A stretch of DNA of 53,025 nucleotides, taken from positions 1 to 53,025 of the forward strand of contig JACDAJ010000220.1 of assembly GCA_013695475.1 (NCBI GenBank). Reading direction: 5' to 3'. Each line of letters starts with the position of its first letter. Within the stretch, counting starts at the first letter, position 1. The notes under the pieces were generated by a model. That model was not told the origin of the DNA. It saw only the letters and a program-made list of their open reading frames with translations, and searched no databases. Of this stretch, positions 1 through 53,025 are shown one piece after another. The position numbers and the translations under genes were made by a program. This DNA is from Rubrobacter sp. (GTDB taxonomy: Bacteria; Actinomycetota; Rubrobacteria; Rubrobacterales; Rubrobacteraceae).

Positions 1-68
1 TGTGTCGGAGGGCGATCTTCGGGGGAGCCTAAACTCTAGGAAAACAGGACAAGGAGCGGGCTGGGATC

Positions 69-818
69 ATGGCAGAGTCAAAGAAGCGAATCGCATTGAA
101 GCCGCATATGGGACAGATCCGGGAATGGGTCCAAGCTGGCAAGAACGACGACTGGATCGCCGACGCCCTCGGGACGAGCGCCTCTTCCGTTCAATCCTTC
201 CGCTCCCGAAACGACATATACCGCCGCGAGCGCGTCTCCCTCGAACCGGAGAGCGTCTTCGAGGGCGTCCTCGACCACGGCGAGAAGGACGGGTGGGGAC
301 TCTGGCTCGACCCCTCCGTCGTCGAAGACCCGATCTGGCAGGAAAACTGGTCCGGCGTGGACGCCGTAGTCGTGAAGGTCGCCGAAGACATAATAGTCCT
401 CGAAGCCGACCGCCAATCCACAGACGCCACCCCGCCCATCTTCGAAGCCACCCCCCGAACAACCCCCCCCTCCACGGACGGAAATCGGGAGGCCGCGACC
501 GCCCCGACCACTCCGGCGACCCCGCCCGACACTGCGGCCGCTCCGGCGGCTTCGCCCGCTCCGCCGGATTCGTCCGACGCGCCGGAGGAAGATTCGAGTG
601 AAGAGTCGAGCGGTGTGCGTGAGCAGGGGCGGGTGAAGTGGTTCGACGCGGACAAGGGGTATGGGTTCCTCATACGCCCGACGGGCAAGGATCTTTTCGT
701 CCACCATTCCGAGGTCGAGGGCGACGCCTCGGATCTCGGCCCGAACGGGGAGGTCGAGTACGAGGTCGGTCGCAATGACCGTGGGCCGAACGCCCGAAGT
801 GTCCGCCTTATCGGATAG
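69..818 (+). CDS. HTH-like / cold-shock domain fusion protein
   Basis: 249 residues. The C-terminal 63 residues (about 187-249) are a complete cold-shock domain with RNP1 (KGYGF, about 196-200) and RNP2 (LFVHH, about 209-213), so this end should bind single-stranded RNA or DNA. Free-standing Csp proteins are only about 65-70 residues. Here about 115 residues precede it: a helical stretch (about 15-50, with DDWIADALGTSASSVQSFRS) resembling a helix-turn-helix, then an acidic alpha/beta-looking block (about 58-115) I do not recognise, then a Pro/Ala/Thr/Ser-rich linker (about 118-185). AAGGAG at 51-56 lies 12 bases before the ATG. The next gene overlaps its 3' end by 44 bases. Nucleic-acid binding is confident; the N-terminal function is unknown. 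Confidence 0.85.
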   Translation: MAESKKRIALKPHMGQIREWVQAGKNDDWIADALGTSASSVQSFRSRNDIYRRERVSLEPESVFEGVLDHGEKDGWGLWLDPSVVEDPIWQENWSGVDAVVVKVAEDIIVLEADRQSTDATPPIFEATPRTTPPSTDGNREAATAPTTPATPPDTAAAPAASPAPPDSSDAPEEDSSEESSGVREQGRVKWFDADKGYGFLIRPTGKDLFVHHSEVEGDASDLGPNGEVEYEVGRNDRGPNARSVRLIG

Positions 819-2256
819 CCCGAAGCGCCGCCCCCCCGAACCCCTCGCCGCCTCCGCCGTCGGCGCGGCGGCGTTCATCGCATACCTCATCACACTCGCC
901 CCGACCGTCGCCACGAACGACGCGGGCCGCTTCCAAATCGCCGCCCCCCTCCTCGGAACGGGACACCCGACCGGATACCCGACGTTCATCCTCGCCGGAA
1001 AACTCTTCACCTTCCTCCCGTTTGGCGACCTCGCATACCGCATGAACCTCATGGCGGCGGTCTTCGGCGGCGTCGCGGTCGCGCTCGTGTATCTCGTCGC
1101 GAGGGAGGTCGGAGCCGGGAAAGCGCCTGCCGCCGGAGCCGCGCTCCTCTTCGCCTTCTCCGCGACGTTTTGGGGCGAGGCGACCTTCGCCGAAGTCTAT
1201 TCGATGCACGCCTCTTTCATCCTCGGGGTTTTGTATCTCCTCCTCCGGTGGCGAGAGCGCGGCGGGACGGTTCACCTCGTCCTCGCGGGACTCCTCTTCG
1301 GACTCTCGCTTGGAAACAACGCCGGAATGGTTCTCCTCGCCCCGGCCTTCCTCATCCTCATCGTCGCCGGACGATGGAGAAGTTTGTCTTTGAGGAAGAT
1401 CCCCCCCGCCGGAATCGCTTCCCTCGTCGGCGTTTCGGTGTACGCGTACGTCCCGATACGGGGCTTCGCGGGGGCGTGGCACAATTACGGAGACCCGGTG
1501 AACGACTGGAGCGACGCATGGCGGCTCGTCTCCGGCGCCCGTTTCCAGGGACTCATGGGAGCCTCCCCCTCGGAGCTTCTTTTCAGCGCGGGGCATTTCC
1601 TTTATGAACTTGCCTCGCAAACCGTCGCGCCCTTCGGGTATGTTCTCGCCTTCGCCATGCTCGCTGGGGGGATTTACGGGGCGTCGAACCTCATTTCACG
1701 GAGCCGGGCGGTCGGGGCGGCTCTCGTCGTGGCGTTTTTCTCGACGCTCGTGTATGCGCTCGCGTATGACATAAGCGACATCGCCGTTTATTACATTCCG
1801 GTTTATGCCATCCTTTTCATACTCCTCGCGGTCGCGGCGACGAGACTCTCGAACGTTTTCCGGTCGCCGTGGATCCCCGCCGCCCCGGCCATCGCCGCCG
1901 CCCTCGTCCTCGGGCTGAACTTCGCCCCCTCCGACCGGAGCGATTATTTCGACGAAAGAGAGAACTCCGAAGCGACCCTCGCCGCACTCCCCGAGGATGC
2001 CGTCCTTTACGGAAAAACCCCGATAATACCCGCGACGTACCTCACCGAAGTCGAAGGCGAGCGGGGCGACGTGACGCTCCGGTGGCTCGACGGCGGGACT
2101 TTGGGGCGGAGCTTCGAGTCCGATGTCGGGAGTGGCCGCCCCGTCTTCTTCATCTCCGACGAACAGTACAACGACGAATATCTCCCCTTCGCCGAAGAAT
2201 ACGCCGAGGCCGAAGAGGTGGGGGATTTAATACGCCTCGACCCGCGGCCGGAGTAA
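775..2256 (+). CDS. DUF2723 family multi-pass membrane protein
   Basis: 493 residues from ATG 775. GTG 781 is an alternative start; the open frame extends further upstream but only inside the cold-shock gene. The N-terminal part carries the DUF2723 signature: an acidic residue after the first membrane segment (TNDAGRFQIAA), then LGTGHPTGYPTF, and later FWGEATFAEVYSMH. These resemble the luminal loop of GT-C glycosyltransferases, and the family is annotated as O-mannosyltransferase-like. About ten hydrophobic segments are followed by a hydrophilic C-terminal domain (about 390-493). The 44-base overlap with the preceding gene suggests co-transcription. The glycosyl substrate cannot be told from sequence, and enzymatic activity is inferred from fold only. 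Confidence 0.8.
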   Translation: MTVGRTPEVSALSDSPKRRPPEPLAASAVGAAAFIAYLITLAPTVATNDAGRFQIAAPLLGTGHPTGYPTFILAGKLFTFLPFGDLAYRMNLMAAVFGGVAVALVYLVAREVGAGKAPAAGAALLFAFSATFWGEATFAEVYSMHASFILGVLYLLLRWRERGGTVHLVLAGLLFGLSLGNNAGMVLLAPAFLILIVAGRWRSLSLRKIPPAGIASLVGVSVYAYVPIRGFAGAWHNYGDPVNDWSDAWRLVSGARFQGLMGASPSELLFSAGHFLYELASQTVAPFGYVLAFAMLAGGIYGASNLISRSRAVGAALVVAFFSTLVYALAYDISDIAVYYIPVYAILFILLAVAATRLSNVFRSPWIPAAPAIAAALVLGLNFAPSDRSDYFDERENSEATLAALPEDAVLYGKTPIIPATYLTEVEGERGDVTLRWLDGGTLGRSFESDVGSGRPVFFISDEQYNDEYLPFAEEYAEAEEVGDLIRLDPRPE

Positions 2257-2712
2257 ATTCGAGCGACACCGGAGCCGTCTCCGGGGCGGAACTTTGTTTG
2301 TGTGGGAGTCGGGAAGGGCGGACGCGGATCTCGGGAAGTGATCGTTCGGATTCCGTATGGGTGTGCGCCGAGTATCGGCGATCAAAGTCGTATCCTTCGA
2401 ACCACATCCTCCGGTCGTGGAGCTTCGCTTCCGAAAGATTCCATCGCGGAGACGTTCCACCGGAGCGTTTTTGCGACGGGCGCGCGGCGGGCGCCGATCC
2501 CTTCATCCGACCCCGGTATGGAAGCGAATTCCACAAACATGTATCCCATACGGGCGAAGGGAAGCGAGCCTTCCTCGAAGCGAGCCTTTCTCGCCGCTGT
2601 GAGTGCCGGGATTCCCGTGATCGGATCTCCACAGTCGAGAAAGGCTCCGAGGGAAGTTCCTTTCGGAAAGCGTATCGGAGGTATGGACGGGCGTTCTCGG
2701 GCGTGTCCGGTG
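2257..2712. other. 456-base spacer without a supportable gene
   Basis: The 3' ends of the DUF2723 gene (+) and the phosphatase gene (-) face each other here. Frames through the spacer are arginine/proline-rich with no recognisable domain, and codon choice is unlike the neighbouring genes. A 25-base block at 2455-2479 (core ttccaccggagcgttt) recurs with two mismatches at 10070-10094 in another spacer. I see no clear terminator. Confidence 0.5.
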
Positions 2713-3402
2713 TCACTCCGAGGTCGGGCCTCTCGTCGGGGGGCTTTCGGCCTCGGGGAGGTGATCGGTCGCGGCGAGTTCGGTGAGGCGGGGTTTGTCG
2801 CCGCCGTCGCCTTTTTCGAGCCATTCGACGCGGGTGATGGACGCGTTTTCGGCGCGTTCGCCGCCGGAGAGGATGTTCCCGCCGAAGAGGTTTCGGAGGA
2901 AGGCTCGCATTACGCCTCCGTGGGCGACGATGACGATTCTCGAGCCGGGGGGGTGGCGGGCGAGTATTTCGGAGATGGCGGGGGTGAAGCGGGCGAGGAT
3001 CTCCTCGTCGGTCTCGGCTCCGACGACGCTCCATCCCTCCTCTTCCGGGACGCTCCGGAACTTTGCGATGAGATCGGGCATGTCGCGCTCGCGCTCGGGC
3101 CACGTATTCCCCTCGAACGCTCCGCCGCCACGCTCGATGAGTCCGTCCATCGGTGTGATGTCGTCGGTGAATCCGGCTTCTCGGGCGATGATCTCCGCCG
3201 TCTCGAAGGCTCGGGAGAGGGGGCTTGAATAGAAAGCGTCGAGGCATTCTTCGGAGAGGGCTTCCCCGGCGGTCCGGGCTTGTTCGCGCCCGAGGTCGGA
3301 GAGGGGGAAGTCGAGTTTGCCTTGCCACACGCCGCTCGCGTTCGCGGTGGACTGTCCGTGTCGAATGAGGATCGTCTCTTTGGAAATCTTTGATTCGGGC
3401 AT
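2713..3402 (-). CDS. Histidine phosphatase family protein (phosphoglycerate mutase-like)
   Basis: 229 residues from the ATG at 3402. The frame continues upstream, but only antisense to the next gene. The phosphohistidine motif LIRHGQST lies at about residues 12-19, the second arginine in SSPLSRAFETA, the catalytic acid in the LIERGGGAFEGN stretch, and the second catalytic histidine in VIVAHGGVMRAFL. The layout fits the cofactor-dependent phosphoglycerate mutase/broad-specificity phosphatase branch (GpmB, CobC and PhoE relatives). Length is typical with about 25 extra hydrophilic residues at the C-terminus. The substrate is undetermined. It is divergent from the hypothetical gene starting near 3502. 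Confidence 0.88.
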   Translation of the reverse strand: MPESKISKETILIRHGQSTANASGVWQGKLDFPLSDLGREQARTAGEALSEECLDAFYSSPLSRAFETAEIIAREAGFTDDITPMDGLIERGGGAFEGNTWPERERDMPDLIAKFRSVPEEEGWSVVGAETDEEILARFTPAISEILARHPPGSRIVIVAHGGVMRAFLRNLFGGNILSGGERAENASITRVEWLEKGDGGDKPRLTELAATDHLPEAESPPTRGPTSE

Positions 3403-3501
3403 GAACGTAAGGGTAGCCCACGATGGCTGCTTTCGGCAAATTTTCAAGGGTGCTAGAATCCCGCGTAGCCATCGGGAGGAATGACTGGGAGGATCGGCTG
3501 C

Positions 3502-4335
3502 ATGGAGCGGATGCCGGGCAATTCCGGAGAGGAGTCGTCGAGCGGCGAGGGCGAGAATGCCACGCCGAATTTCGGCGCGTTCGAGATCGAAGCCGGAGCC
3601 CCTCGCCCGGCCACGATCCTGAGAATCGCCGACGCGCTCGAAGCGCAGGGGGGTGAGATCCTCGAACTTTTCAAGGAGGTTTCTTCCCCGAGAGGCCGGG
3701 CGGTTTTCCCGATACACCTTCGCCAGGGGGGGTGGGAGTTCTTCATCGAGGTCGAGACGGGGCCGTGGGAGCCTCGAGTCGCCGAGAGTTTGCGGGGGCG
3801 GGCGGCGATCCTCCGCTCCTCGGAGAAGGCCGACGCGGAGCTTCGCGTTCTCGGCTCGAACCCCGTGCCGGACGACGTGGCTTTCTTCGCGAGCCAGGCT
3901 CCGGCGGCAATCCTTCAACTCGACATGATCTGGGGCGACCTCGAAAGCCCGGAGGAGTTCGCAGAGCTGTTCCGATACTCCGCCGGAAGGCGATGGGGAA
4001 CGGAGCTTCAATATTCCGTGGACTTCCTCCCACTTGTCGAGGAACTCCTCACAGCGGCCTTCGACACCTTTGAGAACGGGGGCGCGAGGCCGCCCGTTTT
4101 GGACGAGTTCGTGGAAGGTCTCGGGTGTTTCCTCGGTGAAATAATCCGTCGCGGAGCGTCGGGCGGGGAGTGGTCGTCGGGCGGGGAATGGGGCGAGGGC
4201 GTCGTCCTCGAGGCCGGGGTCTTCATCCTCGACCCCATAGGAAAAGCCCGTGCCTTCATGTCGGAGGGCGCGGGCGATTCGATCTCATTCTATGCGGGAT
4301 ACGCCCTCGAAGAACACCGGAGCGAAAGCCCGTAA
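3502..4335 (+). CDS. Hypothetical protein
   Basis: 277 residues from ATG 3502, chosen because GGGAGGA at 3487-3493 is well spaced. ATG 3481 is in frame but has its only purine-rich box directly abutting. No domain recognised. The sequence is acidic and looks soluble, with alternating helices and strands, no signal peptide and no membrane segment. The first 30 residues are Ser/Glu/Gly-rich and look disordered. It ends two bases from the convergent glutaredoxin gene. Codon usage matches surrounding genes, so it is very likely expressed. Confidence 0.6.
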   Translation: MERMPGNSGEESSSGEGENATPNFGAFEIEAGAPRPATILRIADALEAQGGEILELFKEVSSPRGRAVFPIHLRQGGWEFFIEVETGPWEPRVAESLRGRAAILRSSEKADAELRVLGSNPVPDDVAFFASQAPAAILQLDMIWGDLESPEEFAELFRYSAGRRWGTELQYSVDFLPLVEELLTAAFDTFENGGARPPVLDEFVEGLGCFLGEIIRRGASGGEWSSGGEWGEGVVLEAGVFILDPIGKARAFMSEGAGDSISFYAGYALEEHRSESP

Positions 4336-4337
4336 TT

Positions 4338-4583
4338 TTACGAATACCGTCTGCGAAGCTCGCGGATTATGTGGGTCGAGTCAACGAGGACTTCCTCGCC
4401 GATGGTGAGGATGGGGATGGCACGCTGACCGGACAACTCCATCACTTCGCTCCTCCCGTCGGCGTCGGCGTTCACCGTCTCGTATTCGAGGCCGAGGCGG
4501 TCGAGGTCGCTCTTTACGCGGCGGCAAAACGGGCAATAATCGCCCGTGTACAACTTGATCTTCTCCTGCGTCACCGTTGCCAT
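4338..4583 (-). CDS. Glutaredoxin-family thiol-disulfide oxidoreductase
   Basis: 81 residues, the normal size of a bacterial glutaredoxin or mycoredoxin. The redox motif CPFC lies at about residues 17-20 (TGDYCPFCRRVK), the cis-proline in RAIPILTIGEEV, and the C-terminal helix ends HIIRELRRRYS. It should reduce protein disulfides or mixed disulfides; in actinobacteria such proteins often act with mycothiol, but the partner is not visible here. A ribosome-binding site GAAAGGAAG precedes the ATG. A perfect TATAAT on the minus strand at 4627-4632 lies about 44 bases upstream of the start. Confidence 0.88.
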   Translation of the reverse strand: MATVTQEKIKLYTGDYCPFCRRVKSDLDRLGLEYETVNADADGRSEVMELSGQRAIPILTIGEEVLVDSTHIIRELRRRYS

Positions 4584-4903
4584 GACTTCCTTTCTTCGTT
4601 CTCAATGAGCTTCTCAAACACAGGCAATTATATCCCGCACGCTTTTCCGTCTCGATAAAGCCCTCACAGCGCGCCGACAAGCGTGAACCTCCTTCTCGGG
4701 TGATGGTGTACATGAAGTATAGGTTCATGCTCGGTGAAAACTTTTCCGGGACGCATCTTTTTGCCTGTGGAGGTTGGCCAAACCCCACATGTCGTGCTAG
4801 CCTTTTCAAAGCGCGAGGGGGCTTTCTGGGCCGTTCGACGCGCCGGACCGTGAGCGGGTGCCAACGGTACACACAAGTCGAACAGCGCGCCGAACAGCGT
4901 GCG
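4584..4903. other. 320-base divergent intergenic region
   Basis: Separates glutaredoxin (-) from the VanW gene (+). It holds the minus-strand TATAAT at 4627-4632. The VanW reading frame stays open back to 4700, but residues encoded before 4904 are Cys/Arg-rich and unlike a protein N-terminus, so I treat them as untranslated leader. No other gene is supportable. Confidence 0.4.
4627..4632 (-). promoter_or_regulatory. Likely -10 box of the glutaredoxin gene
   Basis: Reads TATAAT on the minus strand, placing transcription start near 4620 with a leader of about 37 bases. A convincing -35 was not identified. Confidence 0.45.
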
Positions 4904-6646
4904 ATGGAGGTTTCAGCCATCCTAAAGAGGCCGGGTAAAAAGTCGGGTTCCGGGGGGAATGACGGGAACGGAAGGTCTCGGGCGGAGGGATCGTCCGGGC
5001 GCCGCCGGGGTCGTCGGGCGGGCCGCGTGGCGATAGCCGGGCCGATACTCATAGTTTGCGCCATCGTCGCGGTTCTCGCCGCCTTCGATTATTCGATGAA
5101 CTCCGGGCAGATATATCGTGGCGTATCCGCCGGGAGCGTGGATCTCGGCGGCATGACTCCGGCTCAAGCCGAGGCCGCCATACGCGAGGAGGCGACCGGG
5201 GCTTTGCAGGAAGTCAACTTCACGGGGCCGGAGGAATACACCTTCTCCGCCGAGGAAATGGGCATTGACTACGACATCGCGGCCACTGTCGAGGAGGCGT
5301 ACGGCGTCGGGCGCGAGGGCGGGGTCTTCGCGAGGATCTCCGACCGTTTCCAGGGAATGTACGGAAACCTCTCCGTCGAGCCGGACGTGGACTTCGAGCC
5401 GGAGAGGTCGCGGTCGCAAGTCGAGAGCGTCGCCTCCGAGCTGAACGCCGAGGCGAGCGAGGCCGAGGTGGACATCGTCGGCCCGGAGGTCGCGGTCGCA
5501 GACTCGGCCGAGGGTTATTCAATGGACACGCGGGCGACGATGGAGAATGTGAACGCCGCCGTCGAGGACATGGACGGCGAGGTCGAGATCGTGGGCGAAG
5601 TCCTCACCCCGGAGCTCCTCACGGCGGAGGCCGAGCGGGCCGCCGAACAGGCACGGGGCGCAATGGATGGGCAACTCGTCGTCAGCGGCGCGGGCGAGGA
5701 ATGGACGGTTTCCCCCGCAGCCATCGGAGCTTCCCTCGATGTGACGGCGGAGGGCGGGGATTTTCAGGTCGCCCTCGACCGACAGGCGATGCGCGAGAAC
5801 CTCGGGGTCGTTTATCAGACAATAAATCAAGCTCCCGTCGAAGCGAGCTACGACGTGAACGGCACGGATGTATCGGTATCGCCGAGTCAAGAGGGGCGGA
5901 GGATCGAGAACCAGAATTTCCTCGAAGACATCGAGGCGAACATCTTCGGCGGGCAACGCGAGTTCCAGATTCCAGTCGCCGTCGCCCAGCCCGAGATGAC
6001 GACCGAGCAAGCCGAGGCGATGAGGCCGACCGAGCTTCTCGGGGAATATTCGACGAACTATCTCACGTACGACGACACACCGGGGAGGGTGACGAACCTC
6101 GAGGTCGGCTCCGACGCCGTGAACGGGCAACTCGTCGCGCCGGGCGAGGTTTTCTCGTTCAACGCGCTCGCCTCCCAGTATGAATACGAGTCCGCGGGTG
6201 CGATCATTGACGGGCAAGTCGACGAGGCCGACGGTGGCGGACTCTGCCAGGTTTCCTCGACTTTATACATGGCCGCTAACTACGCCGGACTCGAGATCGT
6301 CGAGCGGCACCCGCACTTCGCCGAACTTCCGTACATACAGCCCGGCTTCGACGCGACCGTGTGGTTCGGCGCGCTCGACATGCAATTCCGGAACACCACC
6401 GATGGATACATCCTCGTCGAAGAAACCCTCGACGAAGAGAGCGGCGAAGTGTACTCGGCGATACACGGCGTCCCGCAAAACGTCGCCGTCGAGATGGACG
6501 CGCAGCAAACCCTCGACACCACCGATGCCGAAGGAAACCCCGTCACCGAGTGGGACACGTTCAAAACCGTCTCCCGAAACGGACAAGTTGAGTTCAACGG
6601 CCTTTACCACACCGACCGATACGAATTCCTCGAACCCGGCGAATAA
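4904..6646 (+). CDS. VanW family cell-envelope protein
   Basis: 580 residues from ATG 4904; the start is uncertain because no good ribosome-binding site is visible. A short basic Gly/Arg/Ser-rich cytoplasmic tail precedes one membrane segment (VAIAGPILIVCAIVAVLAAF). The rest would be outside the cell: two repeats of the peptidoglycan-binding-4 type (roughly 65-360), then a VanW domain (roughly 380-510) with NGQLVAPGEVFSFN and GGGLCQVSSTLY. VanW proteins occur widely in organisms without glycopeptide resistance, so the name does not imply resistance here; a peptidoglycan-associated role is inferred. A strong terminator follows at 6664. Confidence 0.85.
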   Translation: MEVSAILKRPGKKSGSGGNDGNGRSRAEGSSGRRRGRRAGRVAIAGPILIVCAIVAVLAAFDYSMNSGQIYRGVSAGSVDLGGMTPAQAEAAIREEATGALQEVNFTGPEEYTFSAEEMGIDYDIAATVEEAYGVGREGGVFARISDRFQGMYGNLSVEPDVDFEPERSRSQVESVASELNAEASEAEVDIVGPEVAVADSAEGYSMDTRATMENVNAAVEDMDGEVEIVGEVLTPELLTAEAERAAEQARGAMDGQLVVSGAGEEWTVSPAAIGASLDVTAEGGDFQVALDRQAMRENLGVVYQTINQAPVEASYDVNGTDVSVSPSQEGRRIENQNFLEDIEANIFGGQREFQIPVAVAQPEMTTEQAEAMRPTELLGEYSTNYLTYDDTPGRVTNLEVGSDAVNGQLVAPGEVFSFNALASQYEYESAGAIIDGQVDEADGGGLCQVSSTLYMAANYAGLEIVERHPHFAELPYIQPGFDATVWFGALDMQFRNTTDGYILVEETLDEESGEVYSAIHGVPQNVAVEMDAQQTLDTTDAEGNPVTEWDTFKTVSRNGQVEFNGLYHTDRYEFLEPGE

Positions 6647-6663
6647 AAACAAAGATGCAAAAC

Positions 6664-6697
6664 AAAACGCCCGCTCGAAACATAGAGCGGGCGTTTT
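6664..6697 (+). terminator. Rho-independent terminator after the VanW gene
   Basis: Thirteen-base arms 6664-6676 (aaaacgcccgctc) and 6685-6697 pair perfectly across an eight-base loop; the distal arm ends in four T and is followed by ctcttt. Confidence 0.85.
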
Positions 6698-6880
6698 CTC
6701 TTTGTCCGGCGATCCTTTTCGTCCGTCGCCGATATGCGTATGACACCGAGTCCGCCGAGCGGGTTCCGTACTCGGCGGCGGAGCTTTCGTGAAATTGCGA
6801 GGTCGGTATTTCTAGATCTCACGAAGCGAAGCGTTCTCACGCACGGTCAAAGAAACGAAGTCTTCATCCAAACTCGGGGA

Positions 6881-6926
6881 AAACAAATGCGCCCCGGCCT
6901 TTCGGCGGCGAGGGGCGCATTTGTTT
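6881..6926. terminator. Bidirectional hairpin terminator between VanW and RidA genes
   Basis: Arms aaacaaatgcgcccc (6881-6895) and its complement (6912-6926) pair perfectly over 15 bases. A/T-rich ends on both sides allow function in either direction. It lies 11 bases past the ridA stop, so its main role is probably ending minus-strand transcription. Confidence 0.75.
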
Positions 6927-6936
6927 ATGAGCCGCC

Positions 6937-7422
6937 TTAAAAAGAGCCGTCGTATGCTTCGGTGGTGGCGATGATCTCGACCTCGACGGGGGAGTTTAAC
7001 GGCAACTCCGCGACTCCGACCGCGCTCCGAGCATGGATACCCGCCTCTCCGAAGATCTCGCCGATGAAGTCCGAAGCCCCGTTCACGACCTTCGGCTGTC
7101 CGTCGAAACCCTCCGCCGAAGCCACGAACCCCACGACTTTCACGACGCCGCCGATATTGTCGAGGCCGCCGACCTTCTCCGCGGCGGCGGCGAGCGCGTT
7201 CAAAGCGCACAGCCGAGCCGCTTTTAGAGCCTCCTCGACGGAGACCCCCGCCCCGACTTTCCCGGTCGCGGCGAGTTCCCCGCCGCCGTCGAACGGAAGT
7301 TGTCCGGCGGTGAAGACGAGGTTTCCGGCGCGGGTGGCCGGGACGTATGATCCAGCGGGGGACGGCGTTTTCGGAAGTTCGACCCCGAGTGAACGGAGCC
7401 TTTCGGACGGCGAGGGACTCAT
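6937..7422 (-). CDS. RidA family protein (reactive imine/enamine deaminase-like)
   Basis: 161 residues from ATG 7422. The frame is longer upstream, but only inside the flavin reductase gene. RidA features: GNLVFTAGQLPFDGGG near the N-terminus, ALNALAAAAEKVGGLDNI in the central helix, and the C-terminal block ARSAVGVAELPLNSPVEVEIIA, where the arginine before SAVGV is the substrate-carboxylate binder of active RidA proteins. It belongs to the longer (about 155-residue) subgroup. The start overlaps the stop of the upstream flavin reductase as ATGA, so the two are translationally coupled. Hydrolysis of 2-aminoacrylate-type intermediates is plausible but not proven. Confidence 0.88.
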   Translation of the reverse strand: MSPSPSERLRSLGVELPKTPSPAGSYVPATRAGNLVFTAGQLPFDGGGELAATGKVGAGVSVEEALKAARLCALNALAAAAEKVGGLDNIGGVVKVVGFVASAEGFDGQPKVVNGASDFIGEIFGEAGIHARSAVGVAELPLNSPVEVEIIATTEAYDGSF

Positions 7423-7928
7423 CGGAGGATCGTCTCCTCGTATTCGGAGGGGTCGTATATGAGTGGGATGTCGTGGCCGAGGGTGTCTCCGGCGATGACT
7501 TCGCCGATGAGGACGGTGTGGTCCCCGGCGCGGGCGGTGTCGAGGACGCGGCAATCGAGGTACGCGAGGCAGTCGAGGAGGAACGGCGAGCCGGACGGGG
7601 TGAGGCCGTACGGGACACCGAGGAGTTTGTCGCTGTATTCGCCGCTCGTCTCGGAGAAATGGGTCGCCACGTTTACTTGATCCTCGCGGAGCGCGGAGAG
7701 TGCGAAGGTTCCGCTCTCCAAAAGTATGTCGTGGGAGTACCGGTCGTTCTTCACGGCGACGGCGACGGCGGGGGGTTTCTCGGAGGTTTGCATCACCCAC
7801 GAGGCGGTCATCGCGTTCGACTGGCGGCCCCGGCGCGTGCCGAGGACGTATACGCCGTGCGTGAGATAGCGAAGCGCCCCGAGGATGCTCCCCCGCTCGT
7901 GGATGATGTCGTTGGGATCCCTGTCCAA
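7419..7928 (-). CDS. Flavin reductase domain protein (FMN-binding split barrel)
   Basis: 169 residues, starting at TTG 7928 with GGAGAG upstream. The flavin reductase-like fold is recognisable from GALRYLTHGVYVLGTRR, QSNAMTASWVMQTSEKPPAVAVAV, the central FALSAL, and LLDCLAYLDCRV / AGDHTVLIGEV. Such proteins reduce FMN or FAD with NAD(P)H, usually for a partner monooxygenase; no monooxygenase is nearby. Coupled by ATGA overlap to ridA, so the pair probably acts on a shared metabolite or a by-product of flavin chemistry. The partner is unknown. Confidence 0.85.
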   Translation of the reverse strand: MDRDPNDIIHERGSILGALRYLTHGVYVLGTRRGRQSNAMTASWVMQTSEKPPAVAVAVKNDRYSHDILLESGTFALSALREDQVNVATHFSETSGEYSDKLLGVPYGLTPSGSPFLLDCLAYLDCRVLDTARAGDHTVLIGEVIAGDTLGHDIPLIYDPSEYEETILR

Positions 7929-7981
7929 AACTCTCCATTCTCGATGGTTCGAACCGTGCGCGTCATTCTATCAGCAGCGAG

Positions 7982-7987
7982 TATACT
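7982..7987 (+). promoter_or_regulatory. Putative -10 box upstream of the PrsW-like gene
   Basis: TATACT sits 15 bases before the ATG at 8003. The predicted transcript start would leave almost no leader and no ribosome-binding site is visible, so the message is probably leaderless or nearly so. Confidence 0.45.
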
Positions 7988-8002
7988 GCCCCCCATGGAC
8001 GG

Positions 8003-9010
8003 ATGCGCGAGCCGCCGAAAGCCCCGGACGTGAGCGGAACCCTCGTCGCCGTCGGCGTTTTGCAAACCCTCATATACCTCGTCTTCATACGCTCCATAGA
8101 TTTGTACGAGCGTGAACCCCTCCGGTACGTCATCCCCGTTTTCATATGGGGTTTCTCGGTCGCGGTCGTCCTCTCGCTCGTCTTCAACGCGCTCTTCGCC
8201 TTCACCCTCACCTCGGTCGCCGGGGCCGGGATCGCCGATTTCCTGACCGTCGTCGTCGGCGCGCCCGTCATCGAGGAGTCCTCGAAGGGACTCGCCCTCC
8301 TCATCGTGTTCGCCGTCTCGTATTATTTCGCCCGGCGGCGCGGCGCCATCGAGTTCTCCGGGGTGATGGACGGAATCGTTTATGGATCGGCGGTCGGGTT
8401 CGGGTTCTCCATCGCCGAGGACATTTTTTATTACGCCCAGTTCGGCTCGGAGACCTTCGTCGTCCGGCGCATTTTCGGCGGCTTCGCCCACGCGGCTTTC
8501 ACGGCTTTGATCGGCATCGGCATCGGCCTCATCCCGTGGGTGAGAAGCATGTTTTTGAAGATATCGCTCCCGATACTCGGCCTTCTCGGCGCGATGCTCC
8601 TCCACGCCGTATTCAATTTCCTCGCGACGCTCTTCGGGGTCGTCGCGTACGTGTTCCTCTTCCTCGTCGTGCTCGCGTACATCGTACTCATCGTCGTGTG
8701 GCTCTCCGTCGAGCGGCGTGCGATACGCGAGGAGCTTCGCGAAGAGGTCGCCTCCGGCCTCATCTCCGCCGAGGAGCATGCCGTTTTGCCGACGTACTTT
8801 CGGCGGAAGGGGCGGTATATCGGGCATATCTTCTCGGGGCGAATCTCCGTGTGGCTCGCCGAAAGGAAGTCTCACAACGCCGCCGTGGATCTCGCCCTCG
8901 CCAAACGCGCCTCGCGCGGCCGATGGACGAACTCGCAGGCCGAGCGCATACACGCGCTCCGAGCGAGGATCTCCGCCCGGAAACCTTCCGCGACCCGCTC
9001 CGCAAATTGA
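8003..9010 (+). CDS. PrsW family intramembrane metalloprotease
   Basis: 335 residues. About eight hydrophobic segments in the first 250 residues carry the PrsW-type motifs: VIEESSKG (EExxK) at about 90-97, FGFSIAEDIFYY, FAHAAFTALIGIGIG and LLHAVFNF, together giving the glutamates and histidines expected at a membrane-embedded zinc site. The C-terminal 90 residues are basic and cytoplasmic. Relatives cleave anti-sigma factors, but no anti-sigma gene is adjacent, so the target is unknown. It is divergent from the flavin reductase/ridA pair with 74 bases between start codons. A generic PrsW/CPBP-clan membrane protein is the alternative description. Confidence 0.82.
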   Translation: MREPPKAPDVSGTLVAVGVLQTLIYLVFIRSIDLYEREPLRYVIPVFIWGFSVAVVLSLVFNALFAFTLTSVAGAGIADFLTVVVGAPVIEESSKGLALLIVFAVSYYFARRRGAIEFSGVMDGIVYGSAVGFGFSIAEDIFYYAQFGSETFVVRRIFGGFAHAAFTALIGIGIGLIPWVRSMFLKISLPILGLLGAMLLHAVFNFLATLFGVVAYVFLFLVVLAYIVLIVVWLSVERRAIREELREEVASGLISAEEHAVLPTYFRRKGRYIGHIFSGRISVWLAERKSHNAAVDLALAKRASRGRWTNSQAERIHALRARISARKPSATRSAN

Positions 9011-9437
9011 CACGGAACCCGCCCGAAAGCCTCCATCCTTCGCGGATCCGGGAGTCGGGGAAGACGGACGGAGCCGACTCCGGCAATTCCTCGCGGAGAC
9101 GCTCCGCGACGCGGGGAACGCGTGTCGGGCGCCGCTTCTTTCGACCGGATCCCGGAATCCGGCAAAATGCCTCCGCGACTCGTCGGGTCGCCTCTCGCCG
9201 GGCATTCCCCCGAAAGTCGGCGCGGCCGGGCGGGAGTTTGATTTCCGGAGGACACTCCCGCCTCGGAGCAAACGTTCCGCCGATGGTGAATTGCGAGAGT
9301 ATCGAGCCTTTGAGATCCGAGCTTCGGGAAATGCCATCTCGGGCGGTTCGGGGTTCTCGGACGAGGGGGACGTCGCTCGACCGGACGCGCGGAACTCCCG
9401 CTCGACGAAGGCCGCGAGAAAACTGCTCGGATTTCGC
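9011..9437. other. 427-base spacer without a supportable gene
   Basis: Lies between the PrsW-like gene and the mobA-like gene on the same strand. Reading frames through it are Arg/Ser-rich without domains. A perfect nine-base inverted repeat (ggcgggagt 9229-9237 with 9254-9262) could fold in RNA but lacks a following T run. No promoter I would defend. Confidence 0.45.
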
Positions 9438-10043
9438 ATGAATTCCTCCGGCGACATATCCGGCGTCATCCTCGCCGGGGGCTCGAGCCGCCGCCTTCCC
9501 GAAGCCGACAAGCTCTCCCTCGACATCGGCGGGGCGAAACTCATCGAGCGCGCCCACCGCGCCCTCCGAACATTTTGCCCGGAGATCATAGTCGTCGGAG
9601 ACGGCGGCTCGGACGCGGAACTCCCGGAAACCCGACGCATCCGAGACTCCCGATCCGGCAGACAAGGCCCGCTCGCCGGACTCGAAGCGGGGCTTTCGGC
9701 GTCCTCGAACGACACCGCCTTCGCCGCCGCCGGAGACATGCCGTTCCTCTCCCCCGAACTCGCCGTCCACCTTTGCGAACTCGTCGAGGAAAAAGGGCTT
9801 CCCGCCGCCGTTCCGGTATATGGGGGAACGGCGCATCCGCTATGCGCCGCGTATCGTCGCGATGTCGCGGACGAAATATCCGCCGCGCTCGACGGCGGTA
9901 CTCGCTCGATGAAGGAGTTCCTCGCCTCGCTCGGGCAAGTCGAATACGTCGAATACGGTTTGGAACGCTTCGGAGACCCCGGCCTATTTTTGATGAACGT
10001 GAATTCCCCGGAGGACCTCGAACGGGCGAGGGAGTTCGCATGA
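9438..10043 (+). CDS. MobA-like nucleotidyltransferase (molybdenum cofactor guanylyltransferase-type)
   Basis: 201 residues from ATG 9438. It opens with the nucleotide-binding motif GVILAGGSSRRLPEADK, in which the lysine and the Gly-rich loop match MobA-type enzymes, followed by QGPLAGLEAGL and the metal-binding AAGDMPFLSP. MobA attaches GMP to molybdopterin, and this length (about 200) is right. A related NTP transferase such as MocA-type is possible, since no other molybdenum cofactor gene is in the window. The next gene on the same strand begins 97 bases later. Confidence 0.78.
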   Translation: MNSSGDISGVILAGGSSRRLPEADKLSLDIGGAKLIERAHRALRTFCPEIIVVGDGGSDAELPETRRIRDSRSGRQGPLAGLEAGLSASSNDTAFAAAGDMPFLSPELAVHLCELVEEKGLPAAVPVYGGTAHPLCAAYRRDVADEISAALDGGTRSMKEFLASLGQVEYVEYGLERFGDPGLFLMNVNSPEDLERAREFA

Positions 10044-10140
10044 GGCCGAACGATTCGCCGTCGGGGGCATTCCACCGGAGCGTTTCCGCGACGGCGAAGC
10101 GGGGTGCGAATGGTTCCGGTGTCCCTCGGGCGGGTACCGC

Positions 10141-10800
10141 ATGAGGCTTTCCCTCCCGAAAGAGCTCGCCGAAGACTTCGCGCTCCTCGCAAAGATATTC
10201 ATGGGCGGTGAGGCCGGGGAAGGAAAGTCCGGGGAAAACGTGTCCGGAGTCGGAGAGTTCGGAAAGGGCGAACCCGGACTCGGCGAACCCGGCGAGGCTC
10301 GACCGCGTGTCGCGGTGATACTCGGGGCGCAGGTTTTGCCGGGCGGGAGGCCGAGCAAAACCCTCGAAGCCCGGACGCTCCACGCCGCGAAACTTTACGC
10401 CGCCGGGGAAGCGAGCCTTCTCATCGCGACCGGGGGAGTGGGGGGGAACCCTCCATCGGAGGCCGAGGTGATGCGCCGCATCCTCGTCGGGGCGGGTGTG
10501 CCGGAGGAGGCCATCGTCCTCGAAGGGGAGGCGTTGAGCACGTGGGACTCGGCGTGGCTCGTGGCCCGCATCGCAGGCGAGCGCGGCATCGAGAGGGTTC
10601 TCGCGGTCACCGACCCGCTCCACTCGGTGAGGACGGTCGCGTCGTTCCGGGAGGCGGGTTTGGGGGCTGTTTCGGAGCCGGTGTATGATAGCCCGATGTG
10701 GAGGAGGCGGGGCATGCGCTTCGGGCAACTGGCACGGGAGGCGGGGGCTGTTTTTTGGTACCGGACGAGGCACGGGGTAGGCTCGCGCTCCCGGCGGTAG
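10141..10800 (+). CDS. YdcF/SanA-type DUF218 protein
   Basis: 219 residues. The DUF218 fold is indicated by RVAVILGAQVLPGGRPS, then LLIATGGVGGNPPSEAEVMRRIL, the central GEALSTWDSAW and VLAVTDPLHSVRTVASFREAG. Family members (ElyC, SanA, YdcF) are linked to cell-envelope metabolism, but their activity is poorly defined. Unusual here is the N-terminal insertion at about residues 22-52, a low-complexity Gly/Glu run of GE(x)G-like repeats that is probably disordered. There is no clear membrane anchor. The following transporter frame overlaps its 3' end, so they are likely co-transcribed. Confidence 0.78.
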   Translation: MRLSLPKELAEDFALLAKIFMGGEAGEGKSGENVSGVGEFGKGEPGLGEPGEARPRVAVILGAQVLPGGRPSKTLEARTLHAAKLYAAGEASLLIATGGVGGNPPSEAEVMRRILVGAGVPEEAIVLEGEALSTWDSAWLVARIAGERGIERVLAVTDPLHSVRTVASFREAGLGAVSEPVYDSPMWRRRGMRFGQLAREAGAVFWYRTRHGVGSRSRR

Positions 10801-11627
10801 CCGTCGCGGTCGTCGCGGTGAGTTCCGCCGCCATCATAATACGCCTCGCCGACGCGCCCGCCATCTCCGTCGCTTTCTGGCGGGGCGCCCTCGGCGTCCT
10901 CTTCCTCGCCCCCTTCGCCCTCGCCCGCCGGGAAAGGTTTCCGAAGGGGAGAAACTTGTACGTCGCCGCCGCATCCGGGGTCGCGCTCGGGGCCCACTTC
11001 GGGTTTTGGGTCTCGTCCCTCGACTATACGAGCGTCGCCGCGAGCGTCGTTTTGGTTACGTCCGCCCCCATCTTCGTCGCCGCCCTCGGATACGTCTTTC
11101 TCGGGGAAAGAACCTCGCCGCTCTCCTTCCTCGGCATCCTCGTCGCGCTCGGTGGAACGGTCGTCATCGCCGCCGACGACTCGGTCGGCTCGGCGGCCCT
11201 CCTCGGGAACATGCTCGCCCTCGCCGGGGCCGCGACGTTCGCCGTATACGTCCTCACCGGACGTTTCTCCCGCACGGGCGGCGTCGGATTCCTCGGATAC
11301 TCCATCGTCGCGTATACCGTTGGCGCGGCGACATTGCTCCCGGTCGCGCTCCTCTCCGGAGCCGAACTGTGGGGATATTCCGGGGAGACGTGGTTTTGGC
11401 TCGTCATGCTCACCCTCGGGCCGCAAATTCTCGGACACACCGTTTTCAACTGGGCGCTTGGCTACGTGGACGCCTCCATAATCTCCGGCGTCGTCCTCGT
11501 CGAGCCCGTCGCCTCCGCCGTCCTCGCGTGGCTCATCCTCTCCGAGACCCCCGGAATACCGACCGTCATCGGCGGCGTCGTCGTCATTTTCGGACTCTTC
11601 TTCCTCCTCCGCGGATACAGGAAATAA
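10698..11627 (+). CDS. EamA/DMT family transporter
   Basis: 309 residues from GTG 10698, but the true start may be TTG 10755, which has a purine-rich GGGAGGCGGGGG box upstream and removes a non-hydrophobic N-terminus. Ten hydrophobic segments form two EamA repeats; the family pattern is visible in SVVLVTSAPIFVAALGYVFLGER and again in VVLVEPVASAVLAWLILSE. These are proton-coupled or facilitated exporters of amino acids, nucleotides or other metabolites, and the substrate cannot be assigned. It overlaps the DUF218 gene, implying one transcript. Confidence 0.85.
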   Translation: MEEAGHALRATGTGGGGCFLVPDEARGRLALPAVAVAVVAVSSAAIIIRLADAPAISVAFWRGALGVLFLAPFALARRERFPKGRNLYVAAASGVALGAHFGFWVSSLDYTSVAASVVLVTSAPIFVAALGYVFLGERTSPLSFLGILVALGGTVVIAADDSVGSAALLGNMLALAGAATFAVYVLTGRFSRTGGVGFLGYSIVAYTVGAATLLPVALLSGAELWGYSGETWFWLVMLTLGPQILGHTVFNWALGYVDASIISGVVLVEPVASAVLAWLILSETPGIPTVIGGVVVIFGLFFLLRGYRK

Positions 11628-11667
11628 GCGGCTTCGCCGCCAGGCAAACTGCTTTCACAGACCGTGA

Positions 11668-12324
11668 ATGTTCGATGTTGTATCCTCCGAACGTAATTTC
11701 GAGAGTTTTCGACTGGGAGAGAATTTGGGACCGTTTCGGGTTGGATTTTTCTATGGAGTGTTCGCGGCTCTCATCGCCGTGTTCGCCAACTTCTATTTCC
11801 TGATCCTCGATCCGGTGGAGACTCGGGATTGGATCCTCGCCGCCGCCACGGATTTCATCCCCCTCGCCGCCCTCGCCATGTACATCTTCCTTGGTGTCGC
11901 CGCCGCCTTCCGAACGAACCCCACCCGCATAGACCCCGACGCATCATACCGCTCGCAAGTCATGCGCGACGCCGCGCTCGCCGCCGCCATAGTCGCCGTC
12001 ATGGTCGGGTCGGTCAACCTCGTCTCGACCGCGATACAGGCGACCATCCTCTCCGAGAACATACGAAATTTCGCCTCCGAAGCCGCCCCTCGCGTGGCCG
12101 GATACGTCGAGGAGGTCGGCGAGGATCTCAGCGACCCGCCCCCGGTTCCGAGCGCCGGGCAAGTGGAGCGCGGCCTCCAGCCCCCGACCCTCCGCTCCCT
12201 CGGAAGCTCCCTCGGAAACACCGCCCTCGGAACAATGGCCCTCGGAACCCTCGGCGGCGTCATCGGCGCCCTCCGAGGCCGCTCGAACCCCGACCCGCCG
12301 GAAGAAAAGCCGGACGAGGAATAA
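11668..12324 (+). CDS. Hypothetical membrane protein
   Basis: 218 residues. Three hydrophobic segments are clear (about 26-46, 53-77 and 98-122), then a hydrophilic region with a proline-rich stretch (DPPPVPSAGQ) and a small Gly/Ala hydrophobic patch (about 185-202) before an acidic tail ending PPEEKPDEE. I do not recognise the family. It sits 40 bases after the EamA gene; the gap includes the small palindrome gcggcttcgccgc near 11629. Codon usage is typical of the window. Confidence 0.6.
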   Translation: MFDVVSSERNFESFRLGENLGPFRVGFFYGVFAALIAVFANFYFLILDPVETRDWILAAATDFIPLAALAMYIFLGVAAAFRTNPTRIDPDASYRSQVMRDAALAAAIVAVMVGSVNLVSTAIQATILSENIRNFASEAAPRVAGYVEEVGEDLSDPPPVPSAGQVERGLQPPTLRSLGSSLGNTALGTMALGTLGGVIGALRGRSNPDPPEEKPDEE

Positions 12325-12450
12325 GAAACCGGGAGTGGGGGGTCGGGGCAAAGACGCGAATCGCGCGTCGTGTTCCCCCGCGTCGCCACTCGATGATTCG
12401 CGGCATTCCTCCCGAAGCGAACACGGAATTCTTCGCCCGGCCTCCGCATG

Positions 12451-12478
12451 AAAAAGCCCCGGCGAGATAAACCGGGGC
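12451..12478 (-). terminator. Terminator of the UPF0173 hydrolase gene
   Basis: Seven-base GC arms gccccgg (12456-12462) and ccggggc (12472-12478), with AAAAA at 12451-12455 giving a T run on the minus strand. It lies about 30 bases past that gene's stop. Confidence 0.7.
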
Positions 12479-12481
12479 GAA

Positions 12482-12511
12482 CCTGAAGCCTGTTGCCTGA
12501 AACCTTTTTAA
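12482..12511. repeat. Intergenic stutter repeat (cctga-type)
   Basis: Short near-copies of the word cctgaarcct follow one another (cctgaagcct, gttgcctgaaacct) between the terminator and the 3' end of the UPF0173 gene. Similar stutters with different words occur in several other gaps of the window. Confidence 0.4.
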
Positions 12512-13233
12512 GAGGCGAGCCGGTCTCCCGGACTCATCACGTGGACTTCGGATTTGACTCCGAGATCGGAGAGATGGCCTTTGAATTCGTCCGGGGTTCC
12601 GGGGACGAACGGGAAGGTCCCGTAGTGGATCGGCACGACGTGATCCACGCCGAGGAGCCGGGTCGCATGCGCCGCCTCGAACGGACTCATCACGACGTTG
12701 TTCCCGATCGGCAAAAGCGCGAGGTCGGGATTGTATATCTCGCCGATTAATGCCATGTCCCCGAACACGCACGTGTCGCCCGCGTGGTACAGCTTGAAGC
12801 CGCTCTCGAACTCGACGACGAAGCCCATCGGCTCCCCGCCGTATATCGTCGAACCATCCTCGGTCTGGATGGAGGAGGAATGGAAGGCGTTCGTCCCGGT
12901 TACTTTTATCCCTCCGACCTGCGCGGTCCCGCCTTTATTCAGCGGCATCGCGTTCTCGATCCCCTGGCTTTGGAGGTATGCGAACGTCTCGAAGTTCGCC
13001 ACCACCGTCGCCCCGGTTTGCTTTGCGAGTGGGATGGTGTCTCCGAAGTGGTCGAAGTGGCCGTGGGTGAGGAGGATGGTGTCGAGTTCCCCGACCTCTT
13101 TCAGTTCCTCCGGGGTTTGCGGATTGTCCGTGATGAACGGGTCAATGATTATTTGCTCGTCGCCCGCCGTCGTCAGGCGGAAAGTCGCGTGGCCAAGGTA
13201 TGTGATCCTCGCCCCTCCCAAAAGCTGCTCCAT
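12508..13233 (-). CDS. UPF0173-type metal-dependent hydrolase (metallo-beta-lactamase fold)
   Basis: 241 residues. Hallmarks are ITYLGHATF near the N-terminus (UPF0173/UlaG-like), the zinc motif THGHFDHFGD at about residue 57, AFHSSS, YHAGDT with its metal-binding aspartate, and the late histidine in VVPIHYGTFP. That set covers the ligands of a two-metal hydrolase. The family includes UlaG-like lactonases, but most UPF0173 members have unknown substrates. A ribosome-binding site GAGGAAGGA precedes the ATG. It is divergent from the YdcZ-type transporter, with a 13-base tandem repeat between them. Confidence 0.87.
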   Translation of the reverse strand: MEQLLGGARITYLGHATFRLTTAGDEQIIIDPFITDNPQTPEELKEVGELDTILLTHGHFDHFGDTIPLAKQTGATVVANFETFAYLQSQGIENAMPLNKGGTAQVGGIKVTGTNAFHSSSIQTEDGSTIYGGEPMGFVVEFESGFKLYHAGDTCVFGDMALIGEIYNPDLALLPIGNNVVMSPFEAAHATRLLGVDHVVPIHYGTFPFVPGTPDEFKGHLSDLGVKSEVHVMSPGDRLAS

Positions 13234-13350
13234 AACGCATCCTTCCTCATAGTCGTAGACAACCGATACACATTAACGTATACCCGCCGCATTCGCCGGA
13301 GAAACGAACTATACTTCCCGACCCGGCCAACGCCGGAACGAGGGCGTCGC

Positions 13351-13394
13351 CCGGAGCCGCCACCCGGAGCCGCCACCCGGAGCCGCCACCCGGA
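13351..13394. repeat. 13-base tandem repeat, about 3.4 copies
   Basis: The unit ccggagccgccac is perfectly repeated at 13351-13363, 13364-13376 and 13377-13389, then a partial fourth copy. The unit is not a multiple of three and lies in the divergent gap between the UPF0173 hydrolase and the YdcZ-type transporter, about 50 bases before the latter's start. Confidence 0.85.
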
Positions 13395-13444
13395 AACCGC
13401 CTCATGAAACTGCCGCATGAAAACCAATCTTTGGGAGGGCTTAT

Positions 13445-13858
13445 TTGAAACTCGCCGTTCTTCTCGCAGCGGTCGCGGGCGTCGCGGTCGCAACGCAAGT
13501 CACGATAAACGCCGCCGCCGCCCGAAGCCTCGGACTCGCCGCGCTCATCTCGATCTCCGGCTTCGCAACCGGCTTCACCGCCCTCGCCTTCGCGCTCGTC
13601 TCCGCGAAGCCGGAGTTCACGACGAAGGCCGTTCTCTTCGGGGTCGCCTCGGGCATGCTCGGGTGCGTCCTCCTCGCCTCCGTGACATACGCCGTCGGAG
13701 TCGGCGGAGTCGCCCGCGCACTCTCGCTCCTCATCGCTTCGCAACTCATAGCCGGTCTCGTCTTCGATTATTTCGGCCTCTTCGGAGCGGAGATGAGCTT
13801 TGCGAAACTCCTCGGAGTCGCGCTCATAATCGTCGGAGGAATACTCGTCGTGAGATAG
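13445..13858 (+). CDS. YdcZ/DUF606-type DMT transporter
   Basis: 137 residues from TTG 13445, with GGGAGG about seven bases upstream. Almost wholly hydrophobic, with about four membrane segments, as expected for the half-size DUF606 (YdcZ) branch of the drug/metabolite transporter superfamily. Signature-like parts are AATQVTINAAAARSLG near the start and RALSLLIASQLIAGLVFDYFGLFG. Half-size members work as dimers. The substrate is unknown. Confidence 0.75.
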   Translation: MKLAVLLAAVAGVAVATQVTINAAAARSLGLAALISISGFATGFTALAFALVSAKPEFTTKAVLFGVASGMLGCVLLASVTYAVGVGGVARALSLLIASQLIAGLVFDYFGLFGAEMSFAKLLGVALIIVGGILVVR

Positions 13859-13987
13859 CTTTCAGCGGTTGGCCGTGAGCTTTCGATTTTCATTTCGCGG
13901 ATGTTCCCGAGGCATGGGGGATCGAGGTTTGGCCGGGAAGTTCGTGGCAACGAGATGCCTTCGGCGACGGACCGAGCGTCGCGCCGC

Positions 13988-14040
13988 TAAAATGCGAATG
14001 GCTAATCGCTAAAAGCTAAAAGCGCGACCGAAGGGAGCCA
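13988..14040. repeat. Intergenic stutter repeat ending in shared GCGACCGAAGGGAGC word
   Basis: Repeats of a gctaaa-type word (gctaatcgctaaaagctaaa) are followed by gcgaccgaagggagc at 14024-14038, a 15-mer found again at 41033-41047. The end of this element supplies the ribosome-binding site of the downstream GH15 gene. Confidence 0.6.
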
Positions 14041-14041
14041 C

Positions 14042-15838
14042 ATGGGATATCTCCCCATCGAAGACCACGCCATCATCGGCGATCTCCACACCGCCGCCCT
14101 CGTCGGGACGGACGGCACCATTGACTGGCTGTGCCTTCCCGCTTTCGACTCGCCGAGCGTTTTCTGCTCGATCCTCGACAGCGGGAAGGGCGGCCATTTC
14201 AAACTCCATCCGAAACGATACTTCCGAAGCCAGCAACTTTATTTGCCCGAGACGAATGTCCTTCTCACTCGCTTTCTTTGCTCCGACGGGGTGGCGGAAA
14301 TTCTGGATTTCATGCCCGTTATGGGCGACCCGAGCCAGCCCCACCGCCTCGTCCGGAATGTCCGCGTCGTCCAGGGAAACATGGACTTCGACCTCGATTG
14401 CCGCCCCGCCTTCGACTACGCGAGGAAAAGCCATTCGGTGTCAGTCGGCGAGAATGGAGTCGTTTTCGACTCCGGCGAATACTCCCTCGGAATTTCGTCG
14501 AGCCTCCCACTCGAAGAACGGGAAAACGGCGCGGCGGGCGCTTCTTTCGCGCTTTCGGAGGGTGAGAAGGCGACCTTCGTGCTTTCGGAGGAGACGGCGG
14601 AGGGGCCGGGGGGGCTTCTCTCCGACGAGGCGTTCGAGAGGCTTCTCCAAAGCACCATAGATTACTGGCGAGGGTGGATCTCCGGCTGCACGTACTCCGG
14701 CCGCTGGCGCGAGTTCGTCACCCGATCCGCGCTCGCGCTCAAACTGATGGTATACGACCCGACGGGCGCGCTCGTCGCCGCCCCGACGATGGGCCTCCCC
14801 GAGAGCGTCGGCGGCGAAAGAAACTGGGATTATCGGTACACGTGGCTCCGCGACGCGGGCTTCACTTTGTACGCGCTCATGGCGATCGGCTTCGACGAAG
14901 AGGCCGGACACTTCATGGAGTATCTCCGCGAACGATGCCAAAACGACGACGACGGCCTCCTTCAGCCGCTTTACGGCATTGACGGACGAGAGGAAATACA
15001 CGAGGAAAACCTCGACCATCTCTCGGGCTATATGGATTCGCGCCCCGTCCGACTCGGGAACGCCGCTTATTCGCAAACACAGCTCGACCTTTACGGAGCC
15101 GTCCTCGACGCGGCGTACCTTTACAACAAAAATGGCGCGCCGCTCGACTATGATCTCTGGCAAAACCTCCGACGCATCATAGACTGGCTCGCCGAAAACT
15201 GGCGCCAGACCGACGAGGGTATATGGGAGGTTCGGGGCGGGCAAAGGCACTTCGTGTCCTCGAAGCTCATGAGTTGGGTCGCGCTCGAAAGAGCCGTGAG
15301 AATTTCCCGCCAACGAGGGCTTCCCGCCGGCGATGGGCGATGGGTTCATGAGCGGGATGAGATATATGAGGAGATCATGGAGAAAGGATGGAACGAGGAG
15401 AAGGGGAGCTTCGTCCAAAGTTACGGATCGGAAGCCCTCGACGCCTCGCTCCTCCTCATGCCGCTCATGAAGTTCGTCGGCCCGACCGACCCGAGGTGGC
15501 TCTCGACCCTCGACGCCATCGAGCGCGAACTCACCCACGACACCCTCGTTGACCGGTACCGCCTCGAAGACTCCGCCGCCGACGACGGACTCGAAGGGGA
15601 AGAGGGGAGCTTCTCCATATGCTCTTTCTGGTACGTCGAGTGCCTCACCCGCGCCGGACGCCTCGACGACGCCCGCCTCGCATTCGAGAAAATGCTCTCA
15701 TACGCGAACCACGTCGGACTTTACGCCGAGGAGATCGGACGCTCCGGCGAGCACCTCGGGAACTTCCCGCAAGCCTTCACCCACCTCTCGCTCATCAGCG
15801 CGGCGATTCATTTGGATCGCGCCCTCGGGGCGCAATGA
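14042..15838 (+). CDS. Glycoside hydrolase family 15 protein (glucoamylase/trehalase type)
   Basis: 598 residues, the usual length of actinobacterial two-domain GH15 enzymes. It starts MGYLPIEDHAIIGDLHTAAL with the beta-sandwich domain (about 1-230), then the (alpha/alpha)6 barrel containing ERNWDYRYTWLRDAGFTLYAL, in which the WLRDA loop carries the general acid/base region. A second catalytic glutamate is expected near the C-terminal end, probably in LYAEEIGRSGEHLGNFPQAFTH. Family members release glucose from alpha-glucans or act as trehalases; sequence alone does not decide. No signal peptide, so cytoplasmic. AAGGGAG precedes the ATG. Confidence 0.9.
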   Translation: MGYLPIEDHAIIGDLHTAALVGTDGTIDWLCLPAFDSPSVFCSILDSGKGGHFKLHPKRYFRSQQLYLPETNVLLTRFLCSDGVAEILDFMPVMGDPSQPHRLVRNVRVVQGNMDFDLDCRPAFDYARKSHSVSVGENGVVFDSGEYSLGISSSLPLEERENGAAGASFALSEGEKATFVLSEETAEGPGGLLSDEAFERLLQSTIDYWRGWISGCTYSGRWREFVTRSALALKLMVYDPTGALVAAPTMGLPESVGGERNWDYRYTWLRDAGFTLYALMAIGFDEEAGHFMEYLRERCQNDDDGLLQPLYGIDGREEIHEENLDHLSGYMDSRPVRLGNAAYSQTQLDLYGAVLDAAYLYNKNGAPLDYDLWQNLRRIIDWLAENWRQTDEGIWEVRGGQRHFVSSKLMSWVALERAVRISRQRGLPAGDGRWVHERDEIYEEIMEKGWNEEKGSFVQSYGSEALDASLLLMPLMKFVGPTDPRWLSTLDAIERELTHDTLVDRYRLEDSAADDGLEGEEGSFSICSFWYVECLTRAGRLDDARLAFEKMLSYANHVGLYAEEIGRSGEHLGNFPQAFTHLSLISAAIHLDRALGAQ

Positions 15839-16022
15839 ACGTCGCTCCGCTCCTGGAATTCTCCCTCGACGAGCGCATCGAGGAAAGTGGCGATTCACAA
15901 AAATGTCGTCCGAGAATGGGCGGAGGATCGGGGCTTGCCTTTCGAGTTCGCGTGGCGGGTTCGCGAAGAGTGCATCGTCGCGCTCTCGGGTTAAGATGAT
16001 CGAAACGAGATCGGAGGAAGAA

Positions 16023-16862
16023 GTGAGCGGACGAATGATGGCCGCGGCGGCGATTCAAATGTCATCCACGCCGGACAAAAACGAGAACTTCGAGACGGCG
16101 GAAAACCTCATCCGCGAGGCGGCGAAACGGGGCGCGGAGTTCCTCGCGCTCCCGGAGATGTGGAGTTGCCACGGCCTCGACTCCGTATACCGCGAGAACG
16201 CCGAACCCATCCCCGGCCCGACGACGGATTTCCTCGGCTCGCTCGCGAAGGAACTCGGGATATACCTCCTCGGTGGCTCGATCTTCGAGGGTGAACCCGG
16301 CTCCGAACGCCTCTCGAACACTTCGACGTTCTTCACGCCCAACGGGGAACTCTCGGCGATATACCGCAAAATCCACCTCTTCGACGTGAAGGCCCCCGAC
16401 CGCGAATACCTCGAAAGCGCGACCATCGAGCCGGGGAGCGAGGTCGTCACGGCGAAGGCGGGGTCGGCGACCGTCGGCCTCTCGGTTTGTTATGACGTGC
16501 GTTTCCCGGAGCTTTATCGGATGCTCGCGCTTCGCGGGGCGGAAATAATGGCGGTTCCGGCGGCGTTCACTTTGCAAACCGGGAAGGATCATTGGGAAAT
16601 CCTCCTCCGCGCCCGTGCCATCGAGAACCAGTCATTCGTCGTCGCCCCCGCCCAGTGGGGGCAAAAAGCCGACGGGAGATGGACGTATGGACGCTCGATG
16701 CTCATTGACCCGTGGGGAACCGTCCTCGCCACATGCCCCGACCGCGACGGATTCGCCCTCGCCACCCTCGACCTCGAATACCTCGAACGCTTCCGCGAGG
16801 AGTTTCCGTCGCTCAAAAACCGCCGCCCGGAAAGTTATGCGGGATTATCCGGCGAGAAATAA
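16023..16862 (+). CDS. Nitrilase-superfamily amidohydrolase (Nit2-like)
   Basis: 279 residues from GTG 16023, chosen because GGAGGA at 16012-16017 fits it; ATG 15996 and ATG 16035 are alternatives. The catalytic triad is visible: Glu in LALPEMWS, Lys in IYRKIHLFD, Cys in SVCYDVRFPELYR. The last motif and RARAIENQSFVVAPAQWG are typical of the Nit1/Nit2 branch, which hydrolyses deaminated glutathione or omega-amides such as 2-oxoglutaramate. Cytoplasmic. Its last 18 bases overlap the convergent lactate permease gene. Confidence 0.88.
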   Translation: MSGRMMAAAAIQMSSTPDKNENFETAENLIREAAKRGAEFLALPEMWSCHGLDSVYRENAEPIPGPTTDFLGSLAKELGIYLLGGSIFEGEPGSERLSNTSTFFTPNGELSAIYRKIHLFDVKAPDREYLESATIEPGSEVVTAKAGSATVGLSVCYDVRFPELYRMLALRGAEIMAVPAAFTLQTGKDHWEILLRARAIENQSFVVAPAQWGQKADGRWTYGRSMLIDPWGTVLATCPDRDGFALATLDLEYLERFREEFPSLKNRRPESYAGLSGEK

Positions 16863-18269
16863 TCCGAACGCTCCGATCACGAAAATCGAAACGATGACGG
16901 GCGGGAGTGCGTTTCGGACGATTTCGCCTTCGCGTCCGATGAGTCCCGTGGCGGACGCGGCCAAAATTATCCTTTGCGGGGCGAGCATGCTCGCGTGGCT
17001 CCCCGACACGTTTTGAACCGCCGCGACGAGTTCGCTCGAAGCTCCCAAACTCCTCGCCGCCTCGATCTGCGGCGGCATGAAGAGCGCGTTCGAAGCCGCA
17101 TTCGACCCGGTGAGAACGCCGCCCATCGCCCCGAGTATGGATGCCGCCGCCGGATAAAATCCCCCCGCTGCGAACGCCGCCGAGGCGAGGATCCCCGCCG
17201 CCCCGGAACTCGCCAAAATCTGCCCGGCGACCACGAACGCGAGAACCGAACCCGCCGTCGGAAGCCATTGCCGGATGGTCGCGAGCGCGGAGGACTTCAT
17301 CGCTTCGCCATCCATCCGAAAGAGAGCCGCCGCAAACGCCGCCGAGAGGACGAGCGGAAGCCCCGACCCGGTGAAAAAAGGGCCGAGCGAATCGTCGAGG
17401 CTTTCGAGAAGGCCGCCGACTCTTTCCGTCGCGCTCCCGAGCGTGATGAGTCCGACGAGAACGGCATACGGCAATATTTCTTTGCCGGGAACTCGAACTT
17501 CCGCGACGCGTCGCCATCGTATTGCGAGAAATATGAGCGCGGCGAGGAGTCCGCCGACCGCCCCCGAAAGCTCCGGCACGAAATATAAACTCGTCCCGAG
17601 CGTCCCGAACCCCGCGACGAGTCCGAGGGTGGCCGCCTCGACGCCGTGTCGCCGGACGGCTCCCCATCCGCCCGCGAGTATGACGGAGGCGACCGCGTAT
17701 ATGACGAAGAGTGGAACGTTCAAAATCGCGCTCCGGTCGGAGAGTTCGGCGAATGACATGCCCGATAAATCGGCACCGATGACGGTTCCCACGCCGAGCG
17801 CGCCCCACGGCACCGCGCATTGCCCCCACGTCGCGAGCACGGCGGACTTTATGGGGGAGAACCCGGCCGCGAGAAGTATCGGCGCGCTTATAATCACCGC
17901 CACCCCGAACCCCGTGACCGACTCGAAGAACGGCGCCGCCCCGACGACCACCCCGAGCGCGAGCCTCTCCTTCTCCGGCTCGACGGCCCCGAGAAACTCC
18001 GATACCGCATCCACCACCCCGCCCGCCGAGAGAAAATTGAAAAGAAGAAGCCCCCCGAAAAGCACGTATAAAACACTCCATGAAGTCCCGATACCATCGA
18101 GGAATGCCCCGCCGAGACCGCTTGCATCGAGCCACAAAACCGCCCCGAGAACTGCCGCGCCGAACGCCGCCACCCCCGCTCGAAGTGCCGACCATCCCAG
18201 CCCGAGAAGCAAAAACCCCGCGAGGAAAAACGGCGAGGCCGCGACCGCGAAATTCAAAATTTCCACCAT
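16845..18269 (-). CDS. lctP: L-lactate permease (LctP family)
   Basis: 474 residues from ATG 18269; the frame continues upstream through the operator region. About 12-14 hydrophobic segments. LctP signatures include FFESVTGFGVAVIISAPILLAAGF and the Gly/Ala-rich LATWGQCAVPWGALGVGTVIGA, and near the end VLTGSNAASNALFMPPQ with NVSGSHASMLAPQRI. It imports lactate or glycolate with protons. It is shorter than E. coli LldP (about 550), which is common in actinobacteria. Divergent from an XRE-cupin regulator that probably controls it through the palindrome at 18279-18308. Confidence 0.9.
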   Translation of the reverse strand: MVEILNFAVAASPFFLAGFLLLGLGWSALRAGVAAFGAAVLGAVLWLDASGLGGAFLDGIGTSWSVLYVLFGGLLLFNFLSAGGVVDAVSEFLGAVEPEKERLALGVVVGAAPFFESVTGFGVAVIISAPILLAAGFSPIKSAVLATWGQCAVPWGALGVGTVIGADLSGMSFAELSDRSAILNVPLFVIYAVASVILAGGWGAVRRHGVEAATLGLVAGFGTLGTSLYFVPELSGAVGGLLAALIFLAIRWRRVAEVRVPGKEILPYAVLVGLITLGSATERVGGLLESLDDSLGPFFTGSGLPLVLSAAFAAALFRMDGEAMKSSALATIRQWLPTAGSVLAFVVAGQILASSGAAGILASAAFAAGGFYPAAASILGAMGGVLTGSNAASNALFMPPQIEAARSLGASSELVAAVQNVSGSHASMLAPQRIILAASATGLIGREGEIVRNALPPVIVSIFVIGAFGLFLAG

Positions 18270-18278
18270 GATAGAATA

Positions 18279-18308
18279 TTGTCTACCAAATGAACGAAAG
18301 GTATACAA
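18279..18308. promoter_or_regulatory. Operator-like palindrome in the divergent lctP/regulator promoter
   Basis: Arms ttgtctacc (18279-18287) and ggtatacaa (18300-18308) pair at eight of nine positions around a 12-base centre. On the plus strand TTGTCT and TATACA are exactly 17 bases apart, a sigma70-like promoter. On the minus strand TTGTAT and TAGACA have the same spacing, so one symmetric sequence could serve both directions. The obvious ligand is the XRE-cupin protein encoded next to it. Confidence 0.5.
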
Positions 18309-18331
18309 GTAGTCGTGGCGGCGGGTCTTTG

Positions 18332-18898
18332 GTGGAGGCGGTTTCTTCGGGGCGGCTCGGGGTTCGGGTGAAGGAGTTCCGGCGTTCTCGGGGGATGACG
18401 CTCGAAAAGCTCTCCGGGGTATCGGGGGTGAGTCGGGCGATGATCTCCAAACTGGAGCGGGGTGAGAAAAGCCCGACGCTCGTGGTCGCGGCGAAGCTCG
18501 CCGAAGGATTTGGGGTGAGCCTCTCGCAACTCGTCGGCATCGAGGAAAAGAAACGAGTCGCCGTCGTGAGGAAAGAAAGTCGAATGGTCATGCGCGACCC
18601 GGAGACGGACTTCGAGCGGCATCTTCTCTCTCCGAGCTTCGGCGGCCGCGGCGTCGAGTTCATAAAAAACATCGTGTCGGAAGGAGGCACGTCCGGGGAG
18701 TTTCCGGCGCATCGGGAGGGGGTCGAGGAGTACATCTCGGTCGAAAAGGGGAGGATGCGGGCGGAGATCGGGGGCGAGGAAGTATTTCTCGAAGAGGGGG
18801 ATTCAATCTTTTTCGAGGCCGACGTGCCGCAACGTTTCGAAAACGCGGGCGAAGGCGAGTGTCATTATTATCTCGTCATTGATTCAAAGGGAAGCTGA
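18332..18898 (+). CDS. XRE-family regulator with cupin sensor domain
   Basis: 188 residues from GTG 18332. ATG 18290 is in frame and gives 202 residues, but it lies inside the putative promoter, so I prefer the later start. Residues about 5-65 are a helix-turn-helix (VKEFRRSRGMTLEKLSGVSG then SRAMISKLERGEKSPTL). The C-terminal half is a cupin barrel with the EYISVEKGRMRAEIGGEEVFLEEGD and VPQRFENAGEGE motifs. Such regulators sense a small metabolite through the cupin. Divergent to lactate permease, so control of lactate uptake is the natural guess. Confidence 0.85.
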   Translation: MEAVSSGRLGVRVKEFRRSRGMTLEKLSGVSGVSRAMISKLERGEKSPTLVVAAKLAEGFGVSLSQLVGIEEKKRVAVVRKESRMVMRDPETDFERHLLSPSFGGRGVEFIKNIVSEGGTSGEFPAHREGVEEYISVEKGRMRAEIGGEEVFLEEGDSIFFEADVPQRFENAGEGECHYYLVIDSKGS

Positions 18899-19004
18899 AA
18901 AGCGGCGACATGAAATTCATGGACGTGTTCGAGCGGATCCCATATAACCCGGAAAGAACACGAAAAGCCGGGGTGCGCCGGAGAAATTTTTCGACGGGGG
19001 TACG

Positions 19005-19040
19005 GAGCTAAAAGCCAACGGCTAAAAACTCAAAGCCAAC
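19005..19040. repeat. Intergenic stutter repeat (gctaaaagcc-type)
   Basis: Successive near-copies of a ctaaaagccaac-like word fill the gap before the 3' end of the zinc-ribbon gene, followed by gagcgagcc. It resembles the elements near 13990 and 40990. Confidence 0.45.
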
Positions 19041-19059
19041 TTCGAGGAGAGCGAGCCGA

Positions 19060-19563
19060 TTACGCCGCTTCTTCGGAGGCTTTGCCCGGTTTTTTGGTGG
19101 AGATTCTTTCTTTCCGTCCCTCGCGGTGGCCCCGGTAATATTCGAGGCGGTCGCGGGCATGTTCCCATCGGGCGAGGCGCGAGTTTCCGGTGAAGTCGGC
19201 TTGTTTTTCGGCGTATCGTCCGTCGAGCCAGCCGCACCAGTATGCTTCCGTGTGGTCTTTCGTTTTCCAGACCGTGGGGGAGGAGTCCGTTGGGAGGACT
19301 TCCGAGCCGCATGCCGGACACCAGTAAACTTTGTCTGGGAGGCGTTTCATCTCCGGGTGGCCGCATTCGCAGGCGTGTTTGCCGATTGCGTCGGGGAGGA
19401 CGTAAATGTTCCGGAGGGTTTCGAGCATCGGGCCTCCGATGACCTGATCGCAGGTGAAGCACCGCATCGAGACCCGCCCGAACGGACGAAGCTCCCCATC
19501 CTCGCATGTCGGGCAGATCAAAACTCGCTGCGCCCTCTGTGGAGTCTCCTTCGATTCACTCAT
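19060..19563 (-). CDS. Zinc-ribbon protein with LEYYRGHR C-terminal motif
   Basis: 167 residues; GAAAGGA lies before the ATG. The N-terminal two thirds hold cysteine pairs suited to zinc: CPTC, CFTC, a CEC/H cluster (KHACECGH) and CPAC, suggesting two zinc ribbons. The C-terminal 45 residues read WCGWLDGRYAEKQADF...RLARWEHARDRLEYYRGHREGR, strikingly similar to the end of the small protein encoded at 19754-19984. No known family recognised. The zinc ribbons suggest nucleic-acid or protein contact, but there is no direct evidence. Confidence 0.7.
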   Translation of the reverse strand: MSESKETPQRAQRVLICPTCEDGELRPFGRVSMRCFTCDQVIGGPMLETLRNIYVLPDAIGKHACECGHPEMKRLPDKVYWCPACGSEVLPTDSSPTVWKTKDHTEAYWCGWLDGRYAEKQADFTGNSRLARWEHARDRLEYYRGHREGRKERISTKKPGKASEEAA

Positions 19564-19753
19564 GTCGCAATCCTTTCATTCGCTTTCCCCTATGTATACG
19601 GATGATGGCTTAAACTCTTTAGCCGCACATCGCACAATTGAATGATTTTTTTCTAACGCAATTTACGTATGCGAGACGAATGGCGAACATGGAAGGAGAA
19701 AAGGGGCTTTCCATCGCGGGTTCCGTGGGGAGTGTCCTCACGAAACCCGCCTT

Positions 19754-19984
19754 TCAGGCGGCTCGAATCGTCCCGTCCGAGCGGCTCGATCTTCCAGCCC
19801 GGTGGCCCCGGTAATATTCGAGCCGATTCTCGGGGTCTTCCAGCGAAGCGAGCCGAAGGTTCTCGGCGAAAGTCTCTGACAGGTCGCCGTAAAATCCGTC
19901 CTCGTAGCCCCATCGGCGCGCCCCTCCCGGCGATTCCTCGAACGCCGTGGCGGTGATCCTCGCAGACGCTTCCAACCTCATCAT
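19754..19984 (-). CDS. Small conserved-motif protein, paralogous to the zinc-ribbon protein's C-terminus
   Basis: 76 residues; AAAAGGAGG lies immediately before ATGATG, so the second ATG (19981) is probably used. The sequence WGYEDGFYGDLSETFAENLR then RLEYYRGHRAGR matches the last 45 residues of the upstream zinc-ribbon gene almost residue for residue at the aromatic, Asp-Gly, Arg-Leu-Ala and LEYYRGHR positions. The shared module is therefore a small domain that exists alone and fused. Its function is unknown; the aromatic and basic content could suit binding to nucleic acid or a protein surface. Confidence 0.62.
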   Translation of the reverse strand: MMRLEASARITATAFEESPGGARRWGYEDGFYGDLSETFAENLRLASLEDPENRLEYYRGHRAGRSSRSDGTIRAA

Positions 19985-20078
19985 CCTCCTTTTTTGAACG
20001 CGGTCTTTGAAGCGAGGAATGCGGGACGGAAGCTCGGTTAGTACGCCGGCTCGTTAGAAAAGGATTAAAGTTGCTTTG

Positions 20079-21257
20079 TCAAAGCGTGAACTCCCCCGTC
20101 GAAAGCTGTTCGAGAACTCGCTCCCGCAATTCACTGACGGGCTTCGGTGCCGAGTCGAGCGGAGCGAGGATGTCGCGGGAGCCTTCCGGGGCGGGGGCGT
20201 TTTCCGGGAGTATTTCGCGCGAGCCGTCCGGGAGTTCGATGAGGCGTTTTTTACCGCCGCGTTTGCCGCGCTTCGAGCGGTCTTCGCCGCCGACTTCCAC
20301 GATGTCGAGCGAATAATCCACCATCGGAGCGTCGGCGATCGCGCCGCCCACGCCGAATGCGTCGCATACGTCGTCGAGGTGGAGGATGTATTCTACGTCA
20401 ATGCCGCCCGAGGCGAAGATTTTGACATGCCCGTATCCGTGGCGGTCGAGTTCCCACCGCACCTCGCGCATGAGGTCGCGGAAGTCGCCCCGGCGGTTTC
20501 CGGGGGTGTCCATGCGTATGGATTCGATGGAGTCGGGGATGGCGTTCGCGGCGAGGAGCGCGCCGAACTTCTCGTCGTCGAAGGTGTCGATGAGGATGGT
20601 TCGGGGGACTTCCGGGGGCATGGCTTCATCGAAGGCTTTCGAGGCTTCGGCGGTCGAGCCGATCACGATGACGAGCGCGTGCGGAAGCGTGCCGGTCGCG
20701 GGGACGCCGAGGCGTTTCGTTGCGAGATCCACGGCCGCGAGGTCGCACCCCCCGAGATATGCCGCCCTCTCGATCATCGGCGCGACCGCCGGATGCATCC
20801 GCCTCGCCCCGAACGACACGACGGGTTTGTCTCCCGCCGCGAGCCGACACCGCGCCGCCCCCGTCGCGATCCCGGAAGCCTGGCAGAGAAAACCGAGGAT
20901 CGCCGTCTCATGCTCCGCGAACGCCCCATACGGCCCCGAAAGCGTGAGTACCGGCTCGTGCGGATGGCATATCTCCCCCTCCGGAACCGCCCGGACATCC
21001 ACGCCGTCGAGGCCGTCGAGGAGCGTCGCCACCTCGTCCATCCCGGCGACGACGAACCACGCGTCCGGGTCGGAGGTTTTATACGCGACCTCCGCGTGGA
21101 CGGGGGTATTTTCGAGACCTTTGTATCGGAGCGTCTCCATGGTTCGGTGGAAGTATGAGTCCGCGACCTCGGCGGCGAGAATCTCCGCGTCCGTCGCCGA
21201 GTTGAAACGCTTCACGCCGTTGTCGTCGGCCATGTCCGGCCCCTTTCCGAAATCCAT
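20079..21257 (-). CDS. pncB: Nicotinate phosphoribosyltransferase
   Basis: 392 residues. NAPRTase features: HAEVAYKTSDPDAWFVVAG, the GPYGAFAEHETAILGFLC helix, the conserved VVSFGARRMHPAVAPMIERAAYLGG block, DTFDDEK near the phosphoribosyl site, and HVKIFASGGIDVEYI near the C-terminal end of the barrel. It makes nicotinate mononucleotide from nicotinate and PRPP in the NAD salvage pathway. Length is closer to archaeal and short bacterial forms than to the 430-490-residue PncB. The start is ATG 21257; MADD nine codons on is an alternative. It has no leader if the shared -10 at 21267-21273 is used. Confidence 0.88.
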   Translation of the reverse strand: MDFGKGPDMADDNGVKRFNSATDAEILAAEVADSYFHRTMETLRYKGLENTPVHAEVAYKTSDPDAWFVVAGMDEVATLLDGLDGVDVRAVPEGEICHPHEPVLTLSGPYGAFAEHETAILGFLCQASGIATGAARCRLAAGDKPVVSFGARRMHPAVAPMIERAAYLGGCDLAAVDLATKRLGVPATGTLPHALVIVIGSTAEASKAFDEAMPPEVPRTILIDTFDDEKFGALLAANAIPDSIESIRMDTPGNRRGDFRDLMREVRWELDRHGYGHVKIFASGGIDVEYILHLDDVCDAFGVGGAIADAPMVDYSLDIVEVGGEDRSKRGKRGGKKRLIELPDGSREILPENAPAPEGSRDILAPLDSAPKPVSELRERVLEQLSTGEFTL

Positions 21258-21266
21258 TGTCCCGCG

Positions 21267-21273
21267 TATGATA
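21267..21273. promoter_or_regulatory. Symmetric -10 box between pncB and gamma-glutamyltransferase
   Basis: TATGATA on the plus strand reads TATCATA on the minus strand, so each strand offers a good -10. The plus-strand box ends nine bases before ATG 21282; the minus-strand box ends ten bases before ATG 21257. Both transcripts would begin at or next to the start codon. No strong -35 is seen in either direction. Confidence 0.55.
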
Positions 21274-21281
21274 GCGAACTA

Positions 21282-22844
21282 ATGGATAATGCCTCGACAC
21301 ACTCGTTCGCCGCCGCCGCCGGAACCCCATACGCAGCCGAAGCCGCCGCCGAAATCTACCGCGCCGGAGGAAACGCCGTGGATGCATCCGTCGCCGCCGC
21401 CGCCGCCGTCGGAGTCACCGAGCCGCTCATGAGCTCCATCGGCGGAGGCGGCTTCGCGCTCGTCCGAACCCCCGACGGAAGCACCGAACTCATTGACTAT
21501 TTCGACATCATGCCCGGAAAGGACATGCCGGACTCCGCCTTCGGGGCGGGGGGGAGTCCGAGGACGGTCTTTCTCAAGCTCGGGGCGGGTGTGGATTCCA
21601 TCGTCGGCGGCCCTTCGGTCGCGGTTCCCGGCTCCATCCGGGGGTGGGATATGCTCCTCGAACGGCACGGAAAACTCACGCTCCGCGAGGTTTTGAAACC
21701 CGCCGCCCGGCTCGCCCGCGACGGTTTCCGGCTTTGCAAAAACAGCGCGGATTATTTCCTCCTCGCCACCGAAGCCCTCGCCCTCACCGAAGAGACGAAG
21801 AAGAACTTTTATAAAGGCGGAGTGGACGGCGAGCGGGTGTATCTCGAAAACGAGTGGGTTCGATTCCCGGATCTCGCGGACACCTTCGATCGGATCGGCG
21901 AAGAAGGCGCCGAACTTTTTTACACGGGCGACCTCGCCGAGAAAATCTCCTCATACGTGCGCGAGATGGACGGCCTCATCACACCCCGCGACCTCGCCGA
22001 ATACACGCCGACCATCCGCGAGCCACTCGCCATCTCGTACAAAAATGGCGAGATATACACGAACGGATCCCCCTCCGCCGGGGGGGCGACGCTCGCGCAA
22101 ATGCTCAAAGTCGTCTCCGGCTATGATCTCCCGTCCCTCGAAGGGAGCGACTTCGCGAAGGCCGTCGCGGGTGCGATGCGCTTCGCCCTCCGAGACCGCG
22201 AAACGGAATACGGCGACGGCGAACTCAACGAGAACATCGCCGTCCGCCTCACCACGGAGGAATACGCGAAATTGCAAAGAAAGCGCATCTTCGGGGCGTC
22301 GCACACGACGCATCTCTCGTGCGTGGACGACGAGGGATACGCTGTCGCCATCACCGCGAGCATGGGGTACGGCTCGGGCCTCGTCGTGCCGGGAACGGGG
22401 ATTCCGCTCGGGAACACCCTCGGGGAGCCGGAGTTGAATCCGAGGGGTTTCCACGCGCTCAAGCCGGGGGAGAAGCTCATATCGAGCATGTCCCCGACCA
22501 TCGTTTCCTCCGAGGAGGGCGGGGTCATTTCGCTCGGCTCGCCGGGCGCGACACGTATTCCGACGGCTATTTTGCAAGCCATCATAAACGTCGTGGATTT
22601 CGGGATGCCGCTCGAAAGCGCGGTTCTCGCACCCCGGTTCCACTCCGAGTTCCGCCCCGAGGGGACGCTTTTCTCGTATGAGGCGGGGGCGAGGAAGGAC
22701 GACCTCGACTCATATGACCGGGTGCTTTCGTATGATTCGCCGGACATGTATTTCGGGGGTGTGAACGCGGTGAGGCTCACGCCGGAGGGAACTTTCGAGG
22801 CGTCCGCCGACCCGAGGCGGAGTGGGGGAGCCGTCTTTGTCTGA
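21282..22844 (+). CDS. Gamma-glutamyltransferase family protein
   Basis: 520 residues. Ntn-hydrolase gamma-glutamyltransferase features: AAAEIYRAGGNAVDASVAAA, SSIGGGGFALVR, DRDGFRLC-like mid region, and the autoprocessing/nucleophile stretch SHTTHLSCVDDEGYAVAIT, in which the first Thr of TTHLS is the predicted nucleophile. Downstream are LISSMSPTIV and SPGATRIPTAILQAI. No signal peptide, so probably cytoplasmic, unlike the periplasmic E. coli enzyme. Substrates could be glutathione-like gamma-glutamyl compounds. Its 3' end overlaps the arginase gene by 23 bases, indicating an operon. Confidence 0.9.
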   Translation: MDNASTHSFAAAAGTPYAAEAAAEIYRAGGNAVDASVAAAAAVGVTEPLMSSIGGGGFALVRTPDGSTELIDYFDIMPGKDMPDSAFGAGGSPRTVFLKLGAGVDSIVGGPSVAVPGSIRGWDMLLERHGKLTLREVLKPAARLARDGFRLCKNSADYFLLATEALALTEETKKNFYKGGVDGERVYLENEWVRFPDLADTFDRIGEEGAELFYTGDLAEKISSYVREMDGLITPRDLAEYTPTIREPLAISYKNGEIYTNGSPSAGGATLAQMLKVVSGYDLPSLEGSDFAKAVAGAMRFALRDRETEYGDGELNENIAVRLTTEEYAKLQRKRIFGASHTTHLSCVDDEGYAVAITASMGYGSGLVVPGTGIPLGNTLGEPELNPRGFHALKPGEKLISSMSPTIVSSEEGGVISLGSPGATRIPTAILQAIINVVDFGMPLESAVLAPRFHSEFRPEGTLFSYEAGARKDDLDSYDRVLSYDSPDMYFGGVNAVRLTPEGTFEASADPRRSGGAVFV

Positions 22845-23751
22845 GAATATTCGTCGGCCCGTCGGCATTTTCGGGGCGGCCATGGATCTCGGCCAGAATC
22901 GCCGCGGCGTGGATATGGGGCCGTCCGCCATCCGGTACGCCCGCTTCCACGAAACCCTCGAAGAACTCGGCTATGCGGTCACCGATTTCGGGAACGCCCG
23001 AACCCCGATCCCCGAAACCGTCGAAGGAAACGGAAATCCACAACGACTCGGAGCCATCCGCGAAGTGTGTTCGGAGATAGCCGGAGAGACGAAAAAGATG
23101 GTCGCGGACGGACTCTTCCCGATCATCCTCGGAGGCGACCACTCCGTCTCCATCGGGACGGCTTCGGGAGCGGCGTCCGCCGGAAGAACCGGAATAATAT
23201 GGCTCGACGCGCACGCCGATTTCAATACGCCCGAGACTTCGCCTTCGGGAAACGTCCACGGGATGCCGCTCGCGACCCTCGCCGGGCGCGGATACCCCGA
23301 CCTCGTGAGCATCGGGGGCGAGGGGGCGAAGGTGAGGCCGGAGGATGTCGTCATAATCGGGCTTCGGTCCGTGGATGCGGACGAGCAAAAACTCCTCCGC
23401 GAAGACGGGGTGAGCGTGTATACGATGAAGGAGATTGACGCATACGGTGTCGCCCGCGTGGTTCGGCGGGCCATCGAAGATTTGTCGCACCTCGACCGGG
23501 TGCATCTCTCCTTCGACCTCGACGCGCTCGACCCGGAGATCGCACCCGGAGTCGGGACTCCCGTCCGCGGCGGGCTTTCGTATCGCGAGGCACATCTCGT
23601 CATGGAGCTTGCGAACGAGGCGGGGATCATAACCTCCCTCGACGTCGTGGAAGTGAACCCCATCCTCGACTCGAAGAACGGGACGGCGGAACTCGCCGTC
23701 GAACTCGTCGCGAGTTTGATGGGGCGGCAAATTATAGATTTGCCGCGATAG
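22822..23751 (+). CDS. rocF: Arginase
   Basis: 309 residues from GTG 22822; TTG 22837 is an alternative. The manganese-binding motifs of ureohydrolases are all present: GGDHSVSIG, DAHADFNTP, and SFDLDALDP. The substrate-loop SGNVHGMP and the GTPVRGGLSYREA segment match arginases better than agmatinases. It cleaves arginine to ornithine and urea. No urease or ornithine aminotransferase is in the window. It lies downstream of and overlaps the gamma-glutamyltransferase gene, suggesting joint nitrogen or amino-acid salvage. Confidence 0.88.
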   Translation: MGEPSLSENIRRPVGIFGAAMDLGQNRRGVDMGPSAIRYARFHETLEELGYAVTDFGNARTPIPETVEGNGNPQRLGAIREVCSEIAGETKKMVADGLFPIILGGDHSVSIGTASGAASAGRTGIIWLDAHADFNTPETSPSGNVHGMPLATLAGRGYPDLVSIGGEGAKVRPEDVVIIGLRSVDADEQKLLREDGVSVYTMKEIDAYGVARVVRRAIEDLSHLDRVHLSFDLDALDPEIAPGVGTPVRGGLSYREAHLVMELANEAGIITSLDVVEVNPILDSKNGTAELAVELVASLMGRQIIDLPR

Positions 23752-23773
23752 CGGATCGCCTCGCGCTGAAACT

Positions 23774-23869
23774 GTGAGGTCGTGAGTCGCGCCGGTATGC
23801 CTTCGGCTCCGCGACGCTTCGTGAGATCGTATTTGTCGAACTCAAGAAGCGAGCGCCTCACGACCTCAC
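23774..23869. repeat. Intergenic inverted repeat with 13-base perfect arms
   Basis: gtgaggtcgtgag (23774-23786) pairs perfectly with 23857-23869 across about 70 bases that contain a gccttcggctccgcgac-like inner palindrome. The word aagcgagcgcctcac (23847-23861) recurs at 35934-35948 in the gap after the mutase gene. It sits between the convergent rocF and trkH genes. Confidence 0.65.
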
Positions 23870-23907
23870 GAACGGCGAAAGTTCCGAAGCATCCACCCGG
23901 ATGCGAA

Positions 23908-25377
23908 TCACCTCCGCCAAAACGCCGGGGAAAGAAGCGCGAGCGCGGTGAATATTTCGAGGCGTCCGAGGAGCATGCATATTGTGAGGACGAGCCTTCC
24001 GAAGGAATTTACGACTTCATAACTTTCCGACGCTCCGACTTGCCCGAGGCCGGGGCCGACGACGTTGAGGGTCGCGGCGACCGCCGTCGCCGCGCTCACG
24101 ATGGTGAGGTTCGGCTGGAGGGCGACGAGGATGGTGGCGACGGCGAAGGTGATGAGCCACGCGGCGAATAGCGCGAGGACGGCGAGGCGCACTCCCTCGG
24201 GGATGACGTTCCCGCCGAGGCGGAGCGGGGTGATGGCGCGAGGGTGGATCATTCGGAAGACATCCCCACCAACGGTGCGGAACACGATCATGATCCGCAC
24301 GATTTTTATCCCGCCCGCCGTCGAACCCGCGCATCCCCCGACGAACATGAGCGCGACGAGGACGGCCTTCGCCGATGCGTCCCACGTGTCGAAATCCGCC
24401 GTTGTGAACCCGGTCGTCGTTATGATGCTCGACACCGCGAACGCCGAGTCGCGCAAAGCGTCTGCCGGATCCTCCGCGTAATCCCCGGTGAAGACGAGGA
24501 TGCCCCACACGAGGACGACCGAACCGGCGATGATCGCGAGATACGCCACGAGTTCCCGGTCGAGGAGAGTCCGCCAGTCGCGTCTCGTATACAACAAATA
24601 ATAAAGCGAGAACGACACTCCGGAGACGACCATGAAGAAGATGGCGACGGCCTCGACGGCGACGGAATCATAGTGTCCGATGGAGGCGGTTTTCGGGGAG
24701 AATCCCCCCGTCGCAACGGTCGTGAAAGTGTGGACGACCGCATCATAAACGTTCATCCCGGCTATGAGGAGGGCGATGGTTTGGGCGAGGGAGATGGATA
24801 TATACACGCCCACGAGAGCCTTCGCGGTGTCGGAGATGCGGGGCGTGAGGCGTGGCTGAGTGAGGCCGGACAACTCCGCCCCGAGGAGCCTCGCCGCCCC
24901 CGAGCCGAGCGCCGGAGCGACCGCGACGAGGAGTACGACAATGCCGACCCCGCCGAGCCACTGTGTCATCGAGCGCCAAAAGAGGATCGAAGGCGTTTCG
25001 GCTTCGATGTCCGAGAGAAGGGTCGAACCCGTCGTCGTGAAGCCGCTCATCGTCTCGAACGAAGAGTCGAGGATGCTCGTGAAAGTGCCTTCGATGAGGA
25101 ACGGAACCCCGCCGAGGAGAGCGGCGAGAACCCACGCGAGCGTGACGGAGAAGTATATTTCCCGCGTCCCGACGTATTCGATGGTTCCCCGGGTTGCCGG
25201 AGTCCGGGTGAGGTATACACCCGCCCCTCCGAGTGTCATCATCGCGAGCGAAGGAAAGAAGAAGCTCCGCCACGAGCCGTCGCCGTAAATGAAAGACACG
25301 GCGAGTGGGACGAGGAGCGCGGCTCCGATGGCGAGGACGATGCCCGCGTTCACCCGAAGCACGACCCTCGCTTTCAT
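23908..25377 (-). CDS. trkH: TrkH family potassium uptake protein (first copy)
   Basis: 489 residues with about ten membrane segments and four pore loops. The selectivity-filter stretches are SGFTTTGST, TVATGGFSP, ITTTGFTTAD and NVVGPGLGQVG, each with the conserved glycine. The loop KIVRIMIVFRTVGGD after GGCAGSTAGGIK is the typical gating region. Together with the TrkA protein it should mediate potassium uptake across the membrane. It is the last gene of the minus-strand order trkA, trkH2, trkH1, with 516 bases separating it from the other trkH. Confidence 0.92.
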   Translation of the reverse strand: MKARVVLRVNAGIVLAIGAALLVPLAVSFIYGDGSWRSFFFPSLAMMTLGGAGVYLTRTPATRGTIEYVGTREIYFSVTLAWVLAALLGGVPFLIEGTFTSILDSSFETMSGFTTTGSTLLSDIEAETPSILFWRSMTQWLGGVGIVVLLVAVAPALGSGAARLLGAELSGLTQPRLTPRISDTAKALVGVYISISLAQTIALLIAGMNVYDAVVHTFTTVATGGFSPKTASIGHYDSVAVEAVAIFFMVVSGVSFSLYYLLYTRRDWRTLLDRELVAYLAIIAGSVVLVWGILVFTGDYAEDPADALRDSAFAVSSIITTTGFTTADFDTWDASAKAVLVALMFVGGCAGSTAGGIKIVRIMIVFRTVGGDVFRMIHPRAITPLRLGGNVIPEGVRLAVLALFAAWLITFAVATILVALQPNLTIVSAATAVAATLNVVGPGLGQVGASESYEVVNSFGRLVLTICMLLGRLEIFTALALLSPAFWRR

Positions 25378-25893
25378 GAGGCGCGTCCGAGAAGGGCCGG
25401 GAGCCGAGAGCCGGGCGGAGGCGAGGAGGCGGAACTCATGCCGCCGAAGCCTCCGGTCTCATCCATGGAGAGGCCGGAAACCGCGAAGAGGCGGAAGGCC
25501 GACAGTTCGGGCGGCGACGGTGTTCGTGAGTCGTCCGGTGTTTCCTTTCGGCTCGCGGAGCGAAGTGGCTTCCGATCCCCGACCTCCGGTGTGTCCCGAA
25601 GGTTGTTCGGCGCACGCGGCGGCGTTTTCCCGGGCATCCGGGAGCCTCTCTTTCTTCGGCGCCTGCGAGGTTAGCTGTCGGGTTCGGGCCGAAAGAGTCA
25701 AGCCCTACGAAGAAAGCCGCGCTCCCTTCGATTCACCCCGAGATCCGCGTTTCATGGATCGCATTCTCGGTTCCCCCGTCCTCCGGCGGCTGCCCGGAGA
25801 TTCGGCGCTTTAGCCATGTGATTTTCGCCTCGGAGATATACTCCCGGCGATGGGGTTTGTCAACGAGGAGCGGCTCGCCTTCGGCGAACCGCC
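25378..25893. other. 516-base spacer between the two trkH genes
   Basis: No frame carries a recognisable protein; translations are Arg/Pro/Ser-rich. It contains, near the end of the upstream trkH gene, the 23-base block at 25868-25890 (gagcggctcgccttcggc...) that recurs at 43251-43273, including a small palindrome (tcgccttcggcga). A promoter for the downstream trkH could lie here, but I cannot point to one. Confidence 0.45.
25868..25890. repeat. Intergenic palindromic repeat, copy 1
   Basis: A 23-base sequence starting gagcggctcgcc, with inner palindrome tcgccttcggcga, is identical to 43251-43273. Both copies lie just past the stop codon of a gene: trkH2 here, the CAP protein there. Confidence 0.6.
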
Positions 25894-27342
25894 TCACGTC
25901 CGCCAGAATGCGGGGGTGAGAAGCACGAGGACGGTGAAGAGTTCGAGGCGTCCGAGGAGCATGAAGAAGGCGAGGATGAACTTCGCCGACGCGGGGAGGG
26001 CGGCGTAGAAATCGGGGTCGCCGACCGGGCCGAGCGAGGTGCCGGTGATGTTCACGCACGCGAAGACCGCCCCGAACGCCGAGCCGAGCGGGACTTGATG
26101 GAGCGCGATGAGGAGCGTGCCGACCGCCAGCGTCGCGCCGTACACGAAGAAAAAGCCGAGGAACGCGACGCGGAGTCGCTCTGGCACGACCCGGCCGTTC
26201 ATCGTGAGCGGGGTGACGGCGCGGGGGTGGATCATGCGGAACGCATCCTGCGCGGCGCTCTTCGCGAGAAGCACGATGCGAACCACTTTTATCCCCCCGC
26301 TCGTCGAACCCGCGCACCCGCCGATCGCCATGAGAACCATGAGGATGGCTTGCGAGAACGAGTCCCATGCGTTCCAGTCCGCCGTCGAGAACGCCGTCCC
26401 CGACGAGAGGCTCGCGCTCTGAAAAAGAGCCTCCCGGAACGAGCGAAGGAGCGAATCGTTGTAGTCGAAGAAATACAGCGAACCCGTCATGATCAATGCT
26501 CCCGTCGCGATGATGCCGAGATATGCGAGGAGTTCCGGGCTTGTCGCGGCCCGTCGGAGCCTTCCCTGCGCGGCGAAGAAATACAAAGTGAAGTTTGTCC
26601 CGGAAAGGATCATGCCGACTATGATCACGGCCTCGATGGGCGCGGAATCGAAGGCGGCTATCGAGTCCGAGCGGGTCGAGTACCCGCCCGTCGCCACCGT
26701 CGTGAAAGCGTGGTTCACCGCGTCGAAAAGCCCCATTCCGGCGAGGAGGAGCGCGGCGGAAATGCCGACGGTGAGGGAGAGGTATATGTACGTGAGAACC
26801 TTCGCCGTGTCTTGAATTCGCGGTGTGATGCGCTCCTGTGTCGGGTTCGGCATCTCGGCGGAATAAAGCTGCGTCGCGCCGAAGCCGACTATCGGGGCGA
26901 TGGAGACGAAGAGGACGATGATCCCGATGCCTCCGGCCCACTGGCTCATGCTCCGCCAGAGGAGGATCGAAGCCGCCGTGTCCTCGGGAACGAGTATCGT
27001 CGAGGCTCCGGTCGTCGTGAATCCGGCCATCGAGTCGAAAAAGGCGTTCACCGGGGAGAGAGTCCCGGAGACGGCGAATGGGATCGAGCCGATGGCCGCC
27101 ACCCCGATCCACCCGAGCGACACGATGAGGAAAACGTCGCGTATCGAGACATACGTGTTCTCGTTCCTTCGCGTGAAATAGAAAAGCACGCCCCCGCCCA
27201 CGATGGACGCGAACGCGGGAACGAGGAAGATGGGAGCGTTCCCTTCCCCGGTGAAGGCGGCGAATATCCCCGGAACGAGCATCGCCGCTCCGAGCGCGGC
27301 GGCGACCACACCGAGGGCGTTCGCTATGACTTTAATATGCAC
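25894..27342 (-). CDS. trkH: TrkH family potassium uptake protein (second, divergent copy)
   Basis: 482 residues with the same ten-segment layout. Filter loops are AGFTTTGAST, TVATGGYST, LSSGTAFSTAD and NITGTSLGPVG. The first two are canonical; the third has SSGT where the sister has TTGF, and the fourth has GTSLG where the sister has GPGLG. The key glycines remain, but ion selectivity or gating may differ between the copies. It begins 85 bases after trkA on the same strand, with a stutter repeat in between, and is the copy most tightly linked to trkA. Confidence 0.92.
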   Translation of the reverse strand: MHIKVIANALGVVAAALGAAMLVPGIFAAFTGEGNAPIFLVPAFASIVGGGVLFYFTRRNENTYVSIRDVFLIVSLGWIGVAAIGSIPFAVSGTLSPVNAFFDSMAGFTTTGASTILVPEDTAASILLWRSMSQWAGGIGIIVLFVSIAPIVGFGATQLYSAEMPNPTQERITPRIQDTAKVLTYIYLSLTVGISAALLLAGMGLFDAVNHAFTTVATGGYSTRSDSIAAFDSAPIEAVIIVGMILSGTNFTLYFFAAQGRLRRAATSPELLAYLGIIATGALIMTGSLYFFDYNDSLLRSFREALFQSASLSSGTAFSTADWNAWDSFSQAILMVLMAIGGCAGSTSGGIKVVRIVLLAKSAAQDAFRMIHPRAVTPLTMNGRVVPERLRVAFLGFFFVYGATLAVGTLLIALHQVPLGSAFGAVFACVNITGTSLGPVGDPDFYAALPASAKFILAFFMLLGRLELFTVLVLLTPAFWRT

Positions 27343-27344
27343 GT

Positions 27345-27427
27345 CGCTCCGCTCTGGTCGCTTTGCTCCCGGTTATTGGTTGTTGGTTTTTGTATTTGCC
27401 AATAATCGCGAGCGACAGCGAGCGACC
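27345..27427. repeat. Intergenic stutter repeat between trkA and trkH
   Basis: The words ggttattggttgttggttttt and ccaataatcgcgagcgac lie between flanks rich in gtcgct/gagcgac. In reverse complement the plan matches the element at 40966-41062 (flank, aaaaccaaaaacc-type stutter, gcgacc flank). Confidence 0.55.
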
Positions 27428-28762
27428 TCACGATGCGAAGAGTTTTTCGACCTCGTCCACCGCCGACTCGACGGTGAAGATGACCGCGTCGTCGCCCGGC
27501 TGGAGGGAGTCGCGGCCCGTCGGGATGATGACTTCCTCGCCCCGGAGGAGCGCGCCGATGATCGCCCCTTTCGGGAAGCTCACTTCGGAGAGGGGCCTCC
27601 CGTTGAGCGGACACTTCTCCGGGACTCGAAGCTCGATTATCTCGGCTCCGCCCTCGAGGAGCGCGACGTTCACTATTTCGCCCTTCCGAACGAAGCGGAG
27701 GATGGCCTCGGCGGCGAGCATCCTCGGGGAGATCGTAACGTCCACCCCGAGGGCTTCGGAGAGCGGCGCGAACTCGCCCCGGCTGAGGCCCGCGATGGTC
27801 CGCCTCGCCCCGAGCCGTCCCGCGTACATCGCCGCGAGGAGGTTCGCCCGGTCGTCTCCCGTGACGGCGACGAAGGCGTCGGCGTGGTCCACTCGTTCCT
27901 GGCGCAGGAAATCCTCGGTGAGGGCGTCGGCATGGAGCACGAAGCCGCGCTTCAGTTGCGAGGCTACGACGCGGGCGCGATCCTCGCTCCGCTCGATGAC
28001 TTTCACGCTCATCTTCGCCTTCTCGAGCGCGAGCGCGAGCCGAAGCCCGATCCTCCCTCCGCCGTATATGACGACGTCCTTCACGGGAGCGGTGTCGGTC
28101 GCGGCGGCCCGGACGACCTCGGCGAGCCGCCTCCGGCCGCTTATGAGGAGGACGTGATCCTTCTCCCGAAGCACGGTTCCGCCGCCGGGAACGAGGGCTT
28201 CGCCGTCTCGCACCACCCCGACGATGAGGCTTTGCTCCGGGAGTATCACGTCCTTGAGAGCCTGCCCGACTATGGGCGAGTCCTCGTCGAGCGCGACCTC
28301 CGCGACCTCGATGGAGTCGTTGGCGAAGTTGTCAATGTTTATGGCGCCGGGAACCATGAGCGCGTCCTTTATCGCCCTCGCCGCCATCTCCTCGGTGTGG
28401 ATGACGAAATCAATGCCGAGAAGGTCGCGGGCGAGGGGCTCCTCCGGGTCGTAATAATCCGGGTTGTGGAGGCGGGCGACCGTCCGCTCGACGCCTTGCG
28501 CCTTCGACGAGAGGCACGCGATGATGTTCACTTCGTCGGAGTTCGAGGAGGCGACGAGGAGGTCGGCCTTCTCGATGCCGGCTTCGGAGAGTGATTTCGG
28601 GCTGGCTCCGTTTCCGTGGATGACGAGGGCGTCGAGTTGTTCGGTCGCGGATTGGACGAGGGCTTCGTCCTGTTCGATGAGGACGACTTGGTGGCCTTCC
28701 CCCGACAACATCCGGGCCGTCGTGAAACCGACCTCGCCCGCGCCTATGATCACAGTCCGCAC
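27428..28762 (-). CDS. trkA: Trk system potassium uptake protein TrkA
   Basis: 444 residues, full length, with two RCK modules. The first nucleotide-binding motif is IIGAGEVGFTTARML at about 5-19; the second is VIYGGGRIGLRLALALE at about 230. Each Rossmann domain is followed by a TrkA-C domain (RDGEALVPGGGTVLREKDHVLLI and RGEEVIIPTGRDSLQPGDDAVIF). It is a peripheral cytoplasmic subunit that binds NAD(H)/ATP and gates TrkH. It is the first gene of a minus-strand operon with two trkH genes. Confidence 0.93.
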   Translation of the reverse strand: MRTVIIGAGEVGFTTARMLSGEGHQVVLIEQDEALVQSATEQLDALVIHGNGASPKSLSEAGIEKADLLVASSNSDEVNIIACLSSKAQGVERTVARLHNPDYYDPEEPLARDLLGIDFVIHTEEMAARAIKDALMVPGAINIDNFANDSIEVAEVALDEDSPIVGQALKDVILPEQSLIVGVVRDGEALVPGGGTVLREKDHVLLISGRRRLAEVVRAAATDTAPVKDVVIYGGGRIGLRLALALEKAKMSVKVIERSEDRARVVASQLKRGFVLHADALTEDFLRQERVDHADAFVAVTGDDRANLLAAMYAGRLGARRTIAGLSRGEFAPLSEALGVDVTISPRMLAAEAILRFVRKGEIVNVALLEGGAEIIELRVPEKCPLNGRPLSEVSFPKGAIIGALLRGEEVIIPTGRDSLQPGDDAVIFTVESAVDEVEKLFAS

Positions 28763-28932
28763 CGCCGCGCCTCCCGGAACCTCGACTCGCCAACCCGACG
28801 AATGCTACCAGCCGAAGCCCGCCCCGGCTCGCTCGCGAATGAAGCCGAAACCCCGGACTCGGGCGAACGGCCGCGCCGTCGCAAAAGCAGTCCGAACCGC
28901 CGCCGGACGGGCGTGGCGGCGGCGCGGCTCGC

Positions 28933-29106
28933 TTATCCGGCGAGGTATATGAGGGCGAAGATGCCGAGCAAAATCACGACGGAGAAGGCGGCGATGGCGA
29001 TGAAGAGATCCCGGCCCGCCCCCTCGCTCCGCTGCTTTTGGCTCCGGCTCGTCTTCCTCCGCCGCTCTTTCCTGTTTTGCGGTCTCCTGTTTCGTCCCAA
29101 CGACAC
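28933..29106 (-). CDS. Small basic protein with C-terminal membrane segment
   Basis: Predicted 57 residues from GTG 29106; the start is uncertain. The first 33 residues are very basic (RRRKTSRSQKQRS); then LFIAIAAFSVVILLGIFALIYLAG forms a single membrane helix ending at the stop. Codons in the helix (atc, gcc, ttc, ctc, ata) are exactly those preferred in neighbouring genes, which is why I think it is real. It lies upstream of trkA on the same strand, 170 bases away. No family recognised; the topology is like SecE or other small tail-anchored proteins. Confidence 0.4.
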   Translation of the reverse strand: MSLGRNRRPQNRKERRRKTSRSQKQRSEGAGRDLFIAIAAFSVVILLGIFALIYLAG

Positions 29107-29683
29107 TTTGTCTCACGCTCCCGAAAATTTTCCGGCGGCTCTCCCGGCGACGCACCGCGGATCCGCATTCCCTTCCGCCCCGATTTTACATGTCGAGCGT
29201 TCGATGGGCATCATTCCCGAAGCGCGCGATCTCGCATGTCCATACCGCTCGAAATGCCCCGCATTTTCGTGGAGACGACGCGCCGGAAAGGAGCCGGCAC
29301 GCCAACGGAGCGATGAACGGACGATGCCAAATCCGGTTGATATTCGAGTCTGGTCGAAGAAATCAGCTTCGCTACGCACCCGCGATCTCACGCTGGGAGA
29401 CGCGACCGGGCCAATCGCGGGGAATGCGGTTGTGATCATTCGGACTCGGCATTGTTTTCCGGGAGATCGCATTCGTCTTTCCCGACCCCGAAGCGAGCGG
29501 AACGCGGAACGACGCAACTTTTCCGGTGCCGCCGTGCCGCATCCGAACGCAGAATGCGACGCGAATACCGCGCCCGGCGTATTCGAGAGGCCGTGTCGCT
29601 CCACTCCGGGACATCGGCCGACGGCCATTCCACTCCGCGCCCGCTCCACGGGCGGAGACCTCCGAAGTCCCCGGAAAGCCGCG
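29107..29683. other. 577-base spacer without a supportable gene
   Basis: Frames are Arg/Ser-rich, without domains and with atypical codon use. The stretch contains many short gcggaatgc/gcattccgc-type words but no clear repeat unit. The region may be eroded coding sequence. Confidence 0.4.
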
Positions 29684-29712
29684 AAAAAGCCGCCAGCCAA
29701 AAAGCTGACGGC
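29684..29712 (-). terminator. Terminator of the sucCD operon
   Basis: On the minus strand gccgtcagc (29712-29704) pairs with gctggcggc (29697-29689), one mismatch, and is followed by TTTTT (29688-29684). It lies about 27 bases past the sucD stop. Confidence 0.7.
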
Positions 29713-29738
29713 CGATAAATGCGGTGAGGCGAACCGCT

Positions 29739-30614
29739 CTATTTCCCGAGCGCGTCCGCCACGAGTTGCGCGACTTCGCTCGGGTTCTCCGCCGCCCGGA
29801 TGCCCGCTTTGCGAAGGGCGTTCGACTTCGCTTCGGCGGTCGTGTCGCCGCCCGATACGATGGCTCCGGCGTGGCCCATCGTCTTTCCTTCGGGCGCGGT
29901 GAAGCCCGCGATGTATGCGACGACGGGGGTGGTCATCTCGGACTGGATGTACTCGGCGGCTCGCTGCTCGGCGTTGCCGCCGATCTCCCCGATCATCACC
30001 GCGCACTCGGTCTCCGGGTCGGCCTCGAAGAGCGAGAGGATCTCGATGAAGTCCGTCCCGATTATCGGGTCGCCCCCGATGCCGACCGCCGACGTTTGCC
30101 CGATCCCCATCTGCGTGAGTTCGTTGACGACTTGATACGTCAATGTCCCGCTCCGGGAAACCACCCCGACGTTCCCCTCCGCGAAGATGCTCCGGGGCAT
30201 GATCGAGACGTTCGCCTGTCCGGGCGAAAGCACCCCCGGACAGTTCGGCCCGATGAGGGTGGCATCTTTGAATCGGAGATAGTTCGCCACGCGCATCATG
30301 TCGTGGACGGGGACACCCTCGGTGATGCAGCAAACCGTCTTCATGTCCGAGCCGAGCGACTCGAAGATCGCATCCGCGGCGAACTGCGGCGGCACGAAGA
30401 TGACGCTCGCGTTCGCCCCGGTTTCCTCGACGGCCTCACTCACGGTATTGAAAATTGGAACGCCGCCGTCGGCTGTCTGTCCGCCTTTGCCGGGGGTGAC
30501 GCCCGCCACGACATTCGTGCCGCTCTCGACCATGCGCCCGGTGTGGAACGCGCCCTCGCGGCCGGTGATGCCTTGAACGAGGAGCTTCGTGTTGTCGTCT
30601 ACGAGTATCGCCAT
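29739..30614 (-). CDS. sucD: Succinate--CoA ligase, alpha subunit
   Basis: 291 residues, normal length. The CoA-binding N-terminal domain begins [17 protein letters not shown]; the ligase domain carries [14 protein letters not shown] and [21 protein letters not shown]. The phosphorylated catalytic histidine is in [17 protein letters not shown]. It converts succinyl-CoA, Pi and ADP/GDP to succinate, CoA and ATP/GTP with the beta subunit encoded three bases upstream. TCA-cycle enzyme in the cytoplasm; also the exit point for succinyl-CoA from the methylmalonyl-CoA route encoded at 33.9-35.9 kb. Confidence 0.95.
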
Positions 30615-30617
30615 CGG

Positions 30618-31769
30618 CTAATTGCCGCCTTTCTTCGCGAGCTCCACGGCTCGCGCCGCCGCGTCGAGCATCGTCTCTTCGGTATGCACGTTCTCCGGTG
30701 TGTTCTCCGCGAGGATCTCCCTTCCCTCCTCAGCGTTCGTCCCGTCGAGCCGGACGACGATGGGCAATTTTATGTCCGTCCGCTCCATCGCCGCGAGAAG
30801 CCCCTTCGCCACCTCGTCCCCGCGTGTGATCCCCCCGAAAATATTGAAGAAAACACTCCGCACGTTCTCATTCGACGTCACAATGTCGAGCGCGGTGGAT
30901 ATTTGCTCGGCATCCGCGCCTCCGCCCACGTCGCAAAAGTTGGCAGGCTCCCCGCCCGCCTGCGCCACGACGTCGAGCGTGCTCATGACGAGTCCGGCTC
31001 CGTTCCCGAGAATGCCGACATCCCCGTCGAGCTTCACATACTGCAAACCCGCTTCCTGCGCCCTTTGTTCTTGCGGGTCGGCCGCCGCCGCGTCATGAAG
31101 CTCCGCGATGTCCTTGTGCCGATACAAACTCGAATTATCCACCGTAACCTTCGAGTCGAGGGTGAGGACTTTCCCGTCTTTCGTGACGACGAGCGGGTTT
31201 ATCTCGACGAGGCTCGCGTCCGCGCCCTCGAAGGCTTTATACAGGTTTTGCAGCGTTTTCCCGAAACTCTTCGCCGTGTCGCCTGACAAGCCGCTCGCGA
31301 AGGTGACCTCCCGGATCTGGAAAGGCTGAAGGCCGACGAGAGGGTCAATGTAAAGTCGAACTATAGTTTCGGGCTTTGTCTCGGCGACTTCTTCGATGTC
31401 TATGCCGCCTTCGGTGGAGAAGAGGAGGAGGGATTGCTTCTTCTCGCGGTCCACCATTATAGAGAGGTACATTTCGGTTTCGATCTCGGCCCCGCCCTCG
31501 ACGTATACACGCCCGACGGTGTGGCCTTTTATGTCCATCCCGAGGATTTGATCGGCGGCTTTTTCGGCTTCGTCGGGGCTGTCAACGACTTTGATGCCGC
31601 CCGCTTTTCCTCTTCCCCCGGTCAAAACTTGTGCTTTGACGGCGACGGTGCCGCCTATTTCCTCGGTTGCCTTTCTCGCCTCTTCGGGGGTGGTTGCGAC
31701 CTTGCCCGGAAGGGTTTCCAAACCGTATTCTTTAAGAAGTTCCTTGCCTTGATGTTCGTAGAGATCCAA
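30618..31769 (-). CDS. sucC: Succinate--CoA ligase, beta subunit
   Basis: 383 residues. ATP-grasp domain begins MDLYEHQGKELLKEYGL; nucleotide-binding parts include VAVKAQVLTGGRGKAGGIKV, and the C-terminal CoA-ligase domain has GNGAGLVMSTLDVVAQAGGEPANFCDVGGGAD and FFNIFGGITRGDEVAKGLL. First gene of the sucCD operon; three bases separate it from sucD. A perfect TATAAT lies at 31811-31816 on the minus strand, about 42 bases before the start. Confidence 0.95.
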   Translation of the reverse strand: MDLYEHQGKELLKEYGLETLPGKVATTPEEARKATEEIGGTVAVKAQVLTGGRGKAGGIKVVDSPDEAEKAADQILGMDIKGHTVGRVYVEGGAEIETEMYLSIMVDREKKQSLLLFSTEGGIDIEEVAETKPETIVRLYIDPLVGLQPFQIREVTFASGLSGDTAKSFGKTLQNLYKAFEGADASLVEINPLVVTKDGKVLTLDSKVTVDNSSLYRHKDIAELHDAAAADPQEQRAQEAGLQYVKLDGDVGILGNGAGLVMSTLDVVAQAGGEPANFCDVGGGADAEQISTALDIVTSNENVRSVFFNIFGGITRGDEVAKGLLAAMERTDIKLPIVVRLDGTNAEEGREILAENTPENVHTEETMLDAAARAVELAKKGGN

Positions 31770-31810
31770 GTTCGAATGCCCCTTCTCGCGGCCCGCAACG
31801 ACAGTCGGTG

Positions 31811-31816
31811 ATTATA
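31811..31816 (-). promoter_or_regulatory. Likely -10 box of sucCD
   Basis: TATAAT on the minus strand. The expected start site is near 31804, giving a leader of roughly 35 bases with AAGGGG before the sucC ATG. The -35 is weak. Confidence 0.5.
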
Positions 31817-31981
31817 CAGAGAGACCGATGGCGGTTTTATAGAGACCTCGGCCGATTCCACCGCTCACCGTCGGCAGAGAAGAGTTTTATGGCATGATAA
31901 GTATGGGTGTCGTAAAATGAGGCACATGTTATTTTTCCCTTTGGGCGGTGGCTCGGGGGGATTTGCCGAAGGAGGTTTGTC

Positions 31982-32275
31982 GTGCGAGTGATGGCTTATT
32001 TGTTTGGGGCGTTCGTCTCTTTCTTCGCGGGGGTCGCCGCTTTCGGTTTCACGGACAACGTTGTCGCGGGGGTATTCGCGGGGGCGGTCGTTTTTCTGGT
32101 GGCGGCTTGTCTCGTTCGGTGGCGCGACGACGCCGGAATGCTACGAGGCGACGACGAAGAAAAGGGCCGCGTCCGGAACACGGGTGCGAGCGCGGGCATT
32201 TATTCGCAGTCGAGCCACGGCGGAGAATATTTCGACGGCGGCGGAAGTGACGGCGGTGGTGGCGGAAGCTGCTGA
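31982..32275 (+). CDS. Small membrane protein with Gly-rich C-terminus
   Basis: 97 residues from GTG 31982, preceded by a strong AAGGAGG. Two hydrophobic segments (about 4-22 and 26-45) form a hairpin, followed by a charged region and a tail GGGSDGGGGGSC ending in cysteine. I recognise no family. Glycine-rich tails ending in Cys occur in some small membrane proteins of unknown role. Followed 24 bases later by a strong terminator, so it is probably a single-gene unit. Confidence 0.6.
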   Translation: MRVMAYLFGAFVSFFAGVAAFGFTDNVVAGVFAGAVVFLVAACLVRWRDDAGMLRGDDEEKGRVRNTGASAGIYSQSSHGGEYFDGGGSDGGGGGSC

Positions 32276-32299
32276 TTTGCGGTTGAAATTCGTTTCGAG

Positions 32300-32325
32300 G
32301 CCCGGTTTCGAGCCGGGCTTTTTTA
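32300..32325 (+). terminator. Rho-independent terminator
   Basis: Arms gcccgg (32300-32305) and ccgggc (32313-32318) with a seven-base tttcgag loop are followed by seven T. It ends the transcript of the small membrane protein. Confidence 0.85.
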
Positions 32326-32339
32326 TGTCTCGGCTCGCG

Positions 32340-32345
32340 TATACT
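32340..32345 (+). promoter_or_regulatory. -10 box of the DUF554 gene (leaderless)
   Basis: TATACT ends eight bases before the ATG at 32354, and there is no ribosome-binding site, so transcription should start at the start codon. Confidence 0.55.
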
Positions 32346-32353
32346 CCGCGTTC

Positions 32354-33046
32354 ATGGGTCTCGGAACCGCCATAAATGTCGTCGCCGTACTCGTCGGAGG
32401 GGGCATCGGAACGCTCGTCGGGGCGAGGCTGCCGGAGGGGATGCGAAGCACGGCGATGGCCGCCATCGGAATCGTCACCCTCCTCGTCGGGGTCTCGAAC
32501 TTTTTAGAGTTCGACAATCCGCTCGTTCCGCTCGTGAGCGTCGTTCTCGGGCTTGCCGTCGGGGAAATTCTCGGTATCGAAGCCGGGCTGAAAAGGTTCG
32601 GAGACTATCTCGAAAAGCGGTTCTCAAAAGGAGAGAGTCCGGTGAGCCGGGCGTTCGTGACGACGAGTTTGTTGTTTTGCGTCGGGCCATTGACGGTGAT
32701 CGGCTCTTTCGAGGACGGGCTTACGGGGAATTATGAGCTTCTCGCGTTGAAGAGCGCGCTCGATTTCATCGCTTCGCTCACGTTCGCTTCGGTTCTCGGG
32801 TGGGGCGTTTTGCTTTCGGCTGGGACGGTGCTTCTCGTTCAGGGCAGTCTGACCATCGCGGCGGGCTTCGTCGAGCCGATCATCACTGAGGCGATGGTTC
32901 TCGCGGCTACGGCGACGGGGGGTGTTTTGATCTTCGGCCTCGGGCTTATGCTCCTCGATCTGAAGGAGGTCCGGGTTGCGAACATGCTCCCCGCGCTCGT
33001 CTTCGCGCCGCTCCTCGTGGCCGCGTCGCCGTTGTGGCCTTTATAG
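32354..33046 (+). CDS. DUF554 family membrane protein
   Basis: 230 residues, typical DUF554 (YqgA/YdfK) length. Seven or so hydrophobic segments. The family's N-terminal GTAINVVAVLVGGGIGTLVGARLPE and the central FVTTSLLFCVGPLTVIGSFEDGLTG are clear. Function is unknown in the family; a transport role is often guessed. Likely translated from a leaderless message. Confidence 0.85.
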   Translation: MGLGTAINVVAVLVGGGIGTLVGARLPEGMRSTAMAAIGIVTLLVGVSNFLEFDNPLVPLVSVVLGLAVGEILGIEAGLKRFGDYLEKRFSKGESPVSRAFVTTSLLFCVGPLTVIGSFEDGLTGNYELLALKSALDFIASLTFASVLGWGVLLSAGTVLLVQGSLTIAAGFVEPIITEAMVLAATATGGVLIFGLGLMLLDLKEVRVANMLPALVFAPLLVAASPLWPL

Positions 33047-33106
33047 CCCCACTACTTTGGTAACATCCGTCGTGCCGGAATTCTGATTTGGAAGGAGTGC
33101 ATCTTT

Positions 33107-33322
33107 GTGGAGAATGAAAGAGAATGGACGGGGAACGCCATTGACCTTCGGGGGAACCTCGAAGCGTCCGGGGTGCGTGAGATCGTCATCGAGTTCGAGG
33201 GCGGCGACTACGACTCGTTCACCTCGAAACTGAACGACGATTTCGGCGCGTACGAACTCCACCAAATGGCCGGGTACATTGACGCCATCATCGGGAGCAT
33301 ATCCAAAGGCCAGAGAAGTTAA
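33107..33322 (+). CDS. Small hypothetical protein
   Basis: 71 residues from GTG 33107 with GGAAGGAG upstream. Contains a short strand segment (REIVIEFEGGDYDSF) and a C-terminal helix (LHQMAGYIDAIIGSI). Acidic, soluble, no motif recognised. The next small gene begins 12 bases after its stop, so they are likely expressed together. Codon usage is typical, which supports a real gene. Confidence 0.55.
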   Translation: MENEREWTGNAIDLRGNLEASGVREIVIEFEGGDYDSFTSKLNDDFGAYELHQMAGYIDAIIGSISKGQRS

Positions 33323-33334
33323 GGGGGCATTTTC

Positions 33335-33559
33335 GTGCATGGCATAAACAGAAAGCAGGATATTCAGGAATCCACCGACGCTCGGGGCGGCGTTCACCGC
33401 GTCGTCATCCGGTACTCCGACGGGCGGACGATCACCGTCGTCCCCGACGCGAGGCGGGAGAAGTTCTCCGAGGACGACGCGAAGGAACTGCGGAAGCTCC
33501 TCGACAAAGCCTCCACCGAACTCGAATGGGCCGACGTATCCTCCCGACCCACGATGTGA
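33335..33559 (+). CDS. Small hypothetical protein
   Basis: 74 residues from GTG 33335; AAGGGGG upstream. The central part reads GGVHRVVIRYSDGRTITVVPD, then a predicted helix (DDAKELRKLLDKAST). Its strand-then-helix plan loosely resembles the preceding small gene, but I cannot show homology by eye. The two end-to-end small genes could form a pair acting together; nothing suggests a toxin. Confidence 0.55.
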   Translation: MHGINRKQDIQESTDARGGVHRVVIRYSDGRTITVVPDARREKFSEDDAKELRKLLDKASTELEWADVSSRPTM

Positions 33560-33584
33560 AGTTGGTGAAGCCGGGGGGAGACCT

Positions 33585-33809
33585 TTATCCGTTGTACCTG
33601 TCGTACCGGTCGTAGAAATCCTCGGCGAGGTTCACGCGGTCCCCGGCGAGTTCCCGGCGGCGGAGATCCCACAAAACCTGCAAATCGTGGTCAATGGTTC
33701 CGATTCGTGTATGATCCCCGGCCTCGGCGTGATGAGATCCCTCGCGGGAGAGTATCTTCTCCCGCTCCTCGGAAAGTTCTTGTATTTTCGACAAAACACT
33801 CTCGGCCAT
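33585..33809 (-). CDS. DUF2630 family protein
   Basis: 74 residues from ATG 33809. The frame is much longer upstream, but only antisense to the mutase genes. The helical pattern SKIQELSEEREKILSREG, then HDLQVLWDLRRRELAGDR matches the small actinobacterial DUF2630 family, which ends in a similar WDLLRQRR-type segment. Soluble and mostly helical; function unknown. Divergent from the methylmalonyl-CoA epimerase gene, 57 bases between starts. Confidence 0.68.
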   Translation of the reverse strand: MAESVLSKIQELSEEREKILSREGSHHAEAGDHTRIGTIDHDLQVLWDLRRRELAGDRVNLAEDFYDRYDRYNG

Positions 33810-33866
33810 TTTCGTCTCCCGTCGCCTCCGATTCCCGGTTCGGCGGAATTTTACCGGAAAGGAACC

Positions 33867-34274
33867 ATGCTCAAAAAAATCTACCATCTCGGATACGCCG
33901 TCGAAGACATCGAGAAGGCGGCGGAGTTTTATCGAGTCCACTTCGGAGCGGAGCCGGGCGAGCCGGAGGAAGTCGCCGAACAAGGCATAAAGGCGACGAT
34001 GTTCGAGGTCGGTGAATCCATGGTCGAACTCGTCGAACCCACCCGCCCCGACTCCCCCGTCGGAAAGTTCCTCGCCAAGCGCGGCGAAGGCTTCCACCAC
34101 GTCGCCTTCGAGGTCGAGGACATCGAGAAGTCCCTCGCGGAGCTGAAAGAAAGCGGCGTCGAACTTATTGACGAGGAGCCGCGCACCGGGGCGGACGGAA
34201 CCCGGATGGCGTTCGTCCACCCGAAGGAAGCATTCGGCGTCCTCACCGAGCTTGTAGAATTGAAAGGCAAATAA
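33867..34274 (+). CDS. mce: Methylmalonyl-CoA epimerase
   Basis: 135 residues from ATG 33867, with GGAAAGGAA upstream; the normal length. Glyoxalase/VOC fold with two repeats: KKIYHLGYAVEDIEKAAEFY and GFHHVAFEVEDIEKSLAELKE. Metal ligands are expected at His 7 (IYHLGYAV), the central His of FHHVAFEV and a late glutamate in LTELVELKG. It interconverts (R)- and (S)-methylmalonyl-CoA. Eighteen bases upstream of the mutase gene, so the pathway assignment is strong. Confidence 0.92.
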   Translation: MLKKIYHLGYAVEDIEKAAEFYRVHFGAEPGEPEEVAEQGIKATMFEVGESMVELVEPTRPDSPVGKFLAKRGEGFHHVAFEVEDIEKSLAELKESGVELIDEEPRTGADGTRMAFVHPKEAFGVLTELVELKGK

Positions 34275-34292
34275 CACAGCGAGGGAGGCCGC

Positions 34293-35891
34293 ATGGACAC
34301 CGACAAAAAGCGCGACGAAAACGAACGCCGCACCGAGAGCGGCATCGAAGTCGAGCCTCTCTATAAACCGGGGAATATGAACGGCTTCGACTACGACGAA
34401 TCCCTCGGAGACCCCGGCGAATACCCGTACACCCGAGGTGTGTATCCGTCCATGTACCGCGGCCGACCGTGGACGATGCGCCAGTACGCCGGGTTCGGAA
34501 CCGCGAAGGAAACCAACGAGCGTTTCAAATACCTCACCGAGAACGGGCAGACCGGACTCTCGACCGCCTTCGACCTCCCGACGCAGATGGGGCGCGACTC
34601 CGACCATCCCCTCGCCGCCGGAGAAGTCGGGAAAGTCGGGGTCGCCATTGACTCGATACTCGACATGCGCGAGCTTTTCGACGGAATATCCCTCGCCGAA
34701 GTCTCGACTTCGATGACGATAAACGCGACCGCCTCGACGCTCCTCCTTCTTTATTCGCTCGTCGCCGAGGAACAAGGCGCGAAGCCCGACGAAATAACCG
34801 GGACGACGCAAAACGACATCCTCAAGGAATACCTCGCCCGCGGCACGTACATATACCCGCCCGAGCCGTCCATGCGCCTCACCACCGACATGTTCGCGTA
34901 TTGCGCGAGCGAGCTTCCGAAGTGGAACACCATCTCGATCTCCGGGTACCACATCCGGGAGGCCGGAAGTACCGCCGTTCAAGAACTCGCATTCACCCTC
35001 TCGAACGCCATCGCGTATGTCGAAGCGGCGGTCGAGGCGGGTCTCGAAGTGGACGAGTTCGCGCCGCGGCTCTCGTTCTTCTTCAACGCTCACAACGACC
35101 TTTTTCAGGAAGTGGCGAAATATCGGGCGGCGAGGCGGATGTGGGCGGCGATCATGAAGGACCGGTTCGGGGCGAAGAGCGAGAAGAGCATGAAGCTCCG
35201 CTTCCACACGCAAACGGCGGGTTCCTCATTGACCGCGCAGCAAGCCGAAAACAACATCGTGAGAACGACCGTTCAAGCCCTCTCCGCCGTTTTCGGCGGG
35301 ACGCAAAGTTTGCACACGAACGCCTTCGACGAGGCGCTCGCCCTTCCGACGGAGCGGAGCGCGAGGATCGCATTGCGTACGCAGCAAATCCTCGCGAGCG
35401 AGGGCGGCGTCACCGACACCGCCGACCCACTCGCGGGTTCGTACTATGTCGAGTCGCTCACCGACGCGGTGGAAGAAGAAGCGTGGGCATACATCGAGCG
35501 CATAGACGAGATGGGGGGATCGGTATCCGCCATCGAAGAGCGGTACATGCAGCGGGAGATCGAAGACGCCGCCTTCCGTTACCAGCGCGAGGTCGAGAAA
35601 GAAGAACGCATAATAGTCGGCATGAACCGCCACGAATCCGACGAAGACCCGGATATGGATCTCCACTCCGTGGACGAGTCCATCCAAACGAGCCAAACCG
35701 AACGCCTCTCCGAACTGAAAGAGAGCCGGGACAATCCGGCGGTCGAGAAGTCCCTCGCCCGGATAAAGGCCGCCGCCGAAAACGGAGAAAACCTCCTTTA
35801 TCCGATGAAAGAAGCCCTCGGGAGCATGGCGACCCTCGGCGAGGTTTCGGACACATTGCGGGGCGTGTTCGGTGAATACCGGCCGTCGTGA
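34293..35891 (+). CDS. Methylmalonyl-CoA mutase, large (substrate-binding) subunit
   Basis: 532 residues. The catalytic TIM barrel is complete: [71 protein letters not shown] and the conserved [38 protein letters not shown]. The cobalamin-binding domain (DxHxxG) is absent, so this is the two-gene arrangement in which a separate small B12 subunit is needed; that gene is not in the window. It converts methylmalonyl-CoA to succinyl-CoA. Clustered with the epimerase. Confidence 0.92.
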
Positions 35892-35892
35892 G

Positions 35893-35953
35893 GAGTGGTG
35901 ATTGGTTTTGCTTTCCACTACTCGCTATTCACCAAGCGAGCGCCTCACCACTC
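35893..35953. repeat. Intergenic inverted repeat after the mutase gene
   Basis: gagtggtga (35893-35901) pairs with tcaccactc (35945-35953). Between them a stutter of ccacta/tattcacca words; aagcgagcgcctcac at 35934-35948 is shared with 23847-23861. Confidence 0.55.
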
Positions 35954-36038
35954 ACCGCCCTTCACGGTGATAACATTTCCCGCAGAGAAGGGTTCTTGAT
36001 CCTATTTGATACACACCCTCACAGGAGGATTCCAAACC

Positions 36039-37346
36039 GTGGCAAACTGGTTTCGTAGACGAGCGGGGAAGAACGGAAACGAAAACCGCCAAGCCGAGGC
36101 GCGGGACTCCGAAAAGCGAGCATCCGAGGCGCGGGCATCCGAAGCACGCGAAGCCGAGGCGCGGGACTCCGGAGCGGGGGAGTCCGGGGGCGCGTTCGGC
36201 GATATGGATGGTGAGACGGCGGACAAGCTCGTGGATCGCACACCCCCGCCCGAGGAGCCGGAGGACGGCTCGTTGTCGGAGGTGGGAATTCGGAAGGCAT
36301 TGAAAGACGTGCGCGACCCGGAGATCGGGAAGGATCTCATCTCGCTGAATATGATCCGGAACGTGGAAATAAACGACTCGTCCGTGACGGTCGGGGTCGC
36401 ATTGACGACGGCGGGATGCCCGATGAAGCATCGGATCACGACGGACATCGAGGATCGGCTCAAAGAGATCGAAGGCGTCGAGGCCGTCGAGGTTGACTTC
36501 GGCGTGATGACCGACGACGACCGCCAAAATCTGATGACCTCGCTCCACGGCGAGGCCGCCGAACTCGCCCCCGCCTTCACCGACGCGTCGAAGACGAGGG
36601 TCATCGCCGTCGTCTCCGGGAAGGGCGGCGTCGGGAAAAGCACCGTCGCCGTGAACCTCGCCGCCGCTTTGGATCGGTCGGGGCATTCCGTGGAGATACT
36701 CGACGCGGACGTGTACGGGTCGTCCATCCCGGTCATGCTCGGGACGACGGAGAAGCCGAACGTCGTCGAAGGCATCATCTTCCCGATCGAATCCCCGACG
36801 GGCTTGAAATTCATCTCGATGGGGAACTTCGTGAACGAGGGACAAGCGATAATCTGGCGCGCCCCGATCGTGAATAAAGCCCTCACGCAACTCATGCGCG
36901 ACGTTTACTGGGACGAGCCGGACTTCATCATCGTGGACATGCCGCCGGGGACGGGCGATGTCGCGCTCACGGTGGCGCAAATGATCCCGAAGGCCGAAGC
37001 CCTCGTCGTCACGACCCCGCAAGCCGACGCCGCCCGCGTCGCCGCGAAGGCCGGGAAGATGGCTGTCCAGGCGCATCTCAAAGTCATCGGGGTGGTCGAG
37101 AACATGAGCTATGCGGAATGCCCGGACTGCGGCAAGGAGCTAAAAATCTTCGGTGGCAACGGCGGCGAGTCCGTCGCCGAGGAACTCGACTCGAAGATCA
37201 TGGGCCGAGTCCCGATCCTCCCGGACGAGACGGGGGAGCCGGGCAACGCGCTTTATCCCGAGGATTCCGCTCCGGGCCGAGCCTTCGAGGAGGTCGCCGA
37301 GGCGATATCCGCCACGAAGGCGCGGAAGCGGATGAAGGTTCTTTAA
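36039..37346 (+). CDS. mrp: Mrp/NBP35 family iron-sulfur carrier ATPase with DUF59 domain
   Basis: 435 residues from GTG 36039, which has AGGAGG at 36023-36028; TTG 36006 is a weaker alternative. After a basic and Glu/Ala/Arg-rich low-complexity N-terminus (about 8-70) comes a DUF59/MIP18 domain (about 80-160, with VRDPEIGKDLISLNMIRNVEI and TTAGCPMKHRI), then the P-loop ATPase with the deviant Walker A motif SGKGGVGKST, DADVYGSSIP and FIIVDMPPGTGDVALT. YAECPDCGKE supplies the CxxC of the family. It binds and transfers Fe-S clusters. Downstream of the methylmalonyl-CoA genes with a 147-base gap. Confidence 0.9.
   Translation: MANWFRRRAGKNGNENRQAEARDSEKRASEARASEAREAEARDSGAGESGGAFGDMDGETADKLVDRTPPPEEPEDGSLSEVGIRKALKDVRDPEIGKDLISLNMIRNVEINDSSVTVGVALTTAGCPMKHRITTDIEDRLKEIEGVEAVEVDFGVMTDDDRQNLMTSLHGEAAELAPAFTDASKTRVIAVVSGKGGVGKSTVAVNLAAALDRSGHSVEILDADVYGSSIPVMLGTTEKPNVVEGIIFPIESPTGLKFISMGNFVNEGQAIIWRAPIVNKALTQLMRDVYWDEPDFIIVDMPPGTGDVALTVAQMIPKAEALVVTTPQADAARVAAKAGKMAVQAHLKVIGVVENMSYAECPDCGKELKIFGGNGGESVAEELDSKIMGRVPILPDETGEPGNALYPEDSAPGRAFEEVAEAISATKARKRMKVL
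36090..36182 (+). repeat. Low-complexity coding repeat at the 5' end of mrp
   Basis: Degenerate repeats of ccgaggcgcggg and gcatccgaag words encode a run of Glu-Ala-Arg-Asp-Ser motifs (AEARDSEKRASEARASEARE). This is longer than the usual Mrp N-terminus and is probably disordered or a charged helix. Confidence 0.6.
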
Positions 37347-37389
37347 GCGGTTCGCTTGGCGGCGAGCCGCGCACGCTTCGCTAAAAACC

Positions 37390-37424
37390 AAAAGCCCCGC
37401 TTCCATTCCGGAGCGGGGCTTTTC
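37390..37424. terminator. Bidirectional terminator between mrp and an MBL-fold gene
   Basis: Arms aagccccgct (37392-37401) and agcggggctt (37412-37421) pair perfectly, with A-rich sequence on the left and T-rich on the right, so it can stop transcription from both sides. Confidence 0.8.
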
Positions 37425-37505
37425 CGTGTTTCGCGGACGAGTTTTGGCGGGCGGCGAAAATCTGAAACGCTCGGTTCGCTCGGCCTCGAACCGCCTCGAA
37501 CTGCC

Positions 37506-38498
37506 TCACCATCCCTTCGGCTTCACCGGGCCTTCGGGCCATCCGAGAGGCGGCGGATTGTATGGGGAGAGGGCGATGAGCTTCCTTTCGCGCCACTCGG
37601 CGGCGTTCGAGCGGAGCATTTCGGCGATGAGTGGGGATACGAAGTCGTTCGGCTCCGCTTCGCCGAAGGCGTGGATGGCGAAGTCCCGGAGCCACGGCGC
37701 GGCGCGGAGGTATGCGTATATCTCATCTTCCTCCATTCCGTCCTCGAGCATGAGGGCGTATGCGAAGATTCGTTTGCATGCGTGCCACACCGCCCTCTCC
37801 GGCTCTTCAAGCCACTTTTCGTACCTCGCGCGGGCCGCCTCGATGGCGGATTTCGCGTCGGTGGTCGCCTCTCCGTGGCCCGATGCGGCCCACGCTATTT
37901 TCAGCCCGGCGAGGCGGTCGAGCGACTCGATGGCGCGTGAGGCCCCCCCGACCCCCTCCCGGAACGGGTTGAGCCACGCCACGTCGTCGGAGTGGAAAAG
38001 GTCGCCGCCTATGAGGACCCGATCCTCATGCGAATAAAGCGATATGTGTCCCAAAGTATGACCCGGCGTCTCGATGACTTCGAGGCTCACGCCGCCGGCT
38101 TCGACCCGGTCCCCGTCCGAGAGATGGCGCGTGACGGTGTACGGCTCCATCGGCTGCGCGAGCCACTCCGCCGTGCACGCCTCCGGGTCGCGGCGATTCA
38201 CAAGCCCCGCTTCCCACCGGTGCGCCGCGATGGGCGTTCCGTACTCGCTCTGGAAAAAACTGTTCCCGCCCGCGTGGTCGCAGTGAAAGTGGGTGTTCAC
38301 GATGAGCGTCACGCTCTCCGCCGGAAAGCCGGACTGGCGGAGGATGTGCCGCGTCTCCGCGATGTCGCCGCCGAACCCCGAATCCACGAGAACCGGGCGA
38401 TCCCCTTTAATCAGCACCATGTTCGCGCTCGGGAAACTCCGCTGGAAAAACACGAACGGCTCCGGCGCGACGCTCACAGGCGAACCCCCGAAGCCCAT
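37506..38498 (-). CDS. MBL-fold metallohydrolase
   Basis: 330 residues. The metal motif THFHCDHAGGN (HxHxDH) lies at about residue 70, the second histidine in IETPGHTLGHISLY, GGDLFHSD holds the bridging aspartate, and the last histidine is in WAASGHGEATT. That is a complete two-metal site. The C-terminal 130 residues form an extra helical part with RERKLIALSPYN near the end. The substrate is unknown; the layout resembles glyoxalase II- or RNase J-unrelated thioesterase-like members. The start overlaps the end of the upstream truncated DsbA-like gene by 25 bases. Confidence 0.85.
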   Translation of the reverse strand: MGFGGSPVSVAPEPFVFFQRSFPSANMVLIKGDRPVLVDSGFGGDIAETRHILRQSGFPAESVTLIVNTHFHCDHAGGNSFFQSEYGTPIAAHRWEAGLVNRRDPEACTAEWLAQPMEPYTVTRHLSDGDRVEAGGVSLEVIETPGHTLGHISLYSHEDRVLIGGDLFHSDDVAWLNPFREGVGGASRAIESLDRLAGLKIAWAASGHGEATTDAKSAIEAARARYEKWLEEPERAVWHACKRIFAYALMLEDGMEEDEIYAYLRAAPWLRDFAIHAFGEAEPNDFVSPLIAEMLRSNAAEWRERKLIALSPYNPPPLGWPEGPVKPKGW

Positions 38499-38770
38499 TC
38501 AAACGCATCCTCCATCCGATCATCCCCCCAGAAAAGCTCGCAGTTTCCAACAACGAAACTCGGCGCCCCGAAGATTCCGAGGTTCATCGCACGCTCAGTT
38601 TGCCTCTTCAAACCCGCTTTGTTTTCGGGGGTTCGACCGGCTTCGATCCACGCCTCCGACTCCCCGAGGGAGGCGAGTATCTTCCCGATCACGGCTTCTT
38701 CGGAGATGTTTTTGTCGTCGGCGTTCCAATCCTCGCCCGCCCCGAAGACCGGGCGCAACGGCGAGATTGT
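38474..38770 (-). pseudogene. Truncated DsbA/2-hydroxychromene-2-carboxylate isomerase-like gene
   Basis: The frame (open to 38911) ends with LGIFGAPSFVVGNCELFWGDDRMEDAFEW, the C-terminal signature of DsbA-family 2-hydroxychromene-2-carboxylate isomerases, preceded by a helical stretch (ISEEAVIGKILASLGESEAWI) that also fits. The N-terminal thioredoxin half, where the active-site Ser/Cys should be, is missing: upstream of about 38770 the frame turns into unrelated Ser/Arg-rich sequence, and malate dehydrogenase follows. This leaves about 100 of 200 residues. I take it as a decayed remnant; a small functional protein is less likely. Confidence 0.5.
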
Positions 38771-38894
38771 ACGCGCTTTCGCAATATGCTTTTGAGCGAG
38801 GTTCTGCGCGGATAACGATTTCGATGACCTCGCGCAGAGTTCGTCCGTTCGGCGACGAGACTTCCCCGGCTCGCCGTGGATGGTGGGTGCGGGG

Positions 38895-39824
<930 letters not shown>

Positions 39825-39913
39825 GCTTCTCCCTCCGTGGAATTGGCGAATCTCCGGCGAATGATAAGTTAATCCGCTCGCTTTTGCCGGGGTATATCGT
39901 CGGCGGCGTGTGC

Positions 39914-39919
39914 TATAAG
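39914..39919 (+). promoter_or_regulatory. -10 box of the NUDIX gene (leaderless)
   Basis: TATAAG ends six bases before the ATG at 39926. No ribosome-binding site is visible, so the message likely starts at the codon. Confidence 0.5.
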
Positions 39920-39925
39920 AAGTGT

Positions 39926-40390
39926 ATGATCGAACACAGTCACGATTCGCCGCCGCGACCGAAAGAGCTTCCCCGCACCGACGTCGGATACGCCCTCATC
40001 TCCGACCCGGCGCTCGAAAAGATACTCATGGTTTGCAACCGCCGCGCGTCCGGGCTTTCATGGAGCCTCCCCGGCGGCTCCCGCGAACCGGGCGAAACCC
40101 TCGAAGAAACCGTCGTGCGCGAGACGCGCGAGGAGACGGGCCTCCACGTCGTCGTCGAAGGCATCGTCGCCGTCGGGGAGAGGCTCCGGAACAGCCACGT
40201 CCTCATCGCCACCTTCGTCGCGAAGACCGTCGGCGGAAGAGCCTCCCTCCAAAAAGACGACGAGGAAGTCGTCAAAGTCGAGTGGGCGCCCTTCGATGTC
40301 GCCGACACCCGGATGCCGTGGTATCCGGGCGGAGTCCGCGTCCTCCTCGAAGGCCGCGGAGCCGTTCATTACAGCGAGTTTCTTTTTTGA
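39926..40390 (+). CDS. NUDIX hydrolase
   Basis: 154 residues from ATG 39926; the frame is open further upstream but without a coherent protein. The NUDIX box is complete and canonical: GGSREPGETLEETVVRETREETG (G-x5-E-x7-RETREETG). It hydrolyses a nucleoside diphosphate linked to another moiety, and the substrate is unknown. Its stop overlaps the next gene's start as TGATG, so it is translationally coupled to the nitroreductase. A housecleaning role is inferred from the family. Confidence 0.9.
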   Translation: MIEHSHDSPPRPKELPRTDVGYALISDPALEKILMVCNRRASGLSWSLPGGSREPGETLEETVVRETREETGLHVVVEGIVAVGERLRNSHVLIATFVAKTVGGRASLQKDDEEVVKVEWAPFDVADTRMPWYPGGVRVLLEGRGAVHYSEFLF

Positions 40391-40965
40391 TGGACGTCTC
40401 CGAAGCCATAACGAGCCGGAGGAGCATCGGGAGAGTGACGCATGAACCCGTCCCCCGAGAGACGGTCGAGGCCATTCTCGAAAGCGCGATCCACGCCCCG
40501 AACCACAAAATTACCGAGCCGTGGCGCTTCCACGTCTTCGCCGGAAAAGGCCGCGGCGAACTCGCCAAAGCCCGGGCCGAAGTCGCCCGGATAATGGCCG
40601 GGGAGGAGCGCGAAGACGAAGAACTCGTGAAAGGCCGGATCAGCCGCGAGAGGAAGAAAGCTTTCCGCGCCCCCGTCGTCATCGCCGTCATCTCGAAGGC
40701 CGGGCGCGACGAGGTCGAGACGGTGGAGAATTACGCGGCATGCTCCGCCGCCGTCCAAAACATGCAATTGACCGCCCACTCCCTCGGACTCGGGGCGATG
40801 TGGCGAACCGGCCCGGTCGCGTACCACGAGCACATGCGAGAGTTCTTCGGCCTCGAAGAAGGCGACCGGATCGTCGCGTATCTTTATGTCGGATACCCGG
40901 ATCTCTCCGAGACGAGGCGAAGGCGCGAGCCATTCGAGCAAATGACGACATGGCACGAAGGATGA
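40390..40965 (+). CDS. Nitroreductase family protein
   Basis: 191 residues from ATG 40390, overlapping the NUDIX stop. FMN-binding motifs of the nitroreductase fold: the N-terminal AITSRRSIGRVTHEPVP with the Arg-Arg-Ser phosphate contact, SAIHAPNHKITEPWRF, the central NYAACSAAVQNMQLTAHSLGLGAMW, and GDRIVAYLYVGYP. It reduces nitro or quinone compounds, or could be of the YdjA type. Dimer, cytoplasmic. The substrate is not evident. Confidence 0.88.
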   Translation: MDVSEAITSRRSIGRVTHEPVPRETVEAILESAIHAPNHKITEPWRFHVFAGKGRGELAKARAEVARIMAGEEREDEELVKGRISRERKKAFRAPVVIAVISKAGRDEVETVENYAACSAAVQNMQLTAHSLGLGAMWRTGPVAYHEHMREFFGLEEGDRIVAYLYVGYPDLSETRRRREPFEQMTTWHEG

Positions 40966-41062
40966 GGTCGCTCCGCCTTCGGCTCCGCTCCGGTAATTGG
41001 CGAAAACTCAAAACCAAAAACCAAAAACCGGAGCGACCGAAGGGAGCGGCAAGCGAAGCGAC
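40966..41062. repeat. Intergenic stutter repeat element
   Basis: Left flank gaggtcgctccgccttcgg, then a stutter of aaaactc/aaaacc words, then gcgaccgaagggagc (41033-41047, shared with 14024-14038) and an aagcgaagcgacc flank. In reverse complement it has the same plan as 27345-27427. Confidence 0.55.
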
Positions 41063-41143
41063 CCATCGTTTCCAGCGACTTTCGGGCGGGTATCACGCAT
41101 GGACGGGAAATGAAACGCACTTCGAGACTTCGAGGAGGTGGCT

Positions 41144-41245
41144 ATGGGAAGATTGCTCAGGCGGTTGCTGATTTTGGCGGCCCCGATAATCTGGAAGAAG
41201 TTCCGCGAGAACCGTAAACGCAAGAAAGAGGGTGAACGCCGCTAA
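41144..41245 (+). CDS. 33-residue basic small protein
   Basis: A perfect GAGGAGG at about 41132-41138 precedes ATG 41144. The product begins MGRLLRRLLILAAPIIWKKF and ends RENRKRKKEGERR: a short hydrophobic or amphipathic stretch followed by a strongly basic tail. It overlaps the convergent MBL-fold gene by four bases. Too short for standard gene callers, but the ribosome-binding site and typical codon choice make it credible. The function is unknown; a membrane-surface peptide is one possibility. Confidence 0.5.
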   Translation: MGRLLRRLLILAAPIIWKKFRENRKRKKEGERR

Positions 41246-42054
41246 TTTTCCAGCGGGGTCGCCTCGAAGTTTTTGCCGGACTTCCGGATTTTGACGAGGC
41301 AATCCTTCGGCTCGTGGTAAAGGATGACCGGGGCGTTCCTTTTCTCGGCCTCGGAGAGAACCTCGATCCGGTTCCGGCGGGCGGCCTCCGGGTCAGTGTC
41401 CACCCCGGCTATGATGTCCGGGTCGAGGAATATTTTGCTCGGGGCGAGGTCGGCTGTGAAGAGCGCCTCGCTCCCGTCGATCCACACGATTTGATGCCCC
41501 TCCGAATGACCCGCCCGAACCTCGACATATATTCCTTTCGCCACCTCCCCATCCCCGTCCACAAGCTCGACCCACCCTTCTTCGACGCCCTTTTCGAGGG
41601 ACTTCACCGCGAGGTTTCTTCCGTCTTCCTCGGGCATGTTTTTCGCTTCTTCGAGTGCGCCTCTTTGCGCGTATATCGTCGCGTGGGGGAAGCTCGGCGG
41701 GTTTATCGCCCATCCGACGTGGTCCGGGTCGAGGTGCGAGAGGACGACGTGGGTGACGTCCTCCGGCGAGTTCCCCGTCTCCTCGATCGCTTCGAGAAGC
41801 GTCTTCTCGCGCCGGAGTTCGTAGCGTCCTTCGAGGGTTTCGGGGACGCTCTCTCCGAAGCCCGCGTCGAGGAGGACGAGTTCGCCGTCGTCTTCTCCGA
41901 GGGATTCTATGAGGACGGCGTGCATCGCGCCCCGGATACGCATCTTCCGCCCGCCCGTGTCGCCGAGAATATTGCCCGCGTCGGTGATGAAAAGTCCGTC
42001 CTCGAGGACATGGACTCGCTTCGATTTCGTCTCGAACGCCGCTTTCTTCGCCAA
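41242..42054 (-). CDS. MBL-fold metallohydrolase
   Basis: 270 residues. The metal motif is VVLSHLDPDHVGWA (HxDxDH at about residue 108), then the second histidine in VEVRAGHSEGHQIVW, ALFTADLAPSK with the bridging aspartate, and a late histidine in VILYHEPKD. It resembles quinolone- or homoserine-lactonase-like members (HLDPDH rather than HxHxDH), so a lactone or thioester substrate is possible, but the call is family level only. It faces the small basic protein gene at its 3' end. Confidence 0.82.
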   Translation of the reverse strand: MAKKAAFETKSKRVHVLEDGLFITDAGNILGDTGGRKMRIRGAMHAVLIESLGEDDGELVLLDAGFGESVPETLEGRYELRREKTLLEAIEETGNSPEDVTHVVLSHLDPDHVGWAINPPSFPHATIYAQRGALEEAKNMPEEDGRNLAVKSLEKGVEEGWVELVDGDGEVAKGIYVEVRAGHSEGHQIVWIDGSEALFTADLAPSKIFLDPDIIAGVDTDPEAARRNRIEVLSEAEKRNAPVILYHEPKDCLVKIRKSGKNFEATPLEN

Positions 42055-42245
42055 ATCGTTAAAGCCTCCGTGGTGTGTGGACGATCATAAGACAACCATT
42101 TTATGGCCGCGCGCCACGCTATGGCGGCGGGAGGCCGGAGATGAACGAGGAAAATAGTTCATTCGGAGTATGGTGGATGGTTCGCGGAGCGGGCATAATG
42201 CGCCGGAGTCGGACTCACAGGAGAGGAAAAGGTCGAGGAGAAAAC

Positions 42246-43250
42246 ATGTCCCGTTTGAAGATAGCCACGATCCCATTAGCCGCCATGTTTCTGTTTTTCT
42301 TCGCCGCCTCGGGCATGGCGAGCGCGGACACGTCGTATGACACCGACGAACGAAGGTTCCTCGAACTCATAAACGAGTACCGCGCCCAAAACGGAGCCGG
42401 CCCGCTCGTCCTCTCCGACGACCTCACCGTCGCCTCCGAGCATCACAACGAGGACATGGCCGAATACAACTTCTTCGCCCACGACACCGTCGGAAGCTCC
42501 CGGTACCCCGCCGGCTCCGAGCCGTGGGGCCGGATGGCCGCCGAAGGCTACGACCACAATACTTTCAAAGGCGAAAACCTCGCCGTCGGATACGAGAGCG
42601 TCGAGGAGGTTTTCCAGGCGTGGAAGGACTCCCCGAGCCACAACACCGCGATGCTCGACCCGAATTACAAAGTCGTCGGAGTGTCGCGCATGCAAATTTC
42701 CGGCTCGACGTTCGAGTGGTATTGGACGACTGACTTCGGAGGCTTCGTTGACGCCTCCGCCCGAACCGCCGAAGACGAGCCGGAAGACCCTCCAGCCCCG
42801 GAGCCGCCGACTCCGCCGGAGCCGAGGAACCTCCTGGAAAATAGTGGATTCGTGGATCAGGAAGCCGGGTGGGAGCAGTGGGCGATGGACGGGGCGATGC
42901 TCATTCTCAAGGGCGAGTTCGCGAGGCTCGGCGGATACGATGACGGCGTGGACGAGCTTCGCCAGGAAGTGAGGATCACAGACGGAGCGAGGCTTTCGTA
43001 CAGCGTCAAGGTCACGACCGAAGAGAGCGCGCCGTTCGGCGACCGGATGACCGTCCGGCTCACCGACGAGGATCGCACAGAGGCGACCGTCCTCAAACGC
43101 TATACGGGCGAGGACGCCGGGGAATGGCGCCGCGAAACCATAGACCTCTCCGAATACGCGGGCGAGACGGGATACCTCAGCTTCGCCGCCGGAACCGACG
43201 AGGACGGCCTCACGAACTTCTATCTCGACAACGTCCGCCTCGTCGGGTGA
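42246..43250 (+). CDS. Secreted CAP-domain protein with C-terminal carbohydrate-binding-like module
   Basis: 334 residues from ATG 42246 with GAGGAG upstream. A signal peptide (about 1-27: basic start, AAMFLFFFAASGMA, cleavage near ASA-DT) precedes a CAP/SCP domain (about 32-170) with RRFLELINEYRAQNG, FFAHDT, GENLAVGYESVEEVFQAWKDSPSHNTAMLDPNYKVVGV. A Pro-rich linker (EPPTPPEP) leads to a beta-sandwich-like module (about 195-334, LLENSGF...FYLDNVRLV). Secreted or envelope-attached. Bacterial CAP proteins are common but mostly of unknown role; wall interaction is plausible. Confidence 0.85.
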   Translation: MSRLKIATIPLAAMFLFFFAASGMASADTSYDTDERRFLELINEYRAQNGAGPLVLSDDLTVASEHHNEDMAEYNFFAHDTVGSSRYPAGSEPWGRMAAEGYDHNTFKGENLAVGYESVEEVFQAWKDSPSHNTAMLDPNYKVVGVSRMQISGSTFEWYWTTDFGGFVDASARTAEDEPEDPPAPEPPTPPEPRNLLENSGFVDQEAGWEQWAMDGAMLILKGEFARLGGYDDGVDELRQEVRITDGARLSYSVKVTTEESAPFGDRMTVRLTDEDRTEATVLKRYTGEDAGEWRRETIDLSEYAGETGYLSFAAGTDEDGLTNFYLDNVRLVG

Positions 43251-43316
43251 GAGCGGCTCGCCTTCGGCGAACCCGCGCTCGTCAGCATTTCAGCCGGCCA
43301 GCTTTTCAGCGGAAAC
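43251..43316. repeat. Intergenic palindromic repeat copy 2 plus stutter
   Basis: 43251-43273 is identical to 25868-25890 (inner palindrome tcgccttcggcga). It is followed by a cagcatttcagccggccagc stutter to about 43316. Confidence 0.55.
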
Positions 43317-43319
43317 AAG

Positions 43320-43352
43320 AAGCCGAGGGCGAAAACGCTCTCGGCTTTTTCC
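43320..43352. terminator. Bidirectional terminator
   Basis: agccgagggc (43321-43330) and gctctcggct (43337-43346) pair with one mismatch. T-rich sequence on the right and A's on the left let it serve the CAP gene (+) and the small charged gene (-). Confidence 0.7.
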
Positions 43353-43357
43353 TCGGA

Positions 43358-43561
43358 TTATTGCGGAGCGCCGCCTCGCCAAACGTGTATCCAATCTTTG
43401 TTTGCCTCTCGTTCTCTTTGCCGGTCCCGAGCTTCGTCTCGCTTTTTATCCTTCTCCGCTCTTTCCCGGATGTGTTCGTCGAGACGCTTTCCCTCCTCGG
43501 CCTTTTTCTGTGCCATCGCTTTCCGTGCCGCCCTCCGCTTGGCTTTTTGGGTTCGATTCAT
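43358..43561 (-). CDS. Small highly charged coiled-coil protein
   Basis: 67 residues from ATG 43561, which has GGGAGG at good spacing; ATG 43600 is in frame but lacks one. The composition is dominated by Lys, Arg, Glu, Asp and Ala (KAKRRAARKAMAQKKAEEGKR then RAEKDKKRDEARDRQRERE), suggesting a single long helix, and it ends DWIHVWRGGAPQ. No family recognised. Such proteins often bind RNA or ribosomes, but nothing here proves it. Confidence 0.55.
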   Translation of the reverse strand: MNRTQKAKRRAARKAMAQKKAEEGKRLDEHIRERAEKDKKRDEARDRQREREANKDWIHVWRGGAPQ

Positions 43562-43712
43562 TTCATCCTCCCTCGTCTTCTTTCCATTCGTGTGGAACAT
43601 TCATCATATTAAAAGGGATGGACGGAACCTTCATCCCGCACCGACGCTTTCGGCGAGCGCGGCTCCTCGGCGGAGTATTTCCTGAAACCCGACGCCCGAA
43701 GCCCCGAGCGTT

Positions 43713-44951
43713 TTAGCGGTTCGCGGCCTCCCGTATTACTTCCTTCGCGGCGGTGGCGAGAGCCTTCGGGTGCTTGAGCATGTGGTATATCGGCTCGTCT
43801 CCGGTGAAGCTGGCGATGAGGGTCCGGCGGGCGCCTTCGTCGGTTTCACAGGCTTTGAAGATGGGATCGAGCATTTGGAGATTCGGGACGAGGTTCACGA
43901 GCGCGTGTCCGGAGACGTGTTCTTTCGCCCGCTGATGTTTTAGCTGCTTTTCGTAGCCGGAAAGTGTCGAGGCTGAGAAGTCGTTCCTCGCATGTGCCTC
44001 GTGCGCCCATGAGGCGGCGAGGCGGCCCGATTCGATGGCGTATCCGACGCCCTCGCCGCTTATGGGGTGGATCATGCTCGCCGCATCCCCGACGGTCATT
44101 ATTCCCGCGCCGTATCGCTTCGCGCCCCACATGCCCATTTTGAGCGACCAGCTTTTCGCCGGGCCTTCCGGCTCGGCGTTCTCGAGCCACGCCTTCATCC
44201 TCGGCTCTTCGAGGAAACGGTCGTAAAAGTCTTTCAAGTTGCGGCCTGTTTTGGCGAGCGCCTTCGTTGAGACCCCGGCTCCGACGTTCGCGGTTCCGTC
44301 CCCGAGATAGAAAACCCATCCGTATCCGGCGTGGTCTTCGTTCATGTCCCTCGTTATGAAAACCTGGAGATCCTCTTTGTTCGGGCCGTCCACGTTCTTG
44401 AAATATTGCCTCCGTGCTACGGCGTTCTGATGGACTTTCATGCCTTCTCCGGCGAAGCCCCCGACGCCGTCCGCCGCGATGACGAGCGGAGCCTCGAAGC
44501 GGAGTTCCCCGTCGCCGTTCTCGGCGGCGACGCCCGCCACGGCTCCGGCGGAGGAGCGGAGGAGCTTCGTCGCCCGTATTCCCTCGCGGAGTTCGGCTCC
44601 GGCGACCTTCGCCCGCTCCGCCAACTTCTCGTCGGTTTCCTCGCGGCGGGCGACGTATCCGGTGGGGCCGTGGAGGGTGGGGGGGACGCTTTGGCGGAAG
44701 AAGGCGGTGTCGGTGTACATCGAGAAGCCGGAGAATTTGCCGTGGTGGGGCTCGTCGAGCCAGTCGCCGAGTCCCATGAGGCGAATCTCCTCGGCGGCGT
44801 GGGGCATGAGGCCGTCGCCGCATGGTTTGTCGCGGGGAAAAGTTTGGCGGTCGAGGACGAGGGTGGAAAGTCCGGATCGGGCGGCGTGGTATGCGGTCGC
44901 CGCGCCGCCCGGCCCCGCGCCTATGACAATGAGATCGTAACCGTTCGGCAT
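43713..44951 (-). CDS. FAD-dependent oxidoreductase, geranylgeranyl reductase family
   Basis: 412 residues from ATG 44951, with GAGGAG upstream. Rossmann motif YDLIVIGAGPGGAATAYHAARSG with VLDRQTFPRDKPCGDGLMPHA, in which the Cys-Gly-Asp-Gly is typical of geranylgeranyl reductases. Later come VIAADGVGG, GYGWVFYLGDGTANVGAG and GDAASMIHPISGEGVGYAIESGRLAA. It reduces isoprenoid double bonds, for example in menaquinone or polyprenyl side chains. Lipid-associated peripheral protein. Which isoprenoid is reduced is not evident. Confidence 0.88.
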   Translation of the reverse strand: MPNGYDLIVIGAGPGGAATAYHAARSGLSTLVLDRQTFPRDKPCGDGLMPHAAEEIRLMGLGDWLDEPHHGKFSGFSMYTDTAFFRQSVPPTLHGPTGYVARREETDEKLAERAKVAGAELREGIRATKLLRSSAGAVAGVAAENGDGELRFEAPLVIAADGVGGFAGEGMKVHQNAVARRQYFKNVDGPNKEDLQVFITRDMNEDHAGYGWVFYLGDGTANVGAGVSTKALAKTGRNLKDFYDRFLEEPRMKAWLENAEPEGPAKSWSLKMGMWGAKRYGAGIMTVGDAASMIHPISGEGVGYAIESGRLAASWAHEAHARNDFSASTLSGYEKQLKHQRAKEHVSGHALVNLVPNLQMLDPIFKACETDEGARRTLIASFTGDEPIYHMLKHPKALATAAKEVIREAANR

Positions 44952-45022
44952 CCCGCTCCTCCTCGTGTATGACAGAATATCCGACGGATTATAACTTTGG
45001 AAAAGACCGGGAGGAGAGGCGA

Positions 45023-45226
45023 ATGGCCGTTGACAGGGAACGCCCCGCACGCTACGAAGTCGGGGGGAGGGCCGCGCTCAAAGCTACCGGGCAGCCCGTG
45101 GAGATCCTCGAAGTCCGCCGTGGCGAGTTTGTGCCGGACTTCGTATACAAAGTCCGCATCCTCGCCGAGAAGCCCGCGAGGCCGTACAACCTTTCGGTTC
45201 CGGAGCATGACTTGTCGGACGGGTAA
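45023..45226 (+). CDS. Small hypothetical protein (SH3-like)
   Basis: 67 residues from ATG 45023, with GGGAGGAGAGG upstream; an upstream in-frame start at 44969 is possible. The sequence has short strands with glycines (GGRAALKATGQPVEILEVRRGEF...YKVRI), suggesting a small SH3/KOW-like beta barrel. Ends SVPEHDLSDG. No family recognised. Divergent from the reductase gene, with a ttataac box in between. Confidence 0.5.
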   Translation: MAVDRERPARYEVGGRAALKATGQPVEILEVRRGEFVPDFVYKVRILAEKPARPYNLSVPEHDLSDG

Positions 45227-45229
45227 GGT

Positions 45230-45651
45230 TGAAGGCGGCGGGTTTCAGGAAAGACGGAAGCCGATGGCCGACGTATGTTCGCCGCTCGGTTTTACGCGAA
45301 GGACGGCCTTTTCGCAAAATGAGCGCGTTCGGGTCGAGTACGGCTCTTATGTCCGGCGATCCTCGCCGTCGCGCTCCCGCCTCCATCGCCTCCTCGTCGG
45401 AGGGAGGCTCGATGCCGTTCTCTTCTTGCCACCGGGCGACTTCCTCGAAGTATTCCCGCAATGTGCCGGCCGACTCGAAGCACGCGGGAGTCGCGTGGAT
45501 TTTGCGCTCTCCGCGATTCGCGCCGGAGGCGTCGGACGCGAAACGGCTCCGGAGGCTCAGAAAAATCCCCACCGCCTCTTCGAAAACCGCGCGAGATTTC
45601 GCGCGCAGACCGGAGAAGTTCGCCGTTTATTTCCGTCCGCTCCGTTTCCAT
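45230..45651 (-). pseudogene. Probable frameshifted gene of unknown family
   Basis: One minus-strand frame starts METERTEINGELLRSAREIS at 45651 and is coherent for about 20 residues; the coherent sequence then continues in the +1 frame (RAVFEEAVGIFLSLRSRF, then TLREYFEEVARWQEENG and PSDEEAMEAG to about DPNALILRKG near 45300). Codon usage in both parts matches real genes, while each frame alone turns Arg-rich past the switch point (about 45588). The downstream end is also unclear. Either a recent frameshift, a sequencing error, or programmed frameshifting; the first two are far more likely. No family recognised. Confidence 0.4.
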
Positions 45652-45688
45652 TTCATAAACCTCCGCCCATGTCTTCGCACGCCGGAGG

Positions 45689-46729
45689 CTATTTCGTGAC
45701 GCTCATGTATGCCACGTCCACGAGCGGAACCCCGGTCTCCGACGCTCTTTCGACGGCGTGCGACAACGCTTCGGCGGCGATGCCGGGGTCGGGGAAGTGG
45801 CCGTCGAGGAGGCGGGCGGCGCGGGCTATTTCGTAAAACGAGAAGCGGCGGCGTTCTCCGGTGAGGCGGTACACGGCTTCGAGGACTTCGAGGCGGAGGG
45901 AGATGAGTTGTTCGAGGCGCCAACGGATCTCATCCACCGTGAGGCTCATGGTCTGGTAAAGGCGGGCGATCTCGGCGATCTGAACGAGCGTCGCCGAACG
46001 CTTCGAGAGCCGCGATATCGAGTTCTCGTCGAGATACCTTCTCGTCGTGATGCGGGCGAGCGAGAGGCGCCCTTCCTCGTCGCCGTATTTCGGGAGCGGC
46101 CGGAAGCCCTCCCCCCCGGTGGCCTGCCCGAGTTTGATCTCCTCGCCGTCCGCGAAGGCACGGGGCATGTGGCCCCCGGCGTAATACGAAACTTGGTGGG
46201 CCATCCGTTCGAGGATGCGGCGGTCGCCGCCGCTCCGGATCTCGACCCACCTTCGGACGGTCGCGTTGTATAGCCTTTCGAGGGCGCGCCACGTCGCGTC
46301 GCCGCGGAGGTCCATCTCGCCCGGGCGCTCGCTCACGACGGATATGGAGACGTCCGGGAGATCCTTTTTATATGCCTCCCCGATGGCGGCGAGAAGCTCC
46401 TCGAACTCCTCGTCCACGGCGCCGGAGAGGTATCGGCGGCGCTCGGCGGGAAGCACGTACATGAGGCGGCTTTTTATTCGCCGCTCTTTGCCTTCGGCGG
46501 CTTTGAGTCGGTCTATGGCCTCGTAGAGTTCGCGGCGGCGGGTGTATACGAGGGCGGTGAGTTCGGCGACCTCCGGGTCGGAGGAGTCGGTTTCGGCCCA
46601 CGCCTCGTCGCGTTCGGAGGATGCGGCTTCGTGGGTGTTCTCGGCCCGGACGACGGCGCGTTCCTCGGCCTCGCGTTCGCGTTGCGCTTCGCCGAGTTCC
46701 CTTTCGAGGTTCTCGATCGTTGACGACAT
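45689..46729 (-). CDS. Coiled-coil protein of unknown function
   Basis: 346 residues. N-terminal coiled coil (about 1-85: heptads of Glu/Ala/Arg, IENLERELGEAQREREAEERAV), then a globular part with DVSISVVSERPGEMDLRGDATWRAL, GGHMPRAFADGEEIKLG and a long helical C-terminus (about 240-346). No membrane segment. I do not recognise the family. It could be a structural or nucleoid/cytoskeleton-associated protein. Divergent from the YIP1 gene. Confidence 0.65.
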   Translation of the reverse strand: MSSTIENLERELGEAQREREAEERAVVRAENTHEAASSERDEAWAETDSSDPEVAELTALVYTRRRELYEAIDRLKAAEGKERRIKSRLMYVLPAERRRYLSGAVDEEFEELLAAIGEAYKKDLPDVSISVVSERPGEMDLRGDATWRALERLYNATVRRWVEIRSGGDRRILERMAHQVSYYAGGHMPRAFADGEEIKLGQATGGEGFRPLPKYGDEEGRLSLARITTRRYLDENSISRLSKRSATLVQIAEIARLYQTMSLTVDEIRWRLEQLISLRLEVLEAVYRLTGERRRFSFYEIARAARLLDGHFPDPGIAAEALSHAVERASETGVPLVDVAYMSVTK

Positions 46730-46850
46730 GATTTATCTCCCATCCCATCGGACGAACATGCCCGAAGACCCATTTTAGCAACCCGTGTTGCGCGGCGACG
46801 CGCGAAGGTTTAGATTTCAATCGGAAAGCGGAGCAAAAAGGAGCGTGGAC

Positions 46851-47543
46851 ATGGACTTCAATACGGGTACCTCGGGAGCGGGCGGCCCACCGCCACCGCC
46901 GCCGAGCCAAAGCGGCCCCTCGACAGGCGGCACCTCCGGAGAATTCAACCTCTCCGACCCGGTGCAAAGTTTCATAGCGACCGTGCGGGGCGTGGTTCTC
47001 GATCCGGTCGGGTTCTTCCGGGGGATGAAGAAGAGCGGGGATTTCGTGGGGCCGCTTGTGTTCACTTTGATCTGCGCCGCCGTGGGCGGACTCATAGCCG
47101 GGGTGCTTTTATTCTTCTTCAGCCTGATTTTGGGCGACTTCGGCGGAGCTTTCTTTCAGCTCATCCTCCAGCCCATAGGCTATGTGGTCGGCGGGATGAT
47201 CGGCTTGTTCATCGGGGCGGGTGTGATCCACCTTTTCGCGATGCTCCTCATAAAGCCGAACGCGGGCTTCGAGGCGACTTTCCGGGTCGGGGCATACCTC
47301 GGCGCTCTTTATCTCGTTAGCTGGCTGGCGGCCATCCCGCTGCTCGGGCTTCTCCTTTTCATCCCGCTTACGATTTGGTACGTCGTGCTCGGCGTCCTCG
47401 GCATCCGCGAAGCCCATTCGACGACTACGGGACGGGCCGCGGCGGTTGTGCTCATCCCGATGGCGGTTCTCTTTTTGTTCGCCATCATCGTCGTCGGACT
47501 CATTGGGGCCGCGGTCTTCTTCGGCACGCAGCAAAGTTTCTAA
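46851..47543 (+). CDS. YIP1 family membrane protein
   Basis: 230 residues from ATG 46851 with AAAAGGAG at seven bases. A Gly/Pro/Ser-rich cytoplasmic head (including PPPPPPS) is followed by the characteristic VRGVVLDPVGFFRGMKKSGDFVGPLVFTLICAA and about five membrane segments (FSLILGDFGGAFFQLI onward). YIP1-like proteins in bacteria are common but of unknown function. Codon usage is normal. It is 126 bases ahead of the isocitrate dehydrogenase start. Confidence 0.8.
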   Translation: MDFNTGTSGAGGPPPPPPSQSGPSTGGTSGEFNLSDPVQSFIATVRGVVLDPVGFFRGMKKSGDFVGPLVFTLICAAVGGLIAGVLLFFFSLILGDFGGAFFQLILQPIGYVVGGMIGLFIGAGVIHLFAMLLIKPNAGFEATFRVGAYLGALYLVSWLAAIPLLGLLLFIPLTIWYVVLGVLGIREAHSTTTGRAAAVVLIPMAVLFLFAIIVVGLIGAAVFFGTQQSF

Positions 47544-47630
47544 CCCGGACCTCTTCATACCGGGCGCGGAGTCGAAAACTTCCGCGCTCTCCTTCGCCCA
47601 TCCCTTCGCTCACTCCCCGACTCGAATCGC

Positions 47631-47636
47631 TATACT
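47631..47636 (+). promoter_or_regulatory. -10 box of isocitrate dehydrogenase
   Basis: TATACT lies about 33 bases before the ATG at 47670, with GAGGGAGA as ribosome-binding site in between. The -35 is weak. Confidence 0.5.
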
Positions 47637-47669
47637 AGCCGCAGTCAGCGAATAGAGGGAGATGGCGGC

Positions 47670-48674
47670 ATGGCGCACACGGTTACTTTGATACCCGGGG
47701 ATGGAATCGGCCCGGACCTCACCGATTCTGTGAAGACAGTCATCGAGGCTCTCGATGTGGATATCGAATGGGAAATCGCCGAAGCCGGCGAGACGGTGAT
47801 GGAGAAGGAGGGAACCCCCCTCCCCGAATCCGTGCTCGACTCCATCCGAAAGAACAAAGTCGCATTGAAAGGGCCGCTCACCACGCCCGTCGGGACGGGT
47901 TTCCGCTCGGTGAATGTCGCGCTTCGGAAGGAACTCGATCTTTATTCGAACGTCCGCCCGAGTCTGAGTTTGCCGGGCATCGAGACTCCGCACCAGAATA
48001 TTGACATCGTGCTTTACCGCGAGAACACCGAGGATTTGTACGCCGGGGTCGAGCATATGGTCGGCAAGCACGCGGCCGAGTCCATCAAGATCATCACCCG
48101 CGAAGGTACCGAACGCCTTTGCCGGATGGCTTTCGAGCGTTCGAAGGAGCAAGGACGGAAGCACATCACCGTCGTTCATAAGGCGAACATCATGAAGTTC
48201 ACGGACGGGCTTTTCCGGGACGTTTTCTATGAGGTCGGCAAGGAGTACGAGAACGACTTCGAGGAGATCGACGACCGCATCGTGGACAACATGGCGATGC
48301 AACTCGTGATGAAGCCGAACATGTACGATGTTCTCGTATGCCCGAACCTTTATGGCGACATTCTCTCCGACCTCCTCGCCGGACTCACGGGCGGCCTCGG
48401 GGTGGCTCCGGGGGCGAACATCGGGGATGGGATCGCGCTCTTCGAGCCTGTCCACGGTTCGGCTCCGAAGTATGCGGGGCAGAATCGGGCGAATCCTTTG
48501 GCGACGTTGCTTTCGGCGAGGAATATGGTTGACTACCTCGGTTATACGGACGAGTCCGAGAGGATGCAAAAGGGCATCGAGAAGGCTCTCTCGAAGCCGG
48601 AGACTCGGACGAAGGATCTCGGCGGCACGGCGGGGACGACGGAGTTCACCGAGGCGATAGTCTCGAATCTGTAA
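47670..48674 (+). CDS. Isocitrate dehydrogenase (NAD-type, isocitrate/isopropylmalate family)
   Basis: 334 residues. Features: TLIPGDGIGPDLTDSVKTVIEA, the substrate loop SVNVALRKELDLYSNVRPSLSLPG with the serine and arginines of isocitrate dehydrogenases, LYRENTEDLYAGVE, the Lys of HKANIMKFTDGLF, the metal-binding aspartates in YGDILSDLLAGLTGG, and HGSAPKYAGQ. The length and the RxNxR-type loop suit the short NAD-using IDH or homoisocitrate/isopropylmalate enzymes; IDH is preferred because of the serine loop and TCA neighbours. It forms 2-oxoglutarate. Confidence 0.85.
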   Translation: MAHTVTLIPGDGIGPDLTDSVKTVIEALDVDIEWEIAEAGETVMEKEGTPLPESVLDSIRKNKVALKGPLTTPVGTGFRSVNVALRKELDLYSNVRPSLSLPGIETPHQNIDIVLYRENTEDLYAGVEHMVGKHAAESIKIITREGTERLCRMAFERSKEQGRKHITVVHKANIMKFTDGLFRDVFYEVGKEYENDFEEIDDRIVDNMAMQLVMKPNMYDVLVCPNLYGDILSDLLAGLTGGLGVAPGANIGDGIALFEPVHGSAPKYAGQNRANPLATLLSARNMVDYLGYTDESERMQKGIEKALSKPETRTKDLGGTAGTTEFTEAIVSNL

Positions 48675-48716
48675 CGCCTTTCCGACTCGGACGGTCTATA
48701 AATGGTGTCTGCGTAG

Positions 48717-49901
<1,185 letters not shown>

Positions 49902-49935
49902 CGGACACGGCGACCGGAGAGTTCCCACACACCTT

Positions 49936-51066
49936 TTGCGTATCGCGTTCATCACCGAGACTTTCCTCCCCGCGACCGACGGCGTCGTGACGCGGCTCCG
50001 CCATACGATAAAGGAGCTTCGGCGGATGGGGGATGAGATTTTGATCATCGCGCCGAAGTATGGTGAGGGGCCGGGGTTTTACGAGGGCGCTCCGATATAC
50101 CGGGTTCCCGCGGTGCCGTTTCCGCCGTATCCACAGATAAAGCTCGCTCCCGCGCTTCCGGGGGTCGGGCATGCGCTCATGGGTTTCAAGCCGGATCTCA
50201 TCCACGCCGTGAACCCGGTCGTGCTCGGGCTTGGCGCACCGTACTTCGCCCGGCGGCTGGATGTCCCGCTCGTCGCCTCATACCACACGAACATCGCGCA
50301 ATACACGAGCTTTTATAAACTCGGGTTTTTGACGCGGGCGGCTCGATGGTACACGAAGCGGCTCCATAACCGGGCGGAGATCAACTTATGCACCTCGATG
50401 TCCACCGCCAAATACCTCGAGAGCGAGGGCATAAAGAGCGTCCGCGTTTGGCCGCAAGGCGTGGACACCGAACGTTTCGCCCCAAAGAAGGGGTCGGAGT
50501 GGTGGCGGAATCGCCTCTCCGGCGGCCATCCGGACGAGAATCTTCTTCTTTACGTCGGTCGCCTCGCCCCCGAAAAGGACATCGGCCGTTTGAAAAGGGT
50601 TCTCGAACGGCTCCCCGGAACACGGCTCGCCATAGTCGGCGACGGCCCGGCGAGGCGGGATCTCGAGAACGAATTCGCCGGGACCCCGACGACTTTCCCC
50701 GGACTTCTTTTGGGCGAGGAGCTGGCGGCGGCGTACGCCTCGGCGGACGCATTCGTCTTCCCCTCGACGACCGAGACGCTCGGGATGGCGATGATCGAAG
50801 CTCTCGCCTCCGGCCTCCCGGTCATCGCCGCGCGCGGCGGAGCCACCCACGAAGTCGTCGCGGACGGCGAGGAGGGCTTCCTTTACGAGCCGGACGACGA
50901 CGGGAGCCTCGTGAAAGCCGCACGCCGAATCTTCGAGGAAGATGACCTCCGGGAAAGGCTTTCCTCCGGGGCGAGAAACTCCGCGGAGGAGCGAGATTGG
51001 GCATCCTCGACGCGGGCTCTGAAAAGTTATTATGAAGAAGCGGTCGGCTCGAAAGCGGTCGGCTGA
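49936..51066 (+). CDS. GT4 glycosyltransferase, likely sulfoquinovosyltransferase (SqdX-like)
   Basis: 376 residues from TTG 49936, supported because MRIAFITETFLPATDGVVTRLRHT is exactly how this family starts. GT-B fold: N-terminal DLIHAVNPVVLGLGAPYFAR, YHTNIAQYTSFY, CTSMSTAKYLESEG; C-terminal LLYVGRLAPEKDIGRL, VGDGPARRDLE, FVFPSTTETLGMAMIEALASGLPVI (the EX7E motif). The TNIAQYTSFY block resembles SqdX and MgdA. It sits 34 bases after sqdB, so transfer of sulfoquinovose to diacylglycerol is the best guess. A mannosyl or glucosyl specificity cannot be excluded. Confidence 0.82.
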   Translation: MRIAFITETFLPATDGVVTRLRHTIKELRRMGDEILIIAPKYGEGPGFYEGAPIYRVPAVPFPPYPQIKLAPALPGVGHALMGFKPDLIHAVNPVVLGLGAPYFARRLDVPLVASYHTNIAQYTSFYKLGFLTRAARWYTKRLHNRAEINLCTSMSTAKYLESEGIKSVRVWPQGVDTERFAPKKGSEWWRNRLSGGHPDENLLLYVGRLAPEKDIGRLKRVLERLPGTRLAIVGDGPARRDLENEFAGTPTTFPGLLLGEELAAAYASADAFVFPSTTETLGMAMIEALASGLPVIAARGGATHEVVADGEEGFLYEPDDDGSLVKAARRIFEEDDLRERLSSGARNSAEERDWASSTRALKSYYEEAVGSKAVG

Positions 51067-51068
51067 CG

Positions 51069-51542
51069 ATGGGCAAGAAAAAGGAGAAGCTGAAAAAGGG
51101 GGGTGCGCGGTTCTCGAAGTTTTCTGTCGTCGGGGGGGTGAACGCGGCGGTGGACATTGGGGTTTTGAATATTCTTTTGGTTCTCGGACCGACGCGCGAG
51201 ACCACGACGATAGTTTTGTACAACGCGGTCGCGCTCGTCTTGGCGAACGTGAACAGTTATGTGTGGAATTCTTTGTGGACGTTCCGGGGGCGGGCGGCGT
51301 TCGATTCGTATCAGACGATGACGTTCCTCGGGCAGGCTCTCATAAACATCGGGGTGAGCAGCTTGCTTTTCTACATCCTCGTGAGGCCCGTCATGGTGAA
51401 CACGGAGGTGTCGGCGTATGTGGCGGGGAACGTGGCGAAGGTGGTTTCGATATCGGTGGCTTCGACGATAAGCTACTTCCTCATGCGGTACCTCGTGTTC
51501 TCGAACAAGCGTCCGTTGAAGGGGTCGAAGGAACGCTTGTAA
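51069..51542 (+). CDS. GtrA family membrane protein
   Basis: 157 residues, starting two bases after the glycosyltransferase stop. Basic N-terminus, then four membrane segments with FSKFSVVGGVNAAVDIGVLNILLVL, NAVALVLANVNSYVWNSLWTF, and the last SISVASTISYFLMRYLVFSNK. This is the GtrA/DPMS C-terminal fold, thought to flip or bind polyprenyl-linked sugars or support glycosyltransferases. In this operon it may assist sulfolipid export to the outer leaflet, but that is inference. Confidence 0.87.
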   Translation: MGKKKEKLKKGGARFSKFSVVGGVNAAVDIGVLNILLVLGPTRETTTIVLYNAVALVLANVNSYVWNSLWTFRGRAAFDSYQTMTFLGQALINIGVSSLLFYILVRPVMVNTEVSAYVAGNVAKVVSISVASTISYFLMRYLVFSNKRPLKGSKERL

Positions 51543-51579
51543 GGGGGAAAAGGGCGTGCTAAATTACGCATCGGCAAAT

Positions 51580-51652
51580 GCGGAAGTAGCTCAGCTGGTA
51601 GAGCATCACCTTGCCATGGTGAGGGTCGCGGGTTCGAATCCCGTCTTCCGCT
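51580..51652 (+). tRNA. tRNA-Gly (GCC)
   Basis: Acceptor stem gcggaag pairs with cttccgc at 51645-51651. Anticodon arm TCACC-TTGCCAT-GGTGA with anticodon GCC at 51613-51615. T arm gggttcgaatccc is complete. The 3' CCA is not fully encoded (tcc then gg). Confidence 0.95.
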
Positions 51653-51677
51653 CCGGTCGCGGGCCTGGCGGAATTCC

Positions 51678-51748
51678 GGCGGCATGGCCGAGTGGTTAGG
51701 CGAGGGTCTGCAAAACCCTTCACCCCGGTTCGATTCCGGGTGCCGCCT
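51678..51748 (+). tRNA. tRNA-Cys (GCA)
   Basis: 71 bases. Acceptor ggcggca pairs with tgccgcc; anticodon arm AGGGT-CTGCAAA-ACCCT with anticodon GCA at 51710-51712; T arm ccggttcgattccgg. CCA is not encoded. Confidence 0.93.
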
Positions 51749-51769
51749 CTCGGGGAAGCCGGGTTTTTG

Positions 51770-51844
51770 GGGCGATTAGCTCAGCGGGAGAGCACTTCCT
51801 TGACGTGGAAGGGGTCAGTGGTTCGATTCCACTATCGCCCACCA
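51770..51844 (+). tRNA. tRNA-Val (GAC)
   Basis: Acceptor gggcgat pairs with atcgccc; anticodon arm CTTCC-TTGACGT-GGAAG with anticodon GAC at 51802-51804; T arm gtggttcgattccac. Unlike the two tRNAs before it, the 3' CCA is encoded (51842-51844). Its 3' part is the probable attachment site of the element whose integrase follows. Confidence 0.95.
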
Positions 51845-51885
51845 ACAGAAACCGCTTAGATATGCGGAATGCTCGCGGTAAACGA

Positions 51886-51914
51886 AAGCCCCCGATTCTC
51901 GCCGGGGGCTTTTT
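51886..51914 (+). terminator. Terminator of the tRNA cluster
   Basis: Arms agccccc (51887-51893) and gggggct (51904-51910) followed by a run of T (51910-51914). About 40 bases past tRNA-Val and just before the integrase 3' end. Confidence 0.75.
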
Positions 51915-51939
51915 GATACCACGCTGATACCACCGGGGA

Positions 51940-53025
51940 TTATCCGAGGGCTTCACCCATAGCGTCGGCGGCTTCTCCTCCCATGCCGGGGAGCATGTGG
52001 GAGTACGTGTCGAGGGTGATCGCCACCCGAGCGTGTCCGAGGAGTTCCTGGACGAACTTCGGATGTACGTTCTTCGAGAAGAGGAGGGACGCGCACGTGT
52101 GCCGGAGGTCGTGGAAGGTGATTTGAGGCAGCCCGGCGGCCCGTAGCAGCGGGATGAACGACCGCTGGCGAAGGTTCGAGGGGTTTATGAGGCCGCCGGA
52201 CTCTCCGGCGAAGACGAGTCCTCGATCCTGATACAAGCTTCCGACCTTCAACCGCTCTTCGACTTGCCTCGCCCGGTGCCGTTTGAGGGCTTCCACCGCT
52301 CCCGGTGTGAGGCGCACGGTGCGGCGGCTCGCCTTCGTCTTCGGCTCCCCGAGCGCGAGTCCCTTCCCGCCCCCGGTGCGCGCGAGCGTTCGGCGCACAC
52401 GCACCTGGGGAACCCCGGCCTCGAGGTCTACATCGTCCCATTTCAACCCGAGCAACTCGCCGCGCCTCATCCCGGTGTGTAAGGCGAGTACGTACAGGGC
52501 TTCGAGGCGGTTATCCTTCGCCGCCCCGAGCAGCAGCCGGGCTTCGTCGGCGGAGAGGGGCCGCATCTCCTTTGTGGACGGCGTGGGAGCCTTCACGCCG
52601 TCTGTCGGGTTGCGGGGTATCAGGTTCCACCTCACGGCCTGCGAGAGAGCCTTGTGGAGCACGTGGTGGATCTTCTGGACCGTCGAGCCGGAGAGTCCCG
52701 AGTCGAGGCGCCCCCGGTAGAAGCTCTGTAGGTGCATCGCGTTTAGGTTGGAGAGCTTCACTCTCCCGAGCGCGGGCTTCATGTGGACGCGAACGAGGCA
52801 TTCGTCCCGGTAGTAAGTTGACTCCCTTACCGAGCCTCGCACAGCATCCGAGAGCCAGCGATCCATATACGCGCCGACGGTCAGGTTCTGGTCGTCGTAG
52901 ACGATCCCTCTGGCCGCGTCGCCGCGTGCCTCGGCCAGCTTCCGCTCGACCTCCTTGTACTTCTTGCCGTAGATAGTCTTCCTCTTCGGGCCGTCCGGGG
53001 TGTGGATCGTGTAGCGTCCTACATA
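51940..53025 (-). CDS. Tyrosine-family site-specific integrase (5' end beyond the window)
   Basis: At least 361 residues; the frame runs open to the window edge, so the N-terminus is missing. The visible start (YTIHTPDGPKRKTIYGKKYKE) is an AP2-like arm-binding domain, then the core-binding domain (about 55-150, with FYRGRLDSGLSGSTVQKIHHVL) and the catalytic domain: R in TGMRRGELLGLKWDDV, HxLR as HDLRHTCASLLF, then LLGHARVAITLDTYSH with the His and nucleophile Tyr. It integrates and excises a phage or integrative element. Its 3' end points at tRNA-Val 95 bases away, a typical arrangement for tRNA-targeting integrases. Confidence 0.92.
   Translation of the reverse strand, partial: YVGRYTIHTPDGPKRKTIYGKKYKEVERKLAEARGDAARGIVYDDQNLTVGAYMDRWLSDAVRGSVRESTYYRDECLVRVHMKPALGRVKLSNLNAMHLQSFYRGRLDSGLSGSTVQKIHHVLHKALSQAVRWNLIPRNPTDGVKAPTPSTKEMRPLSADEARLLLGAAKDNRLEALYVLALHTGMRRGELLGLKWDDVDLEAGVPQVRVRRTLARTGGGKGLALGEPKTKASRRTVRLTPGAVEALKRHRARQVEERLKVGSLYQDRGLVFAGESGGLINPSNLRQRSFIPLLRAAGLPQITFHDLRHTCASLLFSKNVHPKFVQELLGHARVAITLDTYSHMLPGMGGEAADAMGEALG

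What the first reader, a model, noticed from the sequence alone, without database searches (positions are those of the whole stretch)
12482..43316. Family of intergenic stutter and inverted-repeat elements
At least eight gaps carry runs of short repeated words (cctgaagcct-type at 12482, gctaaaagcc-type at 13988 and 19005, ttggttattgg-type at 27345, aaaaccaaaaacc-type at 40966, cagcatttcagcc-type at 43283) or long inverted arms (23774-23869, 35893-35953). They share flanking words: gcgaccgaagggagc at 14024 and 41033, aagcgagcgcctcac at 23847 and 35934, and a 23-base block at 25868 and 43251. The core word differs from copy to copy while the plan is kept, which is unlike an ordinary REP or MITE family.
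Basis: seen in the sequence. Interest (0 to 1): 0.7.

Follow-up and report, generated by a model that had tools for sequence, protein, structure and literature searches.

The report
Heptamer-armed inverted repeats with switchable words
Many gaps between genes in this bacterium hold a small inverted repeat whose two arms are built from stuttered seven-letter words; related species keep the inverted repeat at the same gene but often spell it with a different seven-letter word, so the layout outlasts the spelling by a process nobody has explained.

Summary
The stutters are degenerate tandem heptamers: autocorrelation in intergenic DNA peaks at 7, 14 and 21. They usually come as inverted pairs, either compact (loop up to ~35 nt, strong fold) or spaced (~85-130 nt, spacer mostly not conserved). 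Whole-genome scans of 37 family members found 246 spaced pairs facing inward and none facing outward. Several words coexist (TTGGTTN, TCAGGYN, TCAGCNN, TYRGTTY, TCGGGAG); they fit one plan, TYRG plus a variable triplet, and are mixed within single arrays in some relatives. Against a same-genus genome (86% identity), 147 orthologous gaps show retention (13 co-occupied vs 6.4 expected after length control, 2/5000 permutations). At most co-occupied sites the word is respelled, and at two it is replaced outright. This is not a RAYT/REP family: no Y1 transposase or reverse transcriptase is found in G000 or G001. The arms do not co-vary unit by unit, so a precisely paired RNA is not being maintained. 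The kind is known: cyanobacterial heptamer repeats, Xanthomonas (GGGANTN)n and Beggiatoaceae TAACTGA share most traits. New here are the inward-only layout with two spacing classes and word replacement at orthologous sites. Mechanism and function are inferred, not shown.

The parts
12482..12504 (.). single heptamer arm, CCTGAAN class (TCAGGNN on the other strand), in the gap between convergent genes
   Evidence: sequence; class enriched genome-wide; orthologous gap in G001 lacks it
13859..13890 (+). left arm of a spaced element directly after the stop of the 13445-13858 gene: CTTTCAGCGGTTGGCCGTGAGCTTTCGATTTT
   Evidence: sequence; G001 has GTTTCAGGCATCAGG at the same place
13985..14023 (+). 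right arm, GCTAAAA class; G001 has CCTGAAA class at the orthologous place
14024..14038 (+). shared flank GCGACCGAAGGGAGC, 3 nt before the next gene's start; doubles as a Shine-Dalgarno-like site
19005..19040 (.). heptamer arm, GCTAAAA/GCCAACG class
   Evidence: sequence
23774..23869 (.). inverted repeat, arms 19 nt, word GTGAGGTC (8-nt class) with inner GTATTTGTCGAACTC; G001 has TCAGGNN arms in the orthologous gap
   Evidence: arms; z -5.1; ortholog
25868..25890 (.). 23-base flank block GAGCGGCTCGCCTTCGGCGAACC (hairpin with TTCG loop)
   Evidence: 2 copies in 980 kb, expected ~0
27343..27427 (.). compact element: GGTCGCT-type flank, GGTTATT/GGTTGTT arm, TTTTTGTATTTG loop, CCAATAATC arm, GCGAGCGACC flank; G001 has a mixed GGTTATT/CCGAGAA version at the same site
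   Evidence: fold z -4.4
35880..35960 (.). inverted repeat with GTGAGGAGTGGTGA arms and CTACTCGCTATTC stutter
   Evidence: sequence; fold z -2.6
40966..41047 (.). compact element: flank GGTCGCTCCGCCTTCGGCTCCGCTCC, arm GGTAATTGG, array AAAACCAAAAACCAAAAACC (41002-41033), flank GGAGCGACCGAAGGGAGC (word at 41033-41047)
   Evidence: fold z -5.4
43251..43273 (.). second copy of the 23-base flank block
43282..43311 (.). stuttered GTCAGCATTTCAGCCGGCCAGCTTTTCAGC array (TCAGCNN class), followed by an ordinary terminator hairpin
   Evidence: sequence
43684..43709 (.). GAAACCCGACGCCCGAAGCCCCGAGC array near the convergent gene's end

Best explanation
These are dispersed, non-coding intergenic elements. 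Shown: each is usually an inward-facing pair of arrays of a degenerate heptamer, TYRG plus a variable triplet (not all arrays fit strictly), either compact (loop up to ~35 nt) or spaced by ~85-130 nt. They lie mostly within a few tens of nt after a stop codon. Sites are retained between species more than chance while the heptamer word is respelled or replaced. Inferred: the inverted pair, not the single array, is the unit that arises and spreads, in the manner of a REPIN or MITE, served by an enzyme not identified here. After insertion the arms turn over by gain and loss of 7-bp units and by exchange of arm sequence between dispersed copies, which is how a genome comes to share a vocabulary and a site changes word without losing its plan. 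Transcripts crossing a compact element would carry a stable hairpin just after the upstream gene, a likely mild effect on mRNA 3' ends or cistron separation, enough to explain tolerance there and depletion in divergent gaps.
For: Lag-7 periodicity specific to intergenic DNA. Spaced pairs TCAGN3TCAG-N86-116-CTGAN3CTGA: 246 in 37 whole genomes, against 0 in the outward orientation with the same spacing; gaps cluster at 84-129 nt for the G/C classes and at 0-34 nt for the T class. Compact elements fold with mean z -5.3, 42 of 47 below -2; whole spaced elements z -3.4. Retention: 13 co-occupied of 147 orthologous gaps vs 6.4 expected within length bins, 2/5000 permutations, other lags near zero. 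Word change: 13859-14041 GCTAAAA to CCTGAAA; C158:31081 GGTTATT to GGTTTCA with relic GCCAATAACC still in place (arm-wise rewriting); C131:7431, C33:4313, C275:5330, C186:4485, C158:4124 GGTTATT to [AG]GTTCT[TC]. C12:2519 same word but loop sequence reversed. Mixed AGG/AGC/AGT units in one array in G012 and G024.
Against: No mobilising enzyme was found and no empty-site or target-duplication test was achieved. Spacer sequences are mostly unrelated (6 of 29 have a relative), so copies are old or the spacer is not copied with the arms. Arms do not match each other at the variable triplet beyond chance (G000 z -2.1, G001 z +2.2), which argues against recent hairpin-templated copying. Adjacent units are no more alike than others in the same array for the GTT class, which weakens simple slippage. 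Only two species were compared in depth, from draft genomes. In G021 inward pairs also occur at 40-70 nt (100) and 140-170 nt (24), partly double elements or windows cut inside long arrays, so the ~105-nt spacing is not exclusive.
Confidence: 0.5

Rival explanations
1. Plain heptanucleotide microsatellites (STRR or long simple sequence repeats) that grow by polymerase slippage in weakly constrained gaps, with no element identity.
For: Strict 7-nt period; degenerate units; the same kind of array in cyanobacteria and Bacteroidota, some more than 20 units long; the introduction of PMC4679880 reports 7-nt units as the most abundant long repeats in most genomes of an earlier survey, with slippage proposed.
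Against: Slippage cannot give inward-only pairing (246 vs 0), two spacing classes, shared flanks or retention of the site through a word change. Arrays here are short (up to 9 units) and adjacent GTT-class units are not more alike.
Confidence: 0.2
2. REP/REPIN elements moved by a RAYT (Y1) transposase.
For: Inverted doublets with constrained spacing and poorly conserved spacer, as described for REPINs (PMC3116915).
Against: PF01797 has no match in G000, G001, G021 and four others; only G028 has it. Spacers alone are not structured (z -0.7). The core is a heptamer array, not a 20-40 bp palindrome.
Confidence: 0.04
3. Structural RNA or DNA hairpins kept by selection as terminators, attenuators or mRNA stabilisers.
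For: Strong folds, position 27-42 nt after stops and depletion in divergent gaps in G000, no overlap with known RNA families.
Against: Variable triplets of the two arms do not co-vary; no U-tract was seen after the stems read; true terminators are separate hairpins nearby; many sites are empty in the other species.
Confidence: 0.14
4. Binding arrays for a sequence-specific protein that reads a 4-bp core every 7 bp in inverted arrangement; the word drifts with the protein's specificity.
For: Core positions conserved and triplet free; fixed 7-bp step; inward-only inverted geometry at two spacings; genome-specific vocabulary.
Against: Several words coexist in one genome and no reader protein was sought or found; this would not by itself explain dispersal.
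Confidence: 0.12

Closest known systems
Intergenic heptameric repeats of Xanthomonas, (GGGAATC)n / (GGGANTN)n, and Nostoc GGGGA(C/T)T (PMC4692102)
   Same: 7-nt units with fixed and free positions; 89-93% intergenic in Xanthomonas; on average 28 nt after the upstream gene versus 160 nt before the next; many convergent inverted pairs; tandem gaps favoured, divergent gaps rare; hundreds of sites. The GGGAGTC class here is the same pattern.
   Different: There one G-rich word per genome, studied for G-quadruplexes; here several words, most without G-tracts; compact and ~105-nt spaced pairs, shared flanks, and word replacement at orthologous sites.
Short tandemly repeated repetitive (STRR) heptamers of heterocystous cyanobacteria (from memory; Calothrix heptamers are cited in PMC4692102)
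   Same: Degenerate heptamer tandems, several words per genome, intergenic; cyanobacterial loci fetched here also show inverted partner arms and mixed words.
   Different: Cyanobacterial arrays are longer; inward-only pairing and word switching were not found reported in the library searched.
TAACTGA direct repeats of Beggiatoaceae, cyanobacteria and some Bacteroidetes (PMC4679880)
   Same: Intergenic heptamer (TCAG-TTA on the other strand, the same TYRG-NNN plan).
   Different: One invariant word, direct repeats just upstream of start codons, related heptamers rarely repeated, only one indirect repeat.
REPINs (PMC3116915)
   Same: Inverted doublets with a length-constrained, poorly conserved spacer, dispersed in extragenic space.
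   Different: No RAYT found; arms are heptamer arrays; spacers alone do not fold; words change between orthologous copies.

Membership tests
Heptameric intergenic repeats (STRR / Xanthomonas type) | tandem units with 7-nt period, degenerate | tested here: met
   lag 7/14/21 peaks, 52 vs 7.6 and 40 vs 3.0
Heptameric intergenic repeats (STRR / Xanthomonas type) | concentrated in intergenic DNA | tested here: met
   59 and 119 segments per 100 kb intergenic vs 6.8 and 6.3 coding
Heptameric intergenic repeats (STRR / Xanthomonas type) | closer to the upstream gene's end; convergent inverted pairs | tested here: met
   medians 42/27 nt after stop; 246 inward vs 0 outward pairs
Heptameric intergenic repeats (STRR / Xanthomonas type) | G-tracts able to form a three-layer quadruplex (Xanthomonas explanation) | tested here: not met
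   dominant words GGTTNTT, AGTTCTC, AGGTTTC, AGCTTTC lack G3 tracts; only the GGGAGTC/GGGAGTG class has them
REP / REPIN with RAYT | RAYT (Y1) transposase in the genome | tested here: not met
   PF01797 absent in G000, G001, G021; found only in G028; drafts are 92% and 82% complete
REP / REPIN with RAYT | inverted doublet with constrained spacing | tested here: met
REP / REPIN with RAYT | spacer able to fold | tested here: not met
   spacer z mean -0.67 in 37 elements
REP / REPIN with RAYT | GTAG or CGTC tag at the palindrome foot | not tested
   no systematic tag search was made
MITE | target-site duplication and a parent transposon sharing the ends | tested here: inconclusive
   few inward pairs at 0.4-3 kb and the genes inside were not identified; flanks not clean enough to call duplications
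Reverse-transcriptase-written repeats (retron, DGR) | reverse transcriptase gene | tested here: not met
   PF00078 absent in 8 family genomes
Known structured RNA | Rfam match at gathering score | tested here: not met
   only a c-di-AMP riboswitch and three tRNAs in the window

The most novel reading that the evidence does not exclude
The seven-letter words are written, not merely drifted: an unidentified copying or recombination system rewrites the arms of dispersed inverted repeats with whichever heptamer is current in that genome, keeping the TYRG core and the layout, so that species differ in vocabulary at the same sites.
Probability: 0.15. Interest if true: 0.85.

Novelty: new variant of a known kind. 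Interest (0 to 1): 0.55.

Why it matters
Heptamer repeats turn up in many phyla, and the papers read here offer slippage, regulation or quadruplexes to explain them. The inward-only pairing, the two spacing classes and the change of word at fixed sites do not follow from any of these. A same-genus pair at 86% identity with dozens of comparable sites gives a system in which the origin of these repeats can be tested: which arm changes first, where the new word comes from, and what holds the layout. If the plan TYRG-NNN holds across phyla, one reader or writer may underlie several separately named repeats.

Tried and rejected
RAYT-moved REP: PF01797 absent. Reverse-transcriptase writing: PF00078 absent. 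Precisely paired hairpin kept by selection or by hairpin-templated copying: arm triplets do not co-vary. Simple slippage as sole cause: adjacent GTT-class units not more alike than non-adjacent ones and orientation bias. G-quadruplex: most words lack G3 tracts. A conserved cargo in the ~105-nt spacer: 23 of 29 spacers have no relative in the DNA held. Strict TYRG inverted-pair detection as the orthology test: too strict for the G000 words (3 shared sites, p 0.24), so lag-7 detection was used. TYRG across phyla: several literature words fit, but a random heptamer fits in ~20% of cases (own estimate) and STRR words such as CCCCAGT (from memory) do not, so it is a suggestion only.
Full report
WHAT WAS CHECKED. 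The window is contig C126 of a 3.31-Mb draft genome in 318 contigs. About 980 kb of this genome (G000), 754 kb of a same-genus genome (G001) and ~240 kb of a more distant relative (G021) were fetched and genes called with a home-made hexamer model. That model is good enough to separate coding from intergenic DNA but not for exact starts.

The flank word GCGACCGAAGGGAGC occurs 47 times in the genome and 39 times in the genus-mate, 0 for the reversed control; scattered copies occur in the family and none in 24 genomes of other families. k-mer counts show that the enriched intergenic words are heptamer stutters plus GC-rich flanks such as GGTCGCTTCGCTCC and CGGAGCCGAAGGCGGAGC. Runs of matches at lag 7 are 52 vs 7.6 shuffled in G000 and 40 vs 3.0 in G001, with echoes at 14 and 21. 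In G000 lags 8, 9, 13, 15 and 16 are also raised, probably from flanks and an 8-nt word. Stutter segments are roughly 9 to 19 times denser in intergenic than in coding DNA.

THE WORDS. The main words are TTGGTTA/G/T/C in G000; TYRGTTC/T and TCAGGTT/GCT/GCA in G001; TCAGCTT/CTA/CCG in G021; TCGGGAG in G000 and G001. All fit a tetramer TYRG followed by three free letters. In G001 48 of 115 arrays fit in one register throughout, against 5.3 after permuting unit positions; in G021 9 vs 0.8; in G000 13 vs 4.8. Arrays within a genome are not independent, so these ratios describe the pattern rather than test it. In G012 and G024 units of the AGG, AGC and AGT classes alternate inside one array, so the classes are a continuum.

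THE LAYOUT. Arrays usually come as inverted pairs facing inward. For the T-class words the gap between arms is 0-34 nt; for the G/C-class words it is either under ~35 nt or 84-129 nt, with few pairs between. In 37 whole genomes the pattern TCAGN3TCAG-N(86-116)-CTGAN3CTGA occurs 246 times, and the outward version with the same spacing never. In G001 the inward counts fall to 3 at 40-70 nt and 11 at 140-170 nt against 41 at 86-116; in G021 they are 100 and 24 against 115, where the shorter class is inflated by double elements and long arrays. Spacers of the spaced class are mostly unrelated in sequence and do not fold (z -0.67). Compact elements fold strongly (z -5.3) and whole spaced elements moderately (z -3.4).

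PLACE. Elements lie a median 42 nt (G000) and 27 nt (G001) after a stop codon and about 80 nt before a start; they are about half as dense or less in divergent gaps in G000, less clearly in G001. In 13 of 39 copies the flank word lies 3-7 nt before a start codon, where its GAAGGGAG doubles as a ribosome-binding site.

THE SAME SITES IN A SECOND SPECIES. Flanking 400-bp gene ends were used to pair 147 orthologous gaps at 86% identity. With a lag-7 detector, 13 gaps carry arrays in both, 9 in G000 only, 20 in G001 only (Fisher p 5e-5, other lags near zero); permutation within length bins expects 6.4 and reaches 13 in 2 of 5000. A few of the 13 pairs look like chance hits or unrelated words (C313:9268, C254:4239). 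At 13859-14041 a GCTAAAA element in G000 is a CCTGAAA element in G001, with the same flank word after it. At C158:31081 GGTTATT arms face GGTTTCA arms that still enclose the relic GCCAATAACC. At C131:7431, C33:4313, C275:5330, C186:4485 and C158:4124 GGTTATT faces [AG]GTTCT[TC]. At C131:7431 the outer flanks join the element within a few nt of the same place in both. At C12:2519 the word is unchanged but the loop is reversed.

TESTS THAT CUT AGAINST EASY ANSWERS. The variable triplets of the two arms of one element are no more complementary than arms of different elements in G000, and only slightly in G001. So exact pairing is not maintained, and hairpin-templated copying is not visible. Adjacent units of the GTT class are not more alike than non-adjacent ones in the same array, so simple tandem slippage does not leave its usual trace, although the broader TYRG set shows a weak effect. 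No Y1 transposase or reverse transcriptase is found in this genome or its genus-mate.

KNOWN RELATIVES. The Xanthomonas (GGGANTN)n repeats are strikingly similar in placement, heterogeneity and convergent pairing (PMC4692102). TAACTGA repeats (PMC4679880) and cyanobacterial heptamers belong to the same kind. Cyanobacterial and Bacteroidota contigs fetched by pattern also show inverted partner arms, several words in one array and, in Maribacter, GGTCGCT-type flanks. The finding is therefore a new variant of a known but poorly explained kind.

BEST READING. The inverted pair is the unit. Its arms are rewritten or exchanged within a genome more quickly than the site is lost. What moves or writes it, and whether the hairpin does anything for the cell, remains open. 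Shown: period, pairing, orientation, spacing, placement, retention, word change, absence of RAYT and RT hits. Inferred: mobility, exchange between copies, effect on transcripts.

Noticed in passing
25645-25817 (-): c-di-AMP riboswitch (RF00379, 90 bits) upstream of a TrkH potassium transporter (23908-25377, -), beside a second TrkH (25894-27342, -) and TrkA (27428-28753, -).
   Followed up: partly
51580-51844 (+): tRNA cluster Gly(GCC)-Cys(GCA)-Val(GAC).
   Followed up: no
23774-23869, 35880-35960, and 27681-27851 of contig C234 (L326): An 8-nt word class (GTGAGGTC / GTGAGATC) in the same layout, with inner GTATTTSTCGAACTC at two sites, showing that not all cores are heptamers.
   Followed up: partly
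L240, L195, L283, L249, L241: Cyanobacterial and Maribacter contigs carry heptamer arrays with inverted partner arms, several words in one array, and in Maribacter GGTCGCT-type flanks like those here.
   Followed up: partly
L110 (contig C158 of this genome, near 48100-48155): CTGACA-N17-TATAAT promoter-like pair in which the -35 hexamer is part of a heptamer unit of the right arm; G001 keeps it as CTGACA/TATACT.
   Followed up: no
13345-13394: Three tandem 13-bp copies of CCGGAGCCGCCAC upstream of the 13445 gene, absent from the orthologous gap in G001.
   Followed up: no

Follow-up and report, generated by a model that had tools for sequence, protein, structure and literature searches.

Genes and features of the locus

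The window, that is, the whole stretch of 53,025 nucleotides of Rubrobacter sp. DNA analysed here, carries two adjacent small genes on its minus strand, both confirmed as open reading frames. One codes for a zinc-ribbon protein of 167 aa (positions 19060..19563) and the other for a protein of 76 aa (19754..19984), with the sequence AGGAGG just upstream. The 167-aa protein, called here the fusion protein, consists of two zinc ribbons and a C-terminal module predicted to be a helical hairpin; its gene has syntenic orthologues at 11 other loci. Ribbon 1 (19450..19515, minus strand) contains C17, C20, C35 and C38, and ribbon 2 (19309..19377, minus strand) contains H63, C65, C67, H69, C82 and C85 in the pattern HACECGHPEM...CPACG. 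The cysteines of ribbon 1 and the listed residues of ribbon 2 are invariant in alignment A3, all eight cysteines being retained in 12 fusion proteins. These 12 sequences have two conserved CxxC/CxC knuckles per ribbon, the pattern of C2C2 zinc ribbons.

The hairpin module lies at 19102..19248 in the fusion gene and at 19778..19924 in the 76-aa free gene (both minus strand), with profile matches of 6e-24 for the fusion copy and 4e-19 and 3e-19 for the free copy, and with helices in the AlphaFold (AF2) models of both proteins. A scan of the window located a palindromic operator-like site, ATCATTCAATTGTGCGAT (19629..19646, minus strand), 83 bp before the ATG of the fusion gene. Upstream of, and co-directional with, the fusion gene is a gene of the NAPRTase/QPRTase fold (20079..21257, minus strand; Pfam QRPTase_N and QRPTase_C), and a gene for an XRE-cupin regulator (18290..18898, plus strand; Pfam HTH_3 and Cupin_2) is convergent with it; each of these neighbours is present at 11 loci. 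Searches of the region revealed no structured RNA in Rfam up to E 1 and no promoter-like site in a consensus promoter scan, and terminator-like sites were not above the level of shuffled sequences.

A module shared by the two proteins

The initial annotation had proposed that the C-terminal part of the zinc-ribbon protein resembles the 76-aa protein, through a module that is free in one and fused to two zinc ribbons in the other. This is borne out. Residues 110–153 of the zinc-ribbon protein correspond to residues 25–68 of the 76-aa protein, and the local alignment of the two scores 108, compared with a mean of 27.3 (sd 5.0) and a maximum of 55 in 5000 shuffles, so the similarity reflects homology and not chance. 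A whole-genome search with the free copy as query also retrieved the fused copy (E 8e-8). The module is about 50 residues long. The signature first proposed for it, WGxxDGxY...LEYYRGHRxGR, is better rewritten as AYxxGWxDGR[FY]G...RLxYYRGHRxGR. At several positions with at least 90 per cent conservation, the free copy of the window has another residue (R in place of Y, Y of W, F of R and L of W).

Distribution and conservation of the family

The claim that the module matches no known family also stands: no family was found for it in Pfam, NCBIfam, PHROGs or PDB sequences. A search of actinobacteria gave matches confined to Rubrobacteraceae. Profile A1 detected the module in 28 of 40 Rubrobacteraceae genomes, and none outside this family at E <= 0.001 among 397 genomes sampled across the phylum. 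The broader profile A5 gave only weak matches outside Rubrobacteraceae (E 0.006–0.05); the best of them (G229, E 0.006) was rejected as a distant member, as it appears to be non-coding or a GC-rich frame. When 84,980 species genomes were scanned, 29 loci emerged, all of them labelled Rubrobacter, Rubrobacteraceae or unspecific actinobacterium. The module has no relatives in the viral, phage and plasmid collections searched, and a phage or plasmid origin was rejected on this ground. The module is an uncatalogued family that these searches place in Rubrobacteraceae only. In the library searched, no paper joins Rubrobacter, zinc ribbon and hypothetical protein.

The dN/dS ratio is about 0.12–0.31 both for the fusion gene and for the free gene usual in Rubrobacteraceae (four pairs of orthologues for each), which indicates purifying selection on the two.

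The family is modular and takes three forms: hairpin-only proteins of about 70–80 aa, ribbons-only proteins of about 95–105 aa, and the fusion. The window's own genome also codes for a ribbons-only protein, in which ribbons 1 and 2 stand alone (G000:C292). The ribbon and hairpin parts are separate genes in G012, and G017 has both a single-ribbon gene and a hairpin of divergent sequence; the fusion was found in neither genome. That the parts occur both alone and fused suggests that the ribbons and the hairpin act together.

Several variants were observed besides these forms. The single-ribbon gene of G017 is directly downstream of the apparent end of the NAPRTase frame (its C-terminus). Short single-ribbon relatives, made of ribbon 1 and an LxTLxxIxxLPE helix, are present in G017, G005 and G010 (L241, L242 and L243). 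At G023:C1:1013040-1013800 (L099), outside the usual synteny, a fusion gene is broken across two frames, so that its ribbons and its hairpin are not in frame with each other; this points to a pseudogene or else to an error in the sequence.

Gene neighbourhoods

The fusion gene belongs to an old block seen in 11 loci, as far as each contig extends. The conserved order is TrkH-like, arginase, gamma-glutamyltransferase, NAPRTase/QPRTase-fold, fusion gene, XRE-cupin, lactate permease and nitrilase-like, the TrkH, arginase and nitrilase labels coming from reading the sequences and not from a family search. In the other loci, the fusion gene alone is immediately downstream of the NAPRTase gene. The usual free gene occupies a different site, where carotenoid and FIST genes lie upstream of it and ABC1/ClpS or flavin-reductase genes face it. 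The usual paralogues are widely separated, for example at 0.55 and 1.44 Mb in G009. The tandem pair is therefore private to the window genome among the genomes compared.

In G001, the only other genome of the same genus searched (82 per cent complete), the sequence flanking the NAPRTase gene differs. There, the neighbour of the NAPRTase gene is a gene with collagen-like repeats instead of the fusion gene (G001:C178, L140, positions 1-1157), and the block is rearranged.

A promoter region of their own, TGTAACTTTTGTTCAAATTnnTTAA...CATTTGTGAA...TTGTGCTATA, is conserved upstream of the usual hairpin-only genes (L075, L079, L080, L081 and L084). It was rejected as a regulon box, since a pattern search with it matched solely upstream of the free genes themselves.

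Origin of the free copy in the window

The tandem arrangement had initially been explained by duplication plus fusion. The first half of this explanation is favoured; the second is not, in so far as it makes the fusion recent or ties it to the tandem pair, because the fusion is old and widespread within Rubrobacteraceae. Among the copies aligned, a one-residue loop insertion is present solely in the two window copies, which also have in common an identical DNA block of 23 nt across LEYYRGHR. The same codon is used at 16 of the 22 identical residues between them (expected 9.3 +/- 2.2). The loop insertion, the 23-nt block and the codon excess favour an origin in which the 3' end of the fusion gene was copied locally, by duplication or conversion. 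We infer that the direction was from the fusion gene to the free copy, which is best read as a probable partial copy of its neighbour, made locally and since diverged fast, and not as the unfused ancestor.

It is somewhat unlikely that the free copy instead represents a relocation of the free gene usual in Rubrobacteraceae. Its N-terminus, MMRLEA, is similar to MIREE, the usual start, and a clade uniting it with the usual free genes was not rejected (p-AU 0.5, in a tree from 53 columns). The window genome, which is 92 per cent complete, yielded no further hairpin gene, and there is none in the available sequence around the ABC1 homologue on C234. A relocated gene is nevertheless at odds with the unique loop insertion, the RLE and the 23-nt identical block that the free copy has in common with the adjacent fusion gene, and with its lack of the conserved free-gene promoter.

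The replacement of several conserved residues makes relaxed selection or decay of the free copy possible, and a decaying duplicate without function is a tentative reading that we hold at less than even odds. The four substitutions noted above fit such decay, as does the branch of the free copy, the longest in the domain tree (2.09, against a median of 0.19; tree from 53 columns), and the other loci compared have no orthologue at the same place. However, the frame is open and preceded by a Shine–Dalgarno sequence, its GC3 of 0.74 is coding-like and similar to that of its neighbours, and the helices of its AF2 model are confident.

A palindromic site and an apparent regulon

Alignment of the regions upstream of the fusion genes revealed a conserved box, an 18-bp palindrome, ATCACTCATTTGAGTGAT. 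It lies 77–97 bp upstream of the start in all 12 fusion genes, with 2–6 mismatches (background mode 9). Among 25 Rubrobacteraceae genomes searched, 16 have sites (1–11 each), and 16 other genomes have none; the reversed control pattern gave no sites. The hairpin-only and ribbon-only genes were also checked and do not have the palindrome.

In several genomes, the palindrome separates the gene of a histidine kinase (REC-PAS-HisKA_3) from that of a regulator with REC alone, the two genes forming a divergon, and in some a gene for a REC-GerE (NarL/FixJ) regulator is downstream of that kinase. The inverted repeat thus recurs upstream of genes that include two-component genes, a distribution that likely marks a NarL-type two-component regulon in Rubrobacteraceae. 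Regulators of the NarL type bind 7-2-7 inverted repeats, which makes a NarL/FixJ-type regulator the natural candidate for the palindrome; this assignment, drawn from the position of the sites and their NarL-like symmetry, remains putative. We found no description of a palindrome-marked two-component regulon in Rubrobacteraceae.

Sites were also seen near lipoprotein, SelD-like, RTX-repeat, cupin and multicopper-oxidase-like genes. Besides the one in the window, sites were recorded at G000:C273, C74, C115, C196, C244 and C249, and at L171-L210.

Zinc ribbons together with a conserved upstream palindrome could also be taken to mean that the fusion protein is itself a transcription factor that binds DNA, perhaps at the palindrome before its own gene. 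We consider this very unlikely: the palindrome is present in G005, G012 and G017, where the fusion gene was not found, and in G001, where it was likewise not found (in an 82 per cent complete assembly), and the protein has no match to an HTH domain.

Predicted fold of the hairpin

AlphaFold predicts the module to be a two-helix hairpin, the helices of which carry paired [YW]xxG[WH]xxG motifs. In the free protein, the helices span residues 19–32 and 51–69 (local pLDDT about 80–93, overall 76). Those of the fusion protein span residues 106–117 and 136–157, with more modest values (local about 66–84, overall 69).

A Foldseek comparison with the PDB placed chains of Escherichia coli ribosome modulation factor, RMF (6h4n_v and 9iot_y), at the top by probability (0.63) and not by E-value; the TM-score to the target is 0.57–0.63, and the E-values of 1.7–2.6 are not significant. 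Small unannotated phage proteins of 54–72 aa gave fold-match probabilities of 0.84–0.96. These matches raise the question of whether the hairpin is a relative of RMF (Rmf/CrpP fold), in which case the proteins would be ribosome-binding stress factors to which the ribbons add a second contact with rRNA. The first ribbon is weakly similar, in sequence and fold, to eL43/L37Ae ribbons, and the G[YWH]xxG spacing in both helices is similar by eye.

The sequence comparisons speak against such a relationship, which we regard as unlikely. No match above the cut-off was obtained for PF04957 in 25 genomes, Rubrobacteraceae giving none, or for NF041886 (Rmf/CrpP) in 347 genomes of the phylum, and 28 module members scanned singly matched no RMF family. 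The hhalign probability against an RMF alignment is below 1 per cent, that alignment being shallow (five close sequences). RMF sequences rank within shuffles against the hairpin HMM, the reverse test giving the same result, and several module members are acidic. Membership of RMF was rejected on the Pfam and NCBIfam cut-offs, hhalign and the shuffles. That the hairpin is an RMF is not supported; it may work like RMF. An RMF-like module for docking to the ribosome, reached through strong divergence or by convergence, seems to us rather improbable. Rmf-like hits were also noted in Actinobacteria (L025 and others); L025 is a small protein (G032:C10:246600-246668) with a stretch resembling RMF, AAWRQGYEARRAGRPNSNPYS, that stays under the Pfam cut-off.

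Proposed role

The explanation that we prefer, at a probability of roughly 0.42, combines a conserved fusion core, NarL/FixJ control through the palindrome and a free copy that is a local duplicate. The fusion gene is the conserved core gene, and its protein would most likely serve as a small regulated adaptor: its zinc ribbons may bind nucleic acid or a large nucleoprotein machine, while the hairpin may dock a partner. Through the palindrome at -83, a NarL/FixJ-type two-component system would set the level of the fusion protein. If it is produced at all, the free copy of 76 aa could serve only for docking, either on its own or in competition.

Taken alone, these data describe a lineage-specific family with a putative biochemical role, and the tandem pair is a local event. 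They also define a domain family that is in no catalogue, is clearly modular (with ribbons or hairpin by themselves, or fused) and is linked to a conserved palindrome, the mark of an apparent two-component regulon of Rubrobacteraceae. Rubrobacteraceae include radiation- and desiccation-tolerant members, and the site offers a direct experimental handle in a lineage noted for such tolerance. Were RMF-like docking true, Rubrobacteraceae would carry a zinc-ribbon-fused ribosome-silencing factor with a NarL-type two-component switch, and a free paralogue next to carotenoid and FIST genes.

Comparison with known systems

The palindrome resembles NarL/FixJ operators in being an inverted repeat with a 2-bp centre, found here beside a pair formed by a HisKA_3 kinase and a REC-GerE regulator. 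It differs from them in its heptamer, which is TCACTCA and not the heptamer generally known for NarL. With RMF (PF04957) and Rmf/CrpP (NF041886), the hairpin has in common its size of about 50 aa, the predicted two-helix hairpin and the G[YW]xxG motifs, whereas HMM, hhalign and cut-offs give no support and the CPY loop motif of the RMF type is absent. The ribbons are similar to those of eL43/L37Ae and other C2C2 ribbons in their CPxC...CxxC pattern, with weak matches up to E 3e-5, but they reach 24 bits against the NCBIfam equivalog cut-off of 87 for eL43/L37Ae, and are here arranged in tandem and in other surroundings.
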